Assembly (NCBI RefSeq): GCF_001886715.1
Contig: NZ_CP018082.1
Location: 3,782,001-3,846,000 of the forward strand
DNA from: Nocardia mangyaensis
GTDB lineage: Bacteria; Actinomycetota; Actinomycetes; Mycobacteriales; Mycobacteriaceae
Direction: 5' to 3'
Length of the DNA stretch: 64,000 bases
Positions 1-64,000 of this stretch are shown here, piece after piece (within the stretch, counting starts at the first letter, position 1; each line of letters opens with the position of its first letter). Position numbers and translations under genes: made by a program. The notes below the pieces were generated by a model, which worked only from the letters and a program-made list of their open reading frames with translations, ran no database searches and was not told the DNA's origin.

Positions 1-195
1 GCGGGTGTAGAGCGGGGCGATGGTCAGCCCGTCGTAGGTGGTCTCGTCGAGCAGGTGCTCGGGTTCCGCGGGGAGTTCGGCGGCCTCGACCCGCCGCGCT
101 TTGGCCAACACGCCCGCCACGCCCTGACGCCATGCGGCGTATTCGGGTACCGGTTCCGGCGCGATGCCCGCCCCGGACTCTGAACCAATCGGCAT
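1..195 (-). CDS. mutA: Methylmalonyl-CoA mutase small (beta) subunit, N-terminal part, cut by window edge
   Basis: Only the first 65 codons are present; the gene runs off the left edge. The reading starts MPIGSESG and reaches a TYDGLTIAPLYTR segment at the edge. That segment is characteristic of the N-terminal part of methylmalonyl-CoA mutase small subunits, which pair with the B12-binding large subunit to interconvert (R)-methylmalonyl-CoA and succinyl-CoA. The ATG at 195 is preceded by a purine-rich GGAAGAGAG. The gene is transcribed away from the neighbouring VTT protein gene, so 196-340 is a shared divergent promoter region. A methylmalonyl-CoA supply would be relevant to branched lipids, but a link to the lipid genes here is only inference. 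Confidence 0.72.
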   Translation of the reverse strand, partial: MPIGSESGAGIAPEPVPEYAAWRQGVAGVLAKARRVEAAELPAEPEHLLDETTYDGLTIAPLYTR

Positions 196-340
196 AGCTG
201 CTGTTCTCTCTTCCACCGGCGCTGTAGCGCTGGTCCGACACTCCGGTGAACCGGGATATGCCCGGATTCCTCCTTGATGCTAACTGTGACACCGTGTCCA
301 TCCACTCGGGCCATCCCCTACCGGTCGGTACGCTGAGCCG

Positions 341-1027
341 GTGTCTCGACTGATCCGCTCCCCGCGCCTGCTCCTGGCCCTGGCCGGGTTCGCCGCACTG
401 TTCGTGCTGGCGACGCAGGTGCCGCTGCCTGGCCCGCAGCAGATCCGGGATTGGGCGGGCGGCGCGGGTCCGCTGCTGCCGGTGCTGTTCTTCCTCTTCT
501 ATGCGGTGGTCGCGGTGGCGCCGGTGCCGCGCACCGTGCTGACGGTGACCAGCGGGGTGCTGTTCGGTCCGGTGCTCGGTTCGACGATCGCGCTCGGGGC
601 CAGTGCGGTGAGCGCGGCGGTGGCCCTGCTCGGGGTCCGCGCGCTCGGCCGCGATCGGGTGGCCGAGCATCTGACCCATCCGGCGGTGCGAGCAATCGAC
701 GAGCGACTCGCCCGGCGCGGCTGGCTCTCGGTGGCAGCGTTGCGAATGATCCCGGTCGCCCCGTTCTCGATCGTCAACTACTGCTGCGGCCTGTCCTCGG
801 TCCGGCTGACGCCCTATCTCGTCGCCACCCTCGCCGGTTCGGCGCCGGGCACGATCTCGACCGCGGTGCTGGCCGGATCGCTGGCCGGGGACACCCACCC
901 GGTGGCGATCGCGATGTCGGCGATCTGCCTGTCGCTCGGACTGATCGGACTGGTCCTCGATGCCAGGCTGCCGCTGCCCGCTGCGCCCGAAACCGAGCCG
1001 GTCGAACCCGTGCCGACCGCTGGCTGA
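341..1027 (+). CDS. TVP38/TMEM64 (VTT/DedA-like) family integral membrane protein
   Basis: A 228-residue protein starting with GTG. It has an N-terminal membrane segment (about residues 8-25), a second hydrophobic segment around 45-65, and the VTT-domain core. The core contains the proline/arginine-rich re-entrant region (VAPVPRTVLTVTSGVLFGP, about 58-76), a second re-entrant half with RMIPVAPFSIVNYCCG (about 135-150), and C-terminal helices. The family (TVP38/TMEM64, related to DedA) is associated with lipid or undecaprenyl-phosphate flipping and membrane homeostasis; the substrate here is unknown. It stands alone, diverges from mutA, and is separated by 330 bp from the downstream lipid cassette, so co-transcription with the cassette is doubtful. 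The short acidic/proline tail has no recognised motif. Confidence 0.8.
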   Translation: MSRLIRSPRLLLALAGFAALFVLATQVPLPGPQQIRDWAGGAGPLLPVLFFLFYAVVAVAPVPRTVLTVTSGVLFGPVLGSTIALGASAVSAAVALLGVRALGRDRVAEHLTHPAVRAIDERLARRGWLSVAALRMIPVAPFSIVNYCCGLSSVRLTPYLVATLAGSAPGTISTAVLAGSLAGDTHPVAIAMSAICLSLGLIGLVLDARLPLPAAPETEPVEPVPTAG

Positions 1028-1357
1028 CCACTCGGCGCGCCCGCACCATCGCACATCACGCTGGTGCGGCCCGCGGGCCGGGTCCGGACCTCCGACAACA
1101 CGGAGTGGGCTCCCTACTTCAGGAGCGCGGATTACGCTGGCAATCCGACGCAATTTGAAAGTGATTTACTTCACATCTCTTAGTTGTGACTAAGATGTGT
1201 TTCAGAAAACTCTCAGAGTTATAGACTCGCAAATAGCCCAGGGTTCGCCAGCTACATCCGGTGCGGGGATCCAGAGCAACACCCGGTGTCGCATCCCGCG
1301 ATCACCGCACTCCATTCGCGCCGATATCGGCTTGCACCCCCTATGAGGTGACCCGGC
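1028..1357. promoter_or_regulatory. Intergenic region before cassette 1, with a near-palindromic hairpin
   Basis: No gene is visible in this 330-bp gap. It contains an AT-rich stretch (about 1145-1235) that stands out from the GC-rich flanks. Inside it is an inverted repeat: CTTAGT-TGTG-ACTAAG at 1179-1194, extended by CACAT/ATGTG arms after a two-base bulge to about 1172-1199. This could be a repressor operator or an mRNA hairpin for the lipid cassette. The region immediately before the first gene carries TGAGGTGAC as ribosome binding site, nearly the same as that of the paralogous gene at 18111. Confidence 0.4.
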
Positions 1358-2785
1358 ATGGAATACACCCATCTGTCCGAATTCCGGATTCGCGACGGGG
1401 AACTGTCGCTCTGGACCCCCGCGCTGTCCTCACCCGATGCCTGGTATGACGACGAACGCCCGCTGGCAAGTGTCCACGCGCAGTATCTGGGCTTTCTCGA
1501 TCCCGACGATCCGCGCCCGGGCCGTGGGCGCTGGATCGGCACCGTCTTCGAGATGGACGCCCCGCTCGACCAGCGGGCCTGGGCGCGCACCCTCGAACTG
1601 TGGCACGACCGCCACGAGGGCTTCCGCACCACCGTCGCCCCCACCCGCGACGGCGACTACCACCGGGTGACGACCGCGCCCGGCACGGTGCGCGTCACCG
1701 CCGCCGTGGTCCCCGATCTCGTCGATGGTGAGCTGATCAACGAGTTCCTCTGCGAGACACTGGAACTGCGACTGTCCCCGCTGACCTGGCCGCATCTGCT
1801 GGTGGCCACCGTCGCCCACGACACCGACGACTTCACCGTCCTGGTCGGCGCCGACCACTCGGTGCTCGACGCCTACTCCCAGGCCGTGCTCATCCTCGAG
1901 TTGCGCACCCTCTACTGCGCGGTCACCACCGGTGGCGAGATCCGCGATTCGGCCACCTTCGGCAGCCCCGCCGACTACGCCGCGATCGAGCGCGCCGCCG
2001 CCGAAGAACTCACCCCCGACTCCCCCGCCGTCGCGGTGTGGCGCGAGTTCCTCGGCGCGCCCGGCTCGCCGATGCCTCGCTTCGCCGCCGGTCAGGTCGC
2101 CGAACTCGCCGGCGAGCACGCGCAGCCCAGTCTCTCGCGCACCCTGTTGACCCTCGAGGAACTCGAGGAGGTCGAGGACGTGCTCGACCGGATCAAGCAT
2201 CGGCTCTCGGTCACCGTGTTCGCCGCCCTGGCGACCGCGTCCCGGGAGGTCTTCGGCGACGACCGCTTCCGGACCGTGATGCCGATCGCCACCCGCCCCG
2301 ATCTGACCTGGCTCGAATCGATGGGCTGGTTCGTCAACGTTGTCCCCGTCGACATCACCTTGCCACCGGGCGCCGACATGTCCGCCGCGCTCGACGCGAC
2401 GCGCGCCGCGCTCAAACGCGCGCACGTGTGCAACGACGCCTCCTGGGGCCGGTCGCTGGCGATGGTCGGTGCGATGGAGGGCCCGACTTTCGGTGCCTCG
2501 TTCCTCGACATCCGGATGCTGCCCGACTACGAACTCGTCGCCGATCTGCGCGGCCGCACGCTGCGCGCGGTGTCGTATTCGACCGAGGAGGTGTACTTCT
2601 GGGTCGTGCGCGGCCCCGACGGCCTCTATGTCTCCACCCGCTACCCGGCCGGCCTGCCCGATCCGGTGATGGACCGGTTCCTCACCGAATTCGCCAGAGC
2701 GATGTACGCGGTGACCACGATCGCCGCGCCGGCCGCGGCGGCGGCCTCGACCGAGACCGCGTCGGCGGCACTGAGCGCGGGCTGA
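1358..2785 (+). CDS. PapA-like condensation-fold acyltransferase, cassette copy 1
   Basis: A 475-residue member of the condensation/PapA acyltransferase superfamily, which transfers acyl groups from CoA or carrier-protein thioesters onto hydroxyls of sugars or polyketide alcohols in actinobacterial surface lipids. The active-site motif is HSVLD (His167, Asp171) inside VGADHSVLDAYS. The Gly that usually follows the Asp is replaced by Ala. A second superfamily signature is the segment around MGWFVNVVPVDI (about residues 322-333). ATG at 1358 is preceded by TGAGGTGAC. It is the first gene of a tight operon: the glycosyltransferase follows after 2 bp. It is a clear paralogue of the gene at 18111, with an almost identical N-terminus (MEYTHLSEF) and the same catalytic positions. 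Substrates cannot be read from sequence; a glycolipid acceptor is inferred from the next gene. Confidence 0.82.
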   Translation: MEYTHLSEFRIRDGELSLWTPALSSPDAWYDDERPLASVHAQYLGFLDPDDPRPGRGRWIGTVFEMDAPLDQRAWARTLELWHDRHEGFRTTVAPTRDGDYHRVTTAPGTVRVTAAVVPDLVDGELINEFLCETLELRLSPLTWPHLLVATVAHDTDDFTVLVGADHSVLDAYSQAVLILELRTLYCAVTTGGEIRDSATFGSPADYAAIERAAAEELTPDSPAVAVWREFLGAPGSPMPRFAAGQVAELAGEHAQPSLSRTLLTLEELEEVEDVLDRIKHRLSVTVFAALATASREVFGDDRFRTVMPIATRPDLTWLESMGWFVNVVPVDITLPPGADMSAALDATRAALKRAHVCNDASWGRSLAMVGAMEGPTFGASFLDIRMLPDYELVADLRGRTLRAVSYSTEEVYFWVVRGPDGLYVSTRYPAGLPDPVMDRFLTEFARAMYAVTTIAAPAAAAASTETASAALSAG

Positions 2786-2787
2786 GA

Positions 2788-4044
2788 ATGCGCGCACTGC
2801 TGGCCTTCACCGGAAGCCGCGGCGATGCCCAGCCGGGAATCCTGCTGGCCCGCGAGCTGCGCGCTCGCGGGCATTCGGTGACACTCGCGCTCTCGCCCAA
2901 TCTCGTCGAGTTCGCCGACACGCTCGGCATCGCGGCGGTCGGCTTCGGGCGCGACAGCGCCGAGTTGTTGCGCACCCAGCACGCCGATCGCCGATTCCGC
3001 AGCGCCTCGCCGCGGCAGCGGGTGCGGGCGGTGCTGGATCTGCAACGGCGCGGGGTGGCCGAGGCGGTGCGCGATCTGCTCGACCTCGCGCCCGGTCACG
3101 ACGTGGTGGTGACCGGGATGGCGGGCGAGGAGGCGGCCGAGAAGGCCGCGCGGCGGGTCGGTGTGCCGTTGGCCGCAGTGCATTTCTTCCCGATCCACCC
3201 GAATCGCTCGGTGCCGGTGGTGCCCACGGCATGGGGTGCCCGGATTCCCGGTGCGCTCAATCGGCGCATCTGGGCGGGCCTGCGCTGGGCCCGTGATGCC
3301 GCGCTGGCCCAGCCACTGGCCGAGTTCGGGATCGTCGAGCATCCGCTGCGTGAGCGGGTGTCGATCCAGGCCTACGACGTCGACCTGTTTCCCGGGCTGG
3401 CCGCCGAACTGCCCGCGCGCCACCCGGTCACCGGGTTCGCCGTGGATGCCGACGGATTCCTCGGCGGCCGGGCCGATCCCGCGCTCGGACGGTGGCTCGA
3501 CGCGGGAGCGGCGCCGATCTATGTCGGTTTCGGCTCGATGACCGTGGATGATCCGGCGGCGCTGGTGGCGATGTTGCGCGCGGTCTGCGCCCGACGTGAT
3601 CGCCGCCTGCTGCTGGCCGCGGGCTGGGCCGGCATCGCCCCGCTGCTGAGCGAGGAGATGGCGATCGTCGACCAGCTCGACCATGCCGCGGTGTTGCCGC
3701 GCTGTGTCGCGGCGGTGCACCACGGCGGCGCGGGAACGACCGCCGCCGCACTGAGAGCCGGTGTGCCTCAGGTGATCTGCTCCATCCAGGCCGACCAGCC
3801 TTACTGGGGACGCGCGCTGTCTCGGCTCGGGCTCGCCGCGACGGCGCGAGCCGCCGACCTCGACGCACGCGCGCTCACCACCCTCCTGGACCGGGTCGCC
3901 GATCCCGATGTCGTAGCCCGCGCCGCCGCCTACGCGAGCCGCTTCCCCGAACACGGGGTGGCCCGCGCCGCCGACGAAGTGGAAGCCCTTGTCCCCCTGA
4001 CCGCCCCGACGCCGGTCTTCCACCATGCCGGGAGGCGACAGTGA
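2788..4044 (+). CDS. GT1-family (UGT/GtfB-like) glycosyltransferase, cassette copy 1
   Basis: A 418-residue GT-B fold glycosyltransferase. The N-terminal Rossmann half opens with the typical GSRGDAQPGILLARELRARGH (about residues 7-27). The C-terminal donor-binding half has VGFGSM (about 249-254), the HHGGAGTT loop (about 311-318) that contacts the nucleotide-sugar phosphates, and QADQPYW (about 333-339). The family includes mycobacterial glycopeptidolipid and glycopeptide-antibiotic glycosyltransferases; donor sugar and acceptor are not predictable here. The start ATG lies 2 bp after the preceding stop. Its own stop overlaps the next start (GTGA), so translation is coupled with the ABC ATPase. 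An open frame extends upstream, but the homology begins exactly at this ATG. Its paralogue is at 19735. Confidence 0.85.
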   Translation: MRALLAFTGSRGDAQPGILLARELRARGHSVTLALSPNLVEFADTLGIAAVGFGRDSAELLRTQHADRRFRSASPRQRVRAVLDLQRRGVAEAVRDLLDLAPGHDVVVTGMAGEEAAEKAARRVGVPLAAVHFFPIHPNRSVPVVPTAWGARIPGALNRRIWAGLRWARDAALAQPLAEFGIVEHPLRERVSIQAYDVDLFPGLAAELPARHPVTGFAVDADGFLGGRADPALGRWLDAGAAPIYVGFGSMTVDDPAALVAMLRAVCARRDRRLLLAAGWAGIAPLLSEEMAIVDQLDHAAVLPRCVAAVHHGGAGTTAAALRAGVPQVICSIQADQPYWGRALSRLGLAATARAADLDARALTTLLDRVADPDVVARAAAYASRFPEHGVARAADEVEALVPLTAPTPVFHHAGRRQ

Positions 4045-5003
4045 GCACCGAGATCGCCGTCCGTACCAGCGGGCTCGGCAAGTCCTACGGTGACTTCACC
4101 GCCGTGGGCGGCGTCGACCTCAGCATTCCCGCCGGCTCGGTGTTCGCCATGCTCGGCCCCAATGGCGCGGGCAAGACCACGACTGTCCGGATGCTGGCGA
4201 CGCTCCTGCGTCCCGACCGGGGCAGCGCCGAGGTGTTCGGCTACGACGTCGTGCGTGACGCGACGGCCGTGCGGTCGATGATCGGGCTCACCGGCCAGTA
4301 CGCCTCGGTCGACGAAACACTGTCCGCCGCCGAGAATCTGCGCCTGTTCGGCCGACTGCTCGGCCTGTCCCGGCGCGAGGCGGCCCGGCGCGGCGACGAA
4401 CTGCTCGAGGAGTTCGAGCTCACCGCGGTGGCGCGGCGCAGTGTCAGCGCCTTCTCCGGCGGGATGCGGCGACGCCTGGATCTGGCCGCCACCTTGATCA
4501 CGGTGCCCCCGTTGATCTTCCTCGACGAGCCGACCACCGGCCTCGACCCGCACACCCGCGATCGGATGTGGGGCATCGTGCGCGGTCTGGTCGCTCGGGG
4601 CGCGACGGTCCTGCTCACCACCCAATACCTCGAGGAGGCCGACGCGCTGGCCGATCGGATCGCGGTCATCGATCGTGGCACGCTGGTCGCCGAGGGCACC
4701 GCGGCCGAACTCAAGTCCTCGATCGGCGATCAGGTACTGCGCCTCGACATCCCCGACACCGCCGATCTGCGCCGCGCCGAGGCGTTGATCCACGAGCTCA
4801 CCGGTGCGGTGCCCGAGGGCTCGTCGTCGGGGACGTTGACCATCCCGCTGCGCGAGGTCGCCGACGGCGCCGAGATCGTCGCGGCCTGCCGCGCCGCCGA
4901 CATCGCGCTGCGCGGCTTCGCGGTGGACCGGCCCGACCTCAACGAGGTGTTCCTCGCCTTGACCGGCCACGCGCGATCCACCGACCGAGTGGATGCGGCA
5001 TGA
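4041..5003 (+). CDS. DrrA-like ABC transporter ATP-binding protein, cassette copy 1
   Basis: A 320-residue single-domain ABC ATPase of the daunorubicin-resistance (DrrA) class. Visible motifs are Walker A GPNGAGKTT (about residues 39-47), signature FSGGMRRRLDLA (about 139-150), Walker B LIFLDEPTTGLDP (about 158-170) and the switch region TTQYLEEAD. The C-terminal extension after about residue 225, ending DRPDLNEVFLALT, is the DrrA C-terminal domain that contacts the permease. The GTG start overlaps the glycosyltransferase stop by 4 bp, and the stop overlaps the permease start (ATGA). In mycobacteria DrrABC exports phthiocerol dimycocerosates; by analogy this pair may export the acylated glycolipid made by its neighbours, which is inference. 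Confidence 0.9.
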   Translation: MSTEIAVRTSGLGKSYGDFTAVGGVDLSIPAGSVFAMLGPNGAGKTTTVRMLATLLRPDRGSAEVFGYDVVRDATAVRSMIGLTGQYASVDETLSAAENLRLFGRLLGLSRREAARRGDELLEEFELTAVARRSVSAFSGGMRRRLDLAATLITVPPLIFLDEPTTGLDPHTRDRMWGIVRGLVARGATVLLTTQYLEEADALADRIAVIDRGTLVAEGTAAELKSSIGDQVLRLDIPDTADLRRAEALIHELTGAVPEGSSSGTLTIPLREVADGAEIVAACRAADIALRGFAVDRPDLNEVFLALTGHARSTDRVDAA

Positions 5004-5857
5004 CCGCCCTGCGTGAAAGTTCGAGACCCGCCATGACTCTCACCACCGACACCGCCGCGGTGCCACTCCAGGTGGTCCGCGCGCCTCGGGTCACCCGAGT
5101 GAATCCGGTTGCCGCCCTGCGACATTCACTGATGATGGCCTGGCGCGGCCTGCTCACCTTCCGGCACAGTCCGCAGCTGCTCTACGACGCCATCCTGCTG
5201 CCCATCATCGGCCCCGTCCTGTTCGGCAGCATCTTCGGCACCGCCATCGCGGGCAGCATGCAGGCGTATCTGCCGCTGATGATTCCCGGTGTACTGGTCC
5301 AGATCGTGCTCACCTCCTCGGTCGCCACCGGCGTGCAACTGTCCGAGGACATCCATTCCGGCGTCTTCGACCGCTTCGTCGCGATGCCCATCGCCCGGTC
5401 CGCACCCGTCGCCGGCGCGTTGCTGGCCGGGACGGTGCGCTATCTCATCGCCGCGATCACCGTCGTGATCGTCGGATTCTGCATGGGATACCGGCCCGAG
5501 CACACCGCGGGCTTCCTGGCGGGCGCGGTCCTGGTCGTGTTCGCCACCACCGCCATCAGCTGGCTGTTCGCCTTCATCGGCGCCACCGTCGCCCGGCCCG
5601 CCGCCGTGCAGGGCATGTCGATGCTCGTGCTCACCTTCCTCGGCTTCGCCTCCAACGCCCTGGTGCCCGAGGAGGCCATGCCCACCTGGATGCGGCATGT
5701 CTCGGACCTGAATCCGGTCTCGTATCTGGTCTCCGCGGTGCGCACCCTGTCCGCGCACGGCACCGTCGGCGCCGATGCCTGGTGGTCACTGGTGGCCTCG
5801 GTGGTCGTCGTCGCCGTCTTCGCGCCGCTGACCGTGCGCACCCTGCGTTCTCGATGA
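5000..5857 (+). CDS. DrrB-like ABC-2 type permease, cassette copy 1
   Basis: A 285-residue membrane partner of the preceding ATPase. A cytoplasmic N-terminal tail (about residues 1-45) is followed by six hydrophobic segments. It has the DrrB-type conserved stretch RHSPQLLYD just before the first helix, and the EDIHSGVFDRFVAMPIAR loop between helices 2 and 3, which couples to the ATPase. ATG at 5000 overlaps the ATPase stop as ATGA; an internal ATG at 5033 is an alternative start that would drop 11 residues. No third subunit (DrrC) is encoded, so a homodimeric permease is likely. The paralogue at 21966 is very similar in the membrane part but has an unrelated N-terminal tail. Confidence 0.88.
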   Translation: MTALRESSRPAMTLTTDTAAVPLQVVRAPRVTRVNPVAALRHSLMMAWRGLLTFRHSPQLLYDAILLPIIGPVLFGSIFGTAIAGSMQAYLPLMIPGVLVQIVLTSSVATGVQLSEDIHSGVFDRFVAMPIARSAPVAGALLAGTVRYLIAAITVVIVGFCMGYRPEHTAGFLAGAVLVVFATTAISWLFAFIGATVARPAAVQGMSMLVLTFLGFASNALVPEEAMPTWMRHVSDLNPVSYLVSAVRTLSAHGTVGADAWWSLVASVVVVAVFAPLTVRTLRSR

Positions 5858-5867
5858 GGAGTCCTCG

Positions 5868-7253
5868 ATGACCGTCACCTCCCCCGCCGTCGCGGTGGCC
5901 GCCGGACCCACCGGCCTCAACCGCATCACCGCCGACGACGATCTGTTCTTCAAACTGCACAGCCTCTACCCGAACGCCCTGGTCAATCAACTGGCCTACC
6001 GGTTCGACACCCCGGTGGACCGGGATCTGCTCGCCCGCTGGCACGCGCATCTGGCAACCGGGTTCATCGCCCGCCGGGTGCGCACCACCAGGTTCCCGAT
6101 CGCGCGCCCGCACTGGGAGCCCGCGACCGAGTCCCTGCCGCTGCGCTGGTCGGACACCCCGGTGCCCGAGGACGACGTGCTCGACTGGTACCTCGCCCAG
6201 GCCGCGGTGGAATTCGATCCCGAACGCGGCCTGGTGTGGCAGCTCGCCGGGGCTCCCACCGAATCCGGCGGCACCGTGGTCACCCTGGTCGCCTCGCACG
6301 TCGTCTGTGACGGCGGCGGCATGATGCACGCCATCGTCGACTCGCTCGACCGGCTCGCGCGCGGCGAGGCCCCCGACCGGATCGCCAGCGCGGGCAGGCT
6401 CGTCGGCCCGGTGGCCGGCGCGGGACGTTTCTCCGCCGACCTCGCCGATGCCCGTGGCCAGCTACGCGCCGTCGCCCGCGGGATCCGGGCAGCTCGCCGC
6501 GCCCGGGGTGTGCGTGAACCGGACCGCAATCCGCGTCCGGCGCAGCCACGCCTGCCGCACGCCGACACCTGGCAGGCCGCCGACGCCATCGTCCAGCTCG
6601 ACCTCGCCGAGTGGGAAGCCGTGGCCGCGGCGCACGGCGGGACCACCAACGGCCTGCTCATCGGGGTGGCGGTCGGACTCCTGGGGCGTAGCGGCCGCAT
6701 CGCCGACGGTGCCCAGGTCCGCGTCGACATCCCGCACTCGCTGCGCGAGACCGACGATCCCCGGGCCAATGCCACCACCGGCCTGCCGATCAGCGTCACC
6801 TACCGCCACGGCGCGCGCACCGACCTACCAGCCGTCCGGGCCGCGCTCAAGGCCGCGGGACTCGCCTATCGCGATCCCGCGACAATCCCCGCGATCCAGC
6901 ACCTGCAACCGGTGCAGATGCTGCTGCCGAAGAGGGTGCTGCACCGCTTCGCCCGCACCGCCAAGGCGCCGGAATGCCTGTGCACCAACATGGGTCGTAC
7001 AGCCCAGAACATCGCGATGCTGGGCGGGCACCGGGCGCGCGCGGTGATCATGCGCCCGGTCGTCAATCCGGGCCCGGTCGAGTTGTTCCGCCAAGTCGAG
7101 GTGGGCGTCAACCTCGCCTTCTCCTGCGACGACGACACCGTGACCCTGGTGGTGACCGGCGCCGACCCCGACCGCTTCCCCACCCGTTCCGCTCTGCACG
7201 GATTGCTGGCCGCCGAGTTCGCCGCGTGGGCGCTCACTCCGCGCTTCTGGTGA
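5868..7253 (+). CDS. HxxxDG acyltransferase (PapA5/WS-DGAT-like superfamily), cassette copy 1
   Basis: A 461-residue member of the CoA-dependent acyltransferase/condensation superfamily, distinct from the first gene of the cassette. The active-site motif is SHVVCDGGG, with His144, Asp148 and Gly149. The C-terminal half contains TGLPISVTY and the segment CLCTNMG (about residues 367-373), where the second substrate channel lies in PapA5-like proteins. ATG at 5868 follows the permease stop by 10 bp, with GAGGAG about 8 bp upstream. Two chemically different acyltransferases in one cassette suggest a di- or polyacylated product. It is the last gene of cassette 1: a 462-bp gap follows. The paralogue at 22813 shares the RITADDDLF N-terminal motif. 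Confidence 0.8.
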   Translation: MTVTSPAVAVAAGPTGLNRITADDDLFFKLHSLYPNALVNQLAYRFDTPVDRDLLARWHAHLATGFIARRVRTTRFPIARPHWEPATESLPLRWSDTPVPEDDVLDWYLAQAAVEFDPERGLVWQLAGAPTESGGTVVTLVASHVVCDGGGMMHAIVDSLDRLARGEAPDRIASAGRLVGPVAGAGRFSADLADARGQLRAVARGIRAARRARGVREPDRNPRPAQPRLPHADTWQAADAIVQLDLAEWEAVAAAHGGTTNGLLIGVAVGLLGRSGRIADGAQVRVDIPHSLRETDDPRANATTGLPISVTYRHGARTDLPAVRAALKAAGLAYRDPATIPAIQHLQPVQMLLPKRVLHRFARTAKAPECLCTNMGRTAQNIAMLGGHRARAVIMRPVVNPGPVELFRQVEVGVNLAFSCDDDTVTLVVTGADPDRFPTRSALHGLLAAEFAAWALTPRFW

Positions 7254-7715
7254 CCGACCCGAACGCAGGAATCCGACGACTGCCTCGCCGAATTGCGTGG
7301 CGGCGCCGTTGCGCGCACTACTGTCCGGAGACAAATTTTGGGAGGGCGATTCTGCTCCGAGAACAAGGTGGATCGCCACGGGATCTATTCGCTGACCCGC
7401 GTCAGGGTGAAGTCACTCACTGCGCGGGCACCGATCTGTGACACTCCACACCGGTCGGCAGTGCCATCAGAGGCGATAGCCGAGTTATAGCCGCTGACGA
7501 TGAACGTCGACTGCCATCCAGCAAGACACGCACACTCGCAGTTTGCCGACCGATAACCACAATCCGCGAAACCCGTTGTCGCACCTGCTGAATCGGCCGA
7601 CTGTGACCGTCGCATCAACGACGCGCAGGGCGCTGACGCTCCGGTAGGGTTCGTTCCCATCGACGATGCGAAATCGTCCTTTGACACCCCTTTCCGAACG
7701 CATTCAGGAGCTCAC
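7254..7715. promoter_or_regulatory. Intergenic region and probable promoter of the beta-lactone operon
   Basis: I find no supported gene in these 462 bp; short open frames lack coding features. A small inverted repeat GACGAT-GCGAA-ATCGTC sits at 7662-7678, directly before TTGACA at 7681-7686, which resembles a -35 hexamer although no good -10 follows at standard spacing. CAGGAG at 7705-7710 is the ribosome binding site of the next gene (GTG at 7716). The gap separates cassette 1 from the nlt-type operon, which probably has its own promoter here. Confidence 0.4.
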
Positions 7716-8765
7716 GTGTCGCATTCGCGTTTCGAATCCATCGGCGCATATCTTCCGTCGAGTATCTTGTCCACGGCCGAATTGATATCGCGTCTGAAAA
7801 CACCGCCGTCCTTCGATCTGGAACGGATCACCGGTGTGAAAGAACGCCGCGTACGTGACACCCGGCCGGAGAGCCGCGAGGATTCGTTCACCCTGGCGAT
7901 CAAGGCCGCGCAGGACTGTCTTTCCCGGTCCAGGTACGCCCCGGACGAGGTGGAGGTGATCATCTCCTGTTCGATCACCCGGAGCAACGACGGCACCCGC
8001 ATGTACATGGAGCCCTCGTTCGCCTCGACGATCGCCAAGACCCTCGGCGCCGAGCAGGCGATCACCTTCGACGTGTCCAACGCCTGCGCCGGAATGCTCA
8101 CCGGCGCATACATTCTCGACCGGATGATCCGCACGGGCGTGGTGCGCAACGGCATGGTGGTCAGTGGTGAGGCGATCACCCCGATCGCCGAGACCGCGGT
8201 GAACGAGATCTCGGAGAAGTACGATCTGCAGTTCGCCTCGCTCTCGGTCGGTGATTCCGGCTGCGCGGTGATCCTCGATCGGGCCGTCGACGACGCCGAC
8301 AAGATCCACTACATCGAACTGCTCACCGCCGCCGAACATTCGCACCTGTGCCTGGGCATGCCCAGCGACAAGTCCGCCGGGGTGGCGCTGTACACCGACA
8401 ACCGCAAGATGCACAACGAGGCGCGGTTCGTGCTGTGGCCCGACGCGCAGGGCACCTTCCTCGAGCAGCAAGGCAGCGACTTCGCCGCCGAGCAGTTCGA
8501 CTACATCATTCACCACCAGTTCGGCGCCGCCGCCGTGCCCTACATGAACGCGGTGGCCGCGCGGGAATTCGGCGCCGAGATGCCGCCGGATCTCAATGTC
8601 ATCGAAAAATACGGAAACACCTCGACGACCTCACATTTCATCGTGCTGCACGACCAGCTGTCCGAACAGAACATCGAGGCCGGGTCGAAGCTGCTGATGG
8701 TGCCCGCCGCCTCCGGCGTCGTCGCGGGTTTCCTGTCCACCACCATCTCCTCCCTGAAGGTCTGA
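7716..8765 (+). CDS. nltA: OleA/KASIII-like thiolase, catalytic subunit of beta-lactone biosynthesis (NltA-type)
   Basis: A 349-residue FabH/OleA-type condensing enzyme with an intact triad: Cys124 (SNACAGM), His268 (IIHHQFG) and Asn301 (GNTSTTS). A glutamate at residue 99 (YMEPSF) lies where OleA enzymes carry the Glu that acts across the dimer interface. OleA enzymes join two fatty acyl-CoAs head-to-head to a 2-alkyl-3-ketoacid. The next three genes supply a cysteine-less thiolase partner, an OleC-like synthetase and an OleD-like reductase, the order I recall for nltABCD of nocardiolactone biosynthesis in Nocardia. GTG start at 7716 with CAGGAG 5 bp before it. An ordinary FabH role is unlikely given this context. 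Confidence 0.82.
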   Translation: MSHSRFESIGAYLPSSILSTAELISRLKTPPSFDLERITGVKERRVRDTRPESREDSFTLAIKAAQDCLSRSRYAPDEVEVIISCSITRSNDGTRMYMEPSFASTIAKTLGAEQAITFDVSNACAGMLTGAYILDRMIRTGVVRNGMVVSGEAITPIAETAVNEISEKYDLQFASLSVGDSGCAVILDRAVDDADKIHYIELLTAAEHSHLCLGMPSDKSAGVALYTDNRKMHNEARFVLWPDAQGTFLEQQGSDFAAEQFDYIIHHQFGAAAVPYMNAVAAREFGAEMPPDLNVIEKYGNTSTTSHFIVLHDQLSEQNIEAGSKLLMVPAASGVVAGFLSTTISSLKV

Positions 8766-8773
8766 GGTTCGTC

Positions 8774-9673
8774 ATGGGCGTGCGTATCCGAGCCACCGGC
8801 ACCAGCAACACCACCGACACCCACAGCATCGTCGAGCACAGCGGCCGCGCCGCGCGACAGAGCCTGGAGCGGGCCGGAATTCGGCCCGATCAGGTCGGCG
8901 TGCTGATCAACACCGGCATCTTCCGCGACTCGAACACCGTCGAACCGGCGGTCGCCGCGCTGATCCAGAAGGCTGCGGGAATCGGGTTGGACTACACCCG
9001 AACCGATCCGCGCACCTTCTCCTTCGATCTCATGAACGGCGCGGTCGGCGTGGTCAATGCCGTGCAGGTCGCGAGTTCGGTGCTGGCGACCGGGGGCACC
9101 GACCACGTGCTGATCGTCGCGGGCGACACCCATCCTTCGCTGACCCGATCGGCAGCCGATGCCGAATTCCCCTATGCGACAGCGGGTGCGGCGCTACTGC
9201 TCGAAACGGTCGACGGACCGGAGGGCTTCGGACCGGTGCACATCGCGACCGCACCCGGCGGCCCCGCCGGGCAGGCCTATGTCGACACGGCCACCATGGG
9301 CACCGCCGGGCGCGGACTGATGACCGTCCAGCGTGATGCCGACTTCGAGGACCGGATCCTCGCTGTCGCAGGCGATGTCGCGCGAGCGGCGCTGGCCGGG
9401 GCCGCCGATGCGCGGGTCGCGCTGATCGCCTCGACCCCCAGCGCGCACTTCCCCAAGCGACTGGCCGACGCGCTCGGCATCGACCAGGACGCGGTGCGCA
9501 CCCCCGATCTCACCGACGGTGATCCGCACACCGCCGCGCTGCCGCTGGCCTACGACCGGGCTGTCGTAGCGGGCACCCTCGACGGCTACACCCACGTGCT
9601 GTTCGTCGCGGCGGGCGCGGGTCCGTCGGCGGCGGCCACCCTCTACCGGCTACCAGCGGGAACCACCGCGTGA
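8774..9673 (+). CDS. nltB: OleA-like thiolase lacking the catalytic Cys (NltB-type partner subunit)
   Basis: A 299-residue thiolase-fold protein, shorter than typical KASIII (about 320-350). At the nucleophile position the sequence reads MNGAVGVV, so the Cys is replaced by Ala90. No HQ/GN pair aligns with the other triad residues. Glu57 (TVEPAVAA) is retained and corresponds to Glu99 of the neighbour. The likely role is the non-catalytic half of a heterodimer with the preceding protein, giving an asymmetric head-to-head condensing enzyme. ATG at 8774 lies 8 bp after the previous stop, and the stop overlaps the ligase start (GTGA). An open frame extends upstream, but the homology starts at MGVRIRATG. 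The start is therefore well placed, the partner role is inference. Confidence 0.8.
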   Translation: MGVRIRATGTSNTTDTHSIVEHSGRAARQSLERAGIRPDQVGVLINTGIFRDSNTVEPAVAALIQKAAGIGLDYTRTDPRTFSFDLMNGAVGVVNAVQVASSVLATGGTDHVLIVAGDTHPSLTRSAADAEFPYATAGAALLLETVDGPEGFGPVHIATAPGGPAGQAYVDTATMGTAGRGLMTVQRDADFEDRILAVAGDVARAALAGAADARVALIASTPSAHFPKRLADALGIDQDAVRTPDLTDGDPHTAALPLAYDRAVVAGTLDGYTHVLFVAAGAGPSAAATLYRLPAGTTA

Positions 9674-11331
9674 GCACAGCGACCTACTGGCAGACCATCG
9701 ACGGATTCCGTAAACTCGCTCGCGCGGACCCGCAGCGGGCGGCGGTGATCTACCCGGACGGCAAGCGGGCCGACGGCCTGCCCGACTACCGGTCGATCAG
9801 CTACCGCGAACTCGATCGGTGGTCGGAGGCGATCGCCGAGCAGCTCACCCGGTCGGGGGTGGTCAGCGGAACACGCACCATCGTGCTCGTGCTGCCCAGT
9901 CCGGAGCTGTACGCGATCCTGTTCGCGCTGTTGAAGATCGGCGCGGTGCCGGTGGTGATCGACCCCGGCATGGGGATCCGGCGGATGGTGCACTGTCTGC
10001 GGGCCGTGCGGGCCGAGGCCTTCATCGGTATCCCGGCGGCACACGCCGTGCGGGTGCTGTTCGCCCGGAGCTTCCGGCAGGTGCGCACCACCCTCACGGT
10101 CGGGCGGCGCTGGTTCTGGCGCGGACCGACCCTGCGGTCGGTGGGGCGCACGCCGACGAGCGCGCTGACCGATCGGGTGCCCGCCCGTCCCGATGACGTC
10201 CTGATCATCGGCTTCACCACTGGCAGCACCGGTCCGGCGAAGGCGGTCGAACTGACCCACGGCAATCTCGCCGCCATGGTGGAGCAGGTCCACGCCGCGC
10301 GCGGGCGCACCGAGCCGGACACCTCGCTGGTCACGCTGCCGCTGGTCGGGGTGCTCGATCTGCTGCTCGGGTCGCGGTGTGTGTTGCCACCGCTGATCCC
10401 GAGCAAGGTCGGCTCCACCGATCCGGCGCATGTGGTCGACGCGATCGACCGTTTCGGGGTACGGACCATGTTCGCCTCCCCCGCCGTGCTCATTCCACTG
10501 CTCGAGTACCTGCGCGCACACCCGGTGGAACTGCCGTCGCTGGCCAGCGTCTTCTCCGGCGGCGCCCCGGTTCCCGACTGGTGTGTGGCCGGGTTGCGCG
10601 AGGTGTTGCGCGAGGACGCCGAGGTCTACGCCGGTTACGGCTCGACCGAGGCACTGCCCATGTCGACCATCGAATCGCGCGAGCTCCTCGACGGTCTGGT
10701 CGAGCGGGCTCACCGGGGCGAGGGCACGTGTATCGGGCGGCCGGCCGATCGCGTCGAGGTGCGGTTGTTGGCGATCACCGACGACCCGGTCGCGCAGTGG
10801 GCCGACGCCGAGATCCCGACCGGGAAGCGCGCGGTGGGTGAACTCGTCGTCGCGGGACCGAATGTCAGCACGCGCTACTACTGGCCCGAGAAGGCGAACA
10901 CGGCGGGCAAGATCGCCGACGGCGAGCGGATCTGGCATCGTACCGGCGACCTGGGCTGGATCGACGAGGTGGGCCGGATCTGGTTCTGCGGGCGCAAGAG
11001 CCAGCGCGTCGAGACCGCGCACGGACCGATGTTCACCGTGCAGGTCGAGCAGGTCTTCAATGTGGTGGCCGGAGTGTCGCGCACCGCGCTCGTCGGGGTC
11101 GGCCCCGCGGGCGCGCAGCGACCGGTGCTGTGCGTGGAGCTCGAGCCGGGCGCGGATCCGGTCGCGGCGCAGACCCGGTTGCGCACGCGCGCGGCCGAAT
11201 TCGACACCGTCGCGCCGATCGTCGACTTCCCGATCCATCCGGGCTTCCCGGTCGACATCCGCCACAATGCCAAGATCGGCCGTGAGGAACTCGCCCGCTG
11301 GGCGGCCAAGCAAGAGGATGGGCAGCGATGA
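9670..11331 (+). CDS. nltC: OleC-like AMP-dependent beta-lactone synthetase (NltC-type)
   Basis: A 553-residue adenylate-forming enzyme. Motifs are the phosphate loop IIGFTTGSTGPAKAVELTH (about residues 178-196), YAGYGSTEALPMS (about 319-331), and HRTGDLGWID with GRKSQRVE (about 420-445). OleC enzymes activate a 2-alkyl-3-hydroxyacid with ATP and close it to a beta-lactone; with thiolases upstream and a reductase downstream this is the expected activity, rather than acyl-CoA ligation. The GTG start overlaps the previous stop by 4 bp and the stop overlaps the reductase start (ATGA), so expression is coupled. In olefin-forming bacteria an OleB hydrolase would decarboxylate the lactone to an alkene; none is encoded in this operon, so the lactone is probably the end product. 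Confidence 0.85.
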   Translation: MSTATYWQTIDGFRKLARADPQRAAVIYPDGKRADGLPDYRSISYRELDRWSEAIAEQLTRSGVVSGTRTIVLVLPSPELYAILFALLKIGAVPVVIDPGMGIRRMVHCLRAVRAEAFIGIPAAHAVRVLFARSFRQVRTTLTVGRRWFWRGPTLRSVGRTPTSALTDRVPARPDDVLIIGFTTGSTGPAKAVELTHGNLAAMVEQVHAARGRTEPDTSLVTLPLVGVLDLLLGSRCVLPPLIPSKVGSTDPAHVVDAIDRFGVRTMFASPAVLIPLLEYLRAHPVELPSLASVFSGGAPVPDWCVAGLREVLREDAEVYAGYGSTEALPMSTIESRELLDGLVERAHRGEGTCIGRPADRVEVRLLAITDDPVAQWADAEIPTGKRAVGELVVAGPNVSTRYYWPEKANTAGKIADGERIWHRTGDLGWIDEVGRIWFCGRKSQRVETAHGPMFTVQVEQVFNVVAGVSRTALVGVGPAGAQRPVLCVELEPGADPVAAQTRLRTRAAEFDTVAPIVDFPIHPGFPVDIRHNAKIGREELARWAAKQEDGQR

Positions 11332-12371
11332 AGATTCTGGTCACCGGCGCCTCGGGCTTCCTCGGTGGTGCGCTGGTACGGGCGCTGGTCGCCGACGGCG
11401 CGCACGAGGTGTCGATCCTGGTGCGCCGCACCAGCGTTCTCGACGATCTCGGCGCGGCCGGGAACCAGGTGAGGATCGTGTACGGCGATCTCACCGACGC
11501 GGCATCGCTGGTGCGCGCCACCGACGGCATGGACGTGGTGATCCACAGTGCGGCCCGCGTCGACGAACGCGGGACCAGGGACCGCTTCTGGACCGAGAAC
11601 GTGCGGGCCACCGAGTTGCTGCTCGATGCCGCCCGGCGCGGTGGGGCGAGCCGGTTCGTCTTCGTCTCCAGCCCCAGCGCACTGATGGATCGCGACGGCG
11701 GCGACCAGCGCGACGTCGACGAATCGCTGCCGTACCCGCGGCGCTATCTCAACTTCTACTCCGAGACCAAGGCCGCCGCCGAGCGGGCCGTGCTCGCCGC
11801 GAACGCGCCCGGATTCACCACGGTCGCGCTGCGACCGCGGGCGATCTGGGGTGCGGGTGACCGATCGGGGCCGATCGTGCGACTGCTCGGGCGCACCGCC
11901 GAGGGCAAGCTGCCCGATCTGTCCTACGGGCGGACCGTCGAGGCCTCGCTGTGCCACGTGGACAATATCGTGCACGCGGGTTTGCTAGCACTGACCGCGG
12001 AGGCGATCGGCGGCAAGGCCTATTTCATCGCCGATGCCGAGAAGACCGATGTGTGGCGGTTTCTCGGCGAGGTCGCGACCCGGCTGGGATACGAGCCACC
12101 GTCGCGGCAACCGAATCCACGGGTTCTCGCCGCGGTCGTCGCGGCCATCGAGACGGTGTGGCGGATTCCGGCGGTGGCGAACCGCTGGTCGCCGCCGCTG
12201 TCGCGCTATGCCGTCGCCTTGATGACCCGCAGCGCCACCTACGACACCGGCGCCGCCCGCCGCGACCTCGGCTACGCGCCGGTCGTCGACCGCGAGACCG
12301 GGCTCACCGCGTTCCTGGACTGGCTCGACCGCCAAGGTGGCGTCGAGGCGCTGACCAGGGACCTGCGGTAG
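11328..12371 (+). CDS. nltD: OleD-like NAD(P)-dependent 3-ketoacid reductase (NltD-type, 3beta-HSD/SDR family)
   Basis: A 347-residue extended SDR. The N-terminus has the dinucleotide fold VTGASGFLGGALVRAL (about residues 4-19). The catalytic YxxxK pair is in NFYSETKAAAERAV (Tyr and Lys near 144-148), preceded by the Ser of FVSSPSA. The family includes OleD, which reduces the 2-alkyl-3-ketoacid made by OleA before lactone closure, and 3beta-hydroxysteroid dehydrogenases. ATG at 11328 overlaps the ligase stop as ATGA. A 29-bp gap precedes the next gene, which is still likely to be in the same transcript. A sterol dehydrogenase role would be the alternative reading, but the operon argues against it. 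Confidence 0.85.
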   Translation: MKILVTGASGFLGGALVRALVADGAHEVSILVRRTSVLDDLGAAGNQVRIVYGDLTDAASLVRATDGMDVVIHSAARVDERGTRDRFWTENVRATELLLDAARRGGASRFVFVSSPSALMDRDGGDQRDVDESLPYPRRYLNFYSETKAAAERAVLAANAPGFTTVALRPRAIWGAGDRSGPIVRLLGRTAEGKLPDLSYGRTVEASLCHVDNIVHAGLLALTAEAIGGKAYFIADAEKTDVWRFLGEVATRLGYEPPSRQPNPRVLAAVVAAIETVWRIPAVANRWSPPLSRYAVALMTRSATYDTGAARRDLGYAPVVDRETGLTAFLDWLDRQGGVEALTRDLR

Positions 12372-12400
12372 TCACCGCCCGACCGACTCACCGGAGAATC

Positions 12401-13606
12401 ATGAACGCCACCCATCCTTTCCGTCGCGGTATCTCGACCACCGAGCGCATGTACTTCCCGATGCGGGAGCTGGCGCCGCCGTTCCTCATGCAGTTGGCGA
12501 TCCCCGGCGAGGGTGAGATCGACCCCGAGCGGCTGCGCCGGGCTGTCGCGGTGGCCGCGGCGGTGACGCCCGGGGCCCGGCTGGTTCGGCGCGGCGCGGA
12601 ATGGGTCGACAGTGGTGTCGATCCGGCGGTCCGGATCGTGCCCGGCCACCGGTTGCTCGAGCCCGCGCTCGAAACCGACCCGGTGCTCACCAGCGCCATC
12701 GGCCCGACGCCGGAGGCCACCGTCGAGGTCCTGTTGCTCACCGGTGCCCCGGTGACGCTGATCTTCCGGGTCTTCCACGGCGTGATGGACGGCATGGGCA
12801 TGGTCGTCTGGGCGGGCAACGTGCTGCGGGCGCTGCGCGGGCAGGACCCGCTCCCGCAGCTCGACCCGATCGCCGATCAGGAACTGGTGCAGCGGGTCGG
12901 CGCGCCCGGCAGGCCGACACCGATGGTGCCGCGCTATCGCAGTGCCGTCGGGCGGGGCAGGCAGCGGCGTGGCCTGGCCCGGCATCTGCTGCGCACCCGG
13001 TCCGTCGACGCCGCCGGGCCGGGCGCGCTGGCCCGCGTCTGCGCGCTGCTGGCCGCCGAGACGACCGGTCCTTCGCGCATCATGATGCCGGTCGACCTGC
13101 GCCGACACGATCCCGAACTGCGGTCCACCGCCAACCTCGCGCTGCCACTGTTCCTCGACATCGCGCCCGGCAGCGACTGGACCCGGGTCCGGGATCAGAT
13201 CAAGACCGGGCTGCGCGAGCGCCGCGAGCTGAACCAGCTGGCCAACACCCGGATCACGCTGGTGCCCGACCGGATCAATCGCGGTGTCCTGCACACCACG
13301 AATTGGCTGGGCGCGCGGGTCGGCCGGAATCTGGCCTCGGCGACGGTGTCGCACATGGGTCGTTTCACGGCCGACGAGCTCGCCGTGCCCGGTTTCCGGC
13401 CGACCGGATTGTTCGTGCTGCCCCAGCACAGCGTCGCCATGCCGCTGTTGTTCGGGCTCACCGAGTTCGACGGGCGCACCCAGCTCACCGTGTCCGCGCG
13501 CAACGGCGCCGGGATCGAGGAGCGGCTCGAAGCACTTCTGGATCGGATCGTCGCCATGCTCGAAGCCGAACTGCCCATGCGTGATTCGGCGGATCCGCGA
13601 CGATGA
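12401..13606 (+). CDS. HxxxDG acyltransferase-like protein linked to the beta-lactone operon
   Basis: A 401-residue condensation/WS-DGAT superfamily protein, divergent from the cassette acyltransferases. The motif is VFHGVMDGMGMVVW, with His126, Asp130 and Gly131 intact. The C-terminal half has ATVSHMGRFTADEL (about residues 309-322), typical of the second lobe in this fold. ATG at 12401 is preceded by CCGGAG. Its stop overlaps the MMPL start as ATGA. I recall no acyltransferase in the core nltABCD pathway, so this gene may tailor the lactone, acylate another lipid, or belong to a separate lipid pathway with the MMPL transporter. Substrate unknown. Confidence 0.72.
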   Translation: MNATHPFRRGISTTERMYFPMRELAPPFLMQLAIPGEGEIDPERLRRAVAVAAAVTPGARLVRRGAEWVDSGVDPAVRIVPGHRLLEPALETDPVLTSAIGPTPEATVEVLLLTGAPVTLIFRVFHGVMDGMGMVVWAGNVLRALRGQDPLPQLDPIADQELVQRVGAPGRPTPMVPRYRSAVGRGRQRRGLARHLLRTRSVDAAGPGALARVCALLAAETTGPSRIMMPVDLRRHDPELRSTANLALPLFLDIAPGSDWTRVRDQIKTGLRERRELNQLANTRITLVPDRINRGVLHTTNWLGARVGRNLASATVSHMGRFTADELAVPGFRPTGLFVLPQHSVAMPLLFGLTEFDGRTQLTVSARNGAGIEERLEALLDRIVAMLEAELPMRDSADPRR

Positions 13607-15768
13607 CCGCCTTGGCTCGGCTCGTCCTCGCCCGACCGCGCGCCGTCCTGGCGGTGGTCGTGGTGTTCATCGGTCTGTGTGCCGCGTACGGCGCGGGCGT
13701 CACCGAACGACTCAGCGCGGGCGGGTTCACCGACCCGGACAGCGAATCCGCGCTGGTGGATCGGGTGGTCACCGAGCATCTGGGACCGCAGAGTCCCGAT
13801 GTGGTCGCCCTCTACACCGCACCCGACGGGATGAGCATCGACGAGCTCGGGCCGCGGGTCCGCGCGGGGATCGAACGGATCGATCCGGCGCTGCTGGCGC
13901 GCCCAGTGGACAGCTACTGGACCGCGCTGCCGCCGCGCAAGAACTTCCTCGTCTCGGCGGACGGGCGGCACGCGGTGGCGGTGGTGTTCACCGCGGGTGA
14001 CGACACCGAGCGCATCGCCGCCTATCCCGACATCGCCGAGGCTCTTCAGCTGCCCGATGTCGAGACGCGACTGTCCGGTTACAGCGCGCTCAACACCGAG
14101 ATCATCGAGCGTTCGCAGCGCGATCTCATTGTGGCGGAGTCGATCTCGCTACCGTTGACACTGGCGATTCTCGTGCTGGTGTTCGGTGGGCTCGCCGCCG
14201 GCGCGCTGCCCGTCGTGGTCGGCGTACTCGCGGTCGGGGGCGCGCTGGGCGCCATCCGGCTGCTGGCCGAGACGACCGAGGTCACGACGTTCGCCGTCAA
14301 CATCGCCTCGCTGCTCGGCCTCGGCATGGCCATCGACTACGGGTTGTTCCTGGTCAGCCGGTTCCGGGAGGAGTACGGCGCGAGTGGGGACGTGCGTGCG
14401 GCCGTCGCGCGGACCTACGCGACCGCCGGGCGCACCGTCGCGGTCTCCGCGCTGCTGTTGATCTGCGCGTTCGCGGGCACGCTCGTGTTCCCGCAGGCGG
14501 TGCTGCGCTCGCTCGGCATCGGCGCGATCGCCGCGGTGGCGCTGGCCGCTGCGCTCTCGCTCACCGTGCTGCCCGCGCTGCTGACGCTGTTCGGGACGCG
14601 GATCGGGCGGGCGAAGTCCTCCACACGCACGGAACATTTCTGGGGCCGGGTGGTCGACGGGGTGCTGCGACGGCCGGGGGCGGTCGCGGTCGCCGTTGGC
14701 GCGATCCTGCTCGTGTTGGCGGCTCCGCTCACCGGCCTGCGGCTCGGGGAGATCGACCATCGCGCGCTGCCGCTCGGCAGCGATATGCGTGACACCGTCG
14801 ACGAGCTCACCGACTCCTTCCCCGCCGCGGCGAGCGGGGCGACGGTGCTGCTGCGCGGTGTGGACGGTGCCGCGCCGCAGTCGGCGGCGGTGAGCCGGGT
14901 CCGCACCGCTCTCGGTGCGCTGGACGGGGTCGACGAGGTGGTCCAGGTGGGGCGCGACGAGGATTTCGTCGTCGTGCACGTCTTCCTCACCGCCGCCGAC
15001 CGCAGCGAGGCGGCCACCGCGACCGTCGAGGCCATACGCGCGCTCGAACCACCCGAGGGGACCACGGTCGCCGTGGGCGGCGACACCGCGGCGACACTGG
15101 ACAGTGTCGAGTCCACCGTGGGCACCCTACCGCTCATGATCGTCGTCATGGTGCTGGCCACGATGGTCCTGCTGACGGTGGCGTTCCGGTCCATCGTGCT
15201 GCCGCTCAAGGCCGTGGTGATGGCCTTCCTCAGCCTGGCTGCCACCTTCGGGGTGCTGACCTGGATCTTCTACGAAGGCCATCTGGCCTCCGTCCTCGGC
15301 ATCAGTCCCGGTCCGCTGCCCGCGGGCATGACCGTGCTGATCATCGCCGTGGTGTTCGGCCTGTCCACCGACTACGAGGTCTTCCTGCTCTCCCGGATGG
15401 CCGAAGCCCACCGCGACGGTGCCGACACCGCCACCGCGGTCCGCACCGGCACCGTCGCCACCGCCCGCGTCATCACCGCCGCGGCCGTCCTGCTCATCCT
15501 GGTCACCGGCGCCTTCGCCCTCTCCCCGCTCACCCCCATGCGCCTGCTCGGGATCGGCATGATCATCGCGCTGATCCTCGATGCCACCCTCGTCCGTATG
15601 CTCCTCGTCCCCGCCCTCGTCCAGCTCATGGGCCCGGCCAACTGGTGGCTACCGCGGCTATCGTGGAGGCGTGGGAATCATGGGCGAGCTGTTTCCGGGC
15701 AAGAAGCTGCAGAACGAGGAGACGGGCGACTCGAACGGGCAACCCAGGCAGCCGCGCCTCGATCTTGA
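13603..15768 (+). CDS. MMPL-family RND lipid transporter
   Basis: A 721-residue RND/MMPL permease, within the usual 700-950 range. One N-terminal membrane helix (about residues 15-35) is followed by an extracytoplasmic domain to about 180, a five-helix bundle to about 340 with GMAIDYGLFLVSRFREE (the functional Asp-Tyr pair), a further helix near 360-380, a second outer domain, and a second bundle with VFGLSTDYEVFLLSRMAE. MMPL proteins export surface lipids in mycolate-containing actinobacteria. It is translationally coupled to the acyltransferase (ATGA) in the beta-lactone operon, so export of the lactone or a derivative is a reasonable inference. The last 35 residues after NWWLPRL are a non-conserved tail overlapping a small downstream frame. 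Confidence 0.88.
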   Translation: MTALARLVLARPRAVLAVVVVFIGLCAAYGAGVTERLSAGGFTDPDSESALVDRVVTEHLGPQSPDVVALYTAPDGMSIDELGPRVRAGIERIDPALLARPVDSYWTALPPRKNFLVSADGRHAVAVVFTAGDDTERIAAYPDIAEALQLPDVETRLSGYSALNTEIIERSQRDLIVAESISLPLTLAILVLVFGGLAAGALPVVVGVLAVGGALGAIRLLAETTEVTTFAVNIASLLGLGMAIDYGLFLVSRFREEYGASGDVRAAVARTYATAGRTVAVSALLLICAFAGTLVFPQAVLRSLGIGAIAAVALAAALSLTVLPALLTLFGTRIGRAKSSTRTEHFWGRVVDGVLRRPGAVAVAVGAILLVLAAPLTGLRLGEIDHRALPLGSDMRDTVDELTDSFPAAASGATVLLRGVDGAAPQSAAVSRVRTALGALDGVDEVVQVGRDEDFVVVHVFLTAADRSEAATATVEAIRALEPPEGTTVAVGGDTAATLDSVESTVGTLPLMIVVMVLATMVLLTVAFRSIVLPLKAVVMAFLSLAATFGVLTWIFYEGHLASVLGISPGPLPAGMTVLIIAVVFGLSTDYEVFLLSRMAEAHRDGADTATAVRTGTVATARVITAAAVLLILVTGAFALSPLTPMRLLGIGMIIALILDATLVRMLLVPALVQLMGPANWWLPRLSWRRGNHGRAVSGQEAAERGDGRLERATQAAAPRS

Positions 15769-15841
15769 CCTGGACGCAGGGGTGATTCGGCTGTCCGGCG
15801 CGGTCCCGCCGCGTGCCGAGGGCGCCGAATCCGACGACTGA
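15680..15841 (+). CDS. Small acidic hypothetical protein (53 aa) overlapping the MMPL gene end
   Basis: A short frame starting MGELFPGKK and ending RAEGAESDD, very hydrophilic, with a central LDLDLDAGVIRL motif. It overlaps the last 89 bp of the MMPL gene in another frame. GGAGG at 15665-15669 lies 10 bp before the ATG, a good ribosome binding site; a GTG at 15671 is too close to it to be used. I do not recognise the family. The alternative is that the MMPL tail is the genuine coding sequence and this frame is spurious, but the ribosome binding site and the non-conserved MMPL tail favour a real small protein. Confidence 0.45.
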   Translation: MGELFPGKKLQNEETGDSNGQPRQPRLDLDLDAGVIRLSGAVPPRAEGAESDD

Positions 15842-15966
15842 CGGTCGACGGCTTTCGCTGAGCACCTGCCTTCGATATCCGCGTACAGGTTGTCGTGGAG
15901 CGGTACACCAGGCGGGGCAGTGGGCGATGACCGGGCGCGCTCGAGTGAGTTCGCGTCCGCCGCGGC

Positions 15967-16689
15967 TCACCCCGCGAGCAGATCGGCGCCCACGTGACGC
16001 GTCGACATGCCGAACACGGGACCGTCGTCGCCGACGCGCTCGACCACGGGATCGGGCGCGCGCAGCAGTTCGGCGGCGCTGACTTCGCAGAGGTCATAGC
16101 GGCTGTTCTCACACAGCAGCTCGACCAGCGACACCTCCGAGACCGTGTCGTCGAGGGAGAAATCGGCGAAGCCGTCCGCGGCGAGCGCGGCCTCGATGGC
16201 GCGCACCGGCCTCGGCTCGGCCGCGTGGGCCAGGGTCAGATGAGGGTGTAGCGGTTCGCCGAACTCGGGGATCCGCTCGCGGATCCACACCCCGGTCAGC
16301 GCGCTGACCAGGTCCTCACGGACGCGCAACAGTTCCTCCGGCAGGGCGATCGGCAAACGCACCGAATCGGCGGCGACCACCGGCGGTCCGAAGGTGAGTG
16401 GGAATGGCGCGTGCGCGGCCAGAAGGTCGCGCGCACCGGCGATCAGCGCCGCCAGGTCCACCCCCTTGACCCCATCGACGAATCCGATGCCCTGCACCGA
16501 AACCCGCAGCCGGGTGGCGTCGACCTGCTCGAACCCACGTAATCGGGTCAGCACCGGCGCGAAGATCTCGACCAGTTTGTCCGCGACCGGCTGGGTGGGG
16601 GTGACCTGCCAGTCGTAGAACGACCGGCCCGGCGTCCACCCCGGCCGCCACCACCAGCGGCTGGCAACAGTCATCTCGCTTGTGATCAT
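15967..16689 (-). CDS. 2'-5' RNA ligase (LigT/2H phosphoesterase)-like protein with a degenerate first motif
   Basis: A 240-residue protein with the 2H phosphoesterase layout. The C-terminal catalytic motif is intact: HPHLTLAH, with His150 and Thr152. At the matching N-terminal position, where HxT/S is expected before a hydrophobic-Q-G strand, the sequence reads LRVSVQGIG: Arg62 replaces the first catalytic His and Ser64 is kept. The family processes cyclic or linear 2',5'-phosphodiesters in RNA or small nucleotides. Loss of one His suggests altered or lost catalysis. ATG at 16689 has AGGTGG 6 bp upstream; an internal ATG at 16674 is an alternative. It is convergent with the small upstream gene and not obviously connected to the lipid genes. 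Confidence 0.6.
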   Translation of the reverse strand: MITSEMTVASRWWWRPGWTPGRSFYDWQVTPTQPVADKLVEIFAPVLTRLRGFEQVDATRLRVSVQGIGFVDGVKGVDLAALIAGARDLLAAHAPFPLTFGPPVVAADSVRLPIALPEELLRVREDLVSALTGVWIRERIPEFGEPLHPHLTLAHAAEPRPVRAIEAALAADGFADFSLDDTVSEVSLVELLCENSRYDLCEVSAAELLRAPDPVVERVGDDGPVFGMSTRHVGADLLAG

Positions 16690-16849
16690 GGTGTTCCACC
16701 TACCGATCTGTGCGATGCCAGTTACCTGTCAGCGACGCTATTCCCGCCGAGACCCGGTCACAACGCAGCGAGACCGATCTGTTGCGCCTTCGATTCCGAG
16801 TCCACGCTTTGACCGACAATCCGTTCACCGGAGTCTCTACACTGACCGC

Positions 16850-17188
16850 ATGCCAGTTCGACGGCTGATCACGCTCTCCGCGTTCGCCTTCCTCCTCCCG
16901 TTCGCCTCCGCCTGCACCATGACCGGCCACGGTACGACCACCGAGTGCGCCGTCAGCGGGTGCACCGTCACCTTCGAACGGGGCGTGAGCGCGAAAGCCT
17001 CGGTCCTGGGCATCGACGCGGAGCTGGTCGCCGTCGACGGCGACCTGGTCACCCTGAGCATCGGCGGCCAGCGGGTGACCGTGCCGGTCGGGGAATCCGA
17101 GGCCGCGGGCGGCACGAACGTGCGGGTCAGTGAGGTCACGCCGGACAAGGTGGTCGTGGTGCTCGCGACCGGCCTGGAGCAGAACTGA
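16850..17188 (+). CDS. Small secreted lipoprotein, hypothetical
   Basis: A 112-residue protein with a lipoprotein signal: basic MPVRR, a hydrophobic stretch, and a lipobox ending ASAC with the lipidated Cys at residue 22. The mature part is about 90 residues, begins with Ser/Thr/Gly-rich sequence including two further cysteines (ECAVSGCTV, which may form a disulfide), and continues as a beta-rich domain (LVAVDGDLVTLSIGGQRVTVPVGE). No family is recognised. An upstream in-frame ATG at 16682 exists, but the signal peptide begins at this one. It converges on the NTF2-like gene with only 4 bp between the stops. Confidence 0.72.
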   Translation: MPVRRLITLSAFAFLLPFASACTMTGHGTTTECAVSGCTVTFERGVSAKASVLGIDAELVAVDGDLVTLSIGGQRVTVPVGESEAAGGTNVRVSEVTPDKVVVVLATGLEQN

Positions 17189-17192
17189 GCGC

Positions 17193-17564
17193 TCAGCCGA
17201 GCACGTTGGGCTGATCCAGAATCCAGCGCCAGCTGCCGTCGGCCTGGCGGCGCGCCACCTCGACGGTCGCGCCGGAACCGCCGGGTAGGCGCGAGGACGT
17301 CAGGGCGAGATCGCCCGCGCGCAAGGCGGGCGCCTGGCTGCCCAGCTGGAACACCGGACGGTCGGCGACCAGGCGCGCGTAAGCGGCCCGGATCTCCTCG
17401 ATGCCGGTGGCCACGACCCCGTTCGGCAGGGCGAGCACCGCGTCGGATTCGTAGAGTTCGACCAGGCCGTCCACGTCACCGTCGTTCAACCGCTCGACCA
17501 CCAGTCGGCTCAGATCCTCCGGGCGTCGCGCGCGTTCACGCATCGCCTCGATGTTCTCGGTCAT
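17193..17564 (-). CDS. SnoaL/DUF4440-type NTF2-fold protein
   Basis: A 123-residue protein with NTF2-like features: an N-terminal helix MTENIEAMRERARRPEDL, the motif LVELYESDAVLALPNG (about residues 35-50), a helix GIEEIRAAYARLVAD, and a C-terminal beta strand SWRWILDQPNVLG. Such small cone-shaped proteins act as ketosteroid-isomerase-like enzymes or as uncharacterised stress-related proteins; no catalytic residues can be assigned. The start at 17564 is chosen because GAGGAGGG lies about 7 bp upstream on the coding strand; a start 18 bp further upstream would place that site inside the gene. It is divergent from cassette copy 2. Confidence 0.7.
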   Translation of the reverse strand: MTENIEAMRERARRPEDLSRLVVERLNDGDVDGLVELYESDAVLALPNGVVATGIEEIRAAYARLVADRPVFQLGSQAPALRAGDLALTSSRLPGGSGATVEVARRQADGSWRWILDQPNVLG

Positions 17565-18110
17565 CGCCACCCTCCTCGACATGGGTTGTGCCACAACGGT
17601 AACGCCGGGGTCCGACACGTTCGATCCGCGCAACTCGACAAGGCGGCCCACGGCATGCTGCCGACGGAATCGGCATATCGATACATATCGCATCGGACAT
17701 ATCGCCGTTCGCCCATGAATGGCGCGGATGAACAAAAGGGAAACACAGTTGGACAACCGCCCACGAGCACTGTGATCACGGCGACAGCGGACACATTTCG
17801 CCCGTGAACAAAATGCCGGCGGACAGCACCGTTCGCGAATAATTCCATTTCGAAACATTCTGCACAGCAAGCGAAATCGATGGCGCAAACCCGCATAACC
17901 CCAGGCAAAGCACTTTTGTTCAGCCCATATCGTGATGCCGGTCACGCACGCGCATTGCACCAATTCGCCTATACGCTCTACCTCGCCGAGGCTTCCCCGG
18001 GAGTTTCTCCCGCCGAAGATCCGGAGCGCCTCGGGCGACACAGCGACGTGCTCTCCCGAATCCCATTCTTTCGCCGAATCGGCATGTATTCGTCACGAGG
18101 TGAACCCGCC
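17565..18110. promoter_or_regulatory. 546-bp regulatory gap before cassette 2, with CATATCG iterons
   Basis: This divergent gap separates the NTF2-like gene from cassette 2 and has a lower GC content than its flanks. Three copies of CATATCG occur at 17674-17680, 17684-17690 and 17698-17704, with GATA/CGAT dyad character between them, a plausible regulator binding array. GAGGTGA at 18096-18102 is the ribosome binding site for the gene at 18111. An open frame runs upstream of 18111 from 17880, but it has no ribosome binding site and no similarity to copy 1, so I do not count it as coding. Confidence 0.4.
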
Positions 18111-19730
18111 ATGGAATACACCCATTTGTCCGAATTCGAGATCCGCTCCGGCGCCTTGTCGATCTGGACGCCCGAACTCGCCGCCGGTGCCTGGCAGCGC
18201 GACAACCGGCCGTTGACCAGCGTGCACGCCGGCTACTGCGCGAGCATCGACCCCGCCGACCCGCGGCCGGGACGCGGGCGCTGGATCGGCACGGTGTTCG
18301 AAATGGACGCCCCGTTCGACGCGTCCACCTGGCGCGAGACGCTGCGCCGCTGGCATGCCAGACACGAGGGGCTGCGCACCACCGTGACCGTCGAGCCCGG
18401 ATCACCACCGCGCAGGCTGGTCGCCGACGCCAGCGCCGTCGACATCGTCGAACACCCGGTGGACGGTCTCACCAACGGTTCCTCGATCAATGAATTCCTT
18501 TGCGCTGCATTGGAACTGCGCCTGTCGCCACTGGTGTGGCCGCATTGCGTGACCGCCACGGTCGTCCATGCCGAGACCGAGGATTTCACGGTGCTCGTGG
18601 CCGCCGACCATTCGGTGATGGATGCCTACTCCCAGGCCATCCTCATCCTCGAGCTGCGGGCGGTCTACGGCGAGGTCGGCGCGGGCGAGGCATCGCGTGC
18701 GTCCGACACGTTCGGCAGTGCGGCCGACTACGCCGTGCTCGAGCGGGCGGCCGCCGCGGAACTCGTCATCGACTCCCCCGCCGTGGCGACTTGGCGGGCA
18801 TTCCTCGCCGGTGGTGACGGGATGCCGCGGTTCGCCGCGCACGCGTACCGGCCCGTGCCGCCCGGCCTACCGCAGCCCAGCGTGTCCCGGCGGGTGCTCG
18901 ACCTCACCGAGCTCGAACACCTGGAAGAGGCGCTCGACCGGGTCCGGCACCGGATGTCGGTGGCGGTGTTCGCCGCGCTCGCCGTGGCGGGTCGGGAGCG
19001 GTTCGGCACGGACCGGCTGCGGACCGTGATGCCGATCGCGACCAGGCCGGACCTGCGGTGGCTGGAATCCATGGGGTGGTTCGTCAATGTCGTCCCGGTC
19101 GACATCGCGCTCGAGCCCGGCGCGGGTATCGCCGGTGCGCTCGAGTCCGCGCGCACGGCATTGCGGCGGTCACGCACGGCCGATGACGCCTCCTGGTCGC
19201 GGGTGCTGGAACTGCTCGAGGTCACCGAGACACCCCGCTTCGGCGTCTCCTTCCTCGACATCCGCGTCCTGCCCGGCTACGAATTGGTCGCCGCACTGCG
19301 CGGACGGACCTTGCGCGCGGTGTCGTACTCGCCCGACGAAGTGTTCCTCTGGGTGGTCCGCGCCGCGGACGGCCTCTATGTCTCGACCCGCTACCCGGCC
19401 GGACTCCCGGCCGAAGTCATGGACGACTACCTCACCGCCTTCGGCTCGGCGCTGACCTCGATCACCAGCGCCCCACATCCGGACGCGGCGGCACCAGCCG
19501 ATCCGACCTCGATCACCCCGGCACCCACGCCTCCCGCCTTCTCGGCACCAGCCGCCGTCGGGCACCGTACGACCGAACCGACGCCCGCTGTTCTCGACAC
19601 ACGCCCGGTCGATCCGGTGTGCACGCCGGTCGTCGAAGGCGCGCAAACATCGCGCCGCGCCGGATCAGCGCGTCCCGAATCAGACGCGAATGCCGCGGTC
19701 TCGCTGTCCGCTGCGGCACAGGTGGGATGA
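18111..19730 (+). CDS. PapA-like condensation-fold acyltransferase, cassette copy 2
   Basis: A 539-residue paralogue of the protein at 1358, sharing the MEYTHLSEF start, RPGRGRWIGTVFEMDAPFD, and the active site AADHSVMDAYS with His167 and Asp171 at the same positions. The ATG start is supported by GAGGTGA 8 bp upstream and by co-linearity with copy 1. It is 64 residues longer: after about residue 475 it carries a Pro/Ala/Thr-rich tail (SITPAPTPPAFSAPAAVG and more) with no domain, absent from copy 1. The tail occupies the space where copy 1 has only 2 bp to the glycosyltransferase gene, so it may have arisen by loss of an ancestral stop codon. Likely role: acylation of a surface glycolipid; substrates unknown. 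Confidence 0.82.
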   Translation: MEYTHLSEFEIRSGALSIWTPELAAGAWQRDNRPLTSVHAGYCASIDPADPRPGRGRWIGTVFEMDAPFDASTWRETLRRWHARHEGLRTTVTVEPGSPPRRLVADASAVDIVEHPVDGLTNGSSINEFLCAALELRLSPLVWPHCVTATVVHAETEDFTVLVAADHSVMDAYSQAILILELRAVYGEVGAGEASRASDTFGSAADYAVLERAAAAELVIDSPAVATWRAFLAGGDGMPRFAAHAYRPVPPGLPQPSVSRRVLDLTELEHLEEALDRVRHRMSVAVFAALAVAGRERFGTDRLRTVMPIATRPDLRWLESMGWFVNVVPVDIALEPGAGIAGALESARTALRRSRTADDASWSRVLELLEVTETPRFGVSFLDIRVLPGYELVAALRGRTLRAVSYSPDEVFLWVVRAADGLYVSTRYPAGLPAEVMDDYLTAFGSALTSITSAPHPDAAAPADPTSITPAPTPPAFSAPAAVGHRTTEPTPAVLDTRPVDPVCTPVVEGAQTSRRAGSARPESDANAAVSLSAAAQVG

Positions 19731-19734
19731 GCGG

Positions 19735-21009
19735 ATGCGCGCACTGTTGGCTTTCACCGGCAGTCGGGGTGACGCCCAGCCCGGCATACTGCTCGCGCAG
19801 GCGCTGCGCGAGCGTGGTCACGAGGTGACGGTGGCGCTCGCACCGAATCTGGTGGCCTTCGCGACCGAGCACGGGGTGGCGGCCGTGCCGTTCGGGTGCG
19901 ATACCGGGGACCTGTTGCTCGCCCAGCGCACGGATCGGCGTTTCGCGGCGCGTGATCCGCGGGCCCGCCTTCGGGCACTGTTCGATCTGCAGCGTCGAGG
20001 TGTGCCCGAGGCGCTCGCGGATCTTCGTGCGCTCGCGCCGGGACACGACGTCGTGGTGGCGGGGATGGCGGGTGAGGAACTCGCCGAGTCGGTGGCCCGA
20101 TCGATGGGCGTGCCCTTCGCCGCCGTGCACTTCTTCCCCATCCAGCCCAACACCGCCGTTCCGGTCGTGCCCACACGCCGGGCGGCGCGGCTGCCCGGGG
20201 TCGTGCACCGCCGGGGTTGGTCGATGCTGGCGCGAGCCAGGGCGGCGGCGGTGTCCCCGGTGCTACCCGCCGATCCCGGCCCCGCCACACCGAGCGTGCG
20301 GATCCAGGCCTACGACCCCGATCTCTTCCCTGGCCTGCGCACCGAGCTGCCCGGTCCGTTCACCGGGTTCCCGATCGACGTGGACGGGCTGCTGCGCGAT
20401 CGAACAGCGGGACTCGCCACCACGGGTTTCGGCGGCGATGCCGATCACGCGCTGCGAACATGGCTCGAGTCCGGGACCGCGCCGATCTATGTCGGGTTCG
20501 GGTCGATGGATGTCGGCGATCCGGTCGCGTTCGTGGCGATGCTGCGTGCCGTCTGTGCCGCGCGAGGGCACAGGCTGCTGCTCGCGTCGGGATGGGCCGA
20601 TATCGCGCCCGGCATCGACGAACGGGTCGCCGTCGTCGGCCAGGTCGATCATGCTCGCGTGCTGCCGCGGTGCGTGGCCGCCGTGCATCACGGTGGTGCC
20701 GGGACCACGGCCGCCGCGCTGCGGGCCGGGGTACCGCAGGTGATCTGCTCGGTACAGGCCGACCAACCCTATTGGGGGCAGGCACTGCAGCGTCTCGGTC
20801 TCGCCGCGACGACTCCGGCCCGAACACTGACCGGGGCGAAACTCACCGTGTTGCTCGACCTGGTCGTCGCACCCGAAGTCGGCAGGCGCGCGGCGAGCTG
20901 GGCCGCCGGGTTGCGCACCGATGGCGTCGCGCGCGCCGCCGACGCGGTGGAGCATCTGGTCGGCACCGTGGCACCCGCATCGATCCACGCCGCAGGAAGG
21001 TCGTCATGA
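19735..21009 (+). CDS. GT1-family glycosyltransferase, cassette copy 2
   Basis: A 424-residue GT-B enzyme that begins MRALLAFTGSRGDAQPGIL exactly like copy 1, which fixes the start at the ATG 4 bp after the preceding stop (GGTGGGA lies just upstream). The donor-binding half has VGFGSM, then AAVHHGGAGTTAAALRAG and QADQPYWGQAL. Divergence from copy 1 is greatest in the acceptor-binding middle region (about residues 140-230), which could mean a different acceptor. The final codons overlap the ATPase start as ATGA. Donor sugar unknown. Confidence 0.85.
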   Translation: MRALLAFTGSRGDAQPGILLAQALRERGHEVTVALAPNLVAFATEHGVAAVPFGCDTGDLLLAQRTDRRFAARDPRARLRALFDLQRRGVPEALADLRALAPGHDVVVAGMAGEELAESVARSMGVPFAAVHFFPIQPNTAVPVVPTRRAARLPGVVHRRGWSMLARARAAAVSPVLPADPGPATPSVRIQAYDPDLFPGLRTELPGPFTGFPIDVDGLLRDRTAGLATTGFGGDADHALRTWLESGTAPIYVGFGSMDVGDPVAFVAMLRAVCAARGHRLLLASGWADIAPGIDERVAVVGQVDHARVLPRCVAAVHHGGAGTTAAALRAGVPQVICSVQADQPYWGQALQRLGLAATTPARTLTGAKLTVLLDLVVAPEVGRRAASWAAGLRTDGVARAADAVEHLVGTVAPASIHAAGRSS

Positions 21010-21944
21010 GCACCGATATCGCCATCCGCACCACCGGTCTCGGCAAGTCCTACGGCGACTTCGCAGCTGTCGGTGCCGTCGATCTCACCGTCGAGGCGGG
21101 CACGGTCTTCGCCCTGCTCGGACCCAATGGCGCGGGCAAGACCACCACAGTCCGCATGCTCGCCACCTTGGTGCGTCCCGATCGCGGCGGGGCCGAGGTC
21201 TTCGGCTACGACGTCGTGCGCGACGCTACCGCCGTGCGCTCCATGATCGGGCTCACCGGCCAGTACGCCTCGGTCGACGAAACCCTCACCGCCGGTGAGA
21301 ATCTGCGCCTGTTCGGCCGGCTGCTCGGGCTGACCCGGCGCGCCGCGGCCCGCCGCAGCGCCGAGCTGCTCGCGCAGTTCGAGCTGGCGGAGGTCACCGA
21401 CCGGCCGGTCGGCCAGTTCTCCGGTGGGATGCGGCGACGCCTCGACCTGGCGGCGACGCTGCTCACCGATCCGCCGCTGATCTTCCTCGACGAGCCGACC
21501 ACCGGCCTGGACCCGCACACCCGCGACCGCATGTGGGGAATCATCCGTGCGCTGGTCGCCCGCGGCGCGACCGTCCTGCTCACCACGCAGTACCTCGAGG
21601 AAGCCGACGCGCTCGCCGATCGGATCGCCGTCATCGACCACGGCGCGATCGTGGCCGAAGGCACCGCCACGGAGTTGAAGTCCTCCATCGGCGAACAGAT
21701 CCTGCGGCTGGATCTCGCCGACGCGACCCAGTCCGTCCGCGCGCAGGCGATCGTCGCCGAGCGCACCGGAGTCCCGCCCGAAGACCCTGCCGAGGGCACC
21801 CTCACCGTCGCCCTCACCGACGCGGACATCGCCGCCGACATCGTCGCCGCCTGCCGCGCCGACGGCATCGCACTGCGCGGTTTCGCCGTCGACCGACCGG
21901 ATCTGAACGAGGTCTTCCTCGCTCTCACCGCGCGCGCCGCCTGA
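21006..21944 (+). CDS. DrrA-like ABC transporter ATP-binding protein, cassette copy 2
   Basis: A 312-residue ABC ATPase with Walker A GPNGAGKTT, signature FSGGMRRRLDLA, Walker B LIFLDEPTTGLDP and the DrrA C-terminal domain ending DRPDLNEVFLALTARAA. It is the most conserved protein between the two cassettes; long stretches including the ADRIAVID region are nearly identical to copy 1. The start ATG overlaps the glycosyltransferase stop as ATGA. The C-terminal region after about residue 235 is more divergent, as expected where the ATPase meets its own permease. Role: energising export of the cassette product (inference from DrrAB). Confidence 0.9.
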   Translation: MSTDIAIRTTGLGKSYGDFAAVGAVDLTVEAGTVFALLGPNGAGKTTTVRMLATLVRPDRGGAEVFGYDVVRDATAVRSMIGLTGQYASVDETLTAGENLRLFGRLLGLTRRAAARRSAELLAQFELAEVTDRPVGQFSGGMRRRLDLAATLLTDPPLIFLDEPTTGLDPHTRDRMWGIIRALVARGATVLLTTQYLEEADALADRIAVIDHGAIVAEGTATELKSSIGEQILRLDLADATQSVRAQAIVAERTGVPPEDPAEGTLTVALTDADIAADIVAACRADGIALRGFAVDRPDLNEVFLALTARAA

Positions 21945-21965
21945 TCTCGAGAAAGCCGAGGACAC

Positions 21966-22802
21966 ATGACCGTCACCATCGCCGAGATCGCCGTCGAGCC
22001 CACCACTCGCACCACGATCGACCGCCGCCCCCGGATCATCCACGTCGGGGTGCGCGCCGCACTGTTCCAGTCCCTGATGATGGCCTGGCGTGGACTGCTC
22101 ACCTTCCGGCACAGCCCGCAGCTGCTCTACGACGCACTGCTGTTGCCGATCGTCGGGCCGCTGCTGTTCGGCAGCATCTTCGGCACCGCCATCGCGGGCA
22201 GTACGCAGGCGTATCTGCCGATCCTGATCCCCGGCGTGCTGGTGCAGATCGTGCTCACCTCCTCGGTCGCCACCGGGGTCCAGCTGTCCGAGGACATCCG
22301 GTCGGGAGTGTTCGACCGGTTCGTCGCCATGCCGATCGCCCGCTCGGCGCCGGTCGCGGGCGCCCTGCTGGCCGGGGCGACCCGGTATGTGATCGCGGCG
22401 ACCACGGTGGTGATCGTCGGGTTCGCCATGGGGTACCGGCCCGATCATCCGGTGGGGTTCGTCGCCGGCGCGGTGTTGGTGGTGCTGGCGACCACCGCGA
22501 TCAGCTGGCTGTTCGCGTTCATCGGGGTCACGGTGTCGCGCCCGGCCGCGGTGCAGGGCATGTCGATGCTGGTGCTCACCTTCCTGAGTTTCGCCTCCAA
22601 CGCGCTGGTCCCCGAGGCGGCGATGCCCACCTGGCTGCGGTACGTCTCCGACTACAACCCCGTGTCCTACCTCGTCTCGGCCGTGCGCGCGCTCGCCGAG
22701 AACGGGACCGTCGGCGCCGACGCGTGCTGGGCGGTGCTGGCCTCGCTCGTCGTCGCCGCGGTGTTCGCGCCGCTGACCATCCGCACCCTGCGTGCCCGCT
22801 GA
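21966..22802 (+). CDS. DrrB-like ABC-2 type permease, cassette copy 2
   Basis: A 278-residue permease with a 40-residue cytoplasmic N-terminus and six hydrophobic segments. The conserved loop EDIRSGVFDRFVAMPIAR and the outer region LVPEAAMPTWLRYVSDYNPVSYLVSAVRAL are almost the same as in copy 1. Unlike copy 1 it is not overlapped with the ATPase gene; a 21-bp gap with GAAAGCCGAGG precedes the ATG. The N-terminal 35 residues bear no resemblance to copy 1. It should form the membrane part of the second DrrAB-type exporter. Confidence 0.88.
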   Translation: MTVTIAEIAVEPTTRTTIDRRPRIIHVGVRAALFQSLMMAWRGLLTFRHSPQLLYDALLLPIVGPLLFGSIFGTAIAGSTQAYLPILIPGVLVQIVLTSSVATGVQLSEDIRSGVFDRFVAMPIARSAPVAGALLAGATRYVIAATTVVIVGFAMGYRPDHPVGFVAGAVLVVLATTAISWLFAFIGVTVSRPAAVQGMSMLVLTFLSFASNALVPEAAMPTWLRYVSDYNPVSYLVSAVRALAENGTVGADACWAVLASLVVAAVFAPLTIRTLRAR

Positions 22803-22812
22803 GGAGCCACCC

Positions 22813-24180
22813 ATGACACTCACCGCACCGCCGACCGCCGCCGCCGTCAACCGGCTCACCGCCGACGACGACCTGTTCCTGAAGCTGCACAGTCTCTACG
22901 GCAACGCACTGGTCAACCAGCTGGCCTGGCGGTTCGACGAACCACTCGGCCACGCGCTGCTCGATCGCTTCCACGCCCAGCTCGCCCACGGGTTCCTGGC
23001 CCGCCGTGTCCATCGCACCCGGATCCCGTTCGCCCGGCCCTACTGGGTGCCCGCCACCGACGCGCTACCGCTGGGCTGGGACACGATTCCGGTCGCCGAC
23101 GACGAGATCCTGGACTGGTACTTCGCGCAGAGCCGCGTGGACTTCGATCCCGACACCGGTCGGGTGTGGCGGTTGTCCGCGGCGCCGACGACCTGCGGCG
23201 GGACCCTCGTCTCGCTGGTGACCTCGCATGTCGCCTCCGACGGCGGTGCGGTGCTGTTCGCCGTCGGTGACGCGCTCACCCGCCTGCGCGATGGCGAACA
23301 GCCGGACCGGACAACGGGTTCCGGCCGTCTCGTCGGCGTAGCCCCACGCGACGCGGTCCGCGCCGACCTCACCGACGCGGGCAGCCAGCTGCGCGCGGTG
23401 GCACACGGCATTCGCGGCGCGTTCGCCGCGCGGAAGGTCACCGAGCCCGACCGCACACCGCGTCCAGACGATCCTCGACTGCCCTCGCCGCCCCGGTGGT
23501 CGCCCGCGGATCTGGTGGTACAACTCGACCACGACGAGTGGAACGCTGCCGCCGCAACACATTCCGGCACCGCGAACGGGCTGCTGATCGCACTCGGCGC
23601 CGGACTGCTCGGACGCAGCGGCCGGGTCGGCGAGAGCGCCGACATCCGCGTCGACATCCCGCACTCGATGCGCACCCCGGACGATCCTCGCGCGAATGCC
23701 ACGACCGGACTGCCCATTTCGGTGCCCTACCGGCAAGGCAAGCGCGTCGATCTCACCGGAGTCCGTGCCGCGGTGAAGAACGCGGCGCTGGCCTACCGTG
23801 ATCCCGCGACCACCCCCGCCCTGCAACATCTGCAGCCGGCGCAGATGATCCTGCCGCGCTGGGTCCTGCACCGGTTCGCCCGCACCGCCAAGGCGCCGGA
23901 GTGCCTGTGCACCAACCTCGGCGAGACCGCGCAGGGTGTGGCCGACATCGCCGGACATCGCGCTTGCGCGGTACTCATGCGGCCGGTCGTGTGCACCGGC
24001 GAGACCGAACTGTTCCGCCGCGTCGAGGTCGGGGTGAACCTGTCGCTGTGCACCGACGGCCACACCATCACCCTGGCCGTGACCGGCGCCGATCCCGACC
24101 GCTTCCCCACGCGCGCCGCCCTGCGCGCCCTGCTCACCACCGAGTTGACGAGCTGGGACCTGACACCGCACTACTGGTAG
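22813..24180 (+). CDS. HxxxDG acyltransferase (PapA5/WS-DGAT-like superfamily), cassette copy 2
   Basis: A 455-residue paralogue of the protein at 5868, with NRLTADDDLFLKLHSLYGNALVNQLAWRF near the N-terminus shortened here to its conserved core NRLTADDDLF. The active site TSHVASDGG has His139, Asp143 and Gly144. The C-terminal half keeps TGLPISVPY and CLCTNLGETAQ. The start at 22813 is chosen because GAGGAG at 22801-22806 precedes it by 6 bp; a GTG 21 bp upstream is possible. It ends cassette 2. The convergent monooxygenase gene lies 43 bp downstream on the other strand. Confidence 0.8.
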   Translation: MTLTAPPTAAAVNRLTADDDLFLKLHSLYGNALVNQLAWRFDEPLGHALLDRFHAQLAHGFLARRVHRTRIPFARPYWVPATDALPLGWDTIPVADDEILDWYFAQSRVDFDPDTGRVWRLSAAPTTCGGTLVSLVTSHVASDGGAVLFAVGDALTRLRDGEQPDRTTGSGRLVGVAPRDAVRADLTDAGSQLRAVAHGIRGAFAARKVTEPDRTPRPDDPRLPSPPRWSPADLVVQLDHDEWNAAAATHSGTANGLLIALGAGLLGRSGRVGESADIRVDIPHSMRTPDDPRANATTGLPISVPYRQGKRVDLTGVRAAVKNAALAYRDPATTPALQHLQPAQMILPRWVLHRFARTAKAPECLCTNLGETAQGVADIAGHRACAVLMRPVVCTGETELFRRVEVGVNLSLCTDGHTITLAVTGADPDRFPTRAALRALLTTELTSWDLTPHYW

Positions 24181-24223
24181 GAATCACGCACCGACGAGAC
24201 TCCGACCTATCTCGACGACGAGG

Positions 24224-25405
24224 TCAGGACCTGCTCGCGCGCTGGATGGAGCGCTCGACCAGGCCGCGGATTCCGGGGAGCTGGATCGCCCGGATCATGA
24301 GGTCGCGGACCCAGATGTGCGCTTCGGAGCGCGGGGCGTACTGGCTCATTCCCCTGCGCGCCAATGCCTGTCGCTTGCGTACCTCCGGGCGTAGTGCGGC
24401 TTCCCAGTGGATCAGCGCGGCGGGGACGTCGTGGTCGTCCAGGGCGGCGCCGAGCCGGTCGGCCCCGGCCAGCGCCAGAGCGGCGCCGTGCCCGGCGAAC
24501 AGTGTGACGCACCAGGCCGCGTCGCCCAGCAGGACGACCCGGCCCCGGCTCCAGGTGTCCATCACCACCTGACTGACCGAATCGAAGTAGGCAGCGCCCG
24601 GATCGGCGGCGAGCTGGTGCAGCGCGGCGGGCACCGCGCCGCCCAGATCGCCGAAGGCCGCGGACAGCGCCGCGACCGGGCCGTCGCGCAGTTCACTCGC
24701 CGGATCGTCGTGGCGGTAGGTGAAGAATGCCGAGGCCCGCTGCGGTCCCAGATTGATCACCGCCGCCGTACGGCCCGGTCCGATGAAGGTGGCGGCCGCG
24801 GCGTCGGGCACCTCGCCCGGAACGCGGTCGAGCGGGAACGCACCGACGAGGTGGCGCATGTCCACGCGGAACTCGTCCTCGGGGCCGAACACGATGCCCC
24901 GGACACCGGAGTGCAGGCCGTCGGCGCCGACGAGCAGCTCGGCCCGCTGCCGCGAGCCGTCACTCAGTCCGATCCGAACCTCGTCCTGGTCCTGGTCGAC
25001 CGCCTGCACGGTGATGCCGAAGCGGACGGTGACGTCCTCTGGCAATGCCTCGAACAGCGCGGATTCCAGATCGCCGCGAAACACCGTCAGCGCGCGCGGC
25101 CCCAGGGCGGCAGTGGCGAACGCGGCGGGCACCGTGAGTTTCTCCCGGCCGTCGGCCCGCACCAGGATCGAGGTGAACATCCCGAGATCGCGCTGCGCCA
25201 GCCGTTCGAGCACACCGAGACCCGCCGCGGCGTCGTAGCCACTGCCGAGCAGGTTCACCAGATAGCCGCTGCTGCGCCGTGCGGGGGCACGCTCGACCAC
25301 CAGCACCTGCCAGCCCGCCCGGTGCAGCCGCAGCGCGGTGGCCAAGCCCGCGATGCCGGCACCCGCGATGACCGCTCGTCGTGTCCGTACCCCGCTGTCG
25401 AACAC
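24224..25405 (-). CDS. FAD-dependent monooxygenase (PHBH fold, aromatic hydroxylase-like)
   Basis: A 393-residue flavoprotein. Motifs are the FAD-binding GAGIAGLATALRLHRAGW (about residues 14-31), the DG-type segment LLVGADGLHSGVRG (about 163-176) that marks NAD(P)H-binding class A monooxygenases, and GRVVLLGDAAWC (about 292-303) for the ribityl contact. This class hydroxylates or degrades aromatic compounds, including antibiotics such as tetracyclines and rifamycins. The start is GTG at 25405, with GGAGAG five bases before it; a longer frame to 25507 would run through the operators and the divergent gene start. It is divergent from a TetR regulator and separated from it by twin palindromes, so drug- or substrate-induced expression is likely. 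Confidence 0.82.
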   Translation of the reverse strand: MFDSGVRTRRAVIAGAGIAGLATALRLHRAGWQVLVVERAPARRSSGYLVNLLGSGYDAAAGLGVLERLAQRDLGMFTSILVRADGREKLTVPAAFATAALGPRALTVFRGDLESALFEALPEDVTVRFGITVQAVDQDQDEVRIGLSDGSRQRAELLVGADGLHSGVRGIVFGPEDEFRVDMRHLVGAFPLDRVPGEVPDAAAATFIGPGRTAAVINLGPQRASAFFTYRHDDPASELRDGPVAALSAAFGDLGGAVPAALHQLAADPGAAYFDSVSQVVMDTWSRGRVVLLGDAAWCVTLFAGHGAALALAGADRLGAALDDHDVPAALIHWEAALRPEVRKRQALARRGMSQYAPRSEAHIWVRDLMIRAIQLPGIRGLVERSIQRASRS

Positions 25406-25432
25406 TGTCTCTCCTTCGTTCGAGCCCAGGTA

Positions 25433-25446
25433 TGAGCGTTCGCTCA
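25433..25446. promoter_or_regulatory. Palindromic operator 1 between the monooxygenase and TetR genes
   Basis: TGAGCG-TT-CGCTCA is an inverted repeat with 6-bp perfect arms. It is 23 bp (about two helical turns) from a second, closely related palindrome. Position between divergent genes and the length match TetR-family operators. Confidence 0.65.
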
Positions 25447-25455
25447 AACCTAGTA

Positions 25456-25469
25456 TGAGCATGTGCTCA
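25456..25469. promoter_or_regulatory. Palindromic operator 2 between the monooxygenase and TetR genes
   Basis: TGAGCA-TG-TGCTCA, extended by one base on each side to ATGAGCA/TGCTCAT. It shares the TGAGC/GCTCA half-sites with operator 1. The pair probably binds the TetR regulator encoded at 25501 and controls both divergent genes. Confidence 0.68.
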
Positions 25470-25500
25470 TCCTCGGCGCAAGTCACGTAGACTCGAGGAT

Positions 25501-26145
25501 GTGCCAAGAGGAGTCGCGATTCCGGAGATCAGACAGCAACTGTTCGCGGCCGCCGAGCGCGTGACCGTCCGCGACGGGCCAGGTCGGCTCAGCGGCCGGG
25601 CCGTGACGGGCGAGGCGGGCGTGGCGACCGGGCTGCTCTATGCCCATTTCGCCGATCTCGACGATTTCCTCGCCGCCTACGCCGTCGACCGCGCCTTCCT
25701 GGTCTCCGCCGAGGCCGCCGCGCTGCGCGACCGGGCGGGCCGGGGCAGCGTCGCGGGGAACCTGTGCGGCGCGATCCTGTCGATCCCGGCTCCGACAGTG
25801 CTGGCCTCCGCCAGACTCCTCGTCGCCCGCCCCGAACTCACCGAGCGGGTGCACGCGGTACTCGGCGACAAGACGGCCGGCCTGGAGGCGATCGAGAGCG
25901 CTGCCACCACCTACCTGGCCGATGAACAACGCCACGACCGGGTCAGCCGGGCCGCCGATCCCGCCGCACTCGCTCTCGCGCTGGTCGGGGTGTTCCATCA
26001 CCTCGTGCTGACCGAAGACTCCGAAGCCGAGGTCCGCACGCGCACCCGGCGCGCCATCGCCGGACTCGTCGACCCGTTCACCGTGGCGTCGCCCCGGCAC
26101 GACACGGCCGCCGATCGCGCCGGACGACCAGCACCACCGGCGTGA
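25501..26145 (+). CDS. TetR-family transcriptional regulator
   Basis: A 214-residue protein with an N-terminal TetR helix-turn-helix (about residues 8-55): IRQQLFAAAERV, then RAVTGEAGVATGLLYAHFADLDDFLAAY, where GLLYAHF is the recognition-helix end typical of the family. The C-terminal domain (about 70-190) is helical and variable, as expected for ligand binding and dimerisation. GTG start at 25501. It is divergent from the FAD monooxygenase with two matching palindromes between, so it probably represses the monooxygenase and itself and is released by the enzyme's substrate. The siderophore locus starts 300 bp downstream, but nothing suggests that this regulator controls it. Confidence 0.85.
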   Translation: MPRGVAIPEIRQQLFAAAERVTVRDGPGRLSGRAVTGEAGVATGLLYAHFADLDDFLAAYAVDRAFLVSAEAAALRDRAGRGSVAGNLCGAILSIPAPTVLASARLLVARPELTERVHAVLGDKTAGLEAIESAATTYLADEQRHDRVSRAADPAALALALVGVFHHLVLTEDSEAEVRTRTRRAIAGLVDPFTVASPRHDTAADRAGRPAPPA

Positions 26146-26275
26146 GGTCGCCGTCGGCGGCGCTGAGTTTCGTCCGTGCCGGGTGCCTGCACCCAGCGAC
26201 CGTCCGACGGACACCACGGAGTAGACCATGCCGAACACGCCCCGGCCGAATAGCACCGTTGCTGAAGGAAATTGG

Positions 26276-26294
26276 GTAGTGTAGCCTTACCTAA
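26276..26294. promoter_or_regulatory. Iron box (IdeR/DmdR-type) before the ABC exporter operon
   Basis: GTAGTGTAGCCTTACCTAA matches the mycobacterial consensus TWAGGTWAGSCTWACCTWA at 16 of 19 positions by eye. It lies 160-180 bp before the GTG start at 26453, in a 307-bp gene-free gap (26146-26452) in which I see no other feature. It marks the left end of the iron-regulated locus. Confidence 0.72.
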
Positions 26295-26452
26295 GCGACG
26301 GAGGGGTCTTCGGCGGGACCCACCGAGCGGAAGCAGAAAATCCATGTCACCACGCATCGAATGGCTGCCGCGCACCAAGTGACAGGCCGGCGACTCGTTC
26401 GGCCCAGACAGAACTCGGTGCCGATGCGATGGCCTCCACAGAAGGAGCACTT

Positions 26453-27403
26453 GTGGCAGCGATCCAGGTCACCGATCTCGTCAAGTCATACGGTGAGGTG
26501 GTGGCCCTCGACGGTATCTCGTTCGAGGTCGCCCGTGGCGAGATACTCGGCCTACTCGGCCCCAACGGCAGCGGTAAGACCACAACGGTCACCTTGCTGT
26601 CCACCCTGCAACGACCCACCTCCGGTAGCGCCCGGATCTGCGGTCACGATGTAGTCGCCGAGGCTGCCCGGGTACGCGAAACCATCTCGCTCACTGGGCA
26701 ATACGCCGCTCTGGATGAGGGTCTCACCACCGTGGAGAACCTGTCCGTGTTCGGCCGGCTCACCGGTTTACGCGGCCCGGCTCTGCGCACCCGCATCGAC
26801 GACCTCGTCGAGGAGTTCGACCTCACCACGGTGCGCAACCGGCGGGTCGGTGCCCTTTCCGGCGGAATGCAACGCCGAGTCGATATCGCCAGCGCTCTGG
26901 TCACCCGGCCCGAGGTGCTGTTCCTCGACGAACCGACCACCGGCTTGGATCCACGCAGCCGCGCCTCGGTCTGGGACACCGTCGCCGGGCTGCGGCAAGC
27001 AGGGATCACAGTCCTGCTGACCACCCAGTATCTGGAGGAAGCCGACCGGCTCGCCGATCGCATCGTGATGCTCGACCGCGGATCGGTGGTTGCCGCCGGC
27101 ACACCGGGGCAGTTGAAGAAGCAGGTCGGCGCGGCTGTATGCGAAGTGACCCTCGTGGAGCGAACCGATACGGCCCGGGTCATCAGCCTGCTCGACGGCC
27201 TGGACCTCGTCGAGTCACCAGCGGAGGGCGCGGCCGCGGGAGCCCAGGCGCATCCGCGACTGGTGGTCCGGGCTCCGCACGCCATGGCGACGGTCGCCGA
27301 CGTCATCGACCGATTGCACACCGCGGGAATCGACGTGGTCGACATCGGCCTGCGCCAGCCCTCGCTGGACGAGGTGTTCCTCCAACTGACAGAGACGAGC
27401 TGA
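26453..27403 (+). CDS. DrrA-family ABC transporter ATPase of the siderophore locus
   Basis: A 316-residue ATPase with Walker A GPNGSGKTT, signature LSGGMQRRVDIA, Walker B VLFLDEPTTGLDP and the DrrA-type C-terminus RQPSLDEVFLQLTETS. The start is GTG at 26453, with GAAGGAG at 26441-26447; an in-frame ATG at 26429 has no ribosome binding site. It belongs to the same superfamily as the cassette ATPases but is clearly more distant from both than they are from each other. It is coupled to two different permeases downstream and preceded by an iron box, so siderophore export is the most likely role (inference). Confidence 0.86.
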   Translation: MAAIQVTDLVKSYGEVVALDGISFEVARGEILGLLGPNGSGKTTTVTLLSTLQRPTSGSARICGHDVVAEAARVRETISLTGQYAALDEGLTTVENLSVFGRLTGLRGPALRTRIDDLVEEFDLTTVRNRRVGALSGGMQRRVDIASALVTRPEVLFLDEPTTGLDPRSRASVWDTVAGLRQAGITVLLTTQYLEEADRLADRIVMLDRGSVVAAGTPGQLKKQVGAAVCEVTLVERTDTARVISLLDGLDLVESPAEGAAAGAQAHPRLVVRAPHAMATVADVIDRLHTAGIDVVDIGLRQPSLDEVFLQLTETS

Positions 27404-28221
27404 TGACGACCGCTGTCGGACACGCACCCACCTCGAGCTCCCCCAGCACCACCATGCCCCGGAGTTCGGTCGGGCTCGTACCGGCCACCGCCACACTCGC
27501 CCGCCAGAAGATCTCGGCCGCGATCCGCTCGGGTGATGTCGTCTTCGCAGTCTTCGGGCCGGTCGTGTTCTTCCTCTGCTTCTATACGCCGCTACACCGC
27601 CAGTTCGAACTCGGCGGGGGCAACTACGCGCAATTCCTCACCCCGATAATCCTTTTGCAGGCCGGGCTCTTCACCGCCATCACCGCCACCGAGTCCGCCG
27701 GACAGGACGCACGAGCCGGTGTGCACGAGCGAATGATGTCGCTGCCGATCCCGCGCGTCGCGCCGTTCTTCGGACGCATGGCCTGGGTGGTGGTGCGGAT
27801 GGGCCTGACGCTCGGCGGCGGGCTCGCCATCGGCTGCGCCCTGGGCTTCCGGCTCCAGGGCACCATCGTGGAATCGCTTGTCTTCGTCGCTCTCGTCATC
27901 GTTTTCGGACTGGCACTGAGCATGGTCACCGATGCGATCGGCACCGTGGCCCGCAATTCGGTGTCGATCGCGAGCGTTCTCATGATTCCGCAGCTGATCC
28001 TGGTGATGGCGTCCACCGGCCTGGTCACCGCACCGGCATTCCCCGCCTGGATACAGCCGTTCGTTCGCAATCAGCCGATGTCGGTCTACGCCGACGCTCT
28101 CCGGGCGCTCGCCGCGGGCACCGACCTCGAATTCACCGCGGTGGTGCTCTGGTCGGTGGCACTGCTCGCCATCGGCGGTGCGGCAATGGTGATCGCGGGC
28201 CGAGCGCAGGTGAAACGATGA
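27403..28221 (+). CDS. ABC-2 type permease 1 of the iron-regulated exporter
   Basis: A 272-residue membrane protein with a Ser/Thr/Pro-rich cytoplasmic N-terminus (about 35 residues) and six predicted hydrophobic segments. The loop DARAGVHERMMSLPIPRVAPFFGR between helices 2 and 3 is the ABC-2 coupling region. The ATG overlaps the ATPase stop by one base (TGATG), and its stop overlaps permease 2 as ATGA. Together with the following gene it should form a heterodimeric channel (DrrB/DrrC arrangement), unlike the single-permease cassettes elsewhere in the window. Confidence 0.84.
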   Translation: MTTAVGHAPTSSSPSTTMPRSSVGLVPATATLARQKISAAIRSGDVVFAVFGPVVFFLCFYTPLHRQFELGGGNYAQFLTPIILLQAGLFTAITATESAGQDARAGVHERMMSLPIPRVAPFFGRMAWVVVRMGLTLGGGLAIGCALGFRLQGTIVESLVFVALVIVFGLALSMVTDAIGTVARNSVSIASVLMIPQLILVMASTGLVTAPAFPAWIQPFVRNQPMSVYADALRALAAGTDLEFTAVVLWSVALLAIGGAAMVIAGRAQVKR

Positions 28222-29030
28222 CGGAGACGATGACAGACGCAGCAAGCTGGCCGGCCCGGCAGGCCGTGCCGGTATTGCGTCAATCGGTCGTCCAGGCGAG
28301 TGCGCTGCTGCGTTCCTGGTCGCGTGATCCGGGAATCGTCGTGCAGTCGATAGTTTTTCCTGTCTTCCTGCTGCTGATGTTCCAATTGGTCCTGGGCAAG
28401 ACCGTGACCTCGATGGGCGGCGGCGACAGCATCTTCGGCAACACCGGTCTGGTGGCGCTGGTGGGTGCGCTGTTCGGCACTCTGGCCACGGCGATCAGCC
28501 TCATCCACGAGCGCGACACCGGACTGCTGGCTCGGATGTGGACGCTGCCGGTGCCGCGCCCCGGTTTCCTCGTCGGCCGGCTGCTCGCCGAGGCGGTGCG
28601 CACCGGGATAGCCACCGTTGTCCTGTTCGCCGTCGCGATCCCGCTCGGATTCCGGTTCGAGCAGGGTATCGCCGCCGGAATCGGCGCGGTGCTCGTGGCG
28701 ATGGTGTTCGCGGTCGGTATCGCGGTGCCGGTGATCGCCATGGCAACGGTGGCCTCCGGCCGGCAGGCCGTGCAGCAGCTCAATGGATTCTTTCTCCTGC
28801 TGCTGTTCTTCAACGGAGGTTTCGCACCCGTCAGCGAGTATCCGGGCTGGCTCCAGCCGGTGGTCCGGTATCAGCCGATGACACCGGCGATCGATACTGT
28901 TCGTGGATTGACCGAGGGCGGTCCGGTGGCGGAGCCACTGGCCATCACGGTGCTCTGGACGGTCGGACTGATCATCGTGTTCGGTCCGGTGGCGTTCCGC
29001 GGCTACCGGCATGCCGCAGAACGCCGCTGA
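28218..29030 (+). CDS. ABC-2 type permease 2 of the iron-regulated exporter
   Basis: A 270-residue permease with six hydrophobic segments and the coupling loop HERDTGLLARMWTLPVPRPGFLVGR (about residues 97-121). The region GGFAPVSEYPGWLQPVVRYQPMTPAID corresponds to the outer loop found in DrrB/DrrC-like proteins. It is translationally coupled to permease 1 and is the last gene of this operon. A stem-loop terminator follows directly, before the convergent ABC operon. Confidence 0.84.
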   Translation: MTETMTDAASWPARQAVPVLRQSVVQASALLRSWSRDPGIVVQSIVFPVFLLLMFQLVLGKTVTSMGGGDSIFGNTGLVALVGALFGTLATAISLIHERDTGLLARMWTLPVPRPGFLVGRLLAEAVRTGIATVVLFAVAIPLGFRFEQGIAAGIGAVLVAMVFAVGIAVPVIAMATVASGRQAVQQLNGFFLLLLFFNGGFAPVSEYPGWLQPVVRYQPMTPAIDTVRGLTEGGPVAEPLAITVLWTVGLIIVFGPVAFRGYRHAAERR

Positions 29031-29035
29031 CCGCA

Positions 29036-29056
29036 CGGCAGCGCGTACCGCTGCCG
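29036..29056. terminator. Stem-loop between convergent ABC operons
   Basis: CGGCAGCG-CGTAC-CGCTGCCG forms a perfect 8-bp GC-rich stem with a 5-nt loop, in the 36-bp gap between convergent genes. No U-tract follows, which is usual for actinomycete terminators. It probably serves both strands. Confidence 0.55.
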
Positions 29057-29066
29057 CGGGCCGTGA

Positions 29067-29855
29067 TCAGTCGCTTTTCATATCACCCGTGGACAGGCGC
29101 AGGGTTCCGAGCACGAAGACCACCAGGCACGGCACCGCGAAGTACAGCAGTGATCCGTTCGGGCCGCCGAAGTAGCTGTCGGTGGTACTGAGCTGGCCGA
29201 CGCCCAGTTCGCCGTTCTTGAACGGCGACAACCGTTGCAGCATGCGCCCCAGGTCGTTGTTGACGAACGTGACGAAAACCTCGATACCGAACTTCCACAG
29301 CAGCACGATCATCACCACCAGGCCCGGCTTCGGCAGCAGTGCGGCCAGGCCGAGGCCGAGCGCACAGACCAGCACGGTGAAGATCGGCACGCAGATCAGC
29401 AGGCGGATACCGGCGCCGGAGAAGGCATCGACCTCGCCCCATACATCCGGAAACAGGTGTGGAAAGCCGCCCAGCAGAAGAAATGTGGTCGCACCGGCGA
29501 CCGCACCGGAGAGCAGGCCGAACACGATCAACTTGGCGACGGGCAGCAGCCAGCGGCGCGCCTGGATGCCGGCGACGGTCTCGACGGTCTTGTCCTTGAA
29601 CTCATTACTGAGCGAGGACACCGCGCCGGACATGAGGATGAAGGTCGAGAAGATCAGCACCCAGTAGGTGGCATTGCTAGTCTCCATTCCGCCGTAACCG
29701 TTGATGGTTTCGGCCTGCGATGCTTTGGCGATTCCGAAGTTGAGCGCCACCGGGATCAGGATCGCGAGCGGGACGACCGCGTACCACAGGGAGCTACGCC
29801 ACGACAGTTTCACGAGTTCGCTGCGGACTGCACGGACCAGATAGCGGGCGAGCAT
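29067..29855 (-). CDS. ABC-2 type permease of a BcrAB-like transporter
   Basis: A 262-residue permease: an N-terminal amphipathic segment (MLARYLVRAVRSELVKLSWR), then about six hydrophobic segments, with the first coupling loop SSLSNEFKDKTVETVAGIQARRW. This layout fits BcrB-type subunits of bacitracin/lantibiotic-class ABC exporters. ATG at 29855 overlaps the ATPase stop by one base (TGATG). It is part of an operon beginning at 31184 under the iron box at 31255, so its expression is probably iron-repressed. Substrate unknown; siderophore export or cell-envelope maintenance under iron limitation are options. Confidence 0.78.
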   Translation of the reverse strand: MLARYLVRAVRSELVKLSWRSSLWYAVVPLAILIPVALNFGIAKASQAETINGYGGMETSNATYWVLIFSTFILMSGAVSSLSNEFKDKTVETVAGIQARRWLLPVAKLIVFGLLSGAVAGATTFLLLGGFPHLFPDVWGEVDAFSGAGIRLLICVPIFTVLVCALGLGLAALLPKPGLVVMIVLLWKFGIEVFVTFVNNDLGRMLQRLSPFKNGELGVGQLSTTDSYFGGPNGSLLYFAVPCLVVFVLGTLRLSTGDMKSD

Positions 29856-30592
29856 CAGCCTTCACCCCCGCCCGTGGTGTATTCGACGCTGCTCGCGGTG
29901 ATCTCGAGGTAAGCGGACTCCAGCGGTCGTGTGCCCGAGCCTTGGGCGACCAACTCGTCCTTGCTCGTATCGGACAGCACTTTTCCCTGCCCCATGATGA
30001 CGATCCGATCTCCGGTGATCTCCACCTCGGTCAGGTTGTGCGAAGCCACCAGCAGGCATGTCCCGTCGGCGGCGAGCCCGGTGACGAGTTCGCGCAGCCA
30101 CAGCGTGCCCTCGACATCGAGCCCGTTGGCCGGTTCGTCCAGCACCAGCGTGCGCGGATCGCCCAGCAGCGCCGCGGCGATACCGAGCCGCTGCAGCATG
30201 CCGTAGGAGAACTTGCCGACCGGACGCTTCGCGACCTTTTCCAGCCCGACCCGTTCCAGCACCCGGCCGACGGCGGCTGCCGGCACGCCGCCCAGGCGGG
30301 CCTGCCACAGCAGATGCTGTGTCGCGGTGTGCTGGGGATTGCGGGTGAAAGCGCCAAGGCCGAACCCGATTTCGCGGAGGGTGTCGCGGAAGTCCAGCAG
30401 GCCTTTACCGTTGATCGTGAGATTGCCCTCGGTGGGCCGGGTCAGGCCGGCGATCATCCGCAGAACGGTGGTTTTGCCGGCGCCGTTGGGCCCGAGCAGA
30501 TAGGTGATCGAGCCCGGTTCGGCCTCGAAGCTGACATCGTCTACGGCGACGATGTCGCCGTAGCGTTTGGACAGGCCGCGAATGCTGATCAT
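29855..30592 (-). CDS. ABC transporter ATPase of a BcrAB-like transporter
   Basis: A 245-residue ATPase with Walker A GPNGAGKTT (about residues 35-43), Walker B TLVLDEPANGLDVEG, and the switch ASHNLTEVE. The signature reads FSYGMLQRLGIA rather than LSGGQ; this Tyr-Gly-Met variant is common in the BcrA group. The start ATG at 30592 is where homology begins; an open frame extends 64 codons upstream, without similarity. It pairs with the overlapping permease. A 109-bp gap separates it from the upstream secreted protein gene, probably within the same transcript. Confidence 0.82.
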   Translation of the reverse strand: MISIRGLSKRYGDIVAVDDVSFEAEPGSITYLLGPNGAGKTTVLRMIAGLTRPTEGNLTINGKGLLDFRDTLREIGFGLGAFTRNPQHTATQHLLWQARLGGVPAAAVGRVLERVGLEKVAKRPVGKFSYGMLQRLGIAAALLGDPRTLVLDEPANGLDVEGTLWLRELVTGLAADGTCLLVASHNLTEVEITGDRIVIMGQGKVLSDTSKDELVAQGSGTRPLESAYLEITASSVEYTTGGGEG

Positions 30593-30701
30593 CGATGGAT
30601 TCCTGAACGACTGAGTGGCTGGTGGGTGGGCACATACGCAGAACGACTCCCCGTGCGGCCGTGGCGTTGCCGGGGAGTCGTTCCGGAGATCTCTGCGGCT
30701 G

Positions 30702-31184
30702 TCAGTACCCGAAGTCCGGGTTACCCGCGCACTGCATTTCGGCGCAGGTCGCTTTCCAGTCGTACTTCCACAGACCGCCTTCACGGATGAAGTGGTAGGT
30801 GGTGGAAGTGGCAGGGAAGCCCGCCATCACGCCCTCGACCCGCACCGACATCGTGTTGCCGGAGATGTTGACACCGCCGACGGCACGGCCCTGGATCGAG
30901 AAGAAGTCCATGGTCTGACTGCTCGCCATGACCCGTTCGAGCGCACCGCGCGCCTGCGGGCCGTTGTAGCTGACCTCGAGCTTGGGGCCGACGCCGATGT
31001 TCGGGTTCCAGAAGGCAGCGAACTGCCGCTCGAGCTGGCCGAGGTTCGGCACTTCGTCGCGAACGTAGAGGTCGCCGACCTTGCCGTCGCGAATCGACAC
31101 ATCGGCGGCGGCCGGCTGGGCCAAGCCCAGGCCGAGCAGAGCGGCGAAGACGACGGCGGAAACAATCCTGATGAGCCTCGGCAT
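30702..31184 (-). CDS. Secreted Mtb12-like small protein, iron-box controlled
   Basis: A 160-residue exported protein. The signal peptide MPRLIRIVSAVVFAALLGLG ends in QPAAAD with a likely cleavage after AAA. The mature domain has LERQFAAFWNPNIG, a run of beta strands, and FIREGGLWKYDW near the end, the pattern of the low-molecular-weight antigen Mtb12/NTF2-like domain of mycobacteria and relatives. Two cysteines near the C-terminus (TCAEMQCAG) may form a disulfide. The family assignment is by pattern recollection, moderately sure. It is the first gene after the iron box at 31255, so it should be induced under iron limitation; a periplasmic or surface accessory role in siderophore traffic is speculation. 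Confidence 0.66.
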   Translation of the reverse strand: MPRLIRIVSAVVFAALLGLGLAQPAAADVSIRDGKVGDLYVRDEVPNLGQLERQFAAFWNPNIGVGPKLEVSYNGPQARGALERVMASSQTMDFFSIQGRAVGGVNISGNTMSVRVEGVMAGFPATSTTYHFIREGGLWKYDWKATCAEMQCAGNPDFGY

Positions 31185-31254
31185 GGGCGATCCCTTCGAG
31201 CCAAATGACGAACAAGCCCGGATCTCCGGGCGGACCAACAATATTCCGCAAACG

Positions 31255-31273
31255 TTAGGCAAGTCAAACCTAA
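31255..31273. promoter_or_regulatory. Iron box before the Mtb12-like gene and BcrAB-like operon
   Basis: TTAGGCAAGTCAAACCTAA matches the IdeR/DmdR consensus at about 16 of 19 positions, with both outer halves TTAGG and CCTAA perfect. It sits 70 bp before the start at 31184, overlapping the promoter region in the short gap after the FAAL gene end. Confidence 0.75.
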
Positions 31274-31288
31274 CTTGCCACTGGTGGC

Positions 31289-32926
31289 TCAGACCGGAAT
31301 AAGGCTCGCGGCCGACGAACGACGCAGCTTGCCCGACGGGGTCTTGGGCAGTGCGCCCTTGTGCACGATCGTGACGACTGCCGGGGCGATGCCGATATCG
31401 TCGTAGACCGCCCGCGCCACTTCCCTCCGGATCCGCTCACTCTGCTCGGCGTCCTCGGCGAGATCGGATTCGGCGATCACGGCGATGCCCTCGCGCGCCA
31501 TCCCGGGCAGGCGCACGGCCAATGCCGCCACGCTGCCGGCGCGCACACCGTCGACTCCGGCCGCCGCACGCTCCACCGTGGTGGGCGCGATATTGCGGCC
31601 GGAGACAATGATGATGTCCTTCTGCCGTCCGGTCACCACGGTCTCACCGGTAGCGGTGACGTACCCCAGGTCGCCGGTGGCCAGCCAGCCGTCGGCATCC
31701 ACGGCCGACACGTAACCATCGGGCAGGAGATACCGCCGGGTCACCGCGTCTCCGCGGACCAGGATCTCGCCGATCCGGTCGGCCGGAAGCGCCGTCCCGG
31801 CTCCATCGACCACCTTCAATTCGATCCCGGTGACAGGTGTTCCCAACCGCATCAGCGTTCGCGATGCGCCGACCGAGTCACGCTCGACCACGCCCTCGCC
31901 TTCGGACCGTCCGGCATCGATGACATCCACCGAATAGCGTGCGCCGGCATCGGTGAACGATGTGGCAAGGGTCGTCTCGGCCATACCGTAGGCCGGCATC
32001 AGAGCCTCCGGACGGAACCCGAACCGTGCTGCCGCATCCAGGAATTCCAGCAGGGTCGCTTCGTCGACGATCTCCGCGCCGTTGATCGCGACCCGTAGGG
32101 ACGACAGGTCATAGGCGCCCTCGGGCGCCCGGCGCAGCCGCCGGGCGATCAGCGAATAGGCGAAATTGGGCGCCGCCGTGTAGTTTCCATCGAATCGGCC
32201 GATCAGCTCCGCCCAGCACAGTGGATTCTTCAGGAACGCGAGCGGCGGAACGACCACCGTTGTCGCTTGCGCGAACAGCGGGGCGAGGAGCAAACCGATC
32301 ATGCCCATATCGTGGTAGAGCGGCAACCAGCTGACGCCCACCCAGTCGGCGGTGAAGCCTGTCCGGTCCACCATGGCAGCCTGATTCTGATGCAGATTCC
32401 GGTAGGAGATCGCCACCGCCTTCGGCACACCGGTGGTGCCGGAGGTCAGCTGCAGGATGGCGGTATCGTCCTCGGCGGTCGGCACAGGCTCGATCGTGTC
32501 GGTCCGCTCGGCCAGCTCATCGATGACAACACTCGGCGCACCGAGATCGAGATCTCGCACGGCCTCGGTGAACGGCTCACTCAGCACCACCACCCGGGCG
32601 CCCAGCATCTCGATCACCGAACGCGTATCCGTCAGCCAGGTCTCGAGATTCATGCGCGGGGTGGGCTGGTGCAGCATGGTGAACACCGCGCCACGCATCC
32701 AGATCGCCTGGACGGCCACGGTGACCTCGTCCGCCGGGCCCGCGAGGATCGCGACGGAGTCACCGGGTTGCACCCCCGCCTCGGCCAATCCGGCGGCGAC
32801 CCGGCGGGCCGTGGCCCGCAACTGATCCCAGGACCGGAAGGTCAGCTCCGATGCGTCGGGTCCGCTCCACAAGCCGTTGACCTCGGAAACTGGTTCGTCG
32901 AAAAGCAACTGGGTGATTCTGCTCAT
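31289..32926 (-). CDS. mbtM: Fatty acyl-AMP ligase (FAAL), MbtM/FadD33-like
   Basis: A 545-residue adenylating enzyme. Motifs are LQLTSGTTGVPKAVAISYRN (P-loop, about residues 156-175), SWLPLYHDMGMIG (about 197-209), typical of fatty acyl-AMP ligases, PAYGMAETT, and the C-terminal GRQKDIIIVSGRNI and PKTPSGKLRR. In mycobactin assembly MbtM activates a long-chain fatty acid and loads it on the carrier protein MbtL; an MbtL-like ACP and an MbtN-like dehydrogenase are encoded in the same operon here. Start chosen at ATG 32926; a GTG at 32971 overlaps the preceding stop and is an alternative. It is the last gene of the ACP-ACAD-acyltransferase-FAAL operon. Confidence 0.85.
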   Translation of the reverse strand: MSRITQLLFDEPVSEVNGLWSGPDASELTFRSWDQLRATARRVAAGLAEAGVQPGDSVAILAGPADEVTVAVQAIWMRGAVFTMLHQPTPRMNLETWLTDTRSVIEMLGARVVVLSEPFTEAVRDLDLGAPSVVIDELAERTDTIEPVPTAEDDTAILQLTSGTTGVPKAVAISYRNLHQNQAAMVDRTGFTADWVGVSWLPLYHDMGMIGLLLAPLFAQATTVVVPPLAFLKNPLCWAELIGRFDGNYTAAPNFAYSLIARRLRRAPEGAYDLSSLRVAINGAEIVDEATLLEFLDAAARFGFRPEALMPAYGMAETTLATSFTDAGARYSVDVIDAGRSEGEGVVERDSVGASRTLMRLGTPVTGIELKVVDGAGTALPADRIGEILVRGDAVTRRYLLPDGYVSAVDADGWLATGDLGYVTATGETVVTGRQKDIIIVSGRNIAPTTVERAAAGVDGVRAGSVAALAVRLPGMAREGIAVIAESDLAEDAEQSERIRREVARAVYDDIGIAPAVVTIVHKGALPKTPSGKLRRSSAASLIPV

Positions 32927-32970
32927 TGGAATTCCATTTCTGCCTGCCGGGTACTTCCGGCCGTGGCGCA

Positions 32971-34227
32971 CTACGCCTCGCCGAGTACCTGGTCGAAGTA
33001 CTCGACGAAGGTGTCGGCGTACCCCGGCGGCAGGGCCGCGGGGTCCATCACGATGCCGAACGATGTCCGCTTGCCCAGAATCAGCGACGTCACCGAGAAC
33101 GAGTAACCGGCCAGCGGCGACAGCGCGCTCAGTTCGGTGATCGGTTTCCCGAGTACGGAACGTAGCCTGGAGAATCCGGGGTTGATGCCGATATGGATAT
33201 CGGGACTCATGTGCTTCATGGCCGCGCTACCGATCACGCGCCGCAGCGCCCACGGCAGCCCGGGTTCGGTCGCCGGCGCCGCGGAAGTCAGTTCGGGGCG
33301 GCGCTTCTCGATGCCGGCCAGTTCCGATTTGCATCGCTGAATCTGCCGATCGAGATCGGGAACGTTGCCGGCCAGATTGAACGGCGTGACGATCACGGCG
33401 TTGCCGGTGTGCCGGAAATCCGGGTCGTTGGTCACCGGCAGGGTCACCCGCACGACTTCGGCGGGCACCGCACCGGGCGGGGCAAGGCTGATCGCGCGGC
33501 CGACGGCGGCGAGCAGGAACTCGTGCACCGAGGCGTCGTGCGCCTTGGCGGCGCGGCGCAGATCTCGGGTGGACGCACTGTACAAGGCGTATTCGCGCCG
33601 GCCCGATGTGGTGAGTTTCGGCCAGCTACGGCCGGTCTTTCCGGCCGCGTGCTGTTCGGCGAAGGCAGCCTTCGCTTCCTTCAGGACCCCCGGCTCGATG
33701 TCGGGCGTGCGGAACCGGGGGCTGGTCGCGAATCGCTCGAACTCGGCGAGTTCCTCGGCCGTACCGTCGGCCAGCAGTGCGGCGAACGCGGCGCCGGCGA
33801 TGCCGTCGGACACCGCGTGATGCACTCGTAGCAGGAAGTATTGGGAGCCGTCACCGGCCGGGGTGAACAGCGTGATATGCCACATCGGTTGCGGCCTGGG
33901 CAGCGGTGTTTCGAGCAGCGCGGTGACCTGCGTGCTCAACTCCGCCGCGTCAGTGTATTCGGCGGCGGCCAGATGGCTGTCCACATCGACCGTCTCGGCC
34001 ACCACTTCGCGCGGTCGGCGCCAGCGCCCGTGCTCGATGCCCAGCCGGAACAGTTCGAACAGTCCACTGCGCTCACGCACCCGTTCGCGCACATCGCCCA
34101 TTTTCAGGTGAGTGCCGTCGGCGGACAGTTCGAGCAGCATCGACCAGTGCATCGGACTGCTCGCGGTGTCCAGGTGCAGGTAGGTGTGATCGGAAGGGGT
34201 CAGCTTCATCACCGAGGTGTCTGTCAT
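32971..34227 (-). CDS. WS/DGAT-type acyltransferase of the lipid-tail operon
   Basis: A 418-residue wax-synthase/DGAT-family protein starting [20 protein letters not shown], with the family's N-terminal pattern. The complete HHxxxDG motif is [11 protein letters not shown] (His136, His137, Asp141, Gly142). C-terminal signatures include [16 protein letters not shown] and [19 protein letters not shown]. In mycobactin clusters the lipid is transferred to the hydroxylamine by the GNAT enzyme MbtK; no free-standing MbtK is present here, and this protein lies in the ACP/ACAD/FAAL operon, so it is a candidate for moving the acyl group from the ACP onto the N-hydroxy-diamine. That role is inference. 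The start overlaps the ACAD stop (ATGA). Confidence 0.78.
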
Positions 34228-35387
34228 TGCGTGTCCACTTTCGCGAGTAGAGCCTGGTAGCCGTCCGTGTCGGGCTTCATGGCCGCAGCGACCAACTCCC
34301 ACAGCACCTCGTCGGTGCCGCCGCCGACGCGCGCCAGTTTCATGTCCCGGAACCAGCGATTCAGTGGAAGCCCGGTGTCGAGGTAGCCGATTCCGCCCCA
34401 GATGTGCAGGCACTCCGAGGCCACTTCTTCGCCGAGATTGGCCGCGGTGACTTTGAGCGAGGCGGCGGTACGCAGATTGACACGCCCCTCGGCTGCGACG
34501 CCGGCCAAGGCGTGGCGCAGGGTATCGACCCGCGATTGCAGGTCGGCGACGCGTAACCGCAGCGCCTGATGGTCGTAGAGCCGCTGGCCGAACTGGACGC
34601 GGTCGTACATCCGGGCCAGCGTCACGCCGAGCATGCGCTCGCAGGACGCGGCGATCTGGCCGGCCACCGAGTAGCGTTCGTGTGCCAGCCCCCAGCTGAT
34701 CACCGCCAGACCGGTGCCGGGACGCGCGATGAGCGCGTCCTCCGGGATCCAGGTGTCGATGCTCACCGCGGCGGTATCCAGCGGACCGGCGCCGAGCTTG
34801 CGGTAGGGCTTGCCGACCTGCACCTGTGATACCGGCACCACGGCCAGCGCGACATTGCCCGATTCGGTCGCCGGTTCGTCGCCGAGGCTGCGCCCGACGA
34901 CGACGATGTAGTCGGCGATCGGCGAGAGCGAAACGAACTTCTTGTGCCCGACAACCCGATAGCCGCCGCTTTCCGGCTCGATCCGGGTCCGGGCGTTCTG
35001 CAGGTCCGAGCCGCCGGATTCCTCCGACGCCCCGATGCACAGCACTTTCTCGACCGCGATCGCCTCCTCGGCGAGTTGCCGCAGGAAATCGGTGCGCCCG
35101 AATCGGCGCAGCACGGCGATCGCCGAATCGTGCAGGCTGACCCCGACGCCGATGGCCGCCGAACCGAGCGCGCCCAATTCGCGGGCCAGCGCGAAATGCT
35201 CACCGAGGTCGGTGACCTTGCGGTCGTTCCATTTCCGGGCGAACACACCCTGGGCCCCGAGATGTTCGAGCAGGACCCGTGGGAACGTGTTGTCCTGTTC
35301 GGCCTGTTCGGTCCACCGGACCACCCGGTCGTCGAAGGCCCGGGCGAGCAGATCGGAATACGAGCCGGCGGGCGCGGCGACTGTCAT
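34224..35387 (-). CDS. mbtN: Acyl-CoA/acyl-ACP dehydrogenase, MbtN/FadE14-like
   Basis: A 387-residue flavin dehydrogenase with the ACAD layout: helical N-terminal domain, the central beta domain with [13 protein letters not shown] (about residues 117-129) and [19 protein letters not shown], and a C-terminal helical domain with the FAD/dimer segment [24 protein letters not shown]. MbtN desaturates the ACP-bound fatty acid of mycobactin; the flanking ACP (overlap ATGA) and FAAL make the same role probable, so the siderophore lipid should be alpha,beta-unsaturated or otherwise unsaturated. An ordinary beta-oxidation enzyme is less likely because of the operon position. Confidence 0.83.
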
Positions 35388-35632
35388 GCGGTTGCGCCGG
35401 ATTTGGCGCGGATCAGGTCCTCCAGATCACCGACCGAGGCGGCCTCGGCCATCTCCCGCTCGGTGAGCTTGACGCCCAGGCGCTCTTCGATGGCGACGAC
35501 GCCGATGGCGAAGGCGACCGAGTCGATGCCGAGGTCCTCGACCAGCAGCGATTCCCGGTCGATGTCGGTGAGCGACAGGTCGAGATCTTCTTCCAGAATG
35601 TTGTGCAGCACGTCGCGAATTCGGTCGGACAT
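35384..35632 (-). CDS. mbtL: Acyl carrier protein, MbtL-like
   Basis: An 82-residue carrier protein with the phosphopantetheine site [13 protein letters not shown] (Ser near residue 38) and the acidic helix pattern of ACPs. GAGGAG lies 6 bp before its ATG on the coding strand. Its stop overlaps the ACAD start as ATGA, and it heads the four-gene lipid-tail operon ACP-ACAD-WS/DGAT-FAAL. The 168-bp gap upstream (35633-35800) has GC-rich inverted sequence but no iron box that I can see, so this operon may be read through from the hydroxylase gene or have a separate promoter. Confidence 0.85.
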
Positions 35633-35800
35633 CTAGAACTCCTCATTCAATGTTCGGTTCCGCCGGCCCGGGGCCGACGTTTCCTCCGGTCGGACCGGAG
35701 GGACACCACTGGTGATGCGCGTCCGGCGAACCGGCACGGCGGCCGTGCACGACCCCCGGACGCACAGTGCGAGGCATAGCTGACAAAGGGTGCCGTCCCC

Positions 35801-37114
35801 CTATTCGACGGCCTCCTCGCCGCTGACCCCGAAGCTGGTGAACGCGGTATTCCGCGGAATGCGATAGACCTCGCGACCGCTCACGGCGTTGAGGATCTTG
35901 GCATTGCGCACAGCACCGATGTCCAGGTCCGGCGCGGACACACCGTGGCTGTGTTCCTCGGCATTGGCCACGAACAGCCGGCCCCGCAGCGCGTCGTCGG
36001 CGTGCACCGAATGGTTGTTCTCGATCACCAGACGGCCGCGTGAATCACGCCGCAGGTGCTCTTCCAGGGGTTCGAGGAAGTCGGTCCTGCGGTGCCGGTA
36101 ACCGGTGGCCGCGATAACCAGATCGGTGGTGTGCGCGATCTTCTTTCCGGTGTCTCGGTGCTCACCCCGGACCTGGAGGCGGCCGTCGGGCAGCGTATCG
36201 AGCCCCTCGACCGCGACACCGTTGCGCAGCTCAACCGGCTGCGGTTTCTCCAGCAACTGACGTCGGTAGAGCAGATCGTGCAGGCGTTCCAAGGTGTCGG
36301 TGGAGATGCCCTTGTGGAACTGCCAGTGCCCGGCCCGCACTCGATCCCGGGTGGCCTCGGGAAGACTGTGGAAGTAGTCCATGTACGCCGGTGTGGTCAT
36401 CTCCAAGGACAGCTTGGTGAAATCCAGTGGCGCGAACCACGGGGTCCGGGTCCACCAGCGCACAGCCGGACCGCCGCGCAGATTCTCTTCGAGCAGGTCG
36501 ACGACGATTTCGGCGCCGGACTGACCGGAGCCGATCACGGTGACGGCCTCCGCGCGATGAGCGGTATCGCGGTGGTACAGGTAGTGCGCGCTGTGTACCA
36601 GTGCGGAGGAGCCGGTCGACAGCGCCTGCGGAATGGACGGTTCGGTACCCACACCGACCACCACATGCTGCGCGTACAGCGTCGAGGTGGTGCCGAAACC
36701 TGACATCGACACCTCGAAGTGCCCGCGTTCGCCATCCCAGCGCACCGCGTCGACGGTGGTGCCGAACCGCAGTGAGTCCAGCTTCCCGGCGGCCCACAGC
36801 AGGTACGCCTCGTACTCGCGCCGGGTCGGGAACCAGTCCTCACGCACCAGGAACGGGTACAACCGGTCGACGTCGGCCAGATAGGCCAAAAACGACAGCG
36901 GGTGCGTCGGGTCGACCAGCGAGACCAGATCGGACAGGAAGCTGACCTGTAGTTTCGCCTCGTCGAACAGGAGGCCGGGATGCCAGCGGAATTCCTCGGC
37001 GGAGTCCACCACGAGGATGTCGAGGCCGTCGACCGTCGAGGCCATGGCCGCCAACGACAGGTTGAACGGCCCGCAGCCGACTCCCAGAACGTCGACTTTG
37101 CGGATGTCACTCAT
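35801..37114 (-). CDS. Lysine/cadaverine N-hydroxylase (IucD/DesB/MbtG family flavoprotein)
   Basis: A 437-residue N-hydroxylating monooxygenase. It has the FAD-binding GVGCGPFNLSLAAM (about residues 12-25), the family segment FRWHPGLLFDEAKLQVSFL, the NADPH-binding VIGSGQSGAEIVVDLL (about 192-207) and the LVIAATGY motif near 334. Family members hydroxylate the terminal amine of lysine, ornithine, cadaverine or putrescine. The gene overlaps the upstream PLP decarboxylase gene by 8 bp, the desA-desB arrangement of desferrioxamine loci, which favours cadaverine as substrate over lysine (inference). The N-hydroxy-amine would then be acylated to a hydroxamate, the iron ligand. Confidence 0.87.
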   Translation of the reverse strand: MSDIRKVDVLGVGCGPFNLSLAAMASTVDGLDILVVDSAEEFRWHPGLLFDEAKLQVSFLSDLVSLVDPTHPLSFLAYLADVDRLYPFLVREDWFPTRREYEAYLLWAAGKLDSLRFGTTVDAVRWDGERGHFEVSMSGFGTTSTLYAQHVVVGVGTEPSIPQALSTGSSALVHSAHYLYHRDTAHRAEAVTVIGSGQSGAEIVVDLLEENLRGGPAVRWWTRTPWFAPLDFTKLSLEMTTPAYMDYFHSLPEATRDRVRAGHWQFHKGISTDTLERLHDLLYRRQLLEKPQPVELRNGVAVEGLDTLPDGRLQVRGEHRDTGKKIAHTTDLVIAATGYRHRRTDFLEPLEEHLRRDSRGRLVIENNHSVHADDALRGRLFVANAEEHSHGVSAPDLDIGAVRNAKILNAVSGREVYRIPRNTAFTSFGVSGEEAVE

Positions 37115-38648
37115 GGATCTTCACCATCTCGCCGTGGCTGCTACGCAGACCTTCGGATTCCACTTCCAGCCCGACACGCAACAACTCATCGAACAGGGCA
37201 TCGATGTCCTGCTCGGTGGTCTCCGGGTTGAGCAGGGTCAGCTTCACGCAGGTACGGGGCTCGCCCGCACCGTGGAAGCGCACCTGGGTACGCCCGATGA
37301 GCGCCTTACCGGAGCTGATCAGGCGACGGCGCAGTTCCCCGTTCACCTGATCGTGGTCCAGATCCTCGCAGCGGTAGCGGAACACGACCGTGGTCATGGT
37401 GACCGGTGCGACGAGCTCGAGCTGCGGCTCGTTCGCGATACGGCGCTCGGCATGACGGGCGAGATCGTGGCAGGTGTCGAGCATCTCCCCCAACCCGGTG
37501 CGGCCGTAGGCGAGAAAGGTGGCAAGCACCTTCAGCACATCAGGGCGACGAGTGGTCTGCAAGGTCTGGCCGAGCAGGCCACCGAAGCCGGCCTCGACAT
37601 CGTCGTCCGGGTTGAGGTAGGCCACCGACCGGTTCAGCGAGGAGAATCGGTGCTGATCGGCGAGCAGCAGCACACTGGCGGCGGCCGGCTGCCAGCCGAC
37701 CTTGTGCAGGTCCAGTGTCACCGAATCCGCCCGTTCGAGGCCGGTGAGCAGACCGGCCAGCTTGTCGGAGAACAGTGTGCCGAAGCCGTATGCGGCATCG
37801 ACGTGCATCCAGACATCGTGGCGCGCCGCGATGTCGGCGATCTCGGGCAACGGATCGACGGAACCGAAATCGGTGGTGCCTGCCGTGGCCACGATCGCGA
37901 CCGGGGTGTGGCTGTCGGCGAGTCCGGTGAGCAGCTCGTCGAGTGCCTCCGGGATCATCCGGTGCGCGGAATCGACCGGAACTCCGATCGCCGCGCTTTC
38001 TCCGAGACCGAGTGCCGCGCACGCGCGGTGGACGGAGAAATGCGCGATCTGCGAACACAGCACCACCGGGCGGGGCAGACCGCTCACGCCGTTGCTGCGG
38101 GTATCGATGCCGAGCCGGGCGGCGCAGTGGTCACGAGCGATCAGCAGCGCGAGCAGATTCGAGTAGGAGCCGCCCGGGCCGAAGACGCCACCGGACCTTT
38201 CGGTGAAACCGGCCAGCTTGGCCAATGCGCTGATGGTCCAGTTCTCGATGGCCAGTGTCGCCGGCCCCGAATCATAGGTATCCAGCGATGCGTTGGTGGC
38301 GCTGGCCAGCGCATCGGCGATCACCGCCACCCGCAGCGAGGGTGGCTGCAGGTGCGCCGTCGCATGCCGGTGGGTGAGGTCCAGGCCGTAGGCGGCGATC
38401 AGTTCGGCCACCCGGTTCAGCGCCGCGTCCTCTCCGGCCCCGTGGTCGGGAACCTGCTCCGGGCCCAGTTGCTCGGCCACGGCCTCGAGCACTTCGGCCG
38501 GGTTTCCCCAGGGCAGCGGTGCGCCGTGATGCCGGGATTCGACCGGACCGGCCAACTGCGCGAGGCCGTGGCCGATGGCCGTCCACCCGTCTCCCGGGTT
38601 GGCGAACTTGGATCTCTGCCTTCGTGGGAATGCGATTTTCTCTGACAC
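37107..38648 (-). CDS. PLP-dependent amino acid decarboxylase, DesA-like (probable lysine decarboxylase)
   Basis: A 513-residue group II (aromatic/acidic/diamine) decarboxylase. Visible features are GGVFGPGGSYSNLLALLIARD (about residues 173-193), FSVHRACAALGLG, the HVDAAYGFG motif (about 302-310) whose Asp binds the PLP nitrogen, and LDLHKVGWQP with the Schiff-base Lys near residue 336. This fold includes DesA, which makes cadaverine from lysine for desferrioxamine, and the rhizobactin-type diaminobutyrate decarboxylases. Overlap with the N-hydroxylase gene supports diamine supply for hydroxamates. GTG start at 38648, without a strong ribosome binding site. A 92-bp gap separates it from the condensation-domain gene. 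Confidence 0.85.
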   Translation of the reverse strand: MSEKIAFPRRQRSKFANPGDGWTAIGHGLAQLAGPVESRHHGAPLPWGNPAEVLEAVAEQLGPEQVPDHGAGEDAALNRVAELIAAYGLDLTHRHATAHLQPPSLRVAVIADALASATNASLDTYDSGPATLAIENWTISALAKLAGFTERSGGVFGPGGSYSNLLALLIARDHCAARLGIDTRSNGVSGLPRPVVLCSQIAHFSVHRACAALGLGESAAIGVPVDSAHRMIPEALDELLTGLADSHTPVAIVATAGTTDFGSVDPLPEIADIAARHDVWMHVDAAYGFGTLFSDKLAGLLTGLERADSVTLDLHKVGWQPAAASVLLLADQHRFSSLNRSVAYLNPDDDVEAGFGGLLGQTLQTTRRPDVLKVLATFLAYGRTGLGEMLDTCHDLARHAERRIANEPQLELVAPVTMTTVVFRYRCEDLDHDQVNGELRRRLISSGKALIGRTQVRFHGAGEPRTCVKLTLLNPETTEQDIDALFDELLRVGLEVESEGLRSSHGEMVKIHE

Positions 38649-38740
38649 GGGTAGCCCATCGACTCGAATATGGATAGCGACTGCGTTCGTCTTCCGACCG
38701 TCCCCACCGCGGCGCGCGAAGCAGTCTTCGACTGCGTGAT

Positions 38741-40213
38741 CTAGGTGGTTGCGGCGGTGGATTCCCGGACGGTCCGAACGAGTTCGTTCAGGGGCCGGTC
38801 CAACGCACGTGGAATGGTTGTGACGACTGCGGAGACCACAACGCCCGCACCGCGGGCGAACTCGGCGCCGACCGCGTTCGGCTGGTAATCGACCTCCAGG
38901 TGGACGCCTTCGTCCGCGCCGCGTTCGAAGGCCAGCGTCAGGGGGTAGTTGCCGACGCCGTGGAATACGGACTCGTAGTTCACCGGGCCCTGGTCCGGCA
39001 CCGGGATGCCGCGTAGTGGCGCATTGCGCACGGACGCCATGATCTCGGCGACGGGGAAGCGCCCGCCCGCGGTGCGCAACGCGGTGAGCACGGTGCCGTA
39101 GTCGACAGTGGCGAACTCCATCGCCCGGTACACCACCGACACCGCCGCGCGCAGTGCATCACGCACGCTCGCCGCCGGATCGAAGCGGAAGCGCATCGGG
39201 ACGATGTTGCCGCTGTAGCCGACCCGGTCGGGGCCGTCATCGGGATCACGGTTGTCGGCGGGCACCAGCAGGACATGGTCGGCGGCGCCGGTGAGGGTGT
39301 ACACGCTCACCGCGCACACTCCGATGAGAAGTGCGTTGAGGGTGGCGCCGACTTCGCGGGCGACCCCGTCCAACGCCTCGATGCCCGCGGACTCGATCGG
39401 TGTTTCGAGGCGGAGACCGACGGCATCGGCGAGCGGAGCGAGCCAGCTCTGCTCGGCGCTGTCACTGGGCAACTCACCCGACAACGGGTACCGGACGTCC
39501 GCGGCCGCCCAGGTGTCCTGGGCGTGCCGCAGTACCCGGTCGATCTCGTCGGGACTCGCGACCTTCGTAGGGCGGGCCGGACGGCCGGCGACGGCGGGCC
39601 AGGAACCGGAGACCAGCGTACCCAGCAGCAATGGCCAGGAGGTGTCGTCCACGGCCAGGTGATGGACGACCAGCGCCGCCGTGACCGCGCCGTCGGCGTC
39701 CGCGAAGATCCGCGCCCGCAACGGCGGCTCCCGGGTGAGATCGAACGGGGCCTGAGCCAATGCCTCGGCAGCCGCCCGGATCTGCTCGCGGCCGATCGGT
39801 GCACCGGTAGCGGTCAGTGCGGCGTGCGGCGGCAGTGTGCCCCACTCCCAGACGGCGCCGGGCTCGACCCAGCGGCCGCTGTGCTCGACGGCCTTGCGGC
39901 GCGGATCGCCCGTCGCCCCGGCGACGATCACCGAGCGGAGCACCGCCGCGTGGCCCACCATGAGCTCGAACGCGGCGATCACCGAGCCGATCGTATGGGA
40001 GCCGGTGAAGTCCAGGATCAGGCCGATATTGTGGGATATCGAGTCCGGGTCGAGCTGGTAGATCTTCCACATACGGCGTTCGGCGACGGCGAGACCGCCG
40101 GTGGAAGCCGTCTCGGCGGTCGCGGGGCTCGCCGCCGGGCGGGCGCCGGCTCCCGCGGCAGCCAGGCGCCGCCGCAGGACTTCCAGTCGCTCGTCGGTCA
40201 GTAAGGTCGTCAT
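38741..40213 (-). CDS. Stand-alone NRPS condensation domain protein
   Basis: A 490-residue single condensation domain. It begins with a short linker (Ala-rich, about residues 1-40), then [19 protein letters not shown], the equivalent of the first C-domain core. The active-site motif is [12 protein letters not shown] (His-His near 195-196, Asp near 200-201), the HHxxxD form with Asp in place of the final Gly. Later cores include [22 protein letters not shown], similar to C5. There is no attached A or PCP domain. It lies after the NRPS, NIS synthetase and acylase genes with a 4-bp overlap. A plausible role is releasing the PCP-bound aryl-oxazoline by amide formation with the diamine chain (inference). 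Confidence 0.82.
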
Positions 40214-42567
40214 TTTACTTCCTGCTTCGGGCCGATCGGGGACTGCTCAGCTGCTGCGGTCGCTGCGTGTTCGAGCCGCAACGTCCCGGCGATCCGGGTG
40301 AATTCGTCGCGCCGCACCGCGGTGTCGCGCAGTGTCGTCCAGTCGCTGACGATGTCGATCAGCTCACCCCGTGCCCAGAGCGGCGCCTGATCCTCGAACC
40401 AGGGGGAACGTGGATCACCGCTCACGCCCAGCGGCACGATCCATCGGCTCGCGTCACGGTCGGCCAGGTCCCACACATAGCGAGCGGCCGATCCGACACC
40501 GCAGGCATGCGAGAAGCCCACCGCACTGCCATTGGCCATGACACACTCGGCATCCCCGCCCAGCGGTTGCGGCTGTGGGCGGAGCTGCCGCGCGACCTCG
40601 GGGTGCTTCGGTGTCGCACCGACGAGGTCCCACCCGTGGATCGGAGCGAGTACATGCACACTGCCCCACGTCGGAAGCTCCGCTTGGGCGTCGGCGTTTT
40701 CCGCGACCGTTTCGAGTGCGCCGGTGACCAGCCGGGAGATGTCCACGCCCAGCGCCGCGGCACCGGCGACCACCGATTCCAGTGCGGCCGCGATCCGGGT
40801 CTGGGCCACGAACCACGGGGTGAAGGTAGCACCGAAGCCGTGTGGTGCGGCGAGCCCGGACAGCGCGGGGTCGGCCGCGATCGCCCGGACCAGATGAGCT
40901 CGCACTTCGGCGAACAGATACGCATCGGTACTGGCGGCGTGCATCCGGCGGTCCCATTCCAGCAGCCGGCCACAGAGCCGGTCGGCGCCCGCACCCAGCC
41001 CGGTCAGATGCGGCAGCAGGCGCAACAATGCATCGGCTGCGCTGTTGTGCACATCGCCATGGACGCGGGCGCAATCGGCCACCGTCATGGCCGGTCCGTT
41101 CGCGAGGAGAGCATCGATACGGTCGGCTCGATGGGGTGGCACGGTCTCGGTGGTGGTCGGCTGCAGCGGAATCGTCTCCGGGATGCGCTGGTTGGCGATC
41201 ACCGAATAGCCGGTCACCATGGCGTCGAATTGCTTGTCGCGTACCGATTCGGTGACGTAGCCACGCCACTGATATCGCTCGTCCCAGCCGGGCACCGGCA
41301 GCCAGTAGTTCTCCGGGGCTCGCCGCGGGAACTTTCCGGTGACGTGGTGGATGAGCCGCCCGGCGGCGTCGGCGATGACGATCCGGTTGACGGGCTCGAC
41401 CCACTGGGTCAGGGCTCGTTCCACGTCGGCGGTGTTCTGGGCGAACAGCACATCCAGTGCGGCGTCGAACGTTGTCTCGGGATCGGTGAGCATGGGCGTG
41501 CGCAGGCTCACCGCGAAGGAGGCGTCCGGACCGCCGAATACGACAGCGCCGTTGCCCGTGGTGATGATCTCGATCTCGACCGGGTCGCCATCGCGCACGA
41601 GAATCCGCTCGGTTCTGGTCTCGGCCGGACGTCGGCCGGTGGCGGTGTCCGCGAGCACGTCGGCTCCGGCCCGGGTGAGACGTTCGAGATACAGATCCTG
41701 GTAGTCGGCCATCCCATTGGTGATGCCCCAGGCCACGGTGCCCGCGTGGGCGAAATGCGGCGTGCCGGGTACCCCGGCGAAGGCGAAGCCGACAAGGTCG
41801 AATTCCGGTGCCGCCAGATGGACCTGCTGGTAGATGCCCGGTAGCTCCAGGAACCGGTGCGGGTCGCCCGCGATCAACGGTGCACCGCTCGCGGTGCGGG
41901 TACCGGCGACGCCCCAGGCATTGCTACCGGACAAGGCGTCACCGAACGACCGTGTCGCCGAGGCGCTCCGCTCGGGCCCGGCGGGGAAATTCGCCAGCAG
42001 TTCGGTGAGGAACGCGTCGTCCGGATACTCGGGCACCGTGTCTCCCGCCGGATCGACACCCTCGCAATCGAACAATGTCAACGCGTCGCGGCCGAGCGCG
42101 CGCACCGCATGCAGTCGCCACAGCTTGGTGAGAAAACGGCCGAACAGGATGTGGTGCATGAGGAATACCGCGACCGGTGTCCACGGCTGCCAGGGTGCAG
42201 GCCGGTGCGCGAGCTCGGTCAGCTCCGGGGTATCGGCCGCATCGAGAGTGCTGTTGACGCCCTCGGTGTAGGCCGCGAGCAGGGAGCGGGAGCGCGCCGA
42301 GGAGTTCTGGTAGATCCTGCGCGCGGCGCGATCCATTCCGGAGCGACGGGCAAAGGCGTCCCATTCGATGGTGTCCGCCCCGAAAACCTCCGCGGTGCGT
42401 CCTTCGGCACGCAGCCGCAGGAATTCGAGCTGCCAGGCGCGGTCGATCCCGCACGCGTATCCCTGGCCGAACAGTGCGGCCTCGGCCGAGTCCCCGGTGA
42501 TGTGCGGGATGCCCCGCGGGTCCCGGATGATCTCCAGAGGGGGTCTGCCGTTGTCTGCGGTGCTCAC
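40210..42567 (-). CDS. Penicillin-acylase-family Ntn hydrolase without signal peptide
   Basis: A 785-residue Ntn-hydrolase precursor. The N-terminal part ([37 protein letters not shown]) is the alpha-subunit signature. Autocleavage should occur before the Ser in [26 protein letters not shown], about residue 213, exposing it as nucleophile. ANQRIPE near residue 454 matches the later conserved Asn region. There is no signal peptide, unlike PvdQ and most penicillin acylases, so it should act in the cytoplasm. It is locked in the siderophore operon by 4-bp overlaps on both sides. It could trim an acylated intermediate (as PvdQ does) or form or edit an amide. I recall a penicillin-amidase gene, desG, in some desferrioxamine loci. 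Confidence 0.82.
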
Positions 42568-44396
42568 GCGGCGTGCACCCCCTCACCGGAGGCCGCCACG
42601 GTCGTGGAGCGGTGCCGGGCAATGGGGTTCACCAGCGCGTGCTCGGTGTCCACCAGTGTCGAATACGAGTCGCCGAGGTTCACCATGCGCCGGTTGTTGG
42701 ACAGCTGCAGGCGATTCAGATGAATGGCCGGGAAGGTGGGCGCGAACAGATCCCATTTCTCGAAGCGGTCGGCCAGATCCGGATGCCGGTCCTGGAATTC
42801 GGTGACGCTGTGCGCGACGGTGGCCCAGAAGTCGCTGTCGGTGATCAGCCCGCTCTCGTGCAGCAGCAGCGCGAGGTGGCGCAGGAAATCGTCGAAGACA
42901 TCCGAGAGCACACCCAGATTGCGGATCTCGTCGGCTTCCTCGGCTACCGCACGACGGCAGTCCTCCGGAACATCGTCGGGAGCACCGAATATGCAGATCT
43001 CTTCACCGATGTCCTTGAGGATCGCGCGTACCGGTACCCCGCCGTCGAGTACGAGGATCAGGTTCTCGCCGTGCGGAGAAAACTTGAACTCGTAGCGATA
43101 GAGGAGGTAGATGATCGGGTGCAGATAGGCCCGCAGATACCGGGCCAGCCACTCCTGCGCGGGAATCCCCGATTTCTGAATGAAGACCTTGACCAGTGGA
43201 ATACCGTCGTGGTCGATATGCAGCAGAGCTGCCATGGTGGTCAGCTGCTCGTGTTCGGCGACCCGGGAAACGGGGCTTTCGCGCCACAGCGCGCTCAGCA
43301 GCTTGCGGTACTCCGAACCTGGCTGGGTGATCGCGGTGAGCGTGGTGTTGCGATAGCCGATGGCGGCGACCTCGTAGATCATCTCGAAACCGATCGAGGC
43401 CAGATACCGGTCGCCGTGCAGCCGCTCGCGGACCCAGTCGTTGATCAGCGGGGTGGTGCGCATGTAGTCGGCGGACATCCCCCGGGTGAAGCCCATGTTG
43501 ACGATGGACAGAGCCGTTTTCACATAGTGGCGCGCCGGAACCGACACATTGAACAGGGTCCGGATGGACTGCTGCGGCTGGTACCGATCCGGTCCCTCAC
43601 CCAGCGGCACAATCCGGCCTTCCGCTATATCGGCCGCGTAGATCCGGGCGATTCTCGCCGCCCACTGCCACGGATGTACCGGCATGTAGTAATAGGACGC
43701 CGGGTCGAGCCCCTGCCCAATGAGCATGCGATCGAATCGGGCCAGGGTGTCGGCACCGAGTTCGTCGCGCACCAGGCCGGCGTAGTCGATACCCGACATC
43801 GCGGCGAAATCGGTGTTCGCCCGCAGCACCGCGACCCAGGCCAGCGCGAAACGACCGCCCGCCTCCGGGGCGAACCGCTCGACATCGTCGGCACTGAATC
43901 CGAGCCGGCCGGCGTTGGCGACGAGGCACGGGTGGCCCTCGGTCATCGTCTTCTCGATGGTCTGGAAATCCGCGACCGCCAGATCTGCCGCCGGGATCCG
44001 GCGCGTGTCGGGCCGATTCATACTGATCGAGGCAGTATTGGTGAGCTCCTCGAGGTATTCCGGTAGGGCCTCGAGCGGGATGCCGAGGCTGCCGCTCAGA
44101 TCGACGACGAGGTCGATCGAGTCGATTCGGAGTTCCTCGCCTCGACGGATCCGGCGCAGCGACGCCGCGTCGATACACCAGCTGTCGAGTGACAGAACCT
44201 CGGCGCGGAACCGGTATTCGGTCTCGCGACCGTCGGAATAGACCACATACTCGCCCGGAGACAGCTCGGTGGGCCGCACGAACCGTTCATGGCAGAACTC
44301 GGCCAGTATCTTCTTGGCGAGCCGGGTGTTGTACACCTGCCGGTACGAGCGAGCAGGAACAGGTGCCTCGACGGCTCCCCGGACATCGGTACTCAC
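42564..44396 (-). CDS. IucA/IucC-family NIS siderophore synthetase, DesD-like
   Basis: A 610-residue NRPS-independent siderophore synthetase. Typical segments are [19 protein letters not shown] (about residues 154-172), [47 protein letters not shown] and the nucleotide-binding [12 protein letters not shown] (about 444-455). These enzymes adenylate a carboxylate such as succinyl-hydroxamate or citrate and join it to an amine. Length and sequence feel resemble DesD/AlcC, which join hydroxy-succinyl-cadaverine units, and the operon supplies the decarboxylase, N-hydroxylase and acyltransferase domain for that substrate. GTG start overlaps the NRPS stop. It joins the NIS and NRPS halves of the pathway in one transcript. 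Confidence 0.88.
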
Positions 44397-47300
44397 GACT
44401 CGGCCTCTCCGGCCACCACAGTGCGGCCGTTGTCGGTCACCCGGGCGAAATCGTCTCGGGTGCAGTAGCTGAGCCGGGCCGTCTTGCCCGAGACCGGGAT
44501 GTCACCGGCCACCCGGAAACCGACGGCGGCATTGAGCCGCTGCACGTCGGTGTTGCGCACATCGGGTTCGACCACCACGCGACGGGCGCCGACCTCGAAG
44601 AAGGCGGTGCGCATGATGTGCAACATGACCGCACCGGTGAAGCCGGGCAGGCGCCGCTCACTGCTGGAGACCAGCAGATGCATGCCGACATCACCGGCTT
44701 CGTACACGTAACCCGTGCCCGGCGCAGCCAGATCGCTGGTCAGTGGGTTGTACAACTCGAAGAGGAACTGGCGTTCACCCTCGAAATACCCGATGCGCAT
44801 ACCGAAGCGCGGATCCTGATCGGCGGCGGCATCGTGGATCAGCTTCTCCACATCGCCGAGCGAGCTGTTCAGCATGCCCCAGTAGTGGGACTTGGGGTGG
44901 TTGAGCCATCGGTGTACGGATTTCAGATCGCGGTCCACATCGATTCCGCGGGATTGGAAGTGATAGGTCCTGGCCCCGTCACCGACCTCAGCCCTGACCT
45001 GCTCGTCGGACAGTTGCGCCACCTCGAGGAAGATCTCGGCGACCTGTGTGGTCCGCGCGCCTTCCAGTTCGACCAGGCGTTCGGCCAGCGCCGCCAGGGT
45101 GCGACGCCGGAAGATGTCCGACACCGTCAGGCGCGGCACGTCCAGCCACTGGCGTACCTGTGCGACGAATGCGGTGGCCAGCACGGAATCGCCACCGAGA
45201 GCGATGAAATCGTCGGTGACCCCGATCGGACGGGTACTCAGCAGCTCGCCGAGCACGGTGGCCAGCGCGCTCTCCAGCGGAGTGCGGGGAGCAACGGTTT
45301 CCACCCGTTCGACGGCCGTGACCAGGGCGCCGATCGCACGGCGATCGTATTTGCCGTTCGAGGTCAGCGGCAGCTCGTCGAGCACGGTGACGGTCCGCGG
45401 AATCATATGCGGCGGTAACACTTCGGTGAGCGCTTCGCGGATCGCCGTACCGTTCGACCTTGCCGCGGTCACGGCCGCGCACAGTTCTTTGCCATCGGAC
45501 CAGGCCACTGCGGCGGTGACGGCGTCGAGGGTGAGCAGGCCGGCCTCGACCTCGCCGAGTTCCACCCGATAGCCGCGGATCTTGACCATCTGGTCGGCCC
45601 GGCCGAGGAAGTCGAGGATGCCGCCGGGCAGGTAGCGAACCATATCTCCGGTGCGGTACCAGCGGACGCCGTCGTAGTCCACGAATCGGTCCGCGGTGCG
45701 CTCCGGGTCACCCCGGTATCCATCGGCCACGCCCGCACCGCCGATCCACAGCTCACCGGGGACCAGATCGGGCCGGTCCCGGCCGGTCCGATCGACCGAC
45801 CGGCACCGCACACCGTCCAGCGGGACTCCATAGGGCACGAAGGCAGCGCCCGCGGGCACATCGGCGGCCGCACAGATGGTCGAGTGGATCGCGGTCTCGG
45901 TGGTACCGCCGAGACCGGCAACCCGGCAACCCGGCAACTGTTGCCCAACACGGTCGAGCAAGGAGACGGGGACCTTGTCGCCACCCATGATCACCACCCG
46001 CAGCGACTCCGGCAGCGGCGCGAGGTCCAGCAGCATGCCCAGGATCGAGGGCACACAGTTGAGCACGGTGACCGCGCCGTCGCGCAGCAGCCGGGACCAA
46101 TCGTCGACCTTGGTGTCGCCGTCGGCATCGGGGACCACCACAGCGCCGCCCACGGCGAGCAACCCGAAGATGTCGAAGACGGAGAGATCGAACTCCAGCG
46201 ACGAGACCAGAAGACTGCGGTCCTCGGCACCGAGACCGTATCGCCCGGTCAGGTCGGTGAGGGTGGCGACCGCGGCGCGATGGGGCACCTCGACCGCCTT
46301 GGGCTGTCCTGTCGAACCCGAGGTGAACAGGATGTAGGCGAGCGCGTCCGGCGAGACCTGCACCGGTTCGACAGCCGGGGCGAGACGCGCCGTCGCCAGG
46401 TCGAGAACCTGGTTCGGCGATTCCGCCCAGCGGTCGGGCCGATCGGTGAGGACGGCGGCGGGGGTCGCGACCGTGGCGATCCGTGCCCTGCGCACCCGCG
46501 GCTGGGTGGGCGCCACTGGCACGTAGGTGGCACCGGCGGTCAGCACACCGAGCACGGCGATGATCTGGTCACCGCTCTTGGGCAGGTCGACGATCACGGT
46601 GTCGCCGGACCGCACTCCCGCGGCGTGCAGGGCGCCCGCGATGCACCGCGCCTCATCGGCGGCCTCGACATGCGTCCATGTCCGGGCATCGGTGATGACG
46701 GCGGGAGCGTCCCCACGGCGGTCGGCCACGGCCAGGAAATGCCCGTGCAGTGTGCCGTCGAAGACCTCGGCCGGGCGTAGCGAGCGCTCGGTCGCCCGCC
46801 GCTGGGCCCGCACGTCGTCCGGTACCGGGTCGGGTGCGGGGCCGTCCCACTCCCCCGCGATCAGCAGGTCCAGCAGGCGCACGTAGTAAGCGAACATCGC
46901 TTGCGCGGTCCGCAGGTCGAGATCGGAGGCACGTACGTCCCAGTTCAGCAGCAGTCCGCCCGAAACCTCGGTGACCTGGGCATCCAGTAGTACTTGCGGT
47001 CCCTGGGAGACGATCCAGGACGGCTCACCGAGCACGTCGGTGACCGCTTGCGAGAAGAGTTCGCCGAGTCCCAGTGCGCTGGTGAAAACCACCGGCGACA
47101 CCACGGGTTCGCCGCGCCGGCGACCGAGTTCGCGCAACACCTCCAGGCCATCGAAGCTGCCGTGCGCAGCGGCCTCGTGCATCGCGGCACGCAGCTGCGC
47201 GGCTCGCTCGGCCAGGGTCGCGGGCGTGCGCAGGTCGACATCGACCACGAGCGAGGAAGTGAAGTCGCCGACCACTTTGTCGACATCGGCGTGCGCCATG

Positions 47301-48397
47301 TCCCGGTCGAACAGCGGGACGGTGAGCAGGAAACGCGGGGTGCCCGAGTACGCGCCGACGGCCTCCGCGAAAACGGCAGCTACTGCGGCTGCCGGTGTCA
47401 CTCCACGACGATGCGCGTGTTCCTCGAGACGGCGCCGGTCCCCGGCGTCGATGACGTGATGTAGCCGCACTGTGGCGGCATCCCAGTCGGCTCGGTCCTG
47501 GTTCACCGGGAGTTCCGGCGGGCCCGGCAGGTCGGCGATCTTGTGCTGCCACCAGGCGATGTCCTCGGCGCGGGCGGTACGCCCGGCGCGCTGTGCCGAC
47601 AGCTCCGGGAAGGTCACGCCCAGCTCCGGCAGCTCCTCGCCCCGGTAGAGCCGGGCCAGATCGTCGACGAGCACCCGATAACTCATGGCATCGGCGGCAA
47701 TCATGTCCACATCCAGGTGCACCCGCGAGCCGCCCGCGGGAAGCTGGGTCAGTTCCACGCGCAGCATCTCGCCGTCCTCGACCGGCAGCGCGCGGTGCGT
47801 ACCCTCGCTCCGGCGGCGTTCCAGGATCTCGATGGCCGCCTGCGGGGTTTCCGACGACAGGTCGGACAGCTCGAATACGTCCGTCTGCTGCCCGATGATC
47901 TGCCGGCCGTCGGGCAGCACCCGCAGCCGCAGCATCGGGTGCCGCGCTACCAGAGCTGCCACGGCCGTCCGGAACTGTTCGGGATCGAGCTCGCGGCCGT
48001 CGAACTCCACGTAGAGGTGTGCGGCCACACCACCGTAGGTGAGGCTGTGGGAGCGGCCTATCCAATAGGCGTGCTGCATCGGCGCCAAGGGGAAGGGCTG
48101 CTCGATATCGAACTCGGGTGCGGCATCGTGGGTGCGGCCGTGCAGTTCCGGGCTGTCGCCGGACCGCAGGAGCTGCGACCACGCGGCGATCGTCGGCGCC
48201 GTGGCGAGCCGCGCGAAGTCGATGTCCCTTCCCCGCTTACGCCACTGGCCGGCCAGGCGCATCATGCGCAACGAGTCCAAACCCTGTGAGATCAGGTCGG
48301 TATCGAGCGCGAGAGACCTCGGTGAAATACCCAGGATCGCTGCCACCTCTGCCCGGATATCGATATCCACACTCGCTTCCGGACGAGCAATCACCAT
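44393..48397 (-). CDS. NRPS ArCP-Cy-A-PCP fused to a siderophore N-acyltransferase domain
   Basis: A 1334-residue synthetase. An N-terminal aryl carrier domain has GLDSLRMM (Ser42). The heterocyclisation domain (about 96-525) has the DxxxxDxxS motif at Asp231, Asp236 and Ser239. The adenylation domain (about 555-1040) has [17 protein letters not shown] and [14 protein letters not shown]. The PCP has [12 protein letters not shown] (Ser1071). From about 1140 to 1320 comes an IucB/DesC/MbtK-type acyltransferase domain ([13 protein letters not shown], then [17 protein letters not shown] and [18 protein letters not shown]). It should load salicylate, join it to Ser/Thr and cyclise to an oxazoline like MbtB, while the C-terminal domain acylates an N-hydroxy-amine. 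The read-out residues D-L-F-N-I-G-L-I-H-K resemble the Thr/Ser group more than the Cys code. First gene of the operon, behind tandem iron boxes. Confidence 0.88.
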
Positions 48398-48447
48398 GGG
48401 AACGCCTCTCGAGGATCAATCTTGCGGGCTCAGCCTACCCTAAACAT

Positions 48448-48466
48448 TTAGGACAGGCTAACCTAT
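48448..48466. promoter_or_regulatory. Iron box 1 before the NRPS operon
   Basis: TTAGGACAGGCTAACCTAT fits the IdeR/DmdR consensus at about 16 of 19 positions. It lies 51 bp before the NRPS start at 48397 on the minus strand. A weaker half-site (AGCCTACCCTAA) overlaps to its left. Confidence 0.75.
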
Positions 48467-48547
48467 CTTTCGTTCGAATGCACTCTGGGTGAAACCCACT
48501 GCACCGCAGTGCAACAATGAGGGCCCGAGCCACAAGGCGGACAAAAG

Positions 48548-48566
48548 TTAGCTTAGCCTACACTAT
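48548..48566. promoter_or_regulatory. Iron box 2 before the NRPS operon
   Basis: TTAGCTTAGCCTACACTAT matches about 15 of 19 consensus positions. It is exactly 100 bp upstream of iron box 1 relative to the operon start, in the 270-bp gap between irtB and the NRPS gene. Nothing else is seen in that gap. Confidence 0.65.
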
Positions 48567-48667
48567 TACAGACCGCGGGTGGGGCGTTACGCCTACCCTC
48601 ATAGCCGGACAGAACCGGGCACCCGCCTACCGATGAATGACCTGCCCGACGAAGACAGATCCTGCGG

Positions 48668-50422
48668 TCAGAACGAACCCACGGGCGCGGGGTCTGCACT
48701 GATCCGCCACCCGGCGACCTCGTGTTGCTGCGCCCAGAATTCGGCGAAACGACCATTGGCAGCGCGCAATTCGTCGACCGTGCCGTCCTCCACGATCCGG
48801 CCCTCATCCAGGAACAGCACCCGGTCCGCGCCCACGATGGTGGCGAGCCGATGCGTCACCACCACGCGCGTGCGCTGCTGCGGATCGCCGGTGATGGCGG
48901 CAACCACCGCGGCCTCGTTCTCCGCGTCGAGCGCACTGGTGCCCTCGTCCACGAGCAACACCGAAGACGGCTTCAGCAGTGCCCGCGCAATCGACACCCG
49001 CTGACGTTCACCACCCGACAACGCGGTCCCCGCTTCTCCGACCAGGGTGTCGAGCCCGTCCGGCAGCCGCTGCGCGAACTCGTCGACCCGTGCCAGGCGC
49101 AGAGCCTGTGCGAACTGGTCCGGATCGGCGTCCGGGGCGCCCGCCAGGACGTTCTCCCGGATGGTGCCGGCGAACAGATACGGTTGCTGGAACACCATGC
49201 TGGCCACTGCCGAACGGTCCGCGGTATCGAGAGCACCGCGGTCCACACCGGCAATGGTGACGCTGCCGGACGTAGGCGCTTCCAAGCCCGAGATCAGTGC
49301 GAGCAGCGTGCTCTTGCCGGACCCCGACGGTCCGACCACCGCCGTGACCCGGCCTGCCTCGAACTCGACATCGACACCATCGACCACCGGCTCGGCGCCA
49401 TACGCGAAAGACACCGTGCGCAACGCCACCGAGGCGGGCTCCTCGGCATCACACACCGCCGCGCTGTTCCGCTTCGGTTCGGGCGCCTCGACGACAGTGC
49501 CGATGTCGCGCAGCGCACCACGACTGGTTTCCAGCGCCGTCGCGAGATCACCGAACGCGGCGAACGGCTCGAGGAACCGCACCACCACCACGATCAGCGC
49601 AACGGCCTCGGGAACCCCGATGGTGCCCGCCACGGCGAGCCATGCGACGGTTCCCGCCATCGCCAGGAGCGCGATCTGGCTCGCCAGACCGAACAGCACC
49701 TGCCCCGGGACATTCAACAACAGCAGCCGAGTCGTCGCGCCGTGCTGGGCGGACAGCGCCGCACCGGTCTCATTGCGGGCCGGCTCAGCGCGCCGCGCCG
49801 CGCGCAATGCGGCCTGAGTACGCGCGAACTCGAGAATGCGCTCGGTGAGCACGCTGTTGGCTTCCCTGGACACCACGGTCGCACGCCGGGTGAGCAGGTT
49901 GGTCAGCCACAGTGAGCCCAGCATCAACGGCAAGGCGAGCAGCGCGACCAGGCCCAACTGCCATGCGACCGGCACCAGCGCGACGGCGATCGCGACCGGC
50001 AGCGCGACGGCTTGGATCAGCGGCGTCATCAGGTACCCCACCAGACCCACGAGGTCCGGGCCGGTGGTGGCGATCGCGCGCCGCGTGATGGCCGAGTTGT
50101 CCTCCGTGAACCAGCGCAGTGGAATTCGCGCCACCTGCGCCGATACCGACCGCTGGGCGTTGTCGAGCAGGTGGAAACCCAGATCGAAACCGATCCGCGA
50201 GGTGATCGTGTCCACAGCCCAGCCGGCGGCGACGGCGAGGGTCAATACCCCTACCCACGGCCACGCGTCGGCCGGGGTGTCCCCGAACAGTTCCGTGACC
50301 AGTGGCACCACCAGGACCACGGCGATCGCTCGCAGGACCACCGAAACGAGCAGGAGGCCGAGATAGCCGGTGGTCCGGCGGCGCTGCTCGGCCGGCAACA
50401 GACTCAGCATGGTGCGGATCAT
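48668..50422 (-). CDS. irtB: IrtB-like ABC transporter (membrane + ATPase), ferri-siderophore import
   Basis: A 584-residue type IV ABC half-transporter. Six membrane helices (about residues 15-300) are followed by an ATPase with Walker [10 protein letters not shown] (about 371-379), signature [12 protein letters not shown], Walker [15 protein letters not shown], and the H-loop THRLAT. In Walker B the usual Asp-Glu-Ala reads Asp-Glu-Gly, a mild variant. IrtB pairs with IrtA to import mycobactin/carboxymycobactin iron in Mycobacterium tuberculosis. ATG at 50422 overlaps the irtA stop as ATGA. The pair is transcribed from the iron-box region at 53.2-53.3 kb. Confidence 0.88.
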
Positions 50423-53106
50423 CGGGCGATCTCCTTCACATCGGCGCCGGCATTCCACAGCTGCCGATAACGGCCCTCGGCGGCGAGGAGTTCGGTGTGG
50501 GTCCCGGATTCGGCGATCCGGCCGCCGTCCAGGACCACGATCCGATCGGCCGCGGTGATCGTGCGCAGCCGGTGCGCGATCACCAGTACCGTCCGCCCGA
50601 TGGTCAGCCGGTTGAGCGCCCGCTGAACCAGATACTCGGCCTCCGGGTCGGCGTACGCCGTGGCCTCGTCCAGCACCAGCACCGGGGTGTCGGCCAGCAG
50701 CGCCCGAGCGATGGTGAGCCGCTGCCGTTCACCGCCCGACATTGTGGTTCCGGCCCCCAGCATCGTGTCGTATCCCTGCGGCAACCGGAGGATCCTGTCG
50801 TGGATCTGTGCGTCGCGCGCGGCACGCTCGATCGCGTCATCGGAGGCATCCGGTACCGCCAGGGCGATATTGTCCCGCACCGTTCCGCCTACCAGCTGGG
50901 TGTCCTGGAAAACGAAGCCGACCTGCGCGTACAGCTCATCCGGTGACAGTGTCGCGATATCGCGGCCCCCCACCCGGATCACCCCGGAACCGACGTCGTG
51001 GAAGCGGGCCAGCAGCGCGGCCAGAGTCGACTTTCCCGCGCCGGAGGAACCGACCAGCGCGGTGACCGTGCCGGGTTCCAGCGTGAGCGATATGTTCTCG
51101 ATCACCGGCACTCCCGGCCGATAGCCGAAGCTCACCTCATCGAACACCACCCGGCCCGCCTCATCCGCCGGATTCGGCTGCCCGGGTCGCACCTCGAGTT
51201 CGTCGGTGTCCAACACGACCTGGATCTTCTGCGCGGCTTCCCGGCCCTCCCGCAACCCCATCATTCCGTAGCCGATGCCGAGCAGGCGTGAGCCGAATGT
51301 GGTGCCCAAGAACAGGAACGGCAGCAGATCCACCGGCTCCACACTGCCTGCCACGACCAGCGCGGTTCCCGCCACCAGGATCAGCCACAGGAAGGTGACC
51401 GGCCGGGTGATCAGGTCCATCGCCGACTTCTTGCCGACGAACGGCCGTTGCCAGCCGTCCAAGAAGGCGATGTACTGATCCAGGCTGCGCCGGAACGGCG
51501 AGGCAGCCGAACCACCGAACACCCGGATCACCGGCTGGCCGTCCATGTATGAGGTCGCCTCGCGCTTCATCCGTTCGCCCCAGCGCTGCGCCTGCATGGT
51601 CTTCGGCCCCGAGGTCGCCATCATCGTCATCATCGTGAATATGTAGGCCAGAATCGGTATCAGCAGCACCAGACCCATTCGCCAGTCCACGAAGAACAGG
51701 TAGACCAGCACCGCAAGGGGCGCCACCACCGCGGCCACCGCATCGACCACCGCGTGCGTGATCAGATAGTGCAGCGACAGCGTGTCACCGTTTATCAGCT
51801 TGTCCACCTGACCCGAACTGCGCGCGGTGAACCAGCCCAGCGGCAGTCTCGCCAGCTTGCCCAGCAACCGGCCGCGTAGCTCACGACCGAACCGCGCGTC
51901 GACCGAGTGCAGCCACAGTTGCAACGCCGATTCCAGCAAGGTGCCCAGCCCGAACAGCCCGAGCGCCCACAGGCCGAGCCGCCACAGCGTGTCGCTTCCA
52001 CTACCCGCGAGCAGTTCCCGCGCCAGTTCCACCAGCAGCACATAGGGCGCCAGTTGGATCAGCGTGACGAAGAATTGCAGGATGCCCGCGACGTACAGCT
52101 TCGGTTTGACGTCGGCGAACAGGCGGCTGCCCGCCTGGGAGCGCCATCTTCCGGCCCGAACGGATCGTGCACGCTGCGCCGAACCGTCCACGGCAACGTC
52201 CGCCGCCGTCACCGCCTCGGGTGTCGATCCGACCTCGACAGCCGCCGGCGCCGCCTCTTCGGGCGCCGGCGACGCGGCATCGCCCGAAGCACTGGCGGGG
52301 GCCGTACCCTGCGCTGCCGCGGCCGGGAGACCGGAGTCCGCGGCAGCACGTTCTTCGGCACCGCGCTCTTTGCCCATCGCCCGGCCGTGCGCCCAGTACG
52401 CCTGCGCGTACACGTCGGTCTTGGGAAAACCGAACTCCTTCACCCGCGCCCGGAGGTGCTTGAGGGCCTTCGATTCCGGCCCCATCCAGGCGTACCAATT
52501 CGACCAGTCCCGCACTTCCAGGGCCGAGGCAAGGGATTCCTCCGAGGTCCGCGGGACCCAGTGCACCCGCGCCAGCGGGTGGTGAACCAGCGCCATCAGC
52601 AGATCATCGTCGTGATGCTGTTCCAGGTAGACCTCGACGGCCACCTGATGCGGCACCGCCGCCAGGATCGTATTGATCGCCGAAACAGAGGCCGAGTCAC
52701 CGATCAGCAGATAGCCGGCCGGTGGATCCTCCGACACCGAGAACCCTCGCGACCCGAACGAGGTCACCTCGATCGTCTCCCCGCCGGTGACGTTCAACGC
52801 CCATGCCGAGGCCGGCCCCGCGGGCTCGTGCAGCACGAAATCCACCGCGAAACGGCCGACGGTATCCGGATCGACCTCCGCGATCGTGTACCCGCGCTGG
52901 AACTCCGCGTCCGAGCCCTTGTCGTCGGGGAACCACATCCGCAGCCACGCCGTCGGTTCGATATCGATATCGGCCAACAATGTCGGCGCACTCAACCAGA
53001 CCCGGCGCATTCGCGGTGTCAATTGCTCTGCACCAGAGACGGTGGCGGTGTGGTACTGAACGCCGAAGGCGTTCAGTACCACACCTTGAAATCCTCTACG
53101 CGCCAC
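50419..53106 (-). CDS. irtA: IrtA-like ABC transporter with N-terminal siderophore-interacting (FAD reductase) domain
   Basis: An 895-residue fusion. Residues about 1-265 are the SIP flavoreductase domain: [36 protein letters not shown] with the FAD-binding R-x-Y-T pattern, and [15 protein letters not shown]. An Ala/Glu-rich linker (about 265-330) leads to six membrane helices and an ATPase with Walker [10 protein letters not shown], signature MSGGERQR and Walker [15 protein letters not shown]. In mycobacteria the cytoplasmic SIP domain reduces the imported ferric siderophore. The start is GTG at 53106: GGAGGA lies 9 bp upstream and the homology with mycobacterial IrtA (MARGLQGVM) begins there. 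A strong 39-bp hairpin lies in codons 8-20. Confidence 0.9.
53047..53085. repeat. Perfect 18-bp inverted repeat inside the 5' end of irtA
   Basis: The arms are GGTGTGGTACTGAACGCC and GGCGTTCAGTACCACACC with a GAA spacer. They cover nucleotides 22-60 of the irtA coding sequence, codons for [14 protein letters not shown] perfect 18-bp stem with a 3-nt loop in the early coding region is exceptional for ordinary protein coding and would form a very stable mRNA hairpin. It may control translation or transcript elongation of irtAB, or be a DNA site for a dimeric regulator. Confidence 0.7.
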
Positions 53107-53228
53107 TGCGGTGTGTCCTCCGTACCAGACTCGATGACCGTCGAGGTCACCTGCCGAACAACACGACGCGCGAGTCGTACCGGCCATCCGCCGCCTTCCC
53201 GTGTCCCGGCCGGGACACGTTCAGCAAC

Positions 53229-53247
53229 CTTGGTTAGCCTACACATA
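53229..53247. promoter_or_regulatory. Iron box before irtAB
   Basis: CTTGGTTAGCCTACACATA fits the consensus at about 14 of 19 positions, with a perfect GGTTAGCCTA core. It lies 123 bp before the irtA start and is the weaker of two sites in the divergent irtA/salicylate synthase gap. Confidence 0.55.
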
Positions 53248-53308
53248 CCCGCGGCGCCGGGACAGCACCGAGCTTTCGCACTGCGCGGCAGTATCGATTC
53301 TGTCCAAT

Positions 53309-53327
53309 TTAGGCTATGCTAGCCTAA
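53309..53327. promoter_or_regulatory. Iron box before the salicylate synthase gene
   Basis: TTAGGCTATGCTAGCCTAA matches the consensus at about 16 of 19 positions and is a near-perfect palindrome (TTAGGCTA-TGC-TAGCCTAA). It contains TATGCT, which could be the -10 element of the rightward promoter. It ends 34 bp before the TTG start at 53362. Confidence 0.75.
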
Positions 53328-53361
53328 TTTCTCGCAGTCAGGCATGATCTTGGAGGACCCG

Positions 53362-54711
53362 TTGTCGATCACGGACGAGCGCTCGCACGCGGGCTATGTG
53401 ACCGATCCGGTAGCGGCGGTGGCAGGGCTGGCGGGAGCCGACCTGTTCGGCGAGTATGTGGTGTACGAACGGCCGGGAGAATGGGTGTTCGCGGCCGACC
53501 CGATCGGCACTGTCGAACTGGGCGTCGAGGAGCTGCGCGTCGAATGGGACGGACGCACCAGCACCCACCGGTGGACCGGCAGACCCGCAAGCGCCCTCGA
53601 CCAGGCACTCCGCACACTACCGTTGGATGGACGGAACGCCTACGGATGGATCGGATTCGAATTCTGCGCCTGGGCACTGGATGCCACCGCCCATGTGGCA
53701 GCGCCCACGGCACTGGCGCACCTGATGATTCCGCGGATCGAGGTGCGGATCGCGATGTCGGGTATCCGGATCTCCGGTGCGACACCCGCCGAGGCCCGGG
53801 CGATCCACGATCTGGTCACCGCCGCCCAGGACACTGCGCTGCCGCTACCGCATCCGACCGATGTCCGCAGCGATCGGACCGGCTACCGCGAACGAGTTGC
53901 CGAGGCGAGTGCGGAAATCCGCGACGGCCGGTACCGGAAGGTCATCCTGTCGCGGAAGGTCGAGCTGCCCTTCATGGTCGACGTACCGGCCACCTACCGG
54001 CTCGGCCGGGCACACAACACCCCCGCTCGATCCTTCCTGTTGCGACTGGGCGGGCTGGCGGCGGCGGGGTTCAGCCCGGAGTTGGTCGTTTCCGTCGACG
54101 ACGACCGAGTCATCACCACAAGACCGGTGGCAGGCACCCGGCGCTTCGGCCACAGCCCCGCGGCCGATCTCGCCGCGCGCACGGATCTGCTCGGCGACCC
54201 CAAGGAGATCGCCGAGCACGCGATGTCGGTGCACACCTCGTTCACCGAGGTCAGCGCGATCGCCGCGCCCGACACGCCGGCCATCGTCGATTTCATGACA
54301 GTGCGCGAGCGCGGCAGCGTCCAGCATCTCACCTCCACCGTCCGGGGCCTGCTCATCGCCGACCGAACCAGCTGGGATGCCCTGGAAGCCCTGTTCCCAG
54401 CCGTCACCGCCTCGGGCATCCCGAAACGCGAAGGCGTCGATGCCATCTTCCGGCTCGACCGCGATCCGCGTGGATTGTATTCCGGCGCGGTGGTCACTGT
54501 TTCACCCTCGGGCTCACTGGAGGCCACGCTGGTGCTGCGTGCGGTCTACCAGGACATCCACGGCGCGTGGCTACGCGCCGGGGCAGGAATCATCGAACAA
54601 TCCACACCCGAGCGCGAATTCGAGGAAACCTGCGAGAAGCTCGAAAGCATCGCACCCTACGTCGTAGCGGCATCACCGAGCGTCGGCACCGGACAACCAA
54701 CGCTCCGCTGA
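53362..54711 (+). CDS. mbtI: Salicylate synthase, MbtI-like (chorismate-utilising)
   Basis: A 449-residue TrpE/MbtI-fold enzyme converting chorismate via isochorismate to salicylate and pyruvate. Closely conserved blocks with MbtI include RYRKVILSRKVELPF, LGRAHNTPARSFLLRLGG, ITTRPVAGTR, DPKEIAEHAMSVH, DFMTVRERGSVQHL, FPAVTASGIPKREGVDAIF, LYSGAVV and RAGAGIIEQSTPEREFEETCEKL. I choose TTG at 53362 because GGAGG at 53352-53356 precedes it by 5 bp. An in-frame ATG at 53344 would add six residues, has no ribosome binding site and lies close to the iron box. It provides the aryl cap of the siderophore. Divergent from irtA. Confidence 0.9.
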   Translation: MSITDERSHAGYVTDPVAAVAGLAGADLFGEYVVYERPGEWVFAADPIGTVELGVEELRVEWDGRTSTHRWTGRPASALDQALRTLPLDGRNAYGWIGFEFCAWALDATAHVAAPTALAHLMIPRIEVRIAMSGIRISGATPAEARAIHDLVTAAQDTALPLPHPTDVRSDRTGYRERVAEASAEIRDGRYRKVILSRKVELPFMVDVPATYRLGRAHNTPARSFLLRLGGLAAAGFSPELVVSVDDDRVITTRPVAGTRRFGHSPAADLAARTDLLGDPKEIAEHAMSVHTSFTEVSAIAAPDTPAIVDFMTVRERGSVQHLTSTVRGLLIADRTSWDALEALFPAVTASGIPKREGVDAIFRLDRDPRGLYSGAVVTVSPSGSLEATLVLRAVYQDIHGAWLRAGAGIIEQSTPEREFEETCEKLESIAPYVVAASPSVGTGQPTLR

Positions 54712-54766
54712 GCCCGGCCACGGAATCCCGCACCGATCGGCTGCACCATCCCGAACACCCCGCTCG

Positions 54767-56380
54767 TCATCCCCCGTTCCGCAGGGCCTTCTTGTCGATC
54801 TTGCCGACTGCGGTCGTGGGTAGGCCGTCGGCACGACGCAGCACATCGGGAAGCTTGTACGTGGCAACGCCGCGGTCGGTCAGGAATGCCTTGATCTCGG
54901 ACAGCGTCGGCATCTCGCCGCCGACAACGAGGAAGGCGCAGACCTTCTCACCGAGCACGGCATCGGGCAGCCCGACCGCAGCGGCATGGCGGACCGCCGG
55001 ATGAGCGAGCAGGTGCTCCTCGAGTTCGTCGCAGGAGACGTTCTCACCGCCGCGGTTGATGACGTCCTTGATGCGGCCGGAAACAACGAGATGGCCACTG
55101 GGCAGGCGGCGCACCAGGTCGCCGCTGCGGTAATAGCCGTCCGGAGTGAAGGCGCGGGAATTGTGCTCGGGGGCCCGGTAGTAGCCACGAATCGTGTAGG
55201 GGCCTTTGGTGAGCAGCTCACCCTCCTCTCCGGGAGCGACGTCATCGCCGTCACCGTCGACGACACGGATCTCATCGGCCGGGGACAGCGGCCGACCCTG
55301 CGTGGCGTGGACCAACTCGGCCGGATCGTCGAGGCGGGTGAAGTTGAGCAACCCCTCGGCCATTCCGAACACCTGCTGCAGCCGCGCTTGGAGCGCAGGC
55401 TCGACCTCGCGAGCGTTCACCTCGGCCAAGCGGGCGCCGCCGACCTGCAGCAACCGCAGCGAGGACAGGTCGGCCTCCTCCCATTCGACTGCCGCACACC
55501 ACAATTGCGCAATCGGCGGGACGACCGCGGTAACGGTCACCCGGTTCTGCTCGATCGCGGCGAATGCGTTCTCGGGACTGGGCTCGGTGACGAAGGCTAC
55601 TGCGCCACCCACAGCGATCGTGCCGAGAATGCCGGGACAGGCAAGGGGGAAGTTGTGCGCGGCGGGCAGTGTCGCCAGGTACACGTCGCCCTCGGTCAGC
55701 TCGCACACCTGCGCGCTCGCGGTCGCGTTGTACACGTAATCGTCATGGGTGCGGGCGATCAGCTTCGGCAGCCCGGTGGTACCGCCGGAAACCAGCATGA
55801 GCGCGATATCGCCCGGATCGATCGCCGGTAGCGAGTCGCCCTCGCGCGGCACAGAATTCAGATCGACGAACGGGCCAGGGTCGCCGAGCACCAGCACGTG
55901 GCGCACCGACGGCACTGCCGCTTGCACCTCGGCAGCCAACTCTCGGTAATCGAAGTCACCCATCCGGTCCGCGACAATGTAGCCGACCGCTTCGGAGAGC
56001 CGCGCCAGATGCTCGATCTCGCTACGCCGATGCGCGGGCAACGTGAGCACCGGAATCACCCCGGCCCGCAACAGCCCGAACAACACCGGCACGAACTCGA
56101 CCACATTCGGCAACTGCACCACCACCCGGGCCCCTGGCTCGATTCCAAGCGCACGGAACCCGTGTGCCATCCGATCGGCCTCCGCGTCCAGCGTCGCGTA
56201 ACTACGCGCATCGGCGCCCAGCAGCGCGGTCCGATCAGGATGCCGCCGGGCGGTCTCACGCAGCAGCTCACCGAGCGAGCGCCCCTGCCAGTAGCCAGCG
56301 CTGCGGTACTCCGCGGCCGGCCCGGCGGGAAAGGGAACGTAGCCGTCGCGATGGGCGGTGGACGAGGTAAGGGGAAGCAC
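54767..56380 (-). CDS. mbtA: Salicyl-AMP ligase, MbtA/EntE-like
   Basis: A 537-residue aryl-acid adenylating enzyme. Motifs are ALMLVSGGTTGLPKLIARTHDDY (about residues 180-202), LPAAHNFPLACPG (the aryl-acid binding region), LLQVGGARL, QQVFGMAEGLLNFTRLDD and YRSGDLVRRLPSGHLVVSGR, all nearly as in MbtA. The Asn in AAHNFPL contacts the ortho-hydroxyl of salicylate in this family. It activates salicylate and loads it on the aryl carrier domain of the NRPS at 44393. The start is taken at GTG 56380 with GAGAGG 6 bp upstream; GTG at 56404 would add eight residues. Convergent with the salicylate synthase gene; controlled by the iron box at 56561. Confidence 0.9.
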   Translation of the reverse strand: MLPLTSSTAHRDGYVPFPAGPAAEYRSAGYWQGRSLGELLRETARRHPDRTALLGADARSYATLDAEADRMAHGFRALGIEPGARVVVQLPNVVEFVPVLFGLLRAGVIPVLTLPAHRRSEIEHLARLSEAVGYIVADRMGDFDYRELAAEVQAAVPSVRHVLVLGDPGPFVDLNSVPREGDSLPAIDPGDIALMLVSGGTTGLPKLIARTHDDYVYNATASAQVCELTEGDVYLATLPAAHNFPLACPGILGTIAVGGAVAFVTEPSPENAFAAIEQNRVTVTAVVPPIAQLWCAAVEWEEADLSSLRLLQVGGARLAEVNAREVEPALQARLQQVFGMAEGLLNFTRLDDPAELVHATQGRPLSPADEIRVVDGDGDDVAPGEEGELLTKGPYTIRGYYRAPEHNSRAFTPDGYYRSGDLVRRLPSGHLVVSGRIKDVINRGGENVSCDELEEHLLAHPAVRHAAAVGLPDAVLGEKVCAFLVVGGEMPTLSEIKAFLTDRGVATYKLPDVLRRADGLPTTAVGKIDKKALRNGG

Positions 56381-56560
56381 GATTCGCCTCTCAGGTACTG
56401 GCACGGGAGCCTCTGCAAGTCTTCATGATTCGATGATCAACCGGGCCTCGGAGGCCCACCGAGCCCGGTGACCCGTCCGGAACGAGCACGCACCGGCCTC
56501 GTGGGGATCGCCGACGCGCCGCTCACCACCGAACCCCGACTTTCCGCTTTCGAAATACGC

Positions 56561-56579
56561 TTAGGCTAAGCTAACATCT
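56561..56579. promoter_or_regulatory. Iron box before the salicyl-AMP ligase gene
   Basis: TTAGGCTAAGCTAACATCT matches about 14 of 19 consensus positions; the left half and centre are good, the right half is degraded. It lies 181 bp upstream of the start at 56380 and is the last iron box seen in the window. Confidence 0.6.
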
Positions 56580-56712
56580 CGGCCTGGGCCGTGGGCAAGC
56601 GCCTCGAACTTGGGCGGCACCCCCCGGTTGCCGCCAGATCCAGCGCCCTCGTCCAGCGGCACCGGCGACCGGTCTCGGTACCCAAGTTGCCGGAGACACA
56701 GCGCGTTCTGCC

Positions 56713-56764
56713 TGTGACCGTTTGAAGGTGACGAGCCGGTATCCGGGGTGATCTCCGGTGACGG
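56713..56764. repeat. Direct repeat, copy 1, of a decayed element
   Basis: Begins TGTGACCGTTTG and continues TGACGAGCCGGTATCC then TGATCTCC and GTGACGG. The same series of blocks, with small insertions, recurs at 58023-58086 in the same orientation. The two copies bracket the secreted-protein gene and the palindrome. Similarity extends loosely upstream in both copies (ACAC...CGTT). The element type is not recognised; an insertion-sequence remnant is the simplest reading. Confidence 0.55.
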
Positions 56765-56865
56765 CAGAGGCCCCAGCTCTGCGATCCCGAAGCTGCTCCG
56801 TAACGGACACCCGAGCACTGTCGATGTAATTCCTGTCATATACGCTCGACTTTGGGGAGAGTCTC

Positions 56866-57402
56866 ATGATAACGATGCGCATTCGAGGAATCGTGGGCAT
56901 GACAGCAGCGGCGATTGTCACAGGCTCGCTGCTGTCGGCTGGTTCCGCAGTTGCCGAAGCTCCTGTGGATATTGTTTGCGCTGGCTCCGTCACCGCAAAT
57001 TACTCACCTCCGCTAGTTCCCACACCCCGGCCCACCTCGATTACGTCAGACGCTGAGGTGAATTGTATTGTTTCCAGCGATCCAACCCTCACCTCTGGAA
57101 CCTTTGGTGGCGCTTCGTCGGGCACGATCGGGTGCCTGACCGGTGGCGCAGGAGGTACATTGACCTTCCACTGGAACAACGGGAATTCGTCGACAGCACA
57201 GATCACGAGCGTGACCGCGACTCGACCCAATGGGAATGTGGTCACGGTGAGTACCGGAACAGTGACCAGTGGTCAGTTCCAGGGCGATTCGATCATTACG
57301 GAGGTGACTTTGATAGCGAACGACCAAATGGCTTGCCTACTCGGGGGTGGCGTCTCTTCGGTTACTGGTCCGACCACGGTGACGCTGACGAGCTTGGTCT
57401 AG
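56866..57402 (+). CDS. Small secreted protein, unknown family
   Basis: A 178-residue exported protein. The signal peptide (MITMRIRGIVGMTAAAIVTG and on to about residue 31) ends in SAVAEA. The mature part is Ser/Thr/Gly-rich, all-beta in appearance, with four cysteines (IVCAG, VNCIV, IGCLTG, MACLLG) that could form two disulfides. GGGGAGAG lies 7 bp before the ATG. Codon use is less GC-biased than in the siderophore genes. I do not recognise the family. A truncated, frameshifted relative lies at 59256-59511, with matching blocks around the WN(N/T)G strand and the C-terminal TLTSL/TTLEITSL, so this is a small multigene family that has duplicated locally. Confidence 0.72.
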   Translation: MITMRIRGIVGMTAAAIVTGSLLSAGSAVAEAPVDIVCAGSVTANYSPPLVPTPRPTSITSDAEVNCIVSSDPTLTSGTFGGASSGTIGCLTGGAGGTLTFHWNNGNSSTAQITSVTATRPNGNVVTVSTGTVTSGQFQGDSIITEVTLIANDQMACLLGGGVSSVTGPTTVTLTSLV

Positions 57403-57446
57403 CCTCGACCTTTCGCCAGGCCAGCGGCCTGGACTGATCGGTTTCG

Positions 57447-57486
57447 GATTGCCCGAAAACTGCTGATCAGCAGTTTTCGGGCAATC
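57447..57486. terminator. 40-bp perfect palindrome after the secreted-protein gene
   Basis: Twenty bases starting GATTGCCCGAAAACTG are followed directly by their exact reverse complement, with no unpaired spacer and TGATCA at the centre. It starts 45 bp after the stop at 57402. A rho-independent terminator is the simplest role, although no T-run follows; an intact palindrome of this length could also be the end or target of a mobile element. Confidence 0.55.
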
Positions 57487-58022
57487 AGTAGTGCCCCGGT
57501 CAGCGGGTTGGCTGCCGGGTCCACGGGCCCGGGGAGGTGTTCCCTTTCAGGGGGTGTTGGGATGGTTTGTGCTGTTCAGTACGGTTCAACCGGTCCAGAG
57601 CGGTGCGTAGCAGCCCGGCATGTGATGAGTGGGCGCTGAGTCGTAGATGGGTTCGGCGCGCATGACAGCCAGCCTGGCGGTATCGAAAATAGGTGCAAGC
57701 GAGATGTTTTCGGTGCCCATCGGCGTGCGGGATGGTCGTGGAGGCCGATAGTTTGCATCTGAACGTCGGCTTCGCCGAAAACCGCGCCTCACCGTATTCC
57801 TCCAGACCTCGCGCTCCGACACGCCGATAGTCGAGCGGTTTCAAGTCGAGCGTCTACCGAACTCCCCGCGCATTGGGAAGTACGTGAAGTCGGTCCATAG
57901 GAGAAACCGGAAGCCATCGCGCAGCCACAAGACCACGCCGCGTCGGCGCAACGTCAAACTCCAAAGGAGAGACGCGAACCGCCGGTAGGCCACGTCTACG
58001 GACGATGGCAACACGTTTCGCT

Positions 58023-58086
58023 TGTGACCGTTTGGCGACCGTTTTGAGGCTGACGAGCCGGTATCCAGTATGATCTCCAGTGACGG
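58023..58086. repeat. Direct repeat, copy 2, of a decayed element
   Basis: Contains the same ordered blocks as copy 1 (TGTGACCGTTTG, TGACGAGCCGGTATCC, TGATCTCC, GTGACGG) with about 12 extra bases after the first. It directly abuts the broken 3' side of the IS630-type transposase relic, so the transposase break point lies at the edge of this element. Confidence 0.55.
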
Positions 58087-58103
58087 AAGCAGCCCCGCCT
58101 CGG

Positions 58104-58598
58104 AGCTTTCTCCGGCGGATTGTGATACAGCCCGACCACATCGACGACCTTGTCCACGAACAACGGGTCGGTCGAGAGCTTGAACCCGTCGGCTACATGC
58201 GGTTTCAGCTCGAACTTGCTCCAGATCCGCCCAATTGTCGAGGGCGACAACCCACTTCGTTTGGCCATCGAGGTCCGCGACCAATCCGTCGCATCGACCG
58301 GCTTCTGTTCCAGGGTCGTCGTGAGGACTTCTTCGACCTTGTCCAACAGGATCGAGGGCCGACGCCCCGGCCGTGGCTCATCGGACAACCACTCGAGGCG
58401 TTTCTGCGCGAAGCGCGTCCTCCACTTACCCACCGTTTGGGCCGTGATTCCCAGTTCAGCTGCCACATCGGAATTGGATTTGCTTGCCGCGCAACCCAAT
58501 ACGATCCGGCAACGTTCCGCGAGAGCCTGCGACGACTTGGCTCTACGCGCCCACCGCTGCAACGTTTCATGCTCCTCGACGGTCAACACGATCGACAT
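58104..58598 (-). pseudogene. Truncated IS630-family transposase
   Basis: The first 165 residues of an IS630-type transposase: MSIVLTVEEHETLQRW, the winged-helix N-terminal domain with SDVAAELGITAQTVGKWRTRF, LSDEPRPGRRPSILLDKVEE, STIGRIWSKFELKPH and GFKLSTDPLFVDKVVDVVGLY up to NPPEKA. In intact members the DDE catalytic domain (VLCVDEKSQIQAL and onward) follows at exactly this point; here the frame enters unrelated sequence, so the catalytic half is missing. It is inactive as a transposase. The break coincides with repeat copy 2. No terminal inverted repeats could be matched by eye. Confidence 0.8.
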
Positions 58599-58650
58599 AC
58601 CGTCAGCGCAAGCCAGCACAATCGCAGCCCGTTGCGCCTCACGTCGATTC

Positions 58651-58892
58651 GAGGAGGTCAGCGAATACGTCATCCACGCCGGCGATCCCCCGCATCCCGA
58701 CGTCCTCGCCGAGGCGAAACGGCTCGCCCAGAAGTTCCCCGACCGGTTCGAACTGATCGAGCTCTCCGAAGAGAGTTCGAGAACACGATCGAGCTCGGCG
58801 ACCTCCTCGACACCCGCGACACCCGCGCCAACCTGATCGAGGCCGAGTGCCTGACTCCTCTTGTGCTGCGACGTGTTTCAGCGGCAGGATGA
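58651..58892 (+). pseudogene. Frameshifted 3' fragment of an unknown gene
   Basis: One frame reads HPDVLAEAKRLAQKFPDRF and continues ELIELSEE; after a 2-base AG duplication in GAGAGTT (58771-58775) the sense continues in another frame as FENTIELGDLLDTRDTR to a stop at 58892. The joined reading has the charge pattern and codon use of a real protein, about 80 residues, with no start codon. I do not recognise the family. It begins next to the 5' side of the IS630 relic, which may have interrupted it. Confidence 0.4.
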
Positions 58893-59255
58893 GAATGGCT
58901 CACTGCGTCATTGCGCCCGCGCAAGGCGACGCTTGATCGGCTGCGCGGTCGCAAAAGCTCGCCGTTCGTAGCCGGCCACGTAGACCCGATGGGTGCAGAC
59001 CGCGCGATACCTTCCGGTACCGCGTCGACACCGGGTTATGAGCACCTACGGTGACGGGAACCAGCGCTGGGCACGAAGCGCGGCCGACGGTCGTTATCAA
59101 CCTGTCTCTGCTCTCGAGATCGGGGAAGACCTTGTTTGCCTCTGCGCGGGTGGCCGACTGTCATATTGCACTTCGGTTGGCTCCGGTGGCTACAAGAGCA
59201 TCGGCACGCCACCCGACTTCCGTAGGAGGTACTTTTCGCCCACACCTGAACCCCA
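58893..59255. other. Gene-free region
   Basis: About 360 bp between the frameshifted fragment and the secreted-protein relic. Short frames on both strands have no recognisable motif or ribosome binding site. I see no promoter, repeat or RNA structure that I could support. Confidence 0.35.
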
Positions 59256-59511
59256 TCAAAGGGATGTGATTTCCAGGGTGGTCAATACGAAATTTCTGGA
59301 AACAGTTCCGAGCCCGGCGTTGCAAGCGACCAAGTCGGTAGACACGCCGGTATTGATCGAAAGAAAACTGTGGCCGGCGAACAGCCCTGAAGTGATGTTC
59401 CCAGTGAGGTGACGACCACGGTCGCGCCTGTCAGGGTCGACGTGCGATTCGCGTTGATGGTGCTGGTTTGCCCCGTGTTCCAGGTGATCGCGAAATTCGT
59501 TGTGCCGTGAT
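59256..59511 (-). pseudogene. Truncated, frameshifted relic of a secreted-protein paralogue
   Basis: On the minus strand one frame gives TTNFAITWNTGQTSTINANR and continues to VVVTSLG; after a shift near 59400 the next frame continues TSGLFAGHSFLSINTGVSTD, then LVACNAGLGTVSRNFVLTTLEITSL and a stop. Joined, this matches the second half of the protein at 56866 (LTFHWNNGNSSTAQ, VTSGQFQGDSIITEV, MACLLGG, TVTLTSL). The first half and signal peptide are missing: the relic begins at 59511, one base from the stop codon of the NRPS-like gene. So a paralogue was cut by the event that placed the NRPS-like gene here, or lost its 5' end later. Confidence 0.62.
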
Positions 59512-59512
59512 T

Positions 59513-62485
59513 TCAGGATTCGGTCGGAAGATAGGGCTCTACCAGCAGGTGACGGAGGTAGCGTGCCAGAGTCTCGTGGTTGAAGTCCGGCTCGCGAATA
59601 TCGCTGTCGGCGAGGTGGAGGTCGACATTTCGGCAGTCCCAAAGATAGGTGTCCTGATACAATTCTACTGTCGTTCTTCCGTTGAACACGTTGTCTTCGA
59701 ACATGCTGAGCAGCGGGTACAGCGGCGCCTGGGAATCGTTCGCCCACAACCCCACCCATTGCCGGAACGGTAGGACAGCGAAGGTGTATCCGAAGTGTTT
59801 CGAAAGCAGTCCGAAGAAAGCTTGCAGGGTGACATTTCGCTCCGGGGAGGGGATCAGATTGAATTTCTTCCCCAGTGCGCTTGACTGTTTGGATATTTCG
59901 GATATCGCAGACACCATGTAGTCGACGGTGGTGAGTCCTTCTCGTAGATTGCGCAGGTCGGGGATGGCTTGCAGGGCGATACAGGTTTTCACCATCCGGC
60001 CCCACCATTGATAGTCGGCGCACTGCCCGGTGGCGCTGTGGCAGGTGGCGTAGCCGAGGCGGAAGGTCATCAGCGGCAGACCTTGGGCGGCGGCAAGGTC
60101 GGCGATTTTTTCCATGACCCATTTGCTGCGGACGTAGCCGAGGTCAGTGCTGACGGCGGGCAGGTTTTGATCGATGTCGTCGGCTTCGTGCATGACTGTC
60201 TTGTGGGTGTGTAGATGGCCCCAGCTGTAGACAGAGATGGTCGACGACAAGATCAGTGGTTTGACGCGCTGGTGGGCTGCGAACGCGATCACGTGGCGTA
60301 GTCCTGCCACATTGTCGCGCTTCATATGGGAGTAGGGCTGGATGAAGTTGACCGCGCTCGCACAGTGATGGATGAGGTCGACTCGCTGCGACAACGTGTC
60401 GTAGTCACTGCGGGGCAAACCGAGGTGAGGTTCGGCGAGATCGGCGGTGTAGACCATGACCCGCTGCCAGTCGGTGATCGGTACACGGTAGCGTGTGGCC
60501 ACCTGGCGGAGTCTGTCGGCGGCGTCGATGCCGCGCACAGGGCAGTGCACCATAGCAGCGCAGGTGTCCAGCAACCGTGCCAGCAGGTGCACGCCGATGA
60601 AGCCGGTGGCTCCGGTAAGCATGATATGGCGTGGGGCAGTCAGTTGTGTGTGGTCGAATCCGGCGCCGAAGTCGAGGTCCGAGGGTAGCCAAACATCTTC
60701 TTGCAGCTGGTGAATGGGTTCGCTGTCGAGGGTGGCCTGCTCGCTGTGTAGGCGTTGTCGTAACACCGCGGCAAGGCCGCGCACGCTGGGGCTTTCGTAG
60801 ATGTCGCGGATGTAGGTCCGGGTTCCCAGTCGCTCGCCGATTCTTCTGACCAGCGCGGTAGCTATTAGAGAATGGCCGCCGACGTCGAAGAAGTTGTCGG
60901 TCGCGGTGAACTGGCCGTGGCCGAGAAGCTCGCGCCATACGGTGGCGACGGACGCTTCGACCTCGTCGTCGAAGGCGGTGGGACTTGGCAAGAAGGTCGA
61001 GGAGGCGATGAGATGACGCAGAGCGGATCTATCGATCTTGCCATTGAGCGTCGTGGGTAGTGCGGTGAGGCAGCGATAGAGGCTGGGCAGCATGTAGTCG
61101 GGCAGTTCGTGGCGCATCGCGGCGCGCACTGCGGCGACGACAGCTTCGTCGGAGCTCGATGCGTCACGGAGGACGATGAATGCCACCAGGTGGTTGACCG
61201 CGTCACCGGTGCTCGTATCTGCAAGTACCGCAGCGGCTTTGAGTAATGGGTGCCGCAGTAGCGCGGCCTCGACGTCGCCGAGTTCTACCCGGTTGCCGCG
61301 AATCTTGACCTGGTCGTCGCGACGACCGAGGAACTGGATCGTGGCATCGGGAAGTCGGCGAGCCAAGTCACCGGTGCGATACAGGCGACGACCCAGTTTT
61401 ACGGATCGGATGAAACGTTCAGCTGTCAGGGCCGGGTCCAGATAGCCGCGTGCCAGGCAGTTACCCGCCAAACAGAGTTCCCCGACTCCGCCTTCGGGCA
61501 CTTCATCGAGGTTGTCATCGAGGATGAACGCCTCGGTGTCCATGATGGGCACACCAATTGATGGGGGTTTGTCCTCGCTATGTGGCTCTACCACCCGGTA
61601 GGTGGCGAAGATGGTGGCCTCGGTGGGTCCGTAATAGTCGACGAGGGTGTAGGGCAGGTGGTGCGTGGCCAGTGGATGCAGGGCCTCCCCGGCGCAGAAC
61701 AGGTAGCGCAGCGCCAACCCGTCCGGCACCGCGGTGTCGACGAGTGCTGGAACCAGGACGGTCGGAACGTAGGCGTGGGTGATGTGGTGGTCGGCATAGA
61801 ATCTCAGCAAGGCAACCGGATCTGAGCGGGTGGCCTCATCGAGGAGATGCAGGCTGGCGCCTGCTGCCAGCGGTGACCAGATTTCCCACTGGGTCACATC
61901 GAAACTCGGCCCACCCAGCAAGGTCGAGCGACACTCGGGCCGCATGGCAAAGCGGGTGTTGTGCCAGGCGACCAGGTCGCGCAGTGAGTGATGCTCGACG
62001 ATGACGCCTTTCGGCTCGCCGGTGGTGCCTGAGGTGAAAATGACATAGACCGAGTCCGCCGAGGCCACTGTGGCGGGCCGGAATCCTGACGTGTCCGCAT
62101 CGGCTATTACTGCGTCGACGTCCAGTACCCCTGCACCGGCGACTTCGTCGGGGTCCGAGGCGGTCGCGAGCACGAGGGGTGCACGGCACTGGTCGATGAT
62201 GCGTCGGCGGCGTGCTGCCGGATACCGCCGGTCGATCGGCACGTAGGCTGCGCCGATCTTGATGACAGCCAGCGCCGCGATCACCAGCTCGAAAGACCGG
62301 TGCGCCACGATCGGCACCAAACTACCTCGGGGAATGTGCCTTTGCCGCAACCGGGCGGCCAGCCGGTCGCTGAGCTCGTCGAGATCCTGATACGTCAAAT
62401 GCTGTCGAGGCCCCACGACTGCACGCGCGTTCGGCTGCTCGGCGACCTGCTGACGGAAATGATCGAGAATGGAGTTCTGCGTCAT
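59513..62485 (-). CDS. NRPS-like A-T-R protein (adenylation, carrier, thioester reductase)
   Basis: A 990-residue protein with three domains. Adenylation (about 1-500): IFTSGTTGEPKGVIVEHH, GPTEATIF, YRTGDLARRL and NGKIDRSALR. Carrier: FFDVGGHSLIATALV (Ser539). Thioester reductase (about 615-990): IMLTGATGFIGVHLLARLL and the YVRSK catalytic pair. There is no condensation domain, so it should activate one amino or carboxylic acid and release it as an aldehyde or alcohol, like Lys2-type or carboxylic-acid-reductase-like enzymes. The A-domain start of the binding pocket is FDVTQWEIW (Asp196 at the usual amino-group position), so an alpha-amino acid substrate is likely. Its GC content is lower than that of the siderophore genes. 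No tailoring gene is adjacent, only an upstream HTH regulator; product unknown. Confidence 0.85.
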   Translation of the reverse strand: MTQNSILDHFRQQVAEQPNARAVVGPRQHLTYQDLDELSDRLAARLRQRHIPRGSLVPIVAHRSFELVIAALAVIKIGAAYVPIDRRYPAARRRRIIDQCRAPLVLATASDPDEVAGAGVLDVDAVIADADTSGFRPATVASADSVYVIFTSGTTGEPKGVIVEHHSLRDLVAWHNTRFAMRPECRSTLLGGPSFDVTQWEIWSPLAAGASLHLLDEATRSDPVALLRFYADHHITHAYVPTVLVPALVDTAVPDGLALRYLFCAGEALHPLATHHLPYTLVDYYGPTEATIFATYRVVEPHSEDKPPSIGVPIMDTEAFILDDNLDEVPEGGVGELCLAGNCLARGYLDPALTAERFIRSVKLGRRLYRTGDLARRLPDATIQFLGRRDDQVKIRGNRVELGDVEAALLRHPLLKAAAVLADTSTGDAVNHLVAFIVLRDASSSDEAVVAAVRAAMRHELPDYMLPSLYRCLTALPTTLNGKIDRSALRHLIASSTFLPSPTAFDDEVEASVATVWRELLGHGQFTATDNFFDVGGHSLIATALVRRIGERLGTRTYIRDIYESPSVRGLAAVLRQRLHSEQATLDSEPIHQLQEDVWLPSDLDFGAGFDHTQLTAPRHIMLTGATGFIGVHLLARLLDTCAAMVHCPVRGIDAADRLRQVATRYRVPITDWQRVMVYTADLAEPHLGLPRSDYDTLSQRVDLIHHCASAVNFIQPYSHMKRDNVAGLRHVIAFAAHQRVKPLILSSTISVYSWGHLHTHKTVMHEADDIDQNLPAVSTDLGYVRSKWVMEKIADLAAAQGLPLMTFRLGYATCHSATGQCADYQWWGRMVKTCIALQAIPDLRNLREGLTTVDYMVSAISEISKQSSALGKKFNLIPSPERNVTLQAFFGLLSKHFGYTFAVLPFRQWVGLWANDSQAPLYPLLSMFEDNVFNGRTTVELYQDTYLWDCRNVDLHLADSDIREPDFNHETLARYLRHLLVEPYLPTES

Positions 62486-62785
62486 TGCGAAACATCCTTG
62501 CCCGGCAGGTCACGAACCGAGCTGGGTGGCAGAATCATTCGCAACGGTCAACTCGGCCTGGCCCGACCTGTGGAGTGAACTCAACTGTCGCAGTACAGTC
62601 CGGCGATGCGACAGTCGCTAGAAATTCTAGCGACAAGGCTTTGGTGTGCACCAAGCGAATTTGGTGTCTTTCTCTAGTTGGATTTGTGGTGGATTCCCGG
62701 CGAATGTCATGGACAGTCGCACAATGACTCCGATACCGATATAGATTTGGACGACCATGCGGCGCGCCAGCCACCGATTCCGCAG
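62486..62785. promoter_or_regulatory. 300-bp gap upstream of the A-T-R gene
   Basis: Both flanking genes are on the minus strand, so this gap holds the promoter and leader of the A-T-R gene. AAGGATG just before 62485 is a weak ribosome binding site. The stretch GCGACAGTCGCTAGAAATTCTAGCGACAAGG near 62606-62637 contains overlapping inverted repeats (GTCGCTAGAA/TTCTAGCGAC), a plausible operator. No gene is seen. Confidence 0.45.
62619..62638. promoter_or_regulatory. Perfect palindrome upstream of the A-T-R gene
   Basis: GTCGCTAGAA-TTCTAGCGAC is a 20-bp perfect inverted repeat about 140 bp before the start of the A-T-R gene. Length and position fit a regulator dimer site; the adjacent HTH gene is a natural candidate for the binding protein. 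Confidence 0.55.
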
Positions 62786-64000
62786 TCAGCCGAGGCCGGC
62801 GAGGTTCGCCAGCCGGGTGACATCTCTGCTGATCAACCGATTGTCGCGGCGGATCAGGTGCAGCACGGTGTGGTGGGCGTCCGGGTCGAATCGAAGGTCT
62901 TCCGGGCAGGCCTCGGCGGCTTTAGCGAGCGCGAATGCGGCTGCCACGTCTTCGTCGCGGCGGGCGAAGGCGATGGCCAGTGCGATGTGGTAGCGAGCCC
63001 GGCCACCGACCGGATATCCTTCCACGACCTCGGCATCTGAACCGATTCGGACCACGTCGTCGAAGCTGGCATGCCCCAGGGCGATTTCCATTCGCGCCAG
63101 CGCTATCTGGAACGGCCCGAAGTCGATCCCGAACACCTGATGCTCTGACGCCAGCTCTGCGGCCTCCCGCTGCGCCTGGCCTATGAGCCGGTCGGCTTCG
63201 AGCAGATCGAGAGTCGCGGCCGCCCCTTTGGCAGCCAATAGAGCCAAGGTCCCCGACAGCACGGCCCGGTCCCCGGGGTCGACTACCTCGTCGAGTAGAT
63301 GGGTTGCCGCGGACCGGGCGTAGCTTCGGCACTGATCGATCTGCTCCAGATGCAGCAGTGCGTTTGTGACGTGGCAGGCGCTGGCGGCGACCAAGCCCGG
63401 CGAGTGCGTGGATGCTGCGATCTCCATTGCCCGATCGGCTACGGTCCACGCCAGGCCGTGTTCGCCGAATCGGGTGAGAAGCTGGCGCGCCAAGTGATAG
63501 GCGCGCACCAGAAGCTGGTCCGTCTCGAGTCCGGCGAGCCGAAGCTTCCTTGCCCGGGCCTCGGCGAGAATACTCGGTATCCGCTCCACCAAAGTGGAAT
63601 ATCGTCGAGGTGAGGTCGTCCAAGCGTGCTGACATTGCGAGAGTTCATCCCGTATAGCCGTCAGCGATTCGCCCTTCTCTGTCAACGCCCCCGCGGCATG
63701 GAATTTCGGATGGTCGACGATCGCCTGTTCCAGGAGCTCTGTCATAGGCCGGGCAGCCGCGGTACTTCCGCGAACCTCGCGGACCGGTCGTTCGATCAAT
63801 TGGTTGAAGTCGTCGATCCGCAAAACCTCGGCGAGTCGGCTCATGACCTGCACGCTATCGAGGCGTTGCCGCCCCGATTCAACGAGGCGCAACCATTCGT
63901 CGCTGCGACCGACCAGGTTCGCCACCACCGAGCGTGAAAGTCGGCGTTGCACACGGTACATTTCGATCCGCTCTCCGACGGTCAGTCCGCTGCGCTGAGG
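62786..64000 (-). CDS. XRE-type HTH regulator with a helical-repeat C-terminus, start beyond the window
   Basis: The frame is open to the right edge (404 codons seen, reading SGLTVGERIEMYRVQRRLS at the edge), so the start codon lies outside. An internal ATG at 63961 would cut into the HTH and is not used. The HTH covers GERIEMYRVQRRLS, then RSVVANLVGRSDEWLRLVE and SGRQRLDSVQVMSRLAEVL, the pattern of actinomycete XRE regulators. The remaining 300 residues are Ala/Leu-rich helical repeats (TPR-like), with segments such as GLAWTVADRAMEIAAST. Such proteins are common next to secondary-metabolism genes. It may control the A-T-R gene through the palindrome at 62619; this is inference. Confidence 0.8.
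   Translation of the reverse strand, partial: PQRSGLTVGERIEMYRVQRRLSRSVVANLVGRSDEWLRLVESGRQRLDSVQVMSRLAEVLRIDDFNQLIERPVREVRGSTAAARPMTELLEQAIVDHPKFHAAGALTEKGESLTAIRDELSQCQHAWTTSPRRYSTLVERIPSILAEARARKLRLAGLETDQLLVRAYHLARQLLTRFGEHGLAWTVADRAMEIAASTHSPGLVAASACHVTNALLHLEQIDQCRSYARSAATHLLDEVVDPGDRAVLSGTLALLAAKGAAATLDLLEADRLIGQAQREAAELASEHQVFGIDFGPFQIALARMEIALGHASFDDVVRIGSDAEVVEGYPVGGRARYHIALAIAFARRDEDVAAAFALAKAAEACPEDLRFDPDAHHTVLHLIRRDNRLISRDVTRLANLAGLG

Follow-up and report, generated by a model that had tools for sequence, protein, structure and literature searches.

Hybrid NRPS-NIS siderophores are few. PMC12161575 gives the nocardichelin family as the only ones identified, and according to PMC13036778 petrobactin, too, combines both routes. 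Nocardichelin biosynthesis is the title subject of Fisk et al. (ACS Chem Biol 2025), as listed in reference 49 of PMC13036778, and a Gordonia cluster is called consistent with nocardichelin in PMC12161575; some other literature mentions nocardichelins without any cluster. A literature search joining desferrioxamine, mycobactin and penicillin acylase found nothing. Structures are deposited for NcdF (PDB 9nom) and for the GNAT domain of NcdE (PDB 9nij-9nim), and the nocardichelin system is already known, with close versions both recognized and in part solved experimentally. Nocardichelin is a fatty iron scavenger made via two assembly routes that are usually kept apart. The desferrioxamine cluster is, to our knowledge, self-contained, an operon without an NRPS, and the mycobactin/nocobactin gene set includes the later NRPS/PKS genes MbtC-F.

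The stretch of Nocardia mangyaensis DNA analyzed here, the window (64,000 nucleotides of contig NZ_CP018082.1, numbered from its first letter), carries an iron-boxed locus with a core at about 31289-56404, which we identify with roughly 95% probability as a hybrid NRPS-NIS siderophore cluster of the nocardichelin (ncd) type. Directly established are its gene content, motifs, NcdE/NcdF orthology, formula match and iron boxes. An earlier note had read the locus as a nocardichelin-like hybrid, and the formula match and the agreement of NcdF and NcdE with window genes along their length support that reading. The note knew of no gene cluster assigned to nocardichelins; going by the title of Fisk et al., there is one. 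Each enzyme class it named has a profile match inside 26276..56579, but its gene list omitted the penicillin acylase (40210-42567), the condensation protein (38741-40213) and the WS/DGAT-like protein (32971-34227), and its enzyme names hold as classes, with the MbtN, MbtM, MbtA and DesB-related equivalog models scoring below their cut-offs.

We take the nocardichelin building blocks to be salicyl-oxazoline, N-hydroxycadaverine, succinate and an unsaturated fatty acid. Salicyl-oxazoline acid, two N-hydroxycadaverines, succinate and a C14:1, C16:1 or C18:1 acid, less four H2O, give computed formulas of C38H61N5O8, C40H65N5O8 and C42H69N5O8 (computed monoisotopic masses 715.45, 743.48 and 771.52). 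These are the formulas printed for nocardichelin B, nocardichelin A and a third congener, respectively, in PMC6467163, so that the predicted building blocks reproduce all three published compositions and the gene set can account for them.

The start of the pathway resembles that of mycobactin and nocobactin in having a salicylate synthase, an aryl ligase and an ArCP-Cy-A-PCP module. The MbtI-type salicylate synthase (53344..54711, plus strand) matches TIGR03494 at 500 bits, over the cut-off of 325, and the MbtA-type aryl-AMP ligase (54767..56404, minus strand) matches TIGR02275, (2,3-dihydroxybenzoyl)adenylate synthase, at 637 bits, below the cut-off of 724; salicylate is its presumed substrate and would be the cargo of the ArCP. 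The NRPS (44393..48397, minus strand), an NcdE orthologue with the order ArCP-Cy-A-PCP-GNAT, was recognized from Pfam profiles, PDB 9nij-9nim, the Cy motif D....D..S at residue 231 and its carrier serines. Read at what we take to be the A-domain specificity positions, in motif-anchored alignment columns, its residues DLFNIGLIH are similar to those of a Mycobacterium protein (DLYNIGLIH) and unlike those of a Citrobacter protein (DLYNLSLVW). These residues appear to favor Ser/Thr over Cys without separating Ser from Thr; serine over threonine is left unproved because a Pseudomonas protein shows nearly the same residues (DLFNLGLIH).

This module is joined to a desferrioxamine-like set on the minus strand. 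The DesA-type PLP decarboxylase (37107..38648; PF00282), which would convert lysine to cadaverine, has as its top PDB match 5o5c, a decarboxylase of desferrioxamine biosynthesis. The DesB-type diamine N-hydroxylase (35801..37114; PF13434) best matches 6xbb, entitled 'Monooxigenase' (E 7e-97), followed by 5o8p of desferrioxamine biosynthesis (E 2e-90). The DesD-type NIS synthetase (42564..44396; PF04183) is an NcdF orthologue, identical to PDB 9nom at 533 of 610 residues, with DesD as the next match (574 bits). A stand-alone condensation-domain protein (38741..40213; PF00668) carries the motif HHLAVDD.

Since DesA-, DesB-, DesC- and DesD-type proteins are all encoded here, together with a DesG-type amidase as in the desferrioxamine system, the NIS half might make desferrioxamines and the NRPS half a mycobactin-like compound, the genes being merely neighbors. 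Gordonia rubripertincta CWB2, with a locus that PMC12161575 describes as similar, was found there to make acetyl-capped desferrioxamines B and A1, which renders such side products plausible. Two siderophores from the two halves, the outcome that the earlier note had set against its own reading, are nevertheless very improbable, as far as the sequence tells, given gene overlap, co-occurrence and copy number. Between 31289 and 48397 lie ten genes, all running in the same direction, with overlaps of 4-8 bp at six junctions (NRPS/NIS, NIS/acylase, acylase/condensation protein, DesA/DesB, ACP/MbtN and MbtN/DGAT, the last counted with the WS/DGAT-like start at 34227 taken from reading frames); the NRPS, NIS, acylase and condensation-protein genes overlap by 4 bp each. 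The genome holds a single NIS synthetase and a single close salicylate synthase. Among the best 80 of 95 confirmed stretches in the NRPS scan, which correspond to 78 loci, six tested core parts were all present in 16 and all absent from the other 62, an all-or-none pattern that argues against a chance neighborhood; the 62 include L022, a 3.8-kb contig with the NRPS cut before the GNAT, and G254 and G293, two of nine genomes, are covered as 4.5-kb loci only. Within the same 80 stretches, all 10 Nocardia loci have the GNAT and the NRPS fused. Unlike in mycobactin pathways, the 20 proteins scanned (26-59 kb) include one NRPS module only and neither a PKS nor any of the later mycobactin modules, DesA/DesB-type enzymes stand in place of an N-hydroxylysine route, and the GNAT is of DesC type. 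Unlike in the desferrioxamine pathway, the Des-type set stands together with an NRPS and with lipid genes, the NRPS being fused to the GNAT and overlapping the NIS gene, and the DesD-type enzyme would couple two unlike monomers.

The DesC-type GNAT domain occupies NRPS residues 1126-1334 (44396..45022, minus strand) and was identified from PDB matches, the NcdE structures 9nij-9nim aligning to NRPS residues 1136-1334 at 388.5-391.3 bits and matching the GNAT domain at 394-397 bits. Its other PDB matches are the acyltransferase part of DfoC (78 bits), BH2621 (41 bits) and MbtK (33 bits), which places it closer to DfoC than to MbtK. MbtK acts on a carrier-bound acyl group. This distant relationship, and the position of the GNAT directly after the PCP, could be taken to mean that the fused domain releases the product, handing salicyl-oxazolinyl straight from the PCP to the N-OH of N-hydroxycadaverine, with no succinylation by this domain. 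We regard this as very unlikely. The GNAT has its own reading frame in six of six Gordonia loci among the best 80 of 95 stretches, and is therefore probably independent of the carrier, which lowers the release-domain reading; the relatives G081 and G285 likewise have it as a separate ORF, and G345 and G060 carry it joined to an ArCP-Cy remnant without A-PCP. The nearer relationship to DfoC points the same way, as does the DesD-type step, which requires a succinyl half: no second Acetyltransf_8 protein was found among the 20 proteins scanned.

The penicillin acylase family member is a DesG-like Ntn hydrolase with nucleophile Ser215 (40210..42567, minus strand; PF01804), and its alpha and beta chains are 93.8% and 90.8% identical, respectively, to PDB 35sz over the aligned stretches. 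Its next families are glutaryl acylase and D-succinylase, both closer than penicillin G acylase, in agreement with the proposal of PMC12161575 that DesG is a de-succinylase, and we propose the same role here. Because the protein shares a broad superfamily with PvdQ, which it matches weakly (18 bits), it could instead be a maturation enzyme that cuts off the lipid tail and leaves a non-lipidated product, but this is improbable. The nocardichelin formulas include the acyl chain, and the family relationships, the weakness of the PvdQ match and the start of the 35sz alpha chain at residue 1 all lower a PvdQ-like role; with no signal peptide apparent by eye and that chain start, the acylase looks cytoplasmic.

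The lipid genes, also on the minus strand, form a ligase, ACP and MbtN-like set as in mycobactin clusters. The fatty acyl ligase (31289..32971, with a more likely start at about 32926) is probably of FAAL type and may put the fatty acid on the ACP, judging by its profile matches. The earlier name of FAAL stands as far as a ligase is present; among the best 25 matches listed, the sole NCBIfam model passed is PRK07768, a long-chain fatty-acid-CoA ligase, followed, short of their cut-offs, by the models for fatty acyl-AMP ligase (PRK09192) and MbtM. The 82-aa acyl carrier protein (35384..35632) matches PRK05883 at 82.1 bits (cut-off 72). The MbtN-like acyl-ACP dehydrogenase (34224..35387; NF037942 at 598 bits, under the 700 set for an equivalog) would introduce 2,3-unsaturation into the acyl chain. 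The WS/DGAT-like acyltransferase (32971..34227; TIGR02946, E 9e-30, below cut-off), whose HHxxxDG motif reads HHAVSDG, is a candidate for attaching the fatty acyl group at the N-OH of N-hydroxycadaverine. Upstream parts of the ORFs at 32971-35040 and 27139, and the ORF at 30702-31262, were judged over-extended or doubtful.

For the assembly of nocardichelin by this locus we infer every substrate, the assignment of acyltransferases to steps, the sequence in which the steps follow one another and what the acylase does. MbtI would make salicylate, with which MbtA would charge the aryl carrier domain of the NRPS, and the Cy-A-PCP module would add serine and cyclize it to the hydroxyphenyl-oxazoline. 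The DesA- and DesB-type enzymes would turn lysine into N-hydroxycadaverine, one N-OH of which would be succinylated by the C-terminal GNAT of the NRPS. Fatty acyl ligase, ACP and MbtN-like dehydrogenase would yield an unsaturated acyl-ACP, and its acyl group would be placed on a second N-OH by an acyltransferase, for which the WS/DGAT-like protein is the most likely candidate. The acylase would probably strip succinate from surplus N-succinyl-N-hydroxycadaverine, leaving enough N-hydroxycadaverine for fatty acylation, and the DesD-type synthetase would link the amine of the acyl half with the succinyl half. Transfer of salicyl-oxazolinyl from the PCP to the remaining free amine is most likely the task of the stand-alone condensation protein. 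VibH carries out the same type of transfer to an amine in vibriobactin synthesis.

The transporter encoded next to the NRPS operon is a further likeness to mycobactin clusters, consisting of an IrtB-like ABC transporter (48668..50458, minus strand; Pfam) and an IrtA-like one with a siderophore-interacting domain (50419..53187, minus strand; Pfam SIP, FAD_binding_9 and ABC), the Irt names being our presumption. Searching with what we take to be the IdeR/DmdR-type 19-mer consensus gave two matches in the real sequence and none in 100 dinucleotide shuffles. Both boxes are on the plus strand with three mismatches, one 50 bp before the NRPS start (48448..48466) and the other in the divergent irtA/mbtI intergenic region (53309..53327). 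At the other end of the locus, DrrA/B/C-like ABC transporter genes (26429-27403, about 27400-28221 and 28218-29030, plus strand; Pfam/NCBIfam) encode a possible exporter and likely belong to the cluster; homologues of the first two (85% and 75%) adjoin it in one relative, G234. A second possible exporter, an ABC-2 permease (29067-29855; Pfam, below cut-off) and an ATPase (29855 to about 30592-30784), both on the minus strand, also adjoins the cluster in G021, G345, G060 and in L015, L016 and L018.

Nocardia carnea NBRC 14403 (L012) encodes 9nom as printed without a mismatch from the second residue on, together with an exact copy of a 102-residue stretch of the 35sz alpha chain; none of four other close relatives checked does so. 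The N. carnea ncd locus (G021/L012) is like that of the window in genes, order and orientation at 87-96% identity, G021 being collinear from MbtA to abcTM, and nothing beyond ordinary sequence divergence was found between the two. The six Gordonia loci (G. amicalis, G. alkanivorans and four others) all keep the window order NRPS, GNAT, NIS, acylase, condensation protein, DesA, DesB, differing in the unfused GNAT and in a ligase before the NRPS that is 33-34% identical to the window FAAL; this comparison covers DNA to soon after DesB. Rearranged forms occur in G345 and G060, of the same genus, and in G081 and G285, of another genus of the family. All four have a different NRPS and two stand-alone condensation proteins beside a WS/DGAT protein, a pair that the simple biosynthetic scheme leaves unexplained, and they may make undescribed nocardichelin variants. 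More tentatively, and at slightly less than even odds, the known nocardichelin cluster would be just one among several related NRPS-NIS layouts, the rearranged ones perhaps making undescribed nocardichelin-like siderophores, and in each of them the acylase would edit the hydroxamate monomers, leaving one succinylated and the other capped.

The window holds a complete collinear ncd copy on a single-contig genome and does not itself alter current understanding of the system. The comparison makes testable whether the GNAT needs a carrier, what the acylase substrate is, and which bond each condensation-type protein makes, and the rearranged relatives are leads toward new lipidated iron chelators.

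The window lies in a host genome of a single 7.31-Mb contig, and the nearest relatives of its NRPS belong to Nocardia carnea and N. flavorosea (87–89% identity; NRPS scan, best 80 of 95 confirmed stretches). Pfam and NCBIfam profile scans gave the gene content of a core spanning about 31.3–56.4 kb. In transcription order, the minus strand encodes an MbtA-type aryl-AMP ligase (54767–56404), an IrtA-like (50419–53187) and an IrtB-like (48668–50458) transporter, an NRPS of domain order ArCP-Cy-A-PCP-GNAT (44393–48397), an IucA/IucC NIS synthetase (42564–44396), a penicillin acylase (40210–42567), a stand-alone condensation (C) protein (38741–40213), DesA-type (37107–38648) and DesB-type (35801–37114) enzymes, an ACP (35384–35632), an MbtN-like dehydrogenase (34224–35387), a WS/DGAT-like protein (32971–34227), and a fatty acyl ligase (31289–32971); an MbtI-type salicylate synthase (53344–54711) lies on the plus strand. 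Iron boxes were found at two sites, ahead of the NRPS and in the irtA/mbtI gap, with 0 matches in 100 shuffles. The scans and the boxes confirm the iron-boxed locus and the enzyme classes claimed in the earlier note, and extend its gene list by three enzymes, the penicillin acylase, the stand-alone C protein, and the WS/DGAT-like protein. Matches to the NCBIfam equivalog models for MbtN, MbtM, DHB-AMP ligase, and histamine N-monooxygenase fell under their cut-offs, and the sole model passed by the fatty acyl ligase among the matches listed is one named CoA ligase; those enzyme names therefore rest on resemblance.

A PDB sequence search matched the NIS synthetase to entry 9nom, “NcdF, a non-ribosomal independent siderophore synthetase,” with 533 of 610 residues identical, and residues 1136–1334 of the NRPS are covered by four “NcdE” entries (9nij–9nim). 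In the printed alignments, each of the other three NcdE sequences departs from 9nij at a single residue, a pattern suggestive of work on active-site variants. The acylase is 93.8% (alpha chain) and 90.8% (beta chain) identical to PDB 35sz, “Penicillin acylase family protein.” N. carnea NBRC 14403 encodes the printed NcdF chain and a stretch of the 35sz alpha chain exactly, and neither exact sequence was present in the four other close relatives checked. A Gordonia rubripertincta CWB2 locus is judged consistent with nocardichelin in PMC12161575, and PMC13036778 cites a study whose title reports nocardichelin biosynthesis (Fisk et al., ACS Chem Biol 2025). Given these structures and papers, the gene cluster for nocardichelin is already assigned, which answers the earlier note's question in the affirmative. 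By computation, joining a salicyl-oxazoline acid to two N-hydroxycadaverines, a succinate, and an acid of 14, 16, or 18 carbons with one double bond, at a loss of four H2O, yields C38H61N5O8, C40H65N5O8, and C42H69N5O8, the formulas given in PMC6467163 for nocardichelin B, nocardichelin A, and a further congener from a Gordonia strain, respectively. The proposal of a nocardichelin-like product is thus supported, the locus is confirmed, and the system is one already known.

Six operon junctions overlap by 4–8 bp each. An NRPS scan of species genomes, from which 78 loci were kept (the best 80 of 95 confirmed stretches), was scored, at >40% identity and within the DNA around the NRPS, for six parts: GNAT, NIS, acylase, C protein, DesA, and DesB. 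All six parts were present in 16 of these best-matching loci (10 Nocardia, 6 Gordonia) and none in the remaining 62, which include a 3.8-kb contig (L022) whose NRPS ends ahead of the GNAT. This contig, labelled Nocardia farcinica, carries an ncd-type NRPS fragment of 73% identity, which may reflect either contamination or a cluster specific to that strain. The DNA around the NRPS in five Nocardia loci (L014–L018) had no salicylate synthase or aryl ligase >45% identical to those of the window; both genes may lie past the ends of the stretch or at another site in the genome. In the window's own genome there is a single NIS synthetase and a single close salicylate synthase, with two more matches at 34% and 30% that are probably anthranilate or aminodeoxychorismate synthases.

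We infer the substrates and steps of the following route. MbtI would make salicylate, which MbtA would activate for loading of the ArCP, and the NRPS module would add and then cyclize serine. Serine is a likely substrate because the A-domain residues (DLFNIGLIH, in the position scheme that we assume) are similar to those of a Mycobacterium asiaticum protein that we take to be an MbtB (DLYNIGLIH) and unlike those of a Citrobacter protein, presumably a cysteine-type enzyme (DLYNLSLVW), but a Pseudomonas thivervalensis protein is also near (DLFNLGLIH). The DesA/B-type enzymes would provide N-hydroxycadaverine, and the GNAT would most likely succinylate, being closer to DfoC's acyltransferase portion (78 bits) than to MbtK (33 bits). 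Nocardia loci carry the GNAT as an NRPS fusion (10/10) and Gordonia loci carry it free (6/6), so a tie to the PCP is probably dispensable. A fatty chain would be supplied via the acyl ligase, ACP, and MbtN-like enzyme, with the WS/DGAT-like protein (motif HHAVSDG) as the candidate for its transfer, and NcdF would link the succinyl and acyl halves. The stand-alone C protein (motif HHLAVDD) is a candidate for moving the salicyl-oxazoline from the NRPS to an amine, much as VibH acts in vibriobactin synthesis.

The acylase scored 256 bits against glutaryl acylase (beta chain), 149 against D-succinylase, and at most 87 against penicillin G acylases, and its Ser215 corresponds to the residue with which the 35sz beta chain begins. 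The related DesG is proposed in PMC12161575 to de-succinylate N-hydroxy-N-succinylcadaverine. DesG-like editing by the window acylase would keep unsuccinylated N-hydroxycadaverine available for fatty acylation.

Two other strong N-hydroxylase genes lie elsewhere in the window's genome, one adjoining FecCD and ABC transporter genes, so production of at least one more siderophore by the strain is probable. The locus with the transporter genes (L118, C1:5455000–5474999), with the N-hydroxylase, a FecCD permease, two ABC transporters, and NRPS genes nearby at 5.435–5.452 Mb, is probably another hydroxamate siderophore locus. At L119 (C1:4489500–4509400), the N-hydroxylase is near a haem-oxygenase-like protein, an acyl-CoA dehydrogenase, and a cupin-methionyl-tRNA-synthetase-like fusion of a kind reminiscent of N–N bond (hydrazine) synthetases. 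Within the window, the left flank (1358–22802) has the appearance of a separate lipid/glycolipid locus, encoding a KAS III-like protein (7716–8765), an AMP ligase (9670–11331), and a 3beta-HSD-like reductase (11328–12371), a trio that we take to resemble an OleA/C/D or beta-lactone set, together with two condensation-type proteins (1358–2785 and 17880–19730), an MMPL (13603–15768), a glycosyltransferase (19690–21009), and ABC genes. At 59513–62485, just outside the siderophore locus, is a 990-aa A-PCP-reductase protein (AMP-binding, PP-binding, NAD_binding_4), which by its domains would be an NRPS-like or carboxylic-acid-reductase-like enzyme.

The stand-alone C protein is encoded in 9 of 397 genomes drawn from the order (E <= 1e-30), the window's own included, and the whole core was compared in seven (the window and six fetched regions), with G254 and G293 covered in part. 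The core layout of the window recurs in G021, which is collinear from MbtA through the ABC genes, and in G234, where IrtAB homologues (38–48% identity) lie on the opposite side and no close MbtI or MbtA was found in the stretch. Two genomes of the same genus (G345, G060) encode a 716-aa protein joining ArCP-Cy straight to the GNAT without A-PCP, a separate NRPS (1162/1187 aa, 46% identical to that of the window), and a second stand-alone condensation protein. Between their ACP and C protein is a 160/164-aa protein matching none of the window's genes, which looks secreted by eye in the G345 sequence. In another genus of the family (G081, G285), the GNAT is free, the NRPS (1175/1174 aa) is 45% identical to the window's, a second condensation protein is also present, and the stretches showed no close MbtN-like gene (best match 27%, in G081). 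All four separate NRPSs have the same A-domain residues as the window's, and their loci may produce variants not yet described. Only these rearranged variants and the acylase hypothesis might be new.
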